Virus record (IMG/VR): IMGVR_UViG_3300044998_000191
Coordinates: 1-23,427 of that record
From: a virus
DNA length: 23,427 bases
Direction: 5' to 3' (one strand)
A model generated the notes under the pieces. It had not been told where the DNA came from. It searched no databases and was given only the letters and a program-made list of their open reading frames with translations. This document shows, in pieces, positions 1 through 23,427 of this stretch. The translations under genes were made by a program, and so were the position numbers. The number at the start of each line of letters is the position of its first letter. Position 1 is the stretch's first letter.

Positions 1-2
1 AC

Positions 3-68
3 GCGGACTATCTGGTGTTGGCGCGCGAGCGAATCGGCGCGGCGGCACGAAACGGGGTGTTGTTTTGA
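3..68 (+). CDS. C-terminal end of a probable DNA methyltransferase (partial)
   Basis: The frame starting at base 3 is open from the window edge to a TGA at 66-68 and ends with residues reading [10 protein letters not shown] followed by a short basic tail. Amino-acid DNA methyltransferases of the N6-adenine/N4-cytosine type commonly end with a helix of this kind (RY..IA..RI), which packs behind the AdoMet site. The complete methyltransferase that follows has the matching segment [10 protein letters not shown] near its own end. Only about 21 residues are visible, so the family call rests on this resemblance and on context. The stop overlaps the TTG start of the next gene by 4 nt, indicating one operon and probable translational coupling. 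Confidence 0.5.
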
Positions 69-1465
69 AACCGGTAATCATTGAAGCCTACAACGGCCGC
101 AAGGCCACGCTGTATTGCGGCGACTGCCGCGACGTGCTTCCTACCCTTCCGCCGGTTCATTCCGTGATTACAGACCCGCCCTATGGGCTTTCCTTCATGG
201 GCAAGGATTGGGACCGCGGCGTGCCGGGCGCGGACTTCTGGCGCGGCATAAACGCATTGCCCGGGGCGGTGCTGCTGGCGTTCGGCGGCACCCGGACTTT
301 TCACCGGCTGGCGGTGGCAATCGAAGACGCCGGTTGGGAGATCCGCGATTGCCTTTCGTGGCTGTACGGTTCGGGCTTCCCGAAAAGCCATGATATTTCA
401 AAGGCGATTGACCGGGCCGCCGATGCCACCCGGGAAGTGGTGGGCACCAAAATGGGCCAGCCGGGCTACACGCTTTCGCCTTGTGATAATGGCGTAAGCC
501 TTGGGGCCGGGCAAAGCACAAAGACGGCGGAACAGCGGGCGGCGGAAGTCCTGATAACCGCCCCGGCCACGGAAGCCGCCAAAGAATGGGCGGGCTATGG
601 TACCGCGTTGAAACCGGCTTGGGAACCGATCATTGCCGCCATGCGCCCGGTGCCGGGCACGTTCGCGGAAAACGCGCAAGCCCACGGCGTGGCAGGGTTG
701 AACATTGATGGTTGCCGGATTGCGCACAATGAAGAATGCAAGCCCATGGCGGCGCAAACTAACCGCGAAAGCATGACCGGCGGCGGCAAGGTACAACAGG
801 GCGGGCGGCACAGCGAAACCACAGAACTGAAGCCCGGTGGCCGCTGGCCCGCCAACGTCATTTTGGACCCGCTGGCGGCGGCGCTGTTGGACCAACAGGC
901 ACCAGAAGCGGGCGGCGGGCAAGCGCAACCGTTTACCGTGAAGAAGGAAAGTGGATCTGACAAGGCTGGAAACAGTGGCGCGTCCTATGGCGCGGAAAGC
1001 CGCCCGGCGGGAACCGTCATGGTTGCTTACACCGACACCGGCGGCGCTTCCCGGTTTTTCTACACCGCCAAGGCCAGCCGTTCAGAACGCGAAGAAGGCT
1101 TGGAAGAAAGGGCCCAAAGCGTGTTGGCATACGGTAACCAAGCGCAAGCCGAAGCCGCCCGGGGCAACCTTGACCACGGCGCGGACAACGCCAGCGGCAT
1201 GAACCGCGTAAAGATCCGCGCCAATAACCACCCGACCGTCAAGCCGGTGGACCTGATGCAATGGCTTTGCAGACTTACCCGGCCGCCCAAAGGCGGCGTG
1301 GTGCTTGACCCGTTCATGGGGTCTGGCACCACCGGCGTGGCCGCCCTGATGGAAGGCCGGGACTTCATCGGCGTGGAACTTGACCCGCACTACTTCGAAC
1401 TGGCGGCGGCACGGATAAAGCATTGGGCCGACAAAGCACCCTACCCACAGGCCAAGCTGTTTTGA
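65..1465 (+). CDS. DNA methyltransferase, N6-adenine/N4-cytosine type, beta-class order
   Basis: This 466-residue protein should transfer a methyl group from AdoMet to an exocyclic amino group in DNA. Catalytic motif IV is DPPY at residues 37-40. The AdoMet-binding motif FMGSG is at about 417-421, near the C-terminus, followed by GVELDP. Motif IV before motif I, with the recognition region between, is the beta-class arrangement. The central region (about 120-360) holds a segment of the kind found in phage methyltransferases ([13 protein letters not shown]) and carries the target-recognition part; the target site cannot be read from it. The start is TTG, overlapping the stop of the upstream probable methyltransferase. 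No restriction endonuclease is seen nearby, so a solitary phage enzyme that protects against host restriction or marks phage DNA is the likely role. Confidence 0.93.
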
Positions 1466-1469
1466 CCCA

Positions 1470-1522
1470 TTCCAAACCGCCCGGGTTTTTATACTGGCAA
1501 GCCGACAAAGGTAAGGTAGACT
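1470..1522 (+). promoter_or_regulatory. Promoter cassette copy 1 (upstream of recT)
   Basis: A sigma70-like pair CTGGCA (1494-1499) and TAGACT (1517-1522) is separated by exactly 17 nt. The spacer ends in AAGGTAAGG. A dyad AAACC-N5-GGTTT lies at 1474-1488, with its left arm starting 20 nt before the -35. The same arrangement recurs at 2650, 10553 and 19735, which is the main evidence that it is functional. The dyad followed by T residues could instead act as a weak terminator for the methyltransferase transcript. Confidence 0.75.
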
Positions 1523-1534
1523 GCTTACATGAAC

Positions 1535-1553
1535 GCGGGGCCGAACACCCCGC
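1535..1553 (+). promoter_or_regulatory. 5'-leader hairpin with CCGAACA loop
   Basis: GCGGGG (1535-1540) pairs perfectly with CCCCGC (1548-1553) around the 7-nt loop CCGAACA. It would lie within the first ten or so nucleotides of the transcript predicted from the promoter at 1494-1522. An AAAAGGAAACC ribosome-binding stretch follows before the ATG at 1576. Equivalent hairpins with other stem sequences sit in the same place at 2711, 10615 and 19792. Confidence 0.65.
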
Positions 1554-1575
1554 CCAAACCAAAAGGAAACCAGCC

Positions 1576-2373
1576 ATGACCGACCAAACACTATTCGCCC
1601 ACTGCCTTTCCCGCATCGGCGTGATTCTGGACGTGAAGGCCGCCGACCTGAAGGCGGCCGGGGCGACAAAGACGGCCGCCGCGGCTATGGCTTGGCTTTC
1701 GGACCCTGACCGCGCCTTTGACGTGGTGACCCGGTGCCGCCCGGAATCAGTGGTGCAGGCGATTTTCGATTTCGCGGCCATGGGCGTGGCCCCGGACCCG
1801 ATGGTGGAATGGGGATACTTCCGCCGCCGCGGCGACACAGCCCGGCCCGGGCTTGGCTACAAGGGCGTTATTTACCTGTTGACCAAAGATCCAGCCGTGC
1901 ATTCGGTGGACGTTCAGGCCATCTACGCGGGCGACACGGACGGCCACGGCGGGCCCGCTAAGGTTATCCTTGGCACCAGCCCGCGCATTGAACACGCGGT
2001 GAACCTTGAAGCGGCCCGGGGCGATACCGAAGCCGCCGCAATTGTGGGCGTTTACGGTGTGCTGCACTACCGCAACGGCGGCCCGCCCAAGATTGAATAC
2101 ATGACCCGGGCACAGGTGGAACAGGTGCGGGCGGAATCAGCCGACCCACAGGGCGACCCGTGGCGGCACTGGTGGGCCGGTATGGCCCGCAAAAGCGTGG
2201 TCCACCGCCTGCGCAAATATGTTCAGGTGGCCCCGGAACTGGCCCACGTTCTGGCCAGCGACGAAAGCGGGGAATATGCCCCGGCCGCGCCAGCCCCGGA
2301 ACCGGCGGCGGCAAAATCGAAACTAGATACACTGGAAGAAGCCGCCGACCTGTACGGCGCACCGAAAGGGTAA
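1576..2373 (+). CDS. recT: RecT-family single-strand annealing recombinase
   Basis: This 265-residue protein matches the RecT family, which coats single-stranded DNA and anneals it to complementary strands during phage recombination and repair. Visible hallmarks are the GYKGVIYLL segment near residue 95, a central stretch with VGVYGVLHYRNG, the EYMTRAQVEQVR segment, and the end-of-domain helix GMARKSVVHRLRKYVQVAP leading to LASDE. The tail (about 230-265) is Ala/Pro-rich. The ATG at 1576 is chosen because an AAAAGGAAACC ribosome-binding stretch precedes it and the region further upstream is the promoter/leader cassette; an open frame reaching to 1423 would run through that cassette. No obvious RecE or lambda-type exonuclease is adjacent; the coiled-coil protein at 3127 may be a partner. 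Confidence 0.92.
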   Translation: MTDQTLFAHCLSRIGVILDVKAADLKAAGATKTAAAAMAWLSDPDRAFDVVTRCRPESVVQAIFDFAAMGVAPDPMVEWGYFRRRGDTARPGLGYKGVIYLLTKDPAVHSVDVQAIYAGDTDGHGGPAKVILGTSPRIEHAVNLEAARGDTEAAAIVGVYGVLHYRNGGPPKIEYMTRAQVEQVRAESADPQGDPWRHWWAGMARKSVVHRLRKYVQVAPELAHVLASDESGEYAPAAPAPEPAAAKSKLDTLEEAADLYGAPKG

Positions 2374-2376
2374 GCC

Positions 2377-2577
2377 ATGAAGCCACCCACCATGCCACGC
2401 GCCCGGCAGGCACGCTTCCAACACCGCCAGCGGGTGAACATCACCCCGCGCGAACTGGCGCACCTGCGCAAAGCCGCCCGCCGGTCAAACGCCATGTATT
2501 GGCTGTTTGTGATCGGGCCGCTGCTGGTGTTTGCCGCCATGCTGGCGCTGGCCATGGCCCCGCTGTTTATGAAATAA
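2377..2577 (+). CDS. Small single-pass membrane protein
   Basis: This 66-residue product begins 3 nt after the recT stop, with AAAGGG a few bases upstream of its ATG. Residues 1-38 are strongly basic (many Arg/Lys) and residues about 40-65 are a hydrophobic segment (MYWLFVIGPLLVF onward) able to cross a membrane once. The basic amino-terminal part would be expected to stay in the cytoplasm. It is the last gene of the first promoter unit and is followed directly by two hairpins and a terminator. The family is not recognised. Small membrane proteins expressed early from phages may alter the host envelope or superinfection, but nothing here proves that. Confidence 0.75.
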   Translation: MKPPTMPRARQARFQHRQRVNITPRELAHLRKAARRSNAMYWLFVIGPLLVFAAMLALAMAPLFMK

Positions 2578-2640
2578 CCGCGGCTGTTCACCGCGGACGC
2601 GCCCGGGGTGGTTTATTTCCTTTCCCGCCCCGGGCTTTTT
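2578..2640 (+). terminator. Rho-independent terminator after the recT unit, with a preceding hairpin
   Basis: GCCCGGGG (2601-2608) pairs with CCCCGGGC (2628-2635) over 8 bp with a 19-nt loop, followed by five T residues (2636-2640). Just before it, starting right after the stop codon, CCGCGG (2578-2583) pairs with CCGCGG (2591-2596) around CTGTTCA. It separates the recT unit from the next promoter at 2674. Confidence 0.88.
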
Positions 2641-2649
2641 CATACCCCG

Positions 2650-2702
2650 TTCCAAACCGACCGGGTTTTTGTATTGGAAAGCCAACTAAGGTAAGGTACA
2701 CT
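2650..2702 (+). promoter_or_regulatory. Promoter cassette copy 2 (upstream of gene 2767)
   Basis: TTGGAA (2674-2679) and TACACT (2697-2702) are separated by 17 nt ending in AAGGTAAGG. The dyad AAACC-N5-GGTTT is at 2654-2668, again with its left arm 20 nt ahead of the -35. It follows a strong terminator directly, so it must supply transcription for the long replication operon. Confidence 0.8.
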
Positions 2703-2710
2703 GATGGCAT

Positions 2711-2731
2711 GGCCGGGTAGAACGCCGGGCC
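2711..2731 (+). promoter_or_regulatory. 5'-leader hairpin with GTAGAACG loop
   Basis: GGCCGG (2711-2716) pairs with CCGGGCC (2725-2731), with one bulged G, around the loop GTAGAACG. It starts at about the predicted transcription start, as in the other cassette copies. The loop keeps the shared GAAC; the stem sequence differs from the other copies. Confidence 0.5.
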
Positions 2732-2766
2732 GGAAGTGAACCAAGGGAAACCAAAGGGAGACAGTC

Positions 2767-3069
2767 ATGTATCTCACAATCGTCAGCCTGCACTGCGATA
2801 ACAACGAAAAGCGCAACATCCGGTTCGTGCAGCCTGTGACCAGCTACGACCAAGACGGCACGCCGAATGACAGCGCGATTCTGGACGCAGCAGAGGCTAT
2901 CGCACACGCCGCTCCGGCAGACGCATTTGACGCTTTCGGCCAGAAGGCGCGGAATTGGTTGACAAGCGCCGACTACGACAAGCACGACACGCTCAACGAG
3001 GCACTGGCCACAAGCGGCGGCAAACGCAATCGCGCCGAATCGTTCGAAACGCGCATGGTCGGCAGCTAG
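2767..3069 (+). CDS. Conserved-looking phage protein of unknown function
   Basis: This 100-residue protein starts at an ATG preceded by AAAGGGAGAC. The sequence is soluble, with an N-terminal beta-like stretch (MYLTIVSLHC) and a helical middle rich in Ala/Asp. No family is recognised. It is the first gene downstream of promoter cassette copy 2. Its codon use mixes GAG with GAA, slightly unlike its neighbours, which use GAA almost exclusively. Confidence 0.7.
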   Translation: MYLTIVSLHCDNNEKRNIRFVQPVTSYDQDGTPNDSAILDAAEAIAHAAPADAFDAFGQKARNWLTSADYDKHDTLNEALATSGGKRNRAESFETRMVGS

Positions 3070-3076
3070 GGCTGCC

Positions 3077-3090
3077 GCCTGAACACAGGC
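3077..3090 (+). promoter_or_regulatory. Intergenic hairpin with AACA loop ahead of gene 3127
   Basis: GCCTG (3077-3081) pairs with CAGGC (3086-3090) around AACA, and a second short hairpin GCCGG/CCGGC follows at about 3089-3101. The ribosome-binding stretch GAAAGGAC lies downstream, before the ATG at 3127. The CTGAACAC sequence also occurs in the leader hairpin at 19792. No promoter elements are visible here, so this would be an internal mRNA structure. Confidence 0.35.
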
Positions 3091-3126
3091 CGGGATCTTC
3101 CGGCACCACAACGAAAGGACACTACC

Positions 3127-4146
3127 ATGACTGAACAGACGCAGGACCGCACGGAAGCCATGCTGGCACCGTTCCACCCGCTCCGCGCGGAACTGGCCCG
3201 GCTGGTGGAAGAAAACGCGGCAAAGACTTTTGACCTGACCACCAGCACCGGTGAAAAGGCGTGCCGGTCCCATATCTACGCCCTGCGCTTGAAGAAGGGG
3301 GAAATTGACCGGGTGCGCAAGGCCACAAAGGAAGACGCTTTGCGTTTCGGCCGCCGGGTGGAAGAAGTGGCCAAGGAACTGACCGCCGCGGTTGACGGCA
3401 TGATTGCGGTGCATCAGGGCCCATTAGACGAACTGGAAGCCCGGGAAGCGGCGCGCAAGGCAGCCATTGAGGCCCGCCTTTTGGACCTGCAGGTGGACCC
3501 GCTGGAAGTGTTCGCGGACGCGGCCACGGTCAAGGCTGTTATTGACCGGGTGCGCGCGGTGTCGGTGGATGCCAGTTTCCAAGAATACCAGCAACAGGCA
3601 GCCACGTTGCAAGCCGCCACGCTGCACCAGCTTGGTGTCAAACACGCGGCCATGGTCAAGCATGAAGCCGAACAGGCCGAACTGAACCGCCTGCGCGCGG
3701 AAGCGGCCGCCCGTGAAGCGGCGGACCGCGCTGCCAAGGAAGCCGCCGACCGTGAGGCCCGGGAAGCACTGATCCGCAAGGACGCTGAAAACAAAGCACG
3801 CTTGGCCGCCGAACAGGCCGCCGCGCGCAAGGCAGCGGAAGAAAAGGCCAAGGCAGATGCGGCGTTGGTGGCTGAACGAGAAGCACGCCTGAAGGCCGAA
3901 AAGGCCGCCGCCGACGCCAAGCGCAAGGCCGCTGAAGCTGAAGCCAAGCGCATTGCCGATGAACAAGCCGCAAAGGCCGCGGAAGAAAAGCGGGCGGCCA
4001 ACGCCCGGCACCGGGCCAAGGTTTTGAAGACGGCCACCGAAGCCGCCATGGCGGCGGTTGACGATTACACCCACCCGGCCTTGGTGGCGGCCATTATGGA
4101 AGCCGCGGCCGCAGGCAAGATTCCGGGCGTGACGGTCAACTTCTAG
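3127..4146 (+). CDS. Long coiled-coil phage protein, recombination-module associated
   Basis: This 339-residue protein has a structured N-terminal part (about 1-110) containing TFDLTTSTGEKACRSHIYALR and a helix with KKGEIDRVRKATKEDALRFGRRV. A very long Ala/Glu/Lys/Arg coiled coil follows (about 170-305), then a short C-terminal domain ending KIPGVTVNF. Proteins with this N-terminal pattern and a coiled-coil body are commonly found beside recT genes in phage genomes, and a role with the annealing recombinase is the best guess; the biochemical function is not known to me. The start is the first ATG after an AACGAAAGGACACTACC ribosome-binding region. The coiled coil is low in complexity and could mislead similarity searches. 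Confidence 0.8.
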   Translation: MTEQTQDRTEAMLAPFHPLRAELARLVEENAAKTFDLTTSTGEKACRSHIYALRLKKGEIDRVRKATKEDALRFGRRVEEVAKELTAAVDGMIAVHQGPLDELEAREAARKAAIEARLLDLQVDPLEVFADAATVKAVIDRVRAVSVDASFQEYQQQAATLQAATLHQLGVKHAAMVKHEAEQAELNRLRAEAAAREAADRAAKEAADREAREALIRKDAENKARLAAEQAAARKAAEEKAKADAALVAEREARLKAEKAAADAKRKAAEAEAKRIADEQAAKAAEEKRAANARHRAKVLKTATEAAMAAVDDYTHPALVAAIMEAAAAGKIPGVTVNF

Positions 4147-4155
4147 GGGGCGGCC

Positions 4156-4668
4156 ATGCAGGGGTGGGTCCGCCTTTGGCGCGTCTGGACGGCGGCGGGG
4201 GTTTCCGCCGACGCCAAGGCGTGGCTGGTAATGACCCACCTTCTGCTGCACGCCCGGTGGTCGCGTACCTACAACGCCACCTTCGGCTATTGGCTGGAAC
4301 CGGGGCAAACAGACTTGACCACGCCCATGCTGGTGGGGCTTACACGGTTGACAGAAAAGGAAGTCCGCGGTGCTTTGAAGCGGCTGGAAGACCGTTATCA
4401 CACAATCAAGGTGGACACGGTGTGGGGCACCCCGACGGGCGGCGGCAAGGGCAGGGCGGTGCGCGTTATAACTTTTGAACGCTGGCACCTTTACCAAAAC
4501 CCGGCGGAAGCACAGGGCGGGCCACAGGGCACCACCCCGGGCACCAGACAGGGCGGCCAAAGGGCAGCCGAAGGGCAGCCAAAGGGCCGGTCTATAAGAC
4601 TGCAAGAAGGGCAAGAAACGTCAGTCCCGAATCCGGGCGAAGACGTGGACCCATTGAAGTTTGACTGA
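4156..4668 (+). CDS. Winged-helix phage replication-type protein
   Basis: This 170-residue protein begins 9 nt after the preceding stop. Residues about 1-115 follow the pattern of the winged-helix N-terminal domain of phage replisome-organiser proteins: a helix with AKAWLVMTHLLLHA, then YWLEPGQTDLTTPML, then LTEKEVRGALKRLEDRYHTIKV, then a beta wing ending VITFERWHLYQNP. In that family the domain binds origin DNA and helps load the replicative helicase. The remainder is Gly/Gln-rich and probably disordered, and the usual C-terminal helicase-interaction domain is not evident. It lies in the replication operon upstream of the DnaA-like gene. It could also be a transcription regulator with the same fold. 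Confidence 0.7.
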   Translation: MQGWVRLWRVWTAAGVSADAKAWLVMTHLLLHARWSRTYNATFGYWLEPGQTDLTTPMLVGLTRLTEKEVRGALKRLEDRYHTIKVDTVWGTPTGGGKGRAVRVITFERWHLYQNPAEAQGGPQGTTPGTRQGGQRAAEGQPKGRSIRLQEGQETSVPNPGEDVDPLKFD

Positions 4669-4682
4669 CCGACGGGTGAACC

Positions 4683-4913
4683 ATGAGTGGCGGACTCTTT
4701 GAGCCGAACGACGCCCCGGGCGAAATCAGCCCGGACTTGTACCCAACCGACTTTGACCCGGCGGCGGTGGAAGTGCCGCCAGTGCCGGACCACCTGCAGA
4801 CCCTTTACACGTTTGAACAGTGGCGGGCCATCTACATAGGCGACCTGCAGGCCGCCCACGAACGCAAGGAAGCCGCCGCGCGCCGGAAGGAAAGGGCCAG
4901 CCGTGGAACCTGA
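4683..4913 (+). CDS. Small acidic-to-basic phage protein, unknown
   Basis: This 76-residue protein starts at an ATG preceded by GGGTGA. The first half is acidic and Pro-rich, the middle has LQTLYTFEQWRAIYIGDLQAAHERKE, and the tail is strongly basic. No family is recognised. It overlaps the next gene by 11 nt. Confidence 0.6.
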   Translation: MSGGLFEPNDAPGEISPDLYPTDFDPAAVEVPPVPDHLQTLYTFEQWRAIYIGDLQAAHERKEAAARRKERASRGT

Positions 4914-5166
4914 ATTCACGTGGCACGCGGCCAAGCGGATTGTGGAACGTGGACTGGACGGCGCGGCGATTCTTGCAAAGGCCCGGGACGCCATGGCGGC
5001 GGGTATTGGGGCAACCAAGCCGGGCCAAGTGGAGTATGGCCGCCTGCGCCTAATCATTCACGAACACCGCATAATCACAGTGTTTACCCGGAGCACGGGC
5101 GGCGGGCCACGGCGGAATGAACGCGGCCGGGGCAAGCGGCAACGGAAAAGGCGTGGGACCGAATGA
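4903..5166 (+). CDS. DUF4258-like protein
   Basis: This 87-residue protein uses a GTG start inside the end of the previous gene. The core (about 4-65) has FTWHAAKRIVERGL near the N-terminus and LRLIIHEHRIITVF further on. This combination of a helix with His and Glu-Arg-Gly and a later beta hairpin resembles the DUF4258 family of small, toxin-like or RNase-fold proteins. The C-terminal 20 residues are almost all Arg, Gly and Lys and may bind nucleic acid. There is no obvious antitoxin partner next to it. The assignment is by pattern only. Confidence 0.6.
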   Translation: MEPEFTWHAAKRIVERGLDGAAILAKARDAMAAGIGATKPGQVEYGRLRLIIHEHRIITVFTRSTGGGPRRNERGRGKRQRKRRGTE

Positions 5167-5780
5167 ACCTTCCACCGGAATTGCGCGCCTTTGCCATCAC
5201 CGTGGCGTTGGTGCCACCCGACCAATGGGACGCCTTCGTGGTGGCGGCCGGGCGGCACGTTTCCGGCACGCCGGACAACGTGGCCCACGCGGTGAACGCC
5301 TTTGCCAATCAATGGACCCGCAAACAGCGGGCCCCCAACAGCCACGTGGCGGCGCTGCTGGCGTTGTTGGACCCGGCAAAGCGGGACCGGCTTACGGCGC
5401 AATCGTGGACCGTCAAAAAGTGGGTGCATGGCAACCGGGCGGCCATGATAAAGGCCGCGGCGCAGGAAGCCACCCGGCGGTGGCATGAACGCATCAACTC
5501 CGGGTGCAAAGAGTTTCTAGCCTTGCCCCAAGCCGAACAGGCGGCGGCGTTGGACGCGGCCGCCCGGGCGTTGCTGGATCTGGTGGACACCAAAGAAGGA
5601 TTGCTACTGCCAGCCACAACGGGGTGGCAAGTAGTGCAAGCCACCCGCGACGCCGCGCGCCGCCGGGTGCTGATTCCGTGCGGCGGTTTGTCCACCACGG
5701 ACTTGGGCGGCGCGCTGGTGATGGCGCACAAAACCGGAACACTGGAAACGCTGTTGACAGAATGGGCCGCCAGACTGTAA
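5163..5780 (+). CDS. Hypothetical phage protein
   Basis: This 205-residue protein starts with an ATG overlapping the previous stop (ATGA). It is mostly alpha-helical, with Ala-rich helices (FAITVALVPPDQWDAFVVAAG, and later AALDAAARALLDLVDTKEG) and a C-terminal segment with GGALVMAHKTGTLETLLTEWA. No catalytic motif or family is recognised. It sits between the DUF4258-like and VRR-NUC genes in the replication operon. Its stop codon is embedded in a TAAGGTAAGGTA sequence that provides the ribosome-binding site of the next gene and resembles part of the promoter spacer motif. Confidence 0.7.
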   Translation: MNLPPELRAFAITVALVPPDQWDAFVVAAGRHVSGTPDNVAHAVNAFANQWTRKQRAPNSHVAALLALLDPAKRDRLTAQSWTVKKWVHGNRAAMIKAAAQEATRRWHERINSGCKEFLALPQAEQAAALDAAARALLDLVDTKEGLLLPATTGWQVVQATRDAARRRVLIPCGGLSTTDLGGALVMAHKTGTLETLLTEWAARL

Positions 5781-5789
5781 GGTAAGGTA

Positions 5790-6356
5790 ATGCCGCGCAA
5801 CAAATACAACCGCACGGTGCAGGACGGGGCAAAAGAAAATGCCGTGTCTGGCCAGTGCGAACTGATTTTGTGTGCCAGTGACGTGGTGCAGCCCCAACAC
5901 GTGGCGACGTGGCCCAAGGCCATGCAGTGCCGGGTGCGGGGCTTCTACCTGAAAACGCAAATGAAGAAACGCAAGTCCGTGGATCTGGCGACGTTCAAGA
6001 AGACGCAAACGCAAAGCCGCGGCATCCCTGACCTGCTGGTGCGCCTGAACCATTGGCCCACGGCGGTGTGGCTTGGGGTGGAACTGAAGAACCGGCGGGG
6101 CACGGGCAACCCGACGCCGGAACAGCGGCTGCTGTTTGACGCGGGCGCGGTGCTGGTGCTGGATTCGGCGGACGCCCTGTGGGCAAGAATCATGGAACTG
6201 GACAAACAACTAAGGGGAATCAATGGGCAAGGAACGAATTCCGCTGTGGGCATCGGAAGTGAACAGCCGGGCAATCCGCGCGCTGAAGGACAAGGCGGTT
6301 CAGGTGGTGCTGTTGATCGGTCCGCCGGGCATCGGCAAAAGCCGGTTGATTCGTGA
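5790..6356 (+). CDS. VRR-NUC domain nuclease (probable Holliday-junction resolvase type)
   Basis: This protein carries the VRR-NUC form of the PD-(D/E)XK nuclease fold. The visible motif is GIPD with D81, then GVELK with E98 and K100, then Q112 in PTPEQRLLF, followed by GAVLVLDSADALW. These enzymes cut branched DNA such as four-way junctions; in phages they usually sit with replication and recombination genes, as here. The domain is complete by residue 132. The last 45 or so residues are Gly/Ser-rich and are encoded inside the next gene, a 134-nt overlap. A TAA in the neighbouring frame at 6211-6213, 10 nt before the next ATG, suggests that a one-base shift removed the natural stop. Confidence 0.83.
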   Translation: MPRNKYNRTVQDGAKENAVSGQCELILCASDVVQPQHVATWPKAMQCRVRGFYLKTQMKKRKSVDLATFKKTQTQSRGIPDLLVRLNHWPTAVWLGVELKNRRGTGNPTPEQRLLFDAGAVLVLDSADALWARIMELDKQLRGINGQGTNSAVGIGSEQPGNPRAEGQGGSGGAVDRSAGHRQKPVDS

Positions 6357-7077
6357 GTTTGCAAAGCCCGGCGATTTGGTTTTGGACCCATGCCCGGATG
6401 ATTACAGTCCGGCAGCTTTAGACGCGGTTCTACTGGAAGACCGCCGGGTATTTGCCACGGCGTTGACCAGCAACGAATTTCATTCCTTCCCGCCCAAGCT
6501 GCGGACCCGGCTTGTGGGCGGCGCGGTGGTTCAGCTTGAACCATGGCCCCTGCACGAACGCCAACGCTTTTTCCGTTCGATTTGCGCGGCGGCAGGTGAA
6601 GACTTGGTGGCGCAGGTGGCCGCGGCCATGGTGACACCGGCCGAACTGGTTGGCGCGGCCATTACGCTTTCCGCTGCCATACCCATGGGCGCGGTGGAAA
6701 CGGCCCGGGCGCTAAACGGGCTGGTGCCGAATTCACTTACCATCATGGGGCGGATTTTGCCGGACGCCATTATCCATGAAGTGTGCGAACGCTTCGGGGT
6801 CCGCGAAGCGGACCTGAAGGGGCCAAGCCGCACACGCGGTTACGCCTACCCGCGGCACGTGGCCATGTACCTGCACACCCTGTTGACCGGGCTTACACTG
6901 AATGAAATTGGTGCGCACTTTGGCAACCGCGACCACAGCACCGTGTTGCACGCCAAAGCCAACATAGCCGGGCGGATGTTGACGGACGCCCGGGTGCAAC
7001 AGGACGTGGAAGCCATCAAACTGCGCTTGGGGGCGCGAATGGGCAAACGTGAACTATGGGCAAGGGAACCAAAATAG
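6223..7077 (+). CDS. DnaA-like replication initiator: P-loop ATPase plus DnaA domain IV
   Basis: This 284-residue protein has a Walker A motif GPPGIGKS at residues 33-40. A sensor-1-like stretch (FATALTSN) is followed by LRTRLVGGAVVQLEPWPLHER, as in DnaA/Hda AAA+ modules. A clear DnaA DNA-binding domain occupies about 183-265, with YPRHVAMYLHTLLTGLTLNEIG, FGNRDHSTVLHA and the helix-turn-helix before it. In bacteria that signature contacts the DnaA box. DnaA domain I is absent and the Walker B region is poorly conserved, so ATP hydrolysis is uncertain. A strong ribosome-binding site (AAGGGG, 5 nt spacing) supports the start. In the replication operon it probably recognises the phage origin, or competes at or recruits the host initiation apparatus. 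Confidence 0.88.
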   Translation: MGKERIPLWASEVNSRAIRALKDKAVQVVLLIGPPGIGKSRLIREFAKPGDLVLDPCPDDYSPAALDAVLLEDRRVFATALTSNEFHSFPPKLRTRLVGGAVVQLEPWPLHERQRFFRSICAAAGEDLVAQVAAAMVTPAELVGAAITLSAAIPMGAVETARALNGLVPNSLTIMGRILPDAIIHEVCERFGVREADLKGPSRTRGYAYPRHVAMYLHTLLTGLTLNEIGAHFGNRDHSTVLHAKANIAGRMLTDARVQQDVEAIKLRLGARMGKRELWAREPK

Positions 7078-7973
7078 AGTGGGCGCACAACACCCTGAAT
7101 TTCTGGATTGGCTGCACCGTGGTTTCCCCGGGGTGCGCGAACTGTTACGCGGAAACACAGGACGGCCGCTACCACTGGACTAGCCAAGGGTGGGGCGCTG
7201 GAAGGCCGCGCAAGCGCACGGCCCCGGCGACGTGGGCCAACCTGCGCAACTGGCACAAACAAAACGTGGCGGCCGGGCGGCGGGAACGTGTCTTCGTCAA
7301 CAGCCTGTCTGACTTCTTTGACGCGGACCCGGCGGTGCCGGACGCATGGCGCGCGGAAGCGTGCGCACTGATGGCCGAATGCACCAGCTTTGACTACCTG
7401 CTGGTCACCAAGCGCCTGAACGAACATTGCATATTCTGGTGCCAGTGGTTGACCGACCGGGGCGTGCGCTTTGCCCTGCTGGCATCGGTGGAAGACCAAC
7501 AGCGGGCAGACGAACGAATCCCCAAGCTGTTGACCATCCCGGCGACGTGGCACGGAATCAGCGCCGAACCGCTTTTGGGGCCGGTGGACTTGGCCCGGTG
7601 GTGTGGCTATGGGTTGAAGCCCGGCAACGGTGTACCGTACCGGCAATTCGTGGACGACACTTCATACCGGGAATACTTCAAAAGCGACCCGCCGCCGCGT
7701 TCCCTTGATTGGGTGATTGTAGGCGGCGAAAGCCACCCAAAGCCCACCAAGGCGCGGATCTTTGACCGGGCGTGGGGCAAGGCGTTGGCCGATCAATGCA
7801 CGGCCGCCGGTGTGGCGTACTTCTTCAAGCAGGAAGGAAGCCACGTTGCCGGGCTTGGCGGCGTGCCGACAACCAACAACGACAAGGGCCACGACAAAAG
7901 TTTGTGGGCACCATGGATGGTGCAGCAATTCCCCAAAGGCATGGCCATTTCAGAAGGGGAACTCCGTGTCTAA
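7056..7973 (+). CDS. DUF5131 / phage Gp37-Gp68 family protein
   Basis: This 305-residue protein starts with the family signature: TKIEWAHNTLNFWIGC, then VSPGCANCYAE. The cysteines at residues 20, 27 and 30 form a possible metal or iron-sulphur ligand set. It continues with the typical VFVNSLSDFFD, YLLVTKRL, ISAEPLLGPVDL, DWVIVGGES and AGVAYFFKQ segments. The family is frequent in phages and has a radical-SAM-like barrel pattern; its reaction is not established to my knowledge. It overlaps the DnaA-like gene by 22 nt and the following gene by 8 nt, so it belongs to the same operon. Confidence 0.88.
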   Translation: MGKGTKIEWAHNTLNFWIGCTVVSPGCANCYAETQDGRYHWTSQGWGAGRPRKRTAPATWANLRNWHKQNVAAGRRERVFVNSLSDFFDADPAVPDAWRAEACALMAECTSFDYLLVTKRLNEHCIFWCQWLTDRGVRFALLASVEDQQRADERIPKLLTIPATWHGISAEPLLGPVDLARWCGYGLKPGNGVPYRQFVDDTSYREYFKSDPPPRSLDWVIVGGESHPKPTKARIFDRAWGKALADQCTAAGVAYFFKQEGSHVAGLGGVPTTNNDKGHDKSLWAPWMVQQFPKGMAISEGELRV

Positions 7974-8256
7974 GTGGCCAGCACCAAAAGCCAATTCGCT
8001 GGCCCCGGGTTACATCCCGAACAACGCGGCGACGGTCTACCGGCTGGAAGAAGACCGGCAAGCGGTGCGGGCGGCCATTGACCACGCGCTGCTTTGGCTG
8101 GAATGGAAGGCACTAGCCAAGGCCAGCAACAAGCCGGACGCGGACGTGGTGGGGATGAACAAACGCATGGCGGACCTGCAGCACCGCATGGACGCGGCGC
8201 TAGTGGTGGTGAAGCGGGCAAAGAACACAAGGGGCAAACGTGCCAACCCTGTTTGA
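7966..8256 (+). CDS. Small helical phage protein, unknown
   Basis: The GTG at 7966 overlaps the previous stop by 8 nt (GTGTCTAA), preceded by AAGGGG. The 96-residue product has a helical middle (VYRLEEDRQAVRAAIDHALLWLEWKAL) and a later helix with MNKRMADLQHRMDAALVVVKRA, ending in a basic tail. No family is recognised. It overlaps the next gene by 17 nt. The GTG start is chosen because an in-frame start further upstream would lie deep inside the preceding DUF5131 gene. Confidence 0.65.
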   Translation: MSKWPAPKANSLAPGYIPNNAATVYRLEEDRQAVRAAIDHALLWLEWKALAKASNKPDADVVGMNKRMADLQHRMDAALVVVKRAKNTRGKRANPV

Positions 8257-8824
8257 TAACGCGCGGCCGCCGTGGGACTTGGTGACCGAACTGGAAGCCC
8301 GCTTGGAACACCTGAACCGGGTTTTAGACGCCGCAGAGGCCGACTTGCGGCGGCTGGAAAGCATGGAACGGCAGAACCTTGTCAACCTTGCGGCCATCCA
8401 GCGCGAGAATGAAGCCCTGCGCGAACGCGCCCGGGAAAAGCTGGCGCGGCCGATGGTGCGCAATACCGATGGCGACACCAGCCGGGAAGCGGAAGAAGGC
8501 AACCGGGCCATCAGGCGGGAACAGATCCAAAAGTTTGTGGCGGTGTTTCATGCCGCCGGGGATGATGGATTGACCGACGAACAGGCCCACGACGCTGTGG
8601 GATTGCAAAGCCACACCCCGCGCGTGGCGGATATGAAACGCGCGGGCATGTTGGAACCAACAGGACAACGCCGGGCAACGAAAAGCGGGGCGACAGCGCG
8701 CGTTTATCGGCTGGTGAAGGAATGGAAAGGGCAAGGCTATGCACAGACGCACACGGAAGCCGACCACGGGACCGAAACAAGCACCGGATCTGACCCCGAA
8801 CCCGACGAAGGCGCAGGTGATTGA
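8240..8824 (+). CDS. Coiled-coil protein with C-terminal winged-helix-like domain
   Basis: This 194-residue protein begins at GTG. Residues about 12-75 form a charged coiled coil (ELEARLEHLNRVLDAAEADL onward). Residues about 110-165 look like a winged helix: DGLTDEQAHDAVGL, then HTPRVADMKRAGMLEP and TGQRRATKSGATARVYRL, which would be the recognition helix and wing. That suggests DNA binding, perhaps as a regulator or replication accessory. The tail is acidic and disordered. No named family is recognised. It overlaps the previous gene by 17 nt and the next by 86 nt. Confidence 0.68.
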   Translation: MPTLFDNARPPWDLVTELEARLEHLNRVLDAAEADLRRLESMERQNLVNLAAIQRENEALRERAREKLARPMVRNTDGDTSREAEEGNRAIRREQIQKFVAVFHAAGDDGLTDEQAHDAVGLQSHTPRVADMKRAGMLEPTGQRRATKSGATARVYRLVKEWKGQGYAQTHTEADHGTETSTGSDPEPDEGAGD

Positions 8825-9611
8825 AGCCGAACTGACCGCCGCGCAACTGGCGCAGGAAGGTGTGGCCGCTTACGGGGGCCGGTACGCCCTGCACAAAACG
8901 TACATTGGCCCCGATGGTGTAATCACCACGGACGGCCGCCGCCTGATACTTTCGCGCTACGCCACAAACGCGGCGGTGCCGACGCATGGATTCTTGCTTT
9001 CCGAATCATTGCGCAGGGCCGCGGCCAAACTGAAGTGTGCCAAGGTGCGCGTGGTCTACAAAACGGCCGGGCGCGGCACCATGACCGTGACCGGCACCGA
9101 CGAACGCACGGGCCAGCGGCGCGCCGTGTCGGAATTCGTGGTGGGCGGCGGGGACAATTACGGCACTTATCCCAACGTGAAACAAGTTTTACCGCCGCAC
9201 CCGCCGGGCACGCTGTGCGTGCAACTTGACGCCGCTTACCTGATGCAAGCCGCCCGGGCGCTTACCCGGTTTGTGAACGAACGCGGGTATGGACTGCCCG
9301 GCGTGTTTCTGCTGGTGCGTCCGCCCGAAAAGGATGGCAAGAGGGTGGGCAACGTGACTATTTCGGAAAGCCCCGTGGACCTGCTGATGGTGCCGGATGA
9401 CAATGCACTGGCACCACACGGCGCGGCCGCTTTGCTTATGCCCATTGACACCCCCGTAGACGAACTGGCGCGGGCGCTGGCCAACAACCCGCTGAACATC
9501 AAGCCGACGGAAGCCCCGGTGGCCCCGGAAATGGAAGTCCAAATGGCGGCAGCACGCGACGCCGCCCGGAAGGCGGCCGCCGCCAAACCCGCAAAGGAAA
9601 GCAAAACATGA
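8739..9611 (+). CDS. Possible sliding-clamp-like (DnaN-like) protein
   Basis: This 290-residue protein has segments that recall a divergent bacterial DNA polymerase clamp: GVITTDGRRLILSRY, a following FLLSESLRRAAAKL, YPNVKQVLPPHP before a new beta-helix unit VQLDAAYLMQAARAL, and a terminal ALLMPI like the MP-x-x end of DnaN. It is shorter than a three-domain clamp (about 370 residues), and its last 45 residues are Ala/Lys-rich. A clamp would fit the neighbouring DnaA-like gene. The resemblance is by eye and may be wrong. The start at 8739 has a GAAAGGGCAAGGCT leader almost identical to that before 11002; a GTG at 8817, giving an 8-nt overlap, is an alternative. Confidence 0.5.
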   Translation: MHRRTRKPTTGPKQAPDLTPNPTKAQVIEAELTAAQLAQEGVAAYGGRYALHKTYIGPDGVITTDGRRLILSRYATNAAVPTHGFLLSESLRRAAAKLKCAKVRVVYKTAGRGTMTVTGTDERTGQRRAVSEFVVGGGDNYGTYPNVKQVLPPHPPGTLCVQLDAAYLMQAARALTRFVNERGYGLPGVFLLVRPPEKDGKRVGNVTISESPVDLLMVPDDNALAPHGAAALLMPIDTPVDELARALANNPLNIKPTEAPVAPEMEVQMAAARDAARKAAAAKPAKESKT

Positions 9612-10201
9612 ACACGAAACACCGTTGGACCCTGAAGCCGCTGGCCAAGTCCACGCCGAAACGCGGCCGGTTCGGGATCTTCCGCAATGGCCAGCACGTT
9701 GGCATTGCCAGCCATGAAGACGGCCGGACCACGTTCAAACAGGCCGCCGGGTGCAACATGACAGAGGACGGGTTTCGCGCGGCGTGCAACGCCCTGTGGA
9801 ACCGCGACGGCGAACACGCCATGGGTATGGTGCGTGCGGCGGCAAACCGAAAGGAAGCCGCGGCCAAGGCACCAGCCCCGGCGGCACCGGCGAAAATGAC
9901 CATGGCCGAAGCCGCCGCGGCATACGACGCCACGGACCTGACCGCTGCCACGGAAGCCGCCCGGGTGGAAGTGATCGAACGCCCGTTGACCGCCCGGGAA
10001 ATCCAATGCCTGAAGTTTGCCTTCGCGCAGGGCGGCGACGGGTGCCACGTCCGGGCCTTTGAAGTGCGGGGCTTCGGGGACAAACTCTTGGCCATGCTGG
10101 TGGGCAAAGGCTTCTTCGAAATGCGCGAAGACCCGCCCCGCCTGAAACTTACATTGCGCGGCAACAACGCCGTGGCCGAACACACACCATTGGGGCAATG
10201 A
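9608..10201 (+). CDS. Hypothetical phage protein, two-part
   Basis: This 197-residue protein starts at an ATG overlapping the previous stop by 4 nt. Residues about 1-75 form a small mixed domain (GRFGIFRNGQHVGIASHEDG). An Ala/Pro linker follows (about 76-105), then a C-terminal helical domain with PLTAREIQCLKFAFAQGG and FGDKLLAMLVGKGFFEM followed by a wing-like LKLTLRGNNAV, compatible with a winged helix. No family is recognised. It overlaps the next gene by 4 nt. Confidence 0.65.
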   Translation: MNTKHRWTLKPLAKSTPKRGRFGIFRNGQHVGIASHEDGRTTFKQAAGCNMTEDGFRAACNALWNRDGEHAMGMVRAAANRKEAAAKAPAPAAPAKMTMAEAAAAYDATDLTAATEAARVEVIERPLTAREIQCLKFAFAQGGDGCHVRAFEVRGFGDKLLAMLVGKGFFEMREDPPRLKLTLRGNNAVAEHTPLGQ

Positions 10202-10551
10202 TGGAACGCAAATACCTGAACATCCGGCCGCCGGAAGAATGGGTGGTGAACTGGCGCAACCATTTGGTGCGGCTGGCGGAACTGGAAGCCGCGACGATTG
10301 CCGCCCAACACAGCGCCAGCAACAGCAGCGCGACCCCGGCCGCGGCCATTATCGCGGCCACCCGCTACGCGGGGGAAGCCGAAAAGCAACGGCACGCCAT
10401 GGGGGACTTGGTGGCGGACTACGTGGGCGGAGCCTATGCGGCGGTGTGCTTGGAAAACCCGCTGGCACAGCCCACGCCCGACGGGATAGACGTTCAGGAC
10501 CGTGGCCGCTCCATCATGGTTGCCTACACGGTGCGCGACCTGCACGAATGA
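10198..10551 (+). CDS. Hypothetical phage protein
   Basis: This 117-residue protein begins at a double ATG overlapping the previous stop (ATGATG). It has a helical N-terminal half (EEWVVNWRNHLVRLAELEAA) with an Ala/Ser-rich linker, and a C-terminal segment with VADYVGGAYAAVCLENP and a final beta-like stretch. No family is recognised. It is the last gene before promoter cassette copy 3, whose upstream dyad begins 5 nt after the stop and may also terminate this transcript. Confidence 0.62.
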   Translation: MMERKYLNIRPPEEWVVNWRNHLVRLAELEAATIAAQHSASNSSATPAAAIIAATRYAGEAEKQRHAMGDLVADYVGGAYAAVCLENPLAQPTPDGIDVQDRGRSIMVAYTVRDLHE

Positions 10552-10552
10552 T

Positions 10553-10604
10553 TCCAAACCGCCCGGGTTTTTATATTGGAAAGCGCACTAAGGTAAGGTA
10601 CACT
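10553..10604 (+). promoter_or_regulatory. Promoter cassette copy 3 (upstream of gene 10658)
   Basis: TTGGAA (10576-10581) and TACACT (10599-10604) are separated by 17 nt ending in AAGGTAAGG. The dyad AAACC-N5-GGTTT is at 10556-10570, its left arm 20 nt ahead of the -35. The following CTGATGGCAT matches copy 2. Confidence 0.8.
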
Positions 10605-10614
10605 GATGGCATAA

Positions 10615-10629
10615 GGGGCCGAACACCCC
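10615..10629 (+). promoter_or_regulatory. 5'-leader hairpin with CCGAACA loop
   Basis: GGGG (10615-10618) pairs with CCCC (10626-10629) around CCGAACA, the same loop as at 1541-1547 but with a shorter stem. It begins near the predicted transcription start. The ribosome-binding stretch AAAAGGAAACCAGCC before the ATG at 10658 is identical to that of recT. Confidence 0.55.
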
Positions 10630-10657
10630 AACAACGCCAGACAAAAGGAAACCAGCC

Positions 10658-10969
10658 ATGCAAATGCAAATGATAATCAGCGGCTTGGACGTTCGCGAAC
10701 ATGACGACTTCACCGTTGACGCGCCAAAGGGCCGCACGCGGCGGCATATCCGGGCGCTTGACCCATACGCTTTCACACCTGAAAAGCTGGTGGAGTACGC
10801 CAAGGCCGAAGCGGCGCAACGTGGCTGGACGCTTGACGCCAACGCCTACGGCGGCCGCGGGTGGGAAGGCGTGTTGGACTTCCTGCGCAAAACGTACTAC
10901 ACGGGCGCGGTGTACGCGACCGCCAAGGGGACTTGGGGCGTTATCAATTTCGCCTGCGGCGAAGCGTAG
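10658..10969 (+). CDS. Small phage protein, unknown
   Basis: This 103-residue protein follows promoter cassette copy 3 and a strong ribosome-binding stretch. Its sequence has an N-terminal beta-like part (MQMIISGLDV), a basic loop with KGRTRRHIRALDPYAFTPEKLVEYAKAEA, and aromatic C-terminal segments (FLRKTYYTGAVYATAKGTWG). No family is recognised. As the first gene of its transcript it is likely to be strongly expressed. Confidence 0.7.
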   Translation: MQMQMIISGLDVREHDDFTVDAPKGRTRRHIRALDPYAFTPEKLVEYAKAEAAQRGWTLDANAYGGRGWEGVLDFLRKTYYTGAVYATAKGTWGVINFACGEA

Positions 10970-11001
10970 GCGCTGCAACCGCAAACTGAAAGGGCAAAGC
11001 T

Positions 11002-11442
11002 ATGCAGACGACAAGATGGGAAGCCACACGCCGGGCGGAAGCCGTGTTGCGCAAGTGCCCGGGGACTCGTTGGGCGATTGTCATTTGGGCGGTGGAAACG
11101 GCGGGGCTGTACGTAAGCCCGCGAGAAAAGAAGTGGGCTTTCCGCGTCCAGAACGGCGGGTTGTCCGTTTACGAAAATAGGTTCGGCGGAAAGCCAACCT
11201 ATTCCTGTCTGCTAAACGGCGAAGACGAAGCCAGCGGCAGTGGTTCGGTCTATTGGCACAAAAAAAGCACCGGGCACAAGACACCAGCCGCGGCAATCGC
11301 CGCAAGGATGAAGGCGGCCCGTGAGTTTTTGGATACGGTGACGTTCACCGTTTTGCGCATTGAAAAACACCTGCGCGAAAACGGCGGGGCCGCCAAGCTT
11401 GAACGCGCCCGCAAGGGCAAGAAATCGCGCGCAGGTGGATAG
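11002..11442 (+). CDS. Hypothetical phage protein, basic
   Basis: This 146-residue protein starts at an ATG with the leader GAAAGGGCAAAGCT. The N-terminal half is beta-like with Trp and Tyr (RWAIVIWAVETAGLYVSPREKKWAF), the middle has SYWH-type residues, and the last 50 residues are helical and basic, ending in an Arg/Lys/Gly tail. No family is recognised. Confidence 0.65.
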   Translation: MQTTRWEATRRAEAVLRKCPGTRWAIVIWAVETAGLYVSPREKKWAFRVQNGGLSVYENRFGGKPTYSCLLNGEDEASGSGSVYWHKKSTGHKTPAAAIAARMKAAREFLDTVTFTVLRIEKHLRENGGAAKLERARKGKKSRAGG

Positions 11443-11453
11443 GCCGGGGCACC

Positions 11454-11543
11454 ATGCTGGTGTTCACCGGGAACCGAAAAGGCGGCGACCGTGGGGAAGC
11501 CGCCCTGCCACCGCGCGGGGCCCGCAAAGGGCAAGACCAATGA
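11454..11543 (+). CDS. Possible 29-residue small ORF
   Basis: An ATG at 11454 follows GGGG by a few bases, and the frame ends in TGA at 11541-11543, overlapping the ATG of the next frame (ATGA) in the manner typical of this genome. The product is short, Gly/Arg-rich and matches nothing recognisable. It may be a leader peptide or just an open stretch. Confidence 0.3.
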   Translation: MLVFTGNRKGGDRGEAALPPRGARKGQDQ

Positions 11544-11791
11544 AAGTGAAAACCAGCCACTCAATCCCATTCAGTCCGGCCATGATTCTGGCGTTGGGAT
11601 CGGACCTGAAGACACAGACCCGGCGCATCATAAAGCCGCAACCGCCGGAATGGGTGCGCCAAGGCTTCGTGGCGCACGGCGATCTGTTCAACTTTACGAA
11701 CGGTCAAACCGTAGCATTGCTGAACGCCCCGTGCGCGGTGCACATCTACGACGCCGACTGCATCTTCAAGCGGGGGGTGGCACGTGCCTAA
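11540..11791 (+). pseudogene. Truncated ASCH-like protein (N-terminal part only)
   Basis: The 83-residue frame opens like the phage ASCH-domain family: an N-terminal IPFSPAMILAL, then KTQTRRIIKPQP. It stops before the segment that normally follows (GDTLWVKE or similar in the intact homologue downstream). The next gene, starting inside its last 8 nt, is a complete protein with the same opening (IMFSAPMVRAIL, then KTQTRRVI). This one has the phage-typical codon use and the downstream one does not. The simplest reading is that a resident ASCH-like gene lost its 3' part when a related foreign gene recombined in. It could still be expressed; AAAGGG precedes its ATG. Confidence 0.6.
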
Positions 11792-12473
11792 CCCACCGAA
11801 ATCCCTCGGCATCATGTTCAGCGCCCCGATGGTGCGGGCGATCCTTGATGACCGCAAGACGCAGACGAGACGGGTGATTGCCAGCGTTCCAGACGATGTG
11901 ACTGGCACTGGCCTGTACGCGCCCACGATGGTCAACAAGCGCACGGGCGAGGAATACCCCGGCCCTGATGTCGTCGGCATCTGGGGCGACGATTGGGACA
12001 TCAAGGCACGCTTTCAGCCCGGCGACACGCTTTGGGTCAAGGAAAAGTGGCGGTACTACGCCAGCACGCTGAACCCTGTCGCGAACTTTGGCATTCAGTA
12101 TCGCGCTGACGACGACATCCACTACTACCCAGATTGGGATAAAGCAATGCAGTCACTATGCGAACGCAACGGCAAGTGGCGCAACCCCATGTTCATGCCC
12201 CGCTGGGCCTCGCGTATCACACTAACCGTGACCGACGTGCGCGTTGAGCGGTTGCAGGATATCTCTGAGGCCGACGCCAATGCCGAGGGTGTAAGCGGCG
12301 ACCTGTGTGTCAGCGCAGAACGTGCGGCCAAGATGGGTGCCGCGGAAATCGAGTTCGATTATCGCACTAGTTACGCCGCACTGTGGGACTCCATCAACGG
12401 CAAGAACCACCCGTGGGCGAGCAACCCGTGGGTTGAGGTGATTACATTCAAGCGGGAGGCCGCCCGTGGCTAG
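11784..12473 (+). CDS. ASCH-domain-like phage protein, foreign codon use
   Basis: This 229-residue protein starts at GTG, overlapping the previous frame by 8 nt. It shows the usual layout of phage ASCH/PUA-like proteins: IMFSAPMVRAILDDRKTQTRR, FQPGDTLWVKEKWRYYAS, MFMPRWASRITLTVTDVRVE, LQDISEADANAEGV, then NPWVEVITF near the end. The fold is thought to bind RNA or modified nucleotides; the role in phages is not established. Glutamate codons here are mostly GAG (7 GAG to 5 GAA by my reading), whereas flanking phage genes are nearly all GAA, indicating recent transfer. Its 3' end carries an 18-bp sequence repeated at the end of the next gene. Confidence 0.82.
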   Translation: MPNPPKSLGIMFSAPMVRAILDDRKTQTRRVIASVPDDVTGTGLYAPTMVNKRTGEEYPGPDVVGIWGDDWDIKARFQPGDTLWVKEKWRYYASTLNPVANFGIQYRADDDIHYYPDWDKAMQSLCERNGKWRNPMFMPRWASRITLTVTDVRVERLQDISEADANAEGVSGDLCVSAERAAKMGAAEIEFDYRTSYAALWDSINGKNHPWASNPWVEVITFKREAARG

Positions 12474-12701
12474 CGAGAAACTGAGTGCATTCGAGTTCCG
12501 TGGCGCGTGGGGCGTCTGTGGCAAAAGCAGCATCCTTTACGACGCGTCGTTCACTGAGGCGACCGCCAAAGAATTAGCCCGCCTCGAAAACCTGCCGCGC
12601 CCGCCAAAGGACTGGGCTGCGGCCCGCAGAATATTGGTGCGCACTGGTTTTGACGTGTCCGTGGTTGAGCCGCATCACGACACGGAGGCCGCCCGTGGCT
12701 A
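12455..12701 (+). repeat. 18-bp direct repeats flanking gene 12466
   Basis: GGAGGCCGCCCGTGGCTA occurs at 12455-12472 and again at 12684-12701. Each copy supplies the end of one gene, a GGAGG ribosome-binding site and the GTG start of the next, so the segment between is an interchangeable one-gene unit of 229 bp. Confidence 0.8.
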
Positions 12702-12702
12702 A
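12466..12702 (+). CDS. Small protein of the foreign block, unknown
   Basis: This 78-residue protein starts at GTG, 8 nt inside the preceding gene, with GGAGG upstream. Its sequence (FEFRGAWGVCGKSSILYDASF, then a helical RRILVRTGFDVSVVEPHHD) is not recognised. Glutamate codons are again mainly GAG. It ends in the same EAARG residues as the gene before, because both 3' ends are encoded by the 18-bp repeat. Confidence 0.62.
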   Translation: MASEKLSAFEFRGAWGVCGKSSILYDASFTEATAKELARLENLPRPPKDWAAARRILVRTGFDVSVVEPHHDTEAARG

Positions 12703-12910
12703 CCCCCTCCGCGTCGCTGTGTCGCCGCGTGTAACCGTTGTGGGTGCGCAAGCCGAGCTATTCGACAACGCGCTATTCCCATTCATCCGCGAGAAAGTCC
12801 GCGCTCATATGGCCGCACAATGCGGGCCGCGCGAAACATGGATGAAGCCCGGCGTGCCGATTGTGGCGTGTTTGTCGGGCGGCAAGGATTCAACGGCGGA
12901 TACCGCCTGA
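12695..12910 (+). pseudogene. Truncated PP-loop ATPase (PAPS-reductase-like), N-terminal part
   Basis: The 71-residue frame starts at GTG with GGAGG upstream and ends four residues after the PP-loop motif SGGKDST (residues 61-67), the ATP-pyrophosphatase signature of PAPS reductases and related phage enzymes. An intact member would continue for well over 100 residues. The stop therefore marks a break: after about 12900 the codon style returns to the phage type and a different reading frame carries an unrelated C-terminal tail. The protein cannot be catalytically complete. In other phages PP-loop enzymes of this sort are sometimes linked to DNA modification. Confidence 0.72.
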
Positions 12911-13056
12911 ACAAAGGGCGATGGGAAAAAACCGTCTTGTCACCGCGCCTTGTGGCAGCCATGCCCGGGTGGGCACGGATTCACGCACCCGGCATGGTTG
13001 AACAGGCCAAGACTTCCCTGTCAAAATGGCTTGCCGCACAACCGCGCAACGAGTAA
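12901..13056 (+). pseudogene. Orphan C-terminal remnant of a lost gene
   Basis: The frame from about 12901 reads YRLNKGRWEKTVLSPRL, then AAMPGWARIHAPGMVEQAKT and SLSKWLAAQ, ending at a TAA (13054-13056). It is protein-like but has no convincing start: the only upstream ATG in frame (12820) runs through the shadow of the PP-loop gene. It most likely is the 3' end of the resident gene whose front was replaced by the foreign block. The family is not recognised. Confidence 0.45.
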
Positions 13057-13059
13057 CCT
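13031..13059 (+). promoter_or_regulatory. Possible promoter for the terminase unit
   Basis: TTGCCG (13031-13036) and TAACCT (13054-13059) are spaced by 17 nt, overlapping the end of the remnant gene. The match to sigma70 consensus is modest. Support comes from the leader hairpin that follows at 13076 and from a similar TTGCCG-N17-TACGGT pair before the portal gene (17090-17118). Confidence 0.35.
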
Positions 13060-13075
13060 AAAGGGCGCACCAGCC

Positions 13076-13093
13076 GCCGGGTAGAAACCCGGC
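13076..13093 (+). promoter_or_regulatory. Leader hairpin with AGAA tetraloop before terS
   Basis: GCCGGGT (13076-13082) pairs perfectly with ACCCGGC (13087-13093) around AGAA. AAGGAAAAG follows as ribosome-binding site for the ATG at 13109. It belongs to a set of six AGAA-closed hairpins in the structural region. Confidence 0.7.
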
Positions 13094-13108
13094 CAAGGAA
13101 AAGCCGCC

Positions 13109-13735
13109 ATGACCAAGGGCCAGCAGGCCGCCCCCACGCCGGAAGATCCGGCCAAGGGTGAAGAGCACCCCGCCAAACCGCACCAGACCCCGCCCAAACG
13201 CGGGCGTGGCCGTCCTAGCAACTACACCAAGGAACTAGGCGACACCATATGCGCCCGGCTGTATTCCAGCCCAAACGGTGCCAAGTACCGGGCGCTTTCG
13301 TCTGTAATCCGTGACCCCGATATAAACGTCACGGAAGGTGTAGTCTTTCGGTGGCTTCTGGCGCACCCGGATTTCCGCGAGCACTACACCTTCGCGCGTG
13401 AACGCCAAGCCGACGCGCTTGCGGCTGAAGCTTTGGCGCTGGCTGACCTTGCTTTTGAAGGCCCGGAATTCTTGGAACTGCTCAAGCTAGCGGGTGATGC
13501 GGTGGGCGCGGCCATGCACGCGCGCGTTGCACAGATACGCCTGCAGATTGACACCCGCAAGTGGCTGGCGGGCAAGCTGGCCCCGAAAAAATACGGGCGT
13601 TCGGTTGACGAACTGTTGGCCGACGCCGTAAACCAGAACGCGGGCAATCTGGACGAAGCTATAGTGGCCATGGGCAAACTTGACGAACAACAGGCGGCCA
13701 AGGTGTACCACGACGCGCTGAAGGTGGGGACGTGA
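13109..13735 (+). CDS. terS: Terminase small subunit
   Basis: This 208-residue protein has a disordered Pro/Lys N-terminal 35 residues. A helix-turn-helix-type domain follows (RGRPSNYTKELGDTICARLYSS, then INVTEGVVFRWLLAHPDFREHY), then FARERQADALAAEALALAD. The C-terminal IDTRKWLAGKLAPKKYG is typical of this terminase small-subunit family. The subunit binds the packaging start site in phage DNA and regulates the large subunit. The helix IRLQIDTRKWLAGKLA is probably part of the oligomerisation region. The large subunit follows after several small genes. Confidence 0.87.
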   Translation: MTKGQQAAPTPEDPAKGEEHPAKPHQTPPKRGRGRPSNYTKELGDTICARLYSSPNGAKYRALSSVIRDPDINVTEGVVFRWLLAHPDFREHYTFARERQADALAAEALALADLAFEGPEFLELLKLAGDAVGAAMHARVAQIRLQIDTRKWLAGKLAPKKYGRSVDELLADAVNQNAGNLDEAIVAMGKLDEQQAAKVYHDALKVGT

Positions 13736-14073
13736 CCGAAGCCGTTTACATCGATAGCCGCCCACACCCGCTTGCGCCTGCCGCGCTGCCATGCCGCTTG
13801 TGGATTGCGCGCACGCCGGACGGTGTGCATTTCAGTGCGGCCACGGACAACACAGGCCGCCCGTCAGATATGATTGGCGTGGAAGTAACGCTGGAAGAAG
13901 CCCGCACCTTCTTGCGTGAAGCGTTGGCGTTTTTGGGGGGAAGCATGACCCCACGCGCCAAGCTGATTGCAATGGTGCTGGTGGCCGCGGCGCTCCTCGC
14001 ATTGGTGGTGGCCACAACGTGGCCGTTGATAGTGCGCGACTACAGGGCTGTGGCGGGATGGTGGGGGTGGTAG
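13732..14073 (+). CDS. Membrane-anchored small protein with a possible internal start
   Basis: This 113-residue protein starts at GTG overlapping the terS stop (GTGA). Residues 1-70 are soluble, with RLWIARTPDGVHFSAATDN and EVTLEEARTFLREAL. Residues about 78-100 are a hydrophobic transmembrane segment (LIAMVLVAAALLALVVATTW), and the last ten are rich in Trp. An in-frame ATG at 13945 is preceded by GGGGGGAAG and would give a 42-residue peptide consisting mostly of the membrane segment. No family is recognised. Confidence 0.62.
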   Translation: MTEAVYIDSRPHPLAPAALPCRLWIARTPDGVHFSAATDNTGRPSDMIGVEVTLEEARTFLREALAFLGGSMTPRAKLIAMVLVAAALLALVVATTWPLIVRDYRAVAGWWGW

Positions 14074-14242
14074 ATGGAATGGACGTTTACCGCCCAATGA
14101 GGCGGGAACAGGGGCGCAAATGAACGAAGCGGCGGGATCATGCCCGCGCAAAAAAGCCCGGCGCAGACCCGCACGTAAACTGTGATTGGATAGCCCGCAC
14201 CGGCGTGACCCGCTGGCGCGAACTCAAGGGGACGCTGAACTA
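14074..14242 (+). other. Stretch of tiny overlapping ORFs, possibly a decayed gene
   Basis: Three very short frames are chained by ATGA overlaps (ATGs at 14074, 14098 region and 14120). The longest, 14120-14185, encodes 21 mostly basic residues. A separate frame without a start codon reads CDWIARTGVTRWRELKG up to a TAA at 14241-14243 and looks more like real protein. This pattern suggests one or two small genes broken by frameshifts. Nothing here can be assigned. Confidence 0.3.
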
Positions 14243-14518
14243 ATGACCACCTGTAACCTATGCGGCAACCCATGGGCGAACCACGGCACCGCGTGCCCGC
14301 CTGTGGTCAAGGCCGACAAGCCACCGGCCACGGTCTGGATTCCCGACCGGATGCTAAAAGCCGCGGACTATCCGGCGGACGGCGTGTTGCCAAATTGCGG
14401 CTGGCAGGTGTTGCCGTCATGGGTGGTGGATTTCCTGATTTACAGCGGCTTTGACCGGTACAAGCCTGTGTCCGTGAATCACGGGCACGCCACACAGGCA
14501 ACCTATTTCAACCAATGA
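14243..14518 (+). CDS. Small protein with zinc-binding-like N-terminus
   Basis: The ATG at 14243 overlaps the upstream TAA. The 91-residue product opens with CNLCGNPWANHGTACPP, a compact Cys/His cluster that could bind zinc, then has a Trp-rich C-terminal half (GWQVLPSWVVDFLIYSGF). No family is recognised. AGGGG lies 12-14 nt upstream, a slightly long spacing. It overlaps the next gene by 4 nt. Confidence 0.6.
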   Translation: MTTCNLCGNPWANHGTACPPVVKADKPPATVWIPDRMLKAADYPADGVLPNCGWQVLPSWVVDFLIYSGFDRYKPVSVNHGHATQATYFNQ

Positions 14519-14754
14519 CCAAACGGCGCAAGCATCTTCGGCCACGTGTCATTGCCCGGGACGGGCTGGTGTGCGGGGTGTGCGGCAAGAATTGCGCGGC
14601 ACCAGCGGACACCGGATGGACCACCAGACGCGAAATCGCGAAGGCCGCGAAGGCGGTCGCCGACTGGTACGACAGAGACGGCAGCGCTGGCGGTGCAGCA
14701 GACCCGTTTGAGCACCTCGACGCCCTGCTGGCGCAACTGGGCGCTGAAGGCTGA
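14515..14754 (+). CDS. Probable truncated HNH-type protein
   Basis: This 79-residue frame begins with MTKRRKHLRPRVIARDGLVC, then GVCGKNC. That resembles the opening of phage HNH endonucleases (R...RDG..C..CG). The catalytic His-Asn-His part and the second Cys pair that should follow are absent; residues 35-79 are an unrelated Ala/Asp-rich helix. HNH genes beside terminase genes are common in phages and help packaging, but this product lacks the active site. It may be a decayed gene or a small zinc-binding protein. Confidence 0.5.
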   Translation: MTKRRKHLRPRVIARDGLVCGVCGKNCAAPADTGWTTRREIAKAAKAVADWYDRDGSAGGAADPFEHLDALLAQLGAEG

Positions 14755-14772
14755 AAGGGTGAAAGGGTGACC

Positions 14773-15279
14773 ATGTTCAAGCGTCTGTTGGACCGGGTGG
14801 CCGTTTGGCTGGTGCATCGGGCGTTCAGGCGGCCGCCCGATTTCGTCATTGGCGGCAGGGCAAACCCCTATATGCAACGCTGGTGGATGTTGCCACGCAA
14901 TCCGGTGTTCAACATCTACGTCCACCGCATCCTTCGGCCCGATGATGACCGGGCGCTACATGACCACCCGTGGCCGTGGGCAAGCTATTTGGTGTGCGGT
15001 TCATACGCCGAAATCACGGCCCGGCCGAACAACAAAACCAGCCAACCCCACGGTGACCTGTGGCTGACGGTCTACGGGCGCGGTTCATTCCGGGTCCACC
15101 GGCCACGCTTTGCCCACCGGCTGGTGCCGCGTGACGGTGAAGTGTGGACGGTGTTCATTACTGGACCAAAGATCCGTGCGTGGGGCTTCCTGTGCCCCGA
15201 CCGGTGGGTCCACTGGCGGCGGTTCACAGCACCAGACGATAAAGGCGCGATAGGGAAAGGCTGTGATGGCGACGTTTGA
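14773..15279 (+). CDS. Cupin-like phage protein
   Basis: This 168-residue protein shows a pattern found in a phage family with a cupin-like barrel: YMQRWWMLPRNPVFNIYVHR, then RPDDDRALHDHPWPWASYLV, a later HRLVPRDGEVWTVFITGP, and WGFLCPDRWVHWRRF at the end. His63 and His65 in HDHPW are likely metal ligands. The function is unknown; it might be a small-molecule or modified-base enzyme. The ATG at 14773 is preferred because GAAAGGG lies 5 nt ahead; an in-frame GTG at 14767 is possible. It overlaps the next gene by 14 nt. Confidence 0.75.
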   Translation: MFKRLLDRVAVWLVHRAFRRPPDFVIGGRANPYMQRWWMLPRNPVFNIYVHRILRPDDDRALHDHPWPWASYLVCGSYAEITARPNNKTSQPHGDLWLTVYGRGSFRVHRPRFAHRLVPRDGEVWTVFITGPKIRAWGFLCPDRWVHWRRFTAPDDKGAIGKGCDGDV

Positions 15280-15553
15280 TGCGATTTTGAAACGCGCCCG
15301 GTGCTGGCATTGCCTGCGCTACGGGCTTGAACGCCGGGCCACCAGCTTGGCGTCCGCGGCCATTGACACCACGGCGGCCGTGCCGGTGCGTATCGTTTGC
15401 GGCCGGTGCGGTGCGGCGCGAGAGTTTGCCGTGCCGGTCACCATGGGCCCGGCCGGGGTTGCAATCGTGGAACGGCAATGGCTGTGGATTGTCCACCAGC
15501 GCGCCCGGCTGGTGTGTCTGCTGATGGCGCTGGCGCTGCGCGGGGCGGCATGA
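15266..15553 (+). CDS. Small zinc-ribbon-like protein with hydrophobic tail
   Basis: This 95-residue protein carries two CxxC pairs, CWHC near residue 14 and CGRC near residue 48, the spacing of a zinc ribbon. The end is hydrophobic (RLVCLLMALALRG) and could touch the membrane. The ATG at 15266 follows GGGAAAGG; the GTG at 15263 is also possible. It overlaps terL by 4 nt, so the two are likely co-translated. No family is recognised. Confidence 0.62.
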   Translation: MATFDAILKRARCWHCLRYGLERRATSLASAAIDTTAAVPVRIVCGRCGAAREFAVPVTMGPAGVAIVERQWLWIVHQRARLVCLLMALALRGAA

Positions 15554-17085
15554 CGTGGCCGCCGGACTATGCAGCGGCCCGGGCCGAACGCCTGAAACGA
15601 CTTCGGGCCATCCGCCGTGACCCAAAGGTATTGGCCGCGGCATTGATTTACTACCGCACCCGCCCGGTGGAATTCATAGAACATTGGTGCATCACGTTTG
15701 ACCCGCGGCGCGACGGGGCGAAGACAATCCCGTTTGTGTTGTTCCCTAAGCAACGCGAATTCGTGGAATGGTTGGTGGAACGGTACACCAAGCGGGAAGA
15801 CGGCGTGGTGGAAAAGGCGCGTGATATGGGTGCCACGTGGCTTTGCTGTGCCGTGGCGGTGTGGCTGTGGTTGTTCCACCCGGGCGTGAAGGTGGCATTC
15901 GGAAGCCGCAAAGAAGACTTGGTGGACAAGCTAGGCGACCCCGACAGCATTTTTGAAAAGCTGCGCCTGCTGTTGCGCCACCTGCCGCCGGAACTCTTAC
16001 CAAAGGGTTTCAGGCACGCGGACCATGACCACTTCTTGAAGCTGGTGCAGCCTGTGAACGGGGCCACCATCACCGGGGAAGCTGGCGATAACATCGGCCG
16101 CGGCGGCCGGTCGTCGGTTTACATTCTTGACGAAGCGGCGCATATCGAACGCCCGGAACGGGTGGACGCTGCCCTTGACGACAACAGCGATTGCAAAATC
16201 TACGTCAGCACGCCCCATGGCATGGGTAACCCGTTTGCCCGGAAGCGGCACGGCGGCAAATACCCGGTGTTCACCTTCCGTTGGCGCGACCACCCGGCCA
16301 AGACACAGGACTGGTACAACGCCGAAAAGGCCAAACGCGACCCGGTGAACATGGCCCAAGAAGTGGATTTGGACTATGAAGCATCGGTGGAAAACATCTG
16401 CATACCGGCCACGTGGGTGGCCGCGTGCCGTGGGTGGTCCGGTATCAAACGCCGGGGTGTGCGGGTGGCAGGGCTTGACGTGGGCGGCGGCGCGGACTTG
16501 TCGGTTTTTGTGGTCCGGCAAGGCCCGCACGTGGATATGCCGGTGTCATGGAATGACCCCGACACCATCAACACCGCGAACTATGCCGCGGCGCTGATGG
16601 ACAAACAGCGGGCGGCCGCCCTGAATTATGACGTGTACGGCATCGGCACGGGCGTGATGGCGCAACTGAAACGCCTTCCCAAAGTGCGCAGCCGCGGCAT
16701 CAACACAGGCCAGCCGCCCACGGAATCCAAGTGGCTGGACGGCAAAACCGGCCGCGAAAAGTTTGTGAACCTGAAGGCGGAACTGTGGTGGATCTTGCGG
16801 GACCGCGCCTACAAAACATTTATGCACCTGCTGTGGGTGACCGGTGAAGGCGGGGCACAGTACCCCGAAGACGAATTACTTTTGCTTCCCGACCACGAAG
16901 CCCTGTGCCGCGAGCTTTCCACGCCACGGTGGTTCACCACACCGGCCGGGAAGATTCAGATTGAATCGAAAGATGAACTGAAGAAACGCGGCGTGAAAAG
17001 CCCCGACTTTGCGGACGCCGTGGCGCTGGCATTTGCCCCGATTTCCGGGCAGGTACGGGCGACAGAAATCAGCGGATTGATTTAG
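15550..17085 (+). CDS. terL: Terminase large subunit
   Basis: This 511-residue protein is the ATP-driven packaging motor and nuclease. The ATPase domain has an adenine-binding region with FPKQREFVEWL, a Walker A variant in EKARDMGATW (about 88-97), Walker B YILDEAAHIE (about 191-200) with catalytic Glu, and the coupling motif VSTPHG (about 219-224). The RNase H-like nuclease domain starts with AGLDVGGGADLSVF, with Asp310 as a metal ligand, and ends with SPDFADAVALAFAP, where Asp486/Asp489 would complete the site. The start at 15550 (ATGA overlap) is chosen over the longer open frame from 15397, which runs through the previous gene. Confidence 0.95.
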   Translation: MTWPPDYAAARAERLKRLRAIRRDPKVLAAALIYYRTRPVEFIEHWCITFDPRRDGAKTIPFVLFPKQREFVEWLVERYTKREDGVVEKARDMGATWLCCAVAVWLWLFHPGVKVAFGSRKEDLVDKLGDPDSIFEKLRLLLRHLPPELLPKGFRHADHDHFLKLVQPVNGATITGEAGDNIGRGGRSSVYILDEAAHIERPERVDAALDDNSDCKIYVSTPHGMGNPFARKRHGGKYPVFTFRWRDHPAKTQDWYNAEKAKRDPVNMAQEVDLDYEASVENICIPATWVAACRGWSGIKRRGVRVAGLDVGGGADLSVFVVRQGPHVDMPVSWNDPDTINTANYAAALMDKQRAAALNYDVYGIGTGVMAQLKRLPKVRSRGINTGQPPTESKWLDGKTGREKFVNLKAELWWILRDRAYKTFMHLLWVTGEGGAQYPEDELLLLPDHEALCRELSTPRWFTTPAGKIQIESKDELKKRGVKSPDFADAVALAFAPISGQVRATEISGLI

Positions 17086-17137
17086 CCGGTTGCCGACACC
17101 ACGGCGCGGCGCTACGGTATGACCACAAGGGCACCCA

Positions 17138-18676
17138 ATGCCGGAACACGGTTACAGCTATTTTTTTGGTTCACCTTACGTCAACAAGGTGGCCGAATTC
17201 GCCAAGCTGCGCGACACTTTCGCGGGCAATGAGCGTGTAAAAGACGCGAACACCGTGTATCTGCCGCAGCCCGGCGGCATGAACGACGCCAATTATGCCA
17301 AATACAAGGCGCGGACGTTGTTCTATCCGGTCATTGAACGCACGGTGCGCGGTCTGTTGGGCATAGTGTTTCGGGTGGCCCCGGTGTTCACGTTGCCCGG
17401 GCCGCTGAAGGCGTGGCAAGATTCCATGACACCGGAAGGCGACTCGATCATGGAAGCGTTTCGCGTGGCCATCCGCGAAAACCTGCATATGGGCCGGTGT
17501 GGCATCCTGTTGGACCTGCCCGAAGACGCCCCGGTCAACGCCATGCCCTTTGTGTCCATGTATGCGGCTGAAAATATCACCGCGTGGGAGCGCCGGTACA
17601 TCAAGGGCCAGCGGCGGCTAACGCGCGTGATGCTGCGCGAACAGACCGACACGGACGGCGACGATCAAGGCCGCTTCCTTGAACTGATTTTGGACACCAG
17701 CGCGGCAACCCCGGTGTACCGCGTGAAGAAGTGGACTGTGAAATTCACGCCCGGGAAGACGCGCGGCCGCTTGGAAGTGGCAGCCCTATCCGTCGCCGAC
17801 CACACCCCGGTTGTGAACGGCAAGACGCTGGACTACATCCCGTTTTATTTCATAGGCCCTTACGACAACAAACCTGACCTTTGCAAGTCCCCGCTGCTGG
17901 ATCTGGCGGACGCCAACCTGCACCACTACCAGCTACAAGCCGACTACCGCCAAACGCTTTACATGGTGGCGCAGCCAACCCCGTACATGATTGGCGATAT
18001 TCCAGACGACAAAGTGCCAAACAAGATTGGCGCGGGCGTGTTCTGGACCCTGCCTTCGGAAGTGACCGATATTGGCATGTTGGAGTTCAGCGGCGCGGGC
18101 ATCGGTGCTTTGTTGGACGCCCTGACACGTTGTGAAGAATACATGGCGGCGCTTGGTGCCAAGCTGGTACACCGCCAGACACAACCGGAAACCGCGGAAG
18201 CCGTGAAGACGAACAGCCGCGATGAACTGTCAGTGATTGAAGCCGTTGTGCAAAGTACGCGGGACGCCTTCAAGCTGGCCATCAATGACGCGGCCAAGTG
18301 GGTGGGCGCGAGCGCCAAGGGTGACGTGGCGGTGGACACGGACTTTGCCGAAGGCCGCATGGACCCGGCCATGTTGACCGCCCTTTTCCAGACCATGCAA
18401 GCGGGCGGACTAAGCCGGGAAGTGTACCACCGGAATCTGCAGCGCGGCGATATTATGCCGCCGAATCGGACGCTGGCCGAAGAAACCGCCGCCGTGGAAC
18501 AGGAAGCCGCCGAACGGCAAGCCAAGGCGCAGGAAGCCATGGCCGCGCAACAGGACGCCATGGGCACCGCCGGTGACTTGGAAGACGGCGACGAAGACGA
18601 ACAGGAAGGCAAGCCCGCGGCGAAGCCGCCGGGCAAGGGCAAACCGCCCAAGGCACCAAAGGGCAAGAAGATTTAG
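17138..18676 (+). CDS. Portal protein, DUF4055 type
   Basis: This 512-residue protein forms the ring through which DNA enters the head. It follows the DUF4055 portal pattern: YVNKVAEFAKLRDTFAGNERV, YAKYKARTLFYPVIERTVRG with a following LLGIVFRVAP, IRENLHMGRCGILLDLPEDA, a central YIPFYFIGPY, then the helical SPLLDLADANLHHYQLQADY and SRDELSVIEAVV. The last 90 residues are a coiled coil followed by an acidic then Lys/Pro-rich tail. The position directly after terL and before the scaffold gene is the standard head-gene order. AAGGG precedes the ATG. Confidence 0.9.
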   Translation: MPEHGYSYFFGSPYVNKVAEFAKLRDTFAGNERVKDANTVYLPQPGGMNDANYAKYKARTLFYPVIERTVRGLLGIVFRVAPVFTLPGPLKAWQDSMTPEGDSIMEAFRVAIRENLHMGRCGILLDLPEDAPVNAMPFVSMYAAENITAWERRYIKGQRRLTRVMLREQTDTDGDDQGRFLELILDTSAATPVYRVKKWTVKFTPGKTRGRLEVAALSVADHTPVVNGKTLDYIPFYFIGPYDNKPDLCKSPLLDLADANLHHYQLQADYRQTLYMVAQPTPYMIGDIPDDKVPNKIGAGVFWTLPSEVTDIGMLEFSGAGIGALLDALTRCEEYMAALGAKLVHRQTQPETAEAVKTNSRDELSVIEAVVQSTRDAFKLAINDAAKWVGASAKGDVAVDTDFAEGRMDPAMLTALFQTMQAGGLSREVYHRNLQRGDIMPPNRTLAEETAAVEQEAAERQAKAQEAMAAQQDAMGTAGDLEDGDEDEQEGKPAAKPPGKGKPPKAPKGKKI

Positions 18677-18715
18677 CGCGGGCGGACCCGCGCGGGCGCG
18701 GCCAAGAATGGCCGC
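18677..18715 (+). promoter_or_regulatory. Two leader hairpins before the scaffold gene, one with AGAA loop
   Basis: Right after the portal stop, CGCGGG (18677-18682) pairs with CCCGCG (18687-18692) around CGGA. Next, GCGGCCA (18698-18704) pairs perfectly with TGGCCGC (18709-18715) around AGAA. The GAAAGG ribosome-binding site of the scaffold gene follows. Neither hairpin has a T-tract, so they do not look like terminators. Confidence 0.68.
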
Positions 18716-18730
18716 TATGAAAGGTGGTCT

Positions 18731-19603
18731 ATGTTTATTCAGGACGTGCGCCAGAAGGCGCTGAATCACGGGGGCTTTGACTACAACCATGGCACCATGT
18801 TTCTGGCCCCGGAAGGCGACGGCGGCGCGGGTGGTGCGGGTGGTGCCGCGGGCTTCCAGCCGCCGGACCTGACCAAAGCCGAAGCCAAGGCGTGGCTTGA
18901 ACAGCAGGTGAAGGCGGCCACGGACGGGCTGGTGAAGAACCGGGACGCCATCCTTGCCGAAAAACGGCAACTGGAAGCGGACCTGAAAGCCATCCGCGAC
19001 AAGTATAGCCACCTTGGCGACCCCGACGCGGCGAAAAAGGCGCTGGACCAACTGCGTGACGCCGAGGAGAAGGCGCTTGTAGCCAAGGGTGATATTGACG
19101 GGCTGGTCACGCGACGCCTGAAGGAAACCACCAGCCGGTTTGAAGCCGAACGGGCGGCCGCCAAGGCCGAAGCCGAAACCTTCAAAAAGACGGCCGAACA
19201 GCGCGCGGAAATGGTCCGCAAACTGACGGTGGACCGCGAACTGACAGAAGCCGCCGCAAAGGCTGGCGTCCACCCAACGGCCATTGCGGACCTGCTCAAC
19301 CGCGCGCGTAATGTCTTCACTGTGTCCGATGATGGCAAGATTTCGTGCGTGGACGGCAACGGCGTGCCGATCAACGAACAGGACGGCAAGCCCCGCACAC
19401 CGGCCACGTGGGTGGAAAGCCTGAAGGCGGAAGCCCCGCACTTCTTCCCCGGCGGTTCCGGTGCCGGAAGCCGCGGGGGCAACAGCCCGGGCGGCAACGG
19501 CGACGTGGTGCGACTTGCACCCGGCTACACACAGGAACAATACGAACAGGCCGCGGCGTTGGCGCGCAAGGAAGGCAAGCGGTTGGAGTTTCCGCGCGAG
19601 TAG
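18731..19603 (+). CDS. Probable capsid scaffolding protein
   Basis: This 290-residue protein lies between portal and major capsid genes (with a moron inserted). It has a Gly-rich N-terminal region, a long coiled coil (about 55-175: KAWLEQQVKAATDGLVKNRD onward to the segment with ERAAAKAEAETFKKTAEQR), then a smaller domain with AAAKAGVHPTAIADLLNRA, and a flexible Gly/Ser tail. This composition and position match phage scaffolding proteins, which direct procapsid assembly and then leave. The start at 18731 has GAAAGG upstream; an in-frame ATG at 18797 would trim about 22 residues. Confidence 0.75.
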   Translation: MFIQDVRQKALNHGGFDYNHGTMFLAPEGDGGAGGAGGAAGFQPPDLTKAEAKAWLEQQVKAATDGLVKNRDAILAEKRQLEADLKAIRDKYSHLGDPDAAKKALDQLRDAEEKALVAKGDIDGLVTRRLKETTSRFEAERAAAKAEAETFKKTAEQRAEMVRKLTVDRELTEAAAKAGVHPTAIADLLNRARNVFTVSDDGKISCVDGNGVPINEQDGKPRTPATWVESLKAEAPHFFPGGSGAGSRGGNSPGGNGDVVRLAPGYTQEQYEQAAALARKEGKRLEFPRE

Positions 19604-19620
19604 CACCACCAGAAACATGA

Positions 19621-19651
19621 CCGCCCCGGACAATCCGGGGCGGTTTGCTTT
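19621..19651 (+). terminator. Strong rho-independent terminator after scaffold
   Basis: A perfect 10-bp stem, CCGCCCCGGA (19621-19630) with TCCGGGGCGG (19634-19643), is closed by CAA and followed by TTTGCTTT. It ends the terS-to-scaffold transcript. Confidence 0.9.
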
Positions 19652-19702
19652 GGTGGGCTACGCCTGCCCTTTCATTGCGGCTTTCCACCCGGCCATGTTA
19701 TC

Positions 19703-19731
19703 AGTGCACCGTACCTTTGTTGTGGGGCCAG
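19703..19731 (-). promoter_or_regulatory. Divergent minus-strand copy of the promoter cassette
   Basis: Read on the minus strand, CTGGCC (19731-19726) and TGCACT (19708-19703) are separated by exactly 17 nt containing AAAGGTACGG, like the AAAGGTAAGG of copy 1. TTTATACTGG upstream also matches copy 1, and the downstream ACTGAT, CATGGCCGGGT resembles copy 2. No gene lies on this strand nearby. The transcript would run toward 19621. It could be a vestige or make a short RNA. Confidence 0.5.
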
Positions 19732-19734
19732 TAT

Positions 19735-19783
19735 AAACCGCCGCCAGAATTGTATTGGCACGGGCACTAAGGTAAGGTACAAT
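19735..19783 (+). promoter_or_regulatory. Promoter cassette copy 4 (upstream of gene 19834)
   Basis: TTGGCA (19755-19760) and TACAAT (19778-19783) have a 17-nt spacer ending in AAGGTAAGG. The AAACC element (19735-19739) is again 20 nt ahead of the -35, although the GGTTT right arm is missing. The same AAACC, read on the other strand as GGTTT, lies upstream of the divergent promoter. Confidence 0.8.
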
Positions 19784-19791
19784 ACAGCGAA

Positions 19792-19812
19792 GGCCGGACT
19801 GAACACCCGGCC
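19792..19812 (+). promoter_or_regulatory. 5'-leader hairpin with ACTGAACAC loop
   Basis: GGCCGG (19792-19797) pairs perfectly with CCGGCC (19807-19812) around ACTGAACAC. It starts at about the second transcribed base. GAAAGGAAACC follows before the ATG at 19834, nearly the same ribosome-binding stretch as for recT and gene 10658. Confidence 0.62.
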
Positions 19813-19833
19813 GCAACCTGAAAGGAAACCGTC

Positions 19834-20094
19834 ATGCCAACCAAACAAAAGCTGTTCACCAAGACGTGCCGGGCGGTGCCATCGGCCGCCCATGATGCCC
19901 GGAAGACCGGCACCATGGTGGTGTGCATTGAAAACGTGGGCGTGGGGCTGGTGACTGTGCGCCCGGGCAAGTGGCGCACCAGCCTTTCCGTGAGCGTTGA
20001 CCACCTGTGGTCCATGCTGGTGAAGGCGGACGTGGCGGCCAAGAAGGCCGCCAAGGCCAAGGCGCGGCGGGAACGCACGAAAGGGGGTAGGTAG
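19834..20094 (+). CDS. Small basic protein of the moron unit, unknown
   Basis: This 86-residue protein is the first gene after promoter cassette copy 4. It has a beta-rich middle (TGTMVVCIENVGVGLVTVRP), then SVSVDHLWSMLVKADV, and an Ala/Lys/Arg tail of about 20 residues. The tail could bind nucleic acid. No family is recognised. It is followed 2 nt later by the HExxH gene. Confidence 0.7.
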   Translation: MPTKQKLFTKTCRAVPSAAHDARKTGTMVVCIENVGVGLVTVRPGKWRTSLSVSVDHLWSMLVKADVAAKKAAKAKARRERTKGGR

Positions 20095-20096
20095 CC

Positions 20097-20765
20097 ATGC
20101 CCCTAACCATCATCAACAAAAGCCAATGGCAGGACCTTTGGGTGGAAACCGTGGTGCGCTGGATCTGGCGGAGGCTGAACCGCCGCGACCCACGCGCGGC
20201 TGCCTACGTGTTCACGGTGCGGGCCCCGTCCGAAACCCGTGACGTTCACGGCAGGGCCGGGCGCGTCAATGGCTTTATGCGCCTTGGCCGCCGGGCTAAA
20301 TCCTTCCGGCACCTGCAACGGGACCGCCGCTTTGCATGGGCACCGGAATACCCGGTGGACGGGGCGCTGGAAGCCTTCGTGTTCCTTGCCGCCCACGAAC
20401 TACGCCACGGCCACGTGGACAATCACGCCCTGTGGTCTACCGGCCGCGCGCAAGGTGCGGAACATGACGCCAACCATTGGGCCGCGGAAACGCTGGCGGC
20501 GTTCAAGCTGGAATGGCCAGCCATCCGGGCAGCCATGCTGGCGACCGCGCGCAACGCCCGGGCCGATGCAAAAGCCAAGGCCGCCCGGGAAGCTGAACGC
20601 AAGGCCGCAAAGAACAGCCCGGAAACAAAGCTGGCGCGGGTGCTTGAACTGAAGGCCCAATGGCAAACCAAAGCCAAACGGGCCGCCAACAAACTGAAAA
20701 CCCTGAACCGCCGCGAAGCCGCATTGCGCCGGTCCATTGACAAACGCGCGGCAGCGAAAGGGTAG
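20097..20765 (+). CDS. HExxH zincin-like protein of the moron unit
   Basis: This 222-residue protein contains HELRH at residues 100-104 in FVFLAAHELRHGHVDNHA. A second cluster, EHDANHWAAETLAAF, starts at about residue 122. The first pattern is the zinc site of metallopeptidases (two His and the catalytic Glu), and the second could supply the third ligand, as in SprT-like or related zincins. The last 70 residues are a very basic coiled coil. The N-terminal 95 residues carry no recognised domain. Whether it is a protease, a virion component or a host-directed effector cannot be decided. Its start has GGTAG-type spacing 2 nt after the preceding stop. Confidence 0.68.
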   Translation: MPLTIINKSQWQDLWVETVVRWIWRRLNRRDPRAAAYVFTVRAPSETRDVHGRAGRVNGFMRLGRRAKSFRHLQRDRRFAWAPEYPVDGALEAFVFLAAHELRHGHVDNHALWSTGRAQGAEHDANHWAAETLAAFKLEWPAIRAAMLATARNARADAKAKAAREAERKAAKNSPETKLARVLELKAQWQTKAKRAANKLKTLNRREAALRRSIDKRAAAKG

Positions 20766-20769
20766 TGCC

Positions 20770-21018
20770 ATGGGCAACACGTACAAAGCGGGCGACGAAG
20801 CAACCATCAATTGTCACGGGCTGGCCAAAATGCACGGCAAGCGGGTGCGGGTGGTCCGCATCAGCCCCGTGGGCACCGGCTACACGGTGGAACTCTTGGA
20901 AGACGTTTCACCCGAAGTGAAGGCGGGCGAACGGTTGTACTTTGCGGGGTGGGAACTGAAGCCGCTGGCGGCGGATGCCACGCCGCCGCCAAAAGCATCT
21001 AAGCCCCGGGTGAAGTAA
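20770..21018 (+). CDS. Small beta-barrel-like protein, last gene of the moron
   Basis: This 82-residue protein starts at an ATG preceded by GAAAGGG. Its sequence (GDEATINCHG, then GKRVRVVRISPVGTGYTVELLED, then ERLYFAGWELKPL) follows the look of a small SH3/KOW-like barrel. The last 20 residues are Pro/Lys-rich. No precise family is recognised. A terminator begins 26 nt after its stop. Confidence 0.65.
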   Translation: MGNTYKAGDEATINCHGLAKMHGKRVRVVRISPVGTGYTVELLEDVSPEVKAGERLYFAGWELKPLAADATPPPKASKPRVK

Positions 21019-21043
21019 CCGGTCAAACAACCACAGCAAACAG

Positions 21044-21081
21044 ACACGGGCTTGCAATTGTCGCAGCCCGTGTTCTATTTT
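21044..21081 (+). terminator. Terminator closing the moron unit
   Basis: ACACGGGCT (21044-21052) pairs with AGCCCGTGT (21065-21073) over 9 bp with a 12-nt loop, followed by TCTATTTT. It isolates the moron from the capsid gene. Confidence 0.82.
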
Positions 21082-21086
21082 GTAAT
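21058..21086 (+). promoter_or_regulatory. Probable promoter of the major capsid gene, overlapping the terminator
   Basis: TTGTCG (21058-21063) and TGTAAT (21081-21086, one mismatch to TATAAT) are spaced by 17 nt. The capsid gene needs a promoter here because a terminator lies just upstream. The predicted start (about 21093) falls at the base of the first leader hairpin. Confidence 0.5.
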
Positions 21087-21093
21087 GACCGCC

Positions 21094-21166
21094 GGTCAGA
21101 AGACCTGCACCCCGCCGCCAGAAGGCGCAAGGGCAAACCCTAAACACAGTTTGGGGCACCAGCCCC
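21094..21166 (+). promoter_or_regulatory. Multi-hairpin leader of the major capsid gene
   Basis: Four hairpins are visible: GGTC-AGAA-GACC (21094-21105), CGCC-AGAA-GGCG (21116-21127), CCCUAAAC-ACA-GUUUGGGG (21138-21156, one G-U pair), and GGGGC-ACCA-GCCCC (21153-21166). The last two share bases 21153-21156 and exclude each other. GACC at 21087-21090 could also pair with GGTC, excluding the first hairpin. The ribosome-binding site GGAG (21176-21179) remains unpaired. Confidence 0.6.
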
Positions 21167-21188
21167 GCGACCTTTGGAGTAACAGGCC

Positions 21189-22412
21189 ATGGCAAACACG
21201 CTTGGCAACTACAACGTGCAGTATTACGCCCGTGAAGCGCTGGCGTGGCTGCGCGCCAAGAAGGGCATTGCGCGCCTTATCAATCGCACCATTGAAGGCG
21301 AACGCAAAGGCTCTTGGGAACAGGGCGAAGTGGTGAACATTCGCCGCCCCAAGACCTTCACCGCCGCCGAACACGTGGCGGGCACCGGCACCACGGCGCA
21401 GGACGTGAAGGGCCAGAACGTCCAAATCACCTTGGATCAGCATTACGAAACCAAATACAAGCTGACGGACCGCGAAATTGCCTATGGCGGCCCCAAGCTG
21501 GTGCAGGAATTCATCGGGCCCGCCGTGGATTCCGTGATCGAAAAGATCGAATCAACCGTGTTCGGCCTTGGTGCCAAGATCGGCCCGTCCGTGGATATTT
21601 CCGCCGCCACGGCCGCCGAAGATATGATTGTGCCGGGCCGCAAAAAGCTGGTGGAAAACCGCACCCCGACCAATGACCTGCACTTCGCCATTGACCCGGG
21701 GCTGGAAGCCACCTTCCTTGCGGACCCGATTTTCCATCAGGCGCAGGTGGTGGGCCAAGGCAATCAGTCCGCCCTGATGGACGGCAGCTTGGGCCGCCGC
21801 TTTGGCATCAACATTTTTGCCAGCCAACTGGCCAAGCGGGTGATTGCACAGCAGACGGCGACACTTGCCGCGGCCGCCGGGACCGGTGACGAAGTGGGCG
21901 CAATCAACAACGCCAGCGGCTATGACGTGAACACGTCAAGCGGCATTGTGATTGACGCACTGACGAACAGCGAAACGCTGGCGGTGAACGTAGATACCTT
22001 CACGATTGCGGGTGACCCGACCACCTACGTTGTGACGGCTGTGTCCGGTGCGGTAACGTCCAACGCCGTGACGATTTCCTGCTACCCGCCCCTGCAGGCG
22101 TTTGCAGCGGACAACGCCGTGGTGACGTTCAACAACCGGTTCGCCATTCAGGATGCGGCCGCGGGCACCACGGAAAACCTGATGTTCCACCGCAACGCGC
22201 TGGCGCTGGTCATGGCCCCGCTTGGCATGGAAGGCAACGGCGCGGGTGCCGAAATCTACACCGCGACCGACGAAGAAAGCGGCCTGTCCATCCGCGTTCG
22301 CAAGTTTTACGACGGCGACACCGCAAGTGTCAGCATGGCCGTTGACGCCCTGTGGGGCGTGCAGGTTCTGAACTCGCAAATGGCCGTGCGTGTTCTACGC
22401 GCCACCGCCTAA
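21189..22412 (+). CDS. Major capsid protein, P22-coat-like
   Basis: This 407-residue protein fits the P22 coat family. It opens with the N-terminal MANTLGNYNVQYYAREALAW, then GEVVNIRRPKTFTAAEHVAG, LDQHYETKYKLTDREIAYGG and FIGPAVDSVIEKIESTVFG. FGINIFASQLAKR comes in the middle, then an inserted beta domain (about 238-320) with DTFTIAGDPTTYVVTAVSG, and the C-terminal LMFHRNALALVMAPLG and SIRVRKFYDGDTASVSMAVD leading to WGVQVL. It would form the icosahedral shell with the HK97 fold. Its own promoter, structured leader and following terminator give it a separate, presumably abundant transcript. Codon use is very uniform (GAA, GGC, GCC). Confidence 0.93.
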   Translation: MANTLGNYNVQYYAREALAWLRAKKGIARLINRTIEGERKGSWEQGEVVNIRRPKTFTAAEHVAGTGTTAQDVKGQNVQITLDQHYETKYKLTDREIAYGGPKLVQEFIGPAVDSVIEKIESTVFGLGAKIGPSVDISAATAAEDMIVPGRKKLVENRTPTNDLHFAIDPGLEATFLADPIFHQAQVVGQGNQSALMDGSLGRRFGINIFASQLAKRVIAQQTATLAAAAGTGDEVGAINNASGYDVNTSSGIVIDALTNSETLAVNVDTFTIAGDPTTYVVTAVSGAVTSNAVTISCYPPLQAFAADNAVVTFNNRFAIQDAAAGTTENLMFHRNALALVMAPLGMEGNGAGAEIYTATDEESGLSIRVRKFYDGDTASVSMAVDALWGVQVLNSQMAVRVLRATA

Positions 22413-22441
22413 GCGGTGACGCCAAAGCCGTAACGACTAAG

Positions 22442-22468
22442 GGGGCCGGGATTGTCCCGGCCCCTTTT
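22442..22468 (+). terminator. Strong terminator after the major capsid gene
   Basis: GGGGCCGGGA (22442-22451) pairs over 10 bp with TCCCGGCCCC (22455-22464), loop TTG, followed by TTTT. Confidence 0.9.
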
Positions 22469-22473
22469 CACAA

Positions 22474-22508
22474 GGGCAGAAGCCCAAAGACGAAAGGGGT
22501 AGAAACCC
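22474..22508 (+). promoter_or_regulatory. Tandem AGAA-loop hairpins, the second covering the ribosome-binding site
   Basis: GGGC-AGAA-GCCC (22474-22485) is followed by GGGT-AGAA-ACCC (22497-22508), which ends at the base just before the ATG. The second stem takes in the GGGG of the AAAGGGG ribosome-binding site, so pairing should limit initiation. No promoter was found between the terminator and this leader. Confidence 0.65.
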
Positions 22509-22889
22509 ATGGCACCACAAGTGAATCCAAGCCTGATTGAAGCGTTCAAGGCCAGCAACCCCAACGAAAAGCTGTTGGCGGACGCGGCACAGATTGCCAA
22601 GAAAGGCGGCAAGCTGGTGCGGTGGTCGGACCGGGACGCATTCTTGGCCAAGAGCAAAGGCAAGGGCGGCAAGGGCAAGGAACCGGGCAAGGAAGACGGC
22701 GGCAAGGAACCGGACGGCGGCAAGGAACCGGGCAAGGAACCGGGCAAGGAAGACGACGCCGCAGCCCGCAAGGCCGCTGTGGCGGAAGCTGAAGCCATGG
22801 GCATTGCGGTGCATCACCGCATGACCACGGCGACGATTCGCGCCAAGATTGACGAAGCCAAGGCCGCCAAGGCCAACGGCGGCACCTGA
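22509..22889 (+). CDS. Small head-region protein with Gly-Lys-Glu-Pro repeats
   Basis: This 126-residue protein has a helical N-terminal 50 residues (PSLIEAFKASNPNEKLLADA, then WSDRDAFLAKSK). A low-complexity middle (about 50-85) made of GK, GKEPGKED and GGKEP units is charged and disordered. The C-terminal segment AEAEAMGIAVHHRMTTATIRAKIDEAKAA resembles LEM/HeH-like helix-hairpin modules. No named family is recognised. Its place between capsid and a small beta protein suggests a virion or head-completion role. The start abuts a leader hairpin. Confidence 0.7.
   Translation: MAPQVNPSLIEAFKASNPNEKLLADAAQIAKKGGKLVRWSDRDAFLAKSKGKGGKGKEPGKEDGGKEPDGGKEPGKEPGKEDDAAARKAAVAEAEAMGIAVHHRMTTATIRAKIDEAKAAKANGGT
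22657..22755 (+). repeat. Coding tandem repeat (GGCAAGGAACCG-type units)
   Basis: Units of GGCAAGG with AACCG or AAGACG repeat imperfectly through this part of gene 22509, encoding the GKEP/GKED tract. Such repeats can change length by slippage. Confidence 0.7.
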
Positions 22890-22894
22890 TTTGG

Positions 22895-22931
22895 GGGGCT
22901 TTATGCCCCTTCCCCGTTGCGCACCAGCGCA
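22895..22931 (+). promoter_or_regulatory. Two intergenic hairpins before gene 22958
   Basis: GGGGC (22895-22899) pairs with GCCCC (22905-22909) around TTTAT, and TGCGC (22918-22922) pairs with GCGCA (22927-22931) around ACCA. There is no T-tract, so they are not clear terminators. The ACCA loop also occurs in the capsid leader at 21158-21161. Confidence 0.45.
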
Positions 22932-22957
22932 CCCGGGAAGCGGCATAGGGGGAGACC

Positions 22958-23263
22958 ATGGCCACAAACACGATCAACCTTGGCGCAGTGACCAACGCGG
23001 CCGACACCACCCCGTGGTTTCCAGCCGGGCCCGGCACTTACACCGTGGTTGTCAAAGGCACCTTTGACGGCGGCACGGTGTCAATTCAGGCCAGCGACGA
23101 CGACGGGGCCACGGTTTTGGGTGGTGGCACCAATTGCGACTTCACCGCAAACGGTTTCCGCACTTTGGAAATCGGGGAAGGCATGAAGGTGCGCGCCACG
23201 ATTGCGGGTGAAGGGGCCACCGCGGACGTGGACGTGTTGCTGCGCCCGATGAAGGCCCGATAA
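22958..23263 (+). CDS. Small beta-rich protein, possible head decoration or fibre-like
   Basis: This 101-residue protein has alternating hydrophobic strands (TYTVVVKGTFDGGTVSIQAS, then FRTLEIGEGMKVRATIAGEG and DVDVLLRPMKAR) with Gly/Asp turns. It has no Cys cluster or membrane segment beyond a single Cys. Small beta proteins after the capsid gene are often capsid-stabilising or head-tail components in phages, but no family is recognised here. GGGGGAGACC gives a strong ribosome-binding site. Confidence 0.68.
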   Translation: MATNTINLGAVTNAADTTPWFPAGPGTYTVVVKGTFDGGTVSIQASDDDGATVLGGGTNCDFTANGFRTLEIGEGMKVRATIAGEGATADVDVLLRPMKAR

Positions 23264-23271
23264 AGGACACC

Positions 23272-23427
23272 ATGGCCCGCCGCCCACGCCTTGAACACGC
23301 CCGGCCGCCAATGCGGGACGGGGCACGCCCCGCCGCCAATGCGGCCACGGGCGCGGGCACGCCACCGCCGGAGCCTCCGGCCATCACCACCACAGAGCTT
23401 GACCCGGCAACCGAGGGTACGGCGTAC
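23272..23427 (+). CDS. Start of a further gene, cut by the window end
   Basis: An ATG at 23272 with AAAGGACACC upstream opens a frame that stays open for all 52 codons to the window edge. The visible part is Pro/Arg/Ala-rich and probably a disordered N-terminus, so no function can be given. Unlike most genes here it uses GAG several times. Confidence 0.6.
   Translation, partial: MARRPRLEHARPPMRDGARPAANAATGAGTPPPEPPAITTTELDPATEGTAY

Follow-up and report, generated by a model that had tools for sequence, protein, structure and literature searches.

Predicted sigma70-type promoter cassettes with a lineage-specific spacer in the genome of an uncultured phage

PAK_P1-like phages carry a 41-nt sigma70 promoter repeat with the arrangement -35, 17-nt spacer, -10, which is present intergenically in five to six copies per genome and in which the spacer and its surroundings are strictly conserved (32 of 41 positions) in a clade-specific sequence. 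T4-type phages have PeSL, repeated modules of a promoter and a stem-loop that bound accessory gene blocks and insertions (Arbiol 2010; Comeau 2014; via PMC4503421 and PMC3950731). The SAS/ESAS of cluster K mycobacteriophages are intergenic repeats ahead of separate genes, with single inverted copies that precede no gene; positioned at the start codon, they include the ribosome site, and the variation of their consensus by subcluster has been read as distinct binding specificities (PMC3203893). Morons are units with a promoter and a terminator of their own between genes that are adjacent in relatives (PMC2147016; PMC7067206).

The repeated elements described here are of a kind already known, with PAK_P1-like repeated sigma70 promoters, T4-type PeSL cassettes and morons as the closest precedents, and their sequence is a new member of it. 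As in PAK_P1-like phages, several intergenic -35/17-nt/-10 copies are conserved beyond the boxes; however, the PAK_P1-like repeats lie in one putative early region, whereas the copies studied here span 18 kb including the head module and have a relative with a swapped spacer. Since no significant match was obtained in 50,697 phage records, they are of the same kind as the PAK_P1/KPP10 repeat but not of the same family. With PeSL they share the repetition of promoter and stem-loop modules that mark the boundaries of blocks and insertions, but the phage lineage is unrelated and the stem-loop beside the promoter is weak and not conserved. Like SAS/ESAS they stand ahead of separate genes and include an inverted copy without a gene; unlike these, the repeat is a predicted promoter located at least 50 nt upstream of the start codon.

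Five copies of one module in the window

The window, that is the whole stretch of 23,427 nt of DNA analysed here, comprises positions 1 to 23,427 of IMGVR_UViG_3300044998_000191, a genome fragment of an uncultured phage. One promoter module occurs in it five times, always in intergenic gaps: four copies are forward (W1 to W4) and one is inverted and apparently orphaned.

1474..1522, plus strand: W1; dyad AAACC/GGTTT 1474-1488, then AT tract; -35 CTGGCA 1494-1499; spacer 1500-1516 with AAGGTAAGG at 1508-1516; -10 TAGACT 1517-1522; recT downstream
2654..2702, plus strand: W2; dyad 2654-2668; -35 TTGGAA 2674-2679; AAGGTAAGG 2688-2696; -10 TACACT 2697-2702; downstream a 100-aa ORFan (2767-3069) and a packed gene block
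10556..10604, plus strand: W3; dyad 10556-10570; -35 TTGGAA 10576-10581; AAGGTAAGG 10590-10598; -10 TACACT 10599-10604; downstream a 103-aa ORFan and, after it, genes that continue into terminase, portal and scaffold
19735..19783, plus strand: W4; AAACC 19735-19739, right arm replaced by a GAATTGTA tract; -35 TTGGCA 19755-19760; AAGGTAAGG 19769-19777; -10 TACAAT 19778-19783; downstream a three-gene unit, 19834-21018
19678..19737, minus strand: fifth cassette, inverted and decayed; -35 CTGGCC 19731-19726; AAGGTACGG 19717-19709; -10 TGCACT 19708-19703; no gene downstream

The forward copies form one 61-nt repeat family, in which copies 1, 3 and 4 are 84%, 93% and 62% identical to copy 2. Their -35/-10 boxes lie exactly where the initial annotation had placed them (1494/1517, 2674/2697, 10576/10599 and 19755/19778), far above chance, and its description of a constant 17-nt spacer, which ends in AAGGTAAGG in every copy, and of a left arm AAACC that always starts 20 nt before the -35 box was confirmed, as was the lack of the right arm in copy 4. 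It had described the -35 boxes of all four as TTGGMA-like, where copy 1 in fact has CTGGCA, and it had missed the inverted copy. The latter shows 77% complementarity to 60 nt of copy 2 (2668-2727), with a further alignment of 84% over 45 nt, and stands back to back with W4; the AAACC of W4 doubles as its GGTTT.

It is repetition and not box quality that carries the strength of the case. The exact AAGGTAAGG occurs five times in the window, whereas in 200 dinucleotide shuffles it averages 0.02 occurrences and never exceeds 1; the fifth occurrence, at 5779, has no boxes and overlaps a stop codon and a ribosome-binding site. Measured against TTGACA-16/18-TATAAT with at least 9 of 12 matches, only copy 4 (TTGGCA-17-TACAAT, 10/12) was listed by a strict sigma70 scan; copies 1 to 3 reach 8/12 and are absent from that listing. 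In every forward leader a GC hairpin is followed by a ribosome site of the GGAAA/GGGAGA type.

1535..1553, plus strand: GC hairpin in the W1 leader (z -1.65)
2711..2731, plus strand: GC hairpin in the W2 leader (z -1.56)
10615..10629, plus strand: GC hairpin in the W3 leader (z -0.62)
19792..19812, plus strand: GC hairpin in the W4 leader (z -1.79)

These hairpins vary in sequence, and their stability is only modestly above that of shuffles (z -0.6 to -1.8). Two other readings of the copies were rejected. Copy 4 starts with TTGGCACG, which resembles a sigma54 -24 element, but inspection revealed no -12 element in any copy. AAGGTAAGG as the ribosome site of a leader peptide was discarded because it would sit upstream of the transcript start and because W4 has no ATG there.

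Boxes and spacer in a relative

G003, a 46-kb relative whose TerL is 56% identical to that of the window phage, has four sites with the layout of the window cassette: AAAC 20 nt before the -35 box is followed by an AT-rich tract and TTGG-N17-GGTACATTGAT, and after these come a leader with a GC hairpin and a small gene. A matrix scan, as the initial annotation had proposed, was run with a matrix built from the window copies alone and with the spacer masked; it places these sites at ranks 1 to 4 with 30.7-33.1 bits, against 12.7 for the next site and 16.1 for the best of 60 shuffles. The spacer columns alone put them below rank 32,700. TTGG/TACAYT boxes and 17-nt spacing are common to both phages; the AAGGTAAGG spacer is absent from G003, where CCCC-N8-GGGG, repeated to the same degree, takes its place, and only 3 of 12 positions of the spacer core (the 3' 12 nt) match between window and G003. 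As boxes and upstream tract are kept and the spacer is not, the former are taken as the ancestral part, a promoter that host sigma70 probably reads, and the spacer motif as lineage-specific. Loss of spacer and dyad in relatives that keep the boxes had been named in the initial annotation as evidence against its reading, and by this criterion G003 half refutes that reading, with boxes and upstream tract persisting next to a different spacer.

Within the window the spacer core is identical at 10-12 of 12 positions in all pairs of copies, and the flanks are more diverged than the spacer, identity in the upstream 20 nt falling to 8-12/20. The claim that the spacer is constrained beyond the needs of sigma70 is thus upheld inside this genome, and the motif is probably under selection. 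The strongest rival explanation, a serious one although less probable than the reading set out below, is that plain sigma70 promoters were spread by duplication, and that copying, gene conversion or an effect of DNA shape on promoter strength keeps the spacer constant without any regulator. It is favoured by the complete difference of the spacers between the two phages and by the G003 copies, which are near-identical beyond the promoter, upstream terminator included, like recent duplicates, so that spacer constancy there can be due to recent duplication. In the window, on the other hand, W4 and the inverted copy retain 10-12/12 of the spacer core next to flanks diverged to 8-12/20 upstream and 2-10/12 downstream, a pattern that copying of whole cassettes does not yield.

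Searches for further copies covered several collections. Spacer-free patterns run over the whole contigs of 80 terL relatives found the cassette only in G003, so that it is known from two lineages in that search. An exact 14-mer and loose spacer patterns gave 93 and 66 matches in viral contigs, and among those scored with the matrix no cassette was present except in L024, a contig of the same species as the window phage, beyond which RecT and major capsid queries revealed no closer relative. The strict cassette was absent from genome contigs of 84,980 species, plasmid records gave no meaningful match, and neither 18 whole bacterial genomes with a related terL nor Dinoroseobacter phage R5C contained the cassette. 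Patterns with two upstream variants matched beyond G003 and L024 only by chance, in unrelated, mostly AT-rich sequence; one additional upstream-only match, in an AT-rich contig (L312) that has no repeat family and whose proteins match the window only once and weakly (E 0.002), was likewise taken as chance. Rfam matched nothing in the window.

Reading of the cassettes and its alternatives

We consider it very probable that the sites are promoter cassettes, and the whole explanation, sigma70-type cassettes with a lineage-specific layer in the spacer, is the one we favour with reasonable confidence. The module, consisting of AAAC, AT tract, -35, 17-nt spacer, -10, hairpin leader and ribosome site, would have been copied around the genome and would turn gene blocks, mostly starting with small ORFans, into separately transcribed units. 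The -35 and -10 boxes would most likely be read by host RNA polymerase with the housekeeping sigma factor, assisted by the AT tract touching the -35 box as an UP-like contact. The spacer, AAGGTAAGG in the window and CCCC-N8-GGGG in G003, would form a second layer, most likely as an inter-box operator for a putative phage-encoded regulator, preferably a repressor, through which all units could be switched at once; that the spacer is an operator is perhaps true, at somewhat less than even chances. The view of a cassette family with each member ahead of a separate unit is supported, but the label "early-type" given to these units is not: the genes behind copy 3 run into those for packaging and head, and copy 4 sits within the head module, with the scaffold gene on one side and the major capsid gene on the other.

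The recurrence of this module in a distant relative, with another sequence between the boxes, suggests a standard phage promoter to which each lineage adds its own control tag. Rather speculatively, this may amount to a two-layer code in which a fixed, host-read chassis (-35, -10 and upstream tract) common to related phages is combined with an exchangeable 12-nt address in the spacer core; each lineage would rewrite the address in all copies together with its cognate regulator, which would then control its own dispersed units and leave the units of a relative sharing the cell unaffected. Two related phages in which boxes, spacing and AT tract are kept and the spacer is swapped in every copy constitute a natural experiment that allows a direct test of whether such spacers act as operators diverging along with their regulators, an idea put forward earlier for repeats in other phages. 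A DnaA-like phage protein (6223-7077) was considered as a spacer reader and found no support; the window contains no TTWTNCACA box.

An improbable alternative, already raised in the initial annotation as a weak terminator, is that the AAACC-N5-GGTTT dyad and its T run terminate transcription, the cassette being a composite terminator-promoter of the PeSL type. In W1 and W3 the dyad lies right behind the upstream gene's stop codon (1465 and 10551), and a T run lies 3' of the right arm. However, its RNA folds with -4.1 kcal/mol (z -0.8 to +0.35), no better than shuffles and thus not the stable GC-rich hairpin of an intrinsic terminator, the terminator scan of the window did not list the dyads, and the right arm is missing in W4 and in three of the four G003 sites. 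The dyad is a weak hairpin and not conserved as a whole, conservation being limited to its left arm and to the AT tract, and it does not form with the promoter the single conserved motif with a stable stem-loop that characterizes PeSL. Furthermore, distinct strong hairpins precede W2 and W4.

2601..2640, plus strand: strong intrinsic-terminator-like hairpin and T run (-25.1 kcal/mol, z -4.25), ending the recT unit upstream of W2
19619..19645, unstranded: strong hairpin behind the scaffold gene (z -5.43), located 5' of W4 and 3' of the inverted copy

Least probable is that a phage sigma factor, an anti-sigma factor or co-activator, or a modified polymerase reads sites which host sigma70 alone does not: the boxes of copies 1 to 3 are off consensus and the strict cassette was found in no bacterial genome searched, but spacing (17 nt), -35 (TTG-type) and -10 (TAnAnT) resemble the sigma70 layout, scans of 27 window proteins against PHROGs and/or Pfam named neither a sigma factor nor an RNA polymerase, and a dedicated spacer reader should keep its contacts between relatives, which G003 has lost. 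Of the two readers originally suggested, a modified polymerase reading the spacer is consequently unlikely as a shared mechanism, and a lineage-specific regulator retains its place in the favoured explanation.

The W4 unit in the head module

The W4 unit separates two genes of the head module.

19834..21018, plus strand: three small genes predicted to be driven by W4, separating the scaffold gene from the major capsid gene
21043..21074, plus strand: hairpin at the end of the W4 unit, ahead of the major capsid gene (-19.7 kcal/mol)

The gap between the scaffold and major capsid genes measures 1585 nt in the window, 150 nt in G003 and 77 nt in phage R5C; relative to these two phages the W4 unit is an insertion. 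No family was found for its three genes. As in morons, it lies between genes that are adjacent in relatives and has its own predicted promoter and terminator, but several units of the window share one promoter sequence (PMC2147016; PMC7067206). Exchange of one cassette-flanked module between two phages was not seen among the window phage, G003 and R5C. The unit illustrates how a shared promoter module may let a foreign gene block occupy an otherwise conserved head operon. Both the W1 and the W4 units are isolated by strong hairpins, and in contig L099, one of the 80% relatives (L098/L099 species), the scaffold gene is followed by a counterpart of the hairpin at 19619..19645.

A family of promoter-like cassettes

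Four forward copies of a promoter-like cassette lie at exactly the positions proposed in the initial annotation and make up a repeat family larger than any other in the window. All cassettes are intergenic; of the six gaps in the gene set of this analysis that measure 100 nt or more, four contain them. In a sigma70 consensus scan copy 4 alone passes and the boxes by themselves are unremarkable; the case for the cassettes rests on repetition, not on the boxes. The sequence AAGGTAAGG occurs five times in the window (0.02 expected from shuffles). Its fifth exact occurrence (5779-5787) has neither a -35 nor a -10 box; it shares bases with the stop codon of the preceding gene and with the ribosome-binding region ahead of the following one (ATG at 5790), and is probably due to chance or to ribosome-site selection.

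Features of the window (genes assigned by PHROG family)
65-1465, DNA methyltransferase
1494/1517, forward, -35/-10 of copy 1
1576-2373, RecT
2601-2640, strong terminator-like hairpin (z -4.25), closing the unit of copy 1
2674/2697, forward, -35/-10 of copy 2
10576/10599, forward, -35/-10 of copy 3
13109, small terminase
15553, large terminase (TerL)
17138, portal
18731, scaffold
19737-19678, minus, fifth cassette
19755/19778, forward, -35/-10 of copy 4
19834-21018, unit of copy 4, three small genes bounded by two hairpins
21189, major capsid protein

The fifth cassette, missed by the initial annotation, is 77% complementary to copy 2 over 60 nt and stands back to back with copy 4. Its boxes read CTGGCC-N17-TGCACT with AAGGTACGG preceding the -10, and the AAACC that had been assigned to copy 4 for its left arm doubles as the GGTTT of this inverted cassette. 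No gene follows it, and transcription from it would meet the hairpin that follows the scaffold gene. In L099, an 80% relative whose contig stops short of the promoter position, a minus-strand gene occupies the corresponding place directly after a matching hairpin; the simplest reading would be that the window lost a gene of this sort and retained its promoter.

Conservation of the spacer core and its exchange in a second phage

In every pair of window copies, the 12 nt at the 3' end of the spacer (the spacer core) agree at 10-12 of 12 positions. Between copy 4 and the inverted copy the core stays within this range, whereas only 8 of the upstream 20 nt and one of the first five spacer positions agree. 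Since retention of the core between diverged flanks is not explained by copying of whole cassettes, the spacer core is probably under selection in the window genome.

A second carrier is G003 (record IMGVR_UViG_3300048837_001192, 46,344 bases), whose TerL is 56% identical to that of the window; L100 designates the same relative.

Features of G003
62, 45324, 45811 and 46279, promoter-like repeat
L100:5241-5670, CRISPR array, seven repeats of 36 nt, spacers of 29-31 nt, two of them identical
L100:5730-6965, compact Cas12f/Cas12u3-like protein (411 aa), directly downstream of the array
L100:7183-8472, tyrosine integrase, after the Cas12f/Cas12u3-like gene

The G003 repeat consists of AAACGGCCGGGTTTTTGTAA or AAACGGCCGGGGAATTGTAA, TTGGAC, ACCCCAGCGCCACGGGG (17 nt), TACATT and GATTCC, its AAAC starting 20 nt upstream of the -35 as in the window. 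When G003 was scanned with a position matrix built from the window copies only, with the spacer masked and 60 shuffled genomes as control, its four places ranked 1-4 (30.7-33.1 bits; next 12.7; best shuffle 16.1). With the spacer columns alone they ranked below the 32,700th, and the 12 core positions match at only three. Boxes, spacing and upstream tract are thus common to both phages, the spacer is not. The G003 copies are too alike throughout to discriminate whether their own core is selected. The contig both starts and finishes within the cassette, its two ends overlapping exactly over 127 nt (1-127 = 46218-46344); the first and last places may therefore be one site, and either the cassette count is a lower bound, the assembler having halted at the repeat, or the genome closes at the overlap.

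The proposed AAACC/GGTTT dyad does not hold up as a conserved unit: its 5-bp hairpin (-4.1 kcal/mol) is no better than shuffles, and copy 4 as well as three of the four places in G003 lack the right arm, the G003 variant without it (GAATTGTAATTGG) resembling copy 4 (GAATTGTATTGG). Upstream, the retained features are AAAC, starting 20 nt ahead of the -35, and an AT-rich tract abutting that box. In sigma70 promoters the UP element is an AT-rich stretch adjoining the -35, and the tract occupies this position.

The 411-aa protein matches PADLOC Cas12u3 (E 4e-33) and Cas12f (3e-30) as well as Cas12f-type PDB chains (E ~1e-20). The CRISPR spacers gave no match to the window or to the near relatives compared. 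Judged from its genes, G003 is a temperate phage carrying a mini type V system.

Predicted transcription units downstream of the cassettes

Copy 1 precedes recT and a 66-aa ORF, copy 2 a 100-aa ORFan and packed genes as far as 10551, and copy 3 a 103-aa ORFan, after which the unit heads towards packaging and head genes. The scaffold-capsid gap, which harbors the unit of copy 4, measures 1,585 nt in the window as opposed to 150 nt in G003 and 77 nt in Dinoroseobacter phage R5C, which makes this unit an inserted, moron-like block that has a promoter of its own. The insertion, like the repetition and the conservation pattern of the cassettes, is read from the sequence itself. The observation of the cassettes was confirmed and extended, and their interpretation is supported in part. 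The label "early-type" is not borne out for copy 3 or for copy 4, which lies between scaffold and capsid genes. A GC hairpin of modest z (-0.6 to -1.8) precedes the ribosome site in the leaders of both phages.

The middle gene of the copy 4 unit (20097-20765) encodes AAHELRHGH, an HExxH zinc-metalloprotease-like motif (cf. SprT-type proteins); a family search with this gene gave no match. At 6223-7077 a 284-aa protein combines an AAA ATPase-like part with DnaA domain IV (Pfam Bac_DnaA_C, E 4.8e-25) and is, by its domains, a predicted phage-encoded DnaA-like initiator. The DnaA box TTWTNCACA does not occur in the window.

A possible phage-specific module and its likely mode of action

Searches of the entire contigs of 80 TerL relatives, and of viral contigs with five patterns, yielded no cassette apart from those of G003 and the window species; nor was one found in phage and plasmid records, in 18 bacterial genomes with related terL or, with a strict pattern, in a bacterial and archaeal genome collection. 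As the two phages with the cassette have close capsid and TerL proteins and no host genome contains the sequence, a phage-specific module would fit.

PAK_P1-like Pseudomonas phages carry five to six copies of a 41-nt repeat (TTGACA-N17-TAgAAT) with 32 of 41 positions strictly conserved, confined to the clade and a sister clade (PMC4309531); it is of the same kind as the window cassette but differs in sequence. T4-type PeSLs are promoter-stem-loop cassettes that, as described in PMC4503421 and PMC3950731, are thought to mediate module shuffling. In cluster K mycobacteriophages the consensus of the repeated ESAS elements varies by subcluster, a variation taken there to reflect distinct binding specificities; several of these genomes also carry one inverted site that no gene accompanies (PMC3203893). 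New here is that the spacer has been cleanly exchanged while the boxes were retained.

We infer that transcription starts at the cassettes. Most likely, host sigma70 holoenzyme would read them as promoters, the phage would have copied them in front of gene blocks, and a lineage-specific operator would sit between -35 and -10. For a site between the boxes a repressor would be the simplest regulator, an activator also being possible. No candidate was identified within the window record, which is complete at 23,427 bases yet only a fragment of the genome of an uncultured phage.

The window has a G+C content of 62.6%. Named phages related to it are remote even at their closest: identity is about 40% for TerL (Burkholderia, Rhizobium and other phages) and 49% for the major capsid protein (R5C). 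L024, a second strain of the window species, shares 99.86% identity across 8,663 nt. This identity begins at L024:437 (window 14765), upstream of which L024 differs, with an HNH-like and another small ORF; a recombination boundary thus lies just before 14765.

Follow-up and report, generated by a model that had tools for sequence, protein, structure and literature searches.

Analysis of the window, i.e., the whole stretch of 23,427 bases from an IMG/VR virus record, revealed an open reading frame (ORF) at positions 6223–7077 of the plus strand, which starts with ATG and encodes a protein of 284 amino acids, here called P0001. Judging by its sequence, P0001 is a shortened form of DnaA, the initiator of chromosome replication in bacteria, in which the DNA-binding part (domain IV) is kept and the motor part is stripped down to an AAA+ remnant. 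A ribosome-binding site (AAGGGG, 6212–6217, plus strand) ends 5 nt before the ATG codon. Although the start of the gene overlaps an upstream ORF, the GC content by codon position there still resembles that of known genes of the window, with 0.61/0.45/0.75 over residues 1–44 compared to 0.64/0.43/0.75 for the portal gene. Over residues 45–175, values of 0.69/0.49/0.66 were obtained, with a weaker signature over residues 41–81 (0.68/0.44/0.56). Based on the ribosome-binding site and a coding signature like that of known genes of the window, the 284-residue frame proposed in the initial annotation is a real gene. A frameshift or a wrongly chosen start as the source of the short AAA+ part was also considered and is unsupported, given the ribosome-binding site and the coding signature in frame.

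A search against Pfam assigned residues 180–246 of P0001 (6760–6960, plus strand) to DnaA domain IV (Bac_DnaA_C, E = 4.8e-25, 87.8 bits at a cut-off of 31.5), while the best non-DnaA Pfam match to this part reached an E-value of 0.052, so that DnaA is by far the best-scoring helix-turn-helix family for this segment. Model TIGR00362 (DnaA) matched residues 82–267 (2.4e-28, 99.4 bits), a score that does not reach its curated equivalog cut-off of 343.9. The domain IV signature that had been recognized at the outset, FGNRDHSTVLHA, is the DnaA-box recognition signature at residues 233–244 (6919–6954, plus strand) and lies inside the Bac_DnaA_C match; the RDH[ST]T signature of the domain IV helix-turn-helix is likewise present in P0001. 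In a MAFFT alignment of 24 rows (A3), in which 23 DnaAs are set beside P0001, R211, D237, and H238 are invariant in all rows. A predicted model of P0001 based on a 24-row alignment (mean pLDDT 75.6) could be superimposed on domain IV of E. coli DnaA (1j1v) over 94 residues with an rmsd of 0.7 Å and a Z-score of 19.3. According to the sequence alignment with 1j1v, R399, D433, and H434 of the E. coli protein correspond to R203, D237, and H238 of P0001, T435 to S239, and K415 and P423 to T219 and N227, respectively. These E. coli residues have roles in reading the DnaA box. In alignment A3, the column of N227 is mostly P, and each of the 23 DnaAs has either R or K in the column of T219. Since K415 and P423 are replaced by T219 and N227, the DNA specificity of P0001 may differ. 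A search of one article (PMC13220808) for domain IV residue names found none. Altogether, the predicted fold of domain IV is intact, and most key DNA-contact positions are kept.

The reduced AAA+ domain (domain III) covers residues 1–175 (6223–6747, plus strand). Its Walker A motif, the P-loop GPPGIGKS already pointed out in the initial annotation, was located at residues 33–40 (6319–6342, plus strand), with K39 invariant in 24/24 rows of A3. As the P-loop begins only 32 residues from the start and no DnaA_N was found in the Pfam search, domain I is indeed missing. Overall, P0001 is devoid of domains I and II and of about 45–50 residues of domain III. The distance from K39 to the arginine finger of box VII (R96, 6508–6510, plus strand; R in 24/24 rows of A3) is 57 residues, compared to 100–111 in the 23 DnaAs. 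In DnaA, the missing stretch contains the initiator-specific motif and the single-strand-binding loop. Contacts of domain III residues of DnaA with single-stranded DNA are described in PMC4980987. The AAA+ lid spans residues 110–155 (6550–6687, plus strand) and is without the sensor-II Arg/Lys, which is found in 23/23 DnaA rows of A3 and replaced by a gap in P0001.

Walker B, previously called weak, turned out to have two candidates on which the alignments disagree. Alignment A3 sets E72-D73 (in LLE72-D73; 6436–6441, plus strand) on Walker B, the column of D73 being D in 24/24 rows. The phage profile alignment favors DLVLDP at residues 51–56 (6373–6390, plus strand), as it aligns residues 65–79 with the helix and strand that precede the arginine finger and lets 16 residues of P0001 (49–64, including LVLD55-P) replace about 62 profile positions. 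While the LVLD55-P placement keeps a plausible beta-alpha-beta order, the E72-D73 placement needs two strands without a crossover between them. A single-sequence model, too poor for use (pLDDT 41.5), displayed a strand at DLVLDP. The AAA+ core of the predicted P0001 model is of low confidence (pLDDT 47–76) and does not decide between the two candidates, so that even nucleotide binding by P0001 is putative. Operation without the usual ATP cycle, as suggested initially, is plausible in view of the loss of the sensor-II arginine and the degraded Walker B, although P0001 retains Walker A and the arginine finger.

When residues 1–175 were compared with a profile built from the domain IIIs of 13 phage DnaAs (13 of 15 gathered proteins, L134 and L203 left out), they scored 37.5 bits, while the best of 1000 shuffles reached 10.0 and the best among the 1669 of 2000 shuffles listed from a second run reached 6.9. 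A profile of 12 bacterial domain IIIs (12 of 13 gathered proteins, L207 left out) gave 7.6 bits (best shuffle 4.8). Scores of 30.4 and 17.8 bits were obtained with five shorter and eight larger phage domain IIIs (best shuffles 9.5 and 7.3, respectively), 11.4 bits with two proteobacterial ones (4.8), and 11.7 bits with a mixed profile of 23 bacterial and phage DnaAs covering domains III–IV (4.2). Pairwise BLASTP analysis revealed no separation of the groups, as L206 (Shinella) and L036 (phage) shared the best score of 26.9 bits. Based on the scores of the phage versus the bacterial domain III profiles, the fairest name for P0001 is a reduced member of the phage III-IV DnaA group, with which it shares the phage domain III profile match, the presence of domain IV, and the absence of domain I. 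Scans of viral and genome contigs with P0001 or its AAA+ part found no second copy of the truncated form, and the genome-contig scan led to 19 loci with domain IV ORFs of 445–519 residues, which is the length of bacterial DnaA. In a public phage collection, 43 records matched P0001, all with less than 60% identity. One of the gathered sequences, L207 from Rhizobium johnstonii plasmid pRlX5, is an unannotated open frame of 399 residues with a DnaA-type P-loop, which may represent a paralogue of DnaA belonging to a plasmid or prophage.

Searches of viral contigs, which represent a sample, yielded at least 175 loci with domain IV, at least 130 of which are distinct by their domain IV sequence. 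Among the matches listed, domain III was detectable in 17 of the 130 distinct viral domain IV proteins and not in the other 113, the latter with a median length of 173 aa, and none of the 130 listed was reduced like P0001. Minimal III-IV forms of 328–350 aa were found in L126, L144, L175, and L189 (4 of the 17, among the matches listed); the protein of L134 (308 aa), which is short and has no P-loop, was left out of this set. Since stand-alone domain IV accounts for 113 of the 130 distinct viral sequences listed and several DnaAs are publicly annotated, the initial view that such a protein is unusual in a phage was too strong, though it holds for the cut-down AAA+ part joined to domain IV.

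A domain IV tree (117 rows, 97 columns; seven duplicates or fragments and loci L126–L205 left out) was weakly resolved and gave no clear position for P0001. It contained a supported clade (99/81) of 19 viral rows, in which members that have domain III are interspersed with others that lack it, such as L057 paired with L092 (95/84) and L109 with L100 and L065 (99/87). This mixing within one clade suggests, at the sequence level, a repeated loss of domain III among phage DnaAs. Taken together, the data suggest that phages carry DnaA in a graded series of I-III-IV, III-IV, reduced III-IV, I-IV, and IV alone. These stages would offer natural tests of the purpose of each domain and of how little AAA+ a usable DnaA can keep. 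L122 encodes, at 7774–8562, a phage protein that combines domain I (DnaA_N 25.1 bits, cut-off 24.6) with domain IV and is devoid of an AAA+ domain. Two short N-terminal motifs, chosen after being seen, recur among 75 domain IV proteins, namely TP[ST]Q in eight (shuffle mean 0.11) and [HR]Y[KER].[VI]R in seven (shuffle mean 0.045), while a longer TP[ST]Q form in two (shuffle mean 0.335) is not striking. Proteins with these motifs include those of L065, L109, L121, L040, and L047 as well as L043, L120, L114, and L123, and the motifs may serve as partner-binding peptides in place of domain I.

For the gene neighborhood, nine annotated phage records were opened. One of them, CAKLQH020000026.1 (L032), labelled Acinetobacter phage MD-2021a, carries a bacterial rpmH-rnpA-dnaA-dnaN-recF region and is thus at least partly host DNA, leaving eight phage records. 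In these annotated relatives, a DUF1376 gene was located just upstream of the domain IV gene (one record), a replisome-organizer-like gene just downstream (one record), a replication protein gene downstream (one record), and an annealing protein gene nearby (two records). In 3/8 records no replication gene was annotated beside the domain IV gene, its neighbors being hypothetical, nuclease, or DUF2312 genes. A DnaN gene was identified in the flanks of 6/130 distinct loci among the matches listed, and in 5 of the 130 listed (L065, L115, L126, L197, and L192) it follows 0.6–1.9 kb downstream on the same strand, i.e., in dnaA-dnaN order, which raises the question of whether the origin cassette of the cell was taken up as a unit. 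In L126, the dnaA-dnaN pair is flanked by two similar proteins (2654–3556 and 6978–7874), which by eye look like targets of a diversity-generating retroelement.

DnaA is generally treated as a cellular protein. P0001 resembles bacterial DnaA (TIGR00362; PDB 8btg, 1j1v) in the fold and signature of domain IV, the arginine finger, the lid, and Walker A, but differs from it in being without domains I–II and the sensor-II arginine, in its shortened nucleotide-binding core, and in having no complete AAA+ with an initiator-specific motif. With the phage III-IV DnaAs (L126, L144, L175, and L189, as well as L036, L043, and L109 of about 410 aa) it shares the combination of AAA+ and domain IV with no domain I detected, but the AAA+ core of these proteins is of full length. 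Phage proteins with a stand-alone domain IV, such as those of Rhizobium phage RHph_N28_2, Pelagibacter phage HTVC204P, and Microcystis phage Mae-JY35, are similar in their phage domain IV and differ in having no AAA+; several of them are encoded near recombination or replication genes. DnaA genes have been reported for Polaribacter phages P12002L and P12002S (PMC4615864), and neither DnaA nor DnaN is mentioned in the main text of a meta-analysis that covers 103 genomes of alphaproteobacterial phages (PMC10783043). A search of the open-access literature found no report of a reduced AAA+ in a phage DnaA, and another one on phage sliding clamps found no such report either. Thus, phage DnaA is already annotated and published, while the reduced AAA+-plus-domain-IV form is new.

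Upstream of P0001, the window encodes a RecT single-strand annealing protein (1498–2373, plus strand; Pfam RecT, 1.2e-18); a DNA methylase gene and, just downstream of P0001, a DUF5131 gene were also identified. ORF 5790–6356 was read by eye as a VRR-NUC-like nuclease, a reading to which database searches gave no support. Likewise by eye, ORF 4156–4668 was read as a winged-helix (lambda-O-like) replication protein; searches in Pfam, PHROGs, PDB, and phage sequences resulted in no hits, and BLASTP revealed no match to ORF 10142–10729 of L003, which is DUF1376-like by eye. Inside ORF 4156–4668 lies an iteron-like array (4550–4587, plus strand) of 3.5 copies of the 11-bp direct repeat AGGGCAGCC(A/G)A, which is not a protein repeat since its unit of 11 is not a multiple of three. 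The self-match score of the array, which was chosen after being seen, was reached by 1 of 1000 synonymous-codon draws, and that of its ORF was 19.5 compared to 6–8 in nine other ORFs of the region. The array may be a candidate phage origin; its repeats are unlike a DnaA box, and nothing ties it to P0001. With respect to DnaA boxes, all 18 matches to TTWTNCACA in the window carry one mismatch, in agreement with the earlier remark that no perfect box is present. These 18 one-mismatch sites are fewer than the 25.6 expected from shuffles, i.e., DnaA boxes are not enriched, and a DnaA-box cluster in the window was rejected as well.

ORF 8739–9611 (plus strand) was tentatively regarded as a possible diverged sliding clamp (DnaN-like) based on phrog_947 (7.7e-5), which is outscored by phrog_3007, named RusA-like (1.3e-5). 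Bacterial and phage DnaN profiles and phage records gave no match to this ORF, a search of the window as DNA with phrog_947 was negative, and pairwise comparison with the short clamp of L192 revealed a weak similarity (E = 0.013). A 61-nt direct repeat occurs at 1470–1530, 2650–2710, and 10552–10612, with 84–100% similarity to one copy. Two copies display a TTGGAA-17-TACACT arrangement by eye, and a consensus promoter scan listed no promoter; the copies are probably phage promoter repeats.

For the function of P0001, we see about an even chance that it acts as a site-specific adaptor in the initiation of phage replication, unable to open an origin alone. Domain IV would direct P0001 to sites of the phage DNA that resemble DnaA boxes, and Walker A and the arginine finger, both retained, would allow a nucleotide-dependent contact with a neighboring AAA+ subunit, either host DnaA or P0001 itself. 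As domain I, the initiator-specific motif, and sensor II are absent, P0001 is unlikely to open DNA or to cycle ATP alone; it would be unable to stretch and open the origin by itself and may instead help host initiation proteins to come together at the origin of the phage, possibly at the array at 4550–4587. Domain I of DnaA is described as functioning in oligomerization, helicase loading, and DiaA contacts (PMC4980987). The domain-IV-alone proteins of phages provide a parallel, as they must work without any ATPase. The RecT gene upstream, the several phage relatives located among replication genes, and the recurrence of III-IV forms point to such an adaptor, while the lack of DnaA-box enrichment in the window and of a close relative with the same truncation among those found argue against it. 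Further points against it are the low confidence of the modeled AAA+ core, the iterons being unlike a DnaA box, the replaced contact residues T219 and N227, the negative searches with ORF 4156–4668 and with DnaN profiles for ORF 8739–9611, and the 3/8 phage records with no replication gene annotated beside the domain IV gene. The genomic position favors a role in phage replication over competition for host DnaA boxes, as had been considered in the initial annotation.

An Hda-like brake, in which domain IV sits at host DnaA boxes and R96 triggers ATP hydrolysis by host DnaA, or the boxes are simply blocked, seems unlikely to us and is the bolder alternative. Hda has no domain IV, whereas P0001 does; the clamp-binding motif consensus includes a glutamine, which is absent from the weakly similar N-terminal RIPLW of P0001 (by eye), a candidate that is not convincing. 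Like Hda and HdaA (TIGR03420, NF051883), P0001 has a compact AAA+ without domain I, and it keeps R96 and has lost sensor II. Residues 1–175 alone matched Hda best in NCBIfam (TIGR03420, 21.7 bits, E = 1.2e-4; HdaA 15.1 bits), while no DnaA model of NCBIfam matched them; this score is far below the curated Hda cut-off of 194.8, and we regard it as a weak competing signal from sequence. Moreover, its neighborhood includes a recombination gene, while none of the known host-takeover genes was recognized there. A precedent for such a brake is the E. coli prophage protein YfdR, for which DnaA binding and inhibition of initiation are described (PMC4776307).

More doubtful is a transcription regulator, whose domain IV would control phage or host promoters while the AAA+ remnant mediates pairing only. 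Several phage relatives sit among replication genes, and no cluster of DnaA-box-like sites was found at the promoter-like 61-nt repeats, whose three occurrences in the window (1470, 2650, and 10552) would otherwise fit this explanation, as would the fact that DnaA itself is also a transcription factor. We consider it improbable that P0001 is a DNA-addressed switch, i.e., a minimal ATP-binding unit at DnaA boxes whose arginine finger forces hydrolysis of host DnaA-ATP; if true, this would amount to an Hda that finds its target via DNA and not via the clamp. Least probable, in our view, is a decaying remnant in which DNA binding alone matters and the AAA+ part is a non-functional relic in transition to the form with domain IV only, which is common in phages. 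Against it, Walker A is perfect, R96 is kept, and most of the AAA+ part displays a normal coding signature; in its favor, P0001 has lost sensor II as well as the stretch that carries the initiator-specific motif, and 113 of the 130 distinct viral domain IVs listed have no detectable domain III.

In regard to the host, the structural genes leave it undecided: the capsid protein is nearest to those of Dinoroseobacter phages (48–49%) and Pseudanabaena phage Pan1 (48%), and the terminase shows about 40% to phages of several hosts. A virus contig of 9158 bases, IMGVR_UViG_3300045902_000216 (L004), encodes a portal protein 100% identical to that of the window, so that this phage, or one very closely related to it, has been sampled at least twice.
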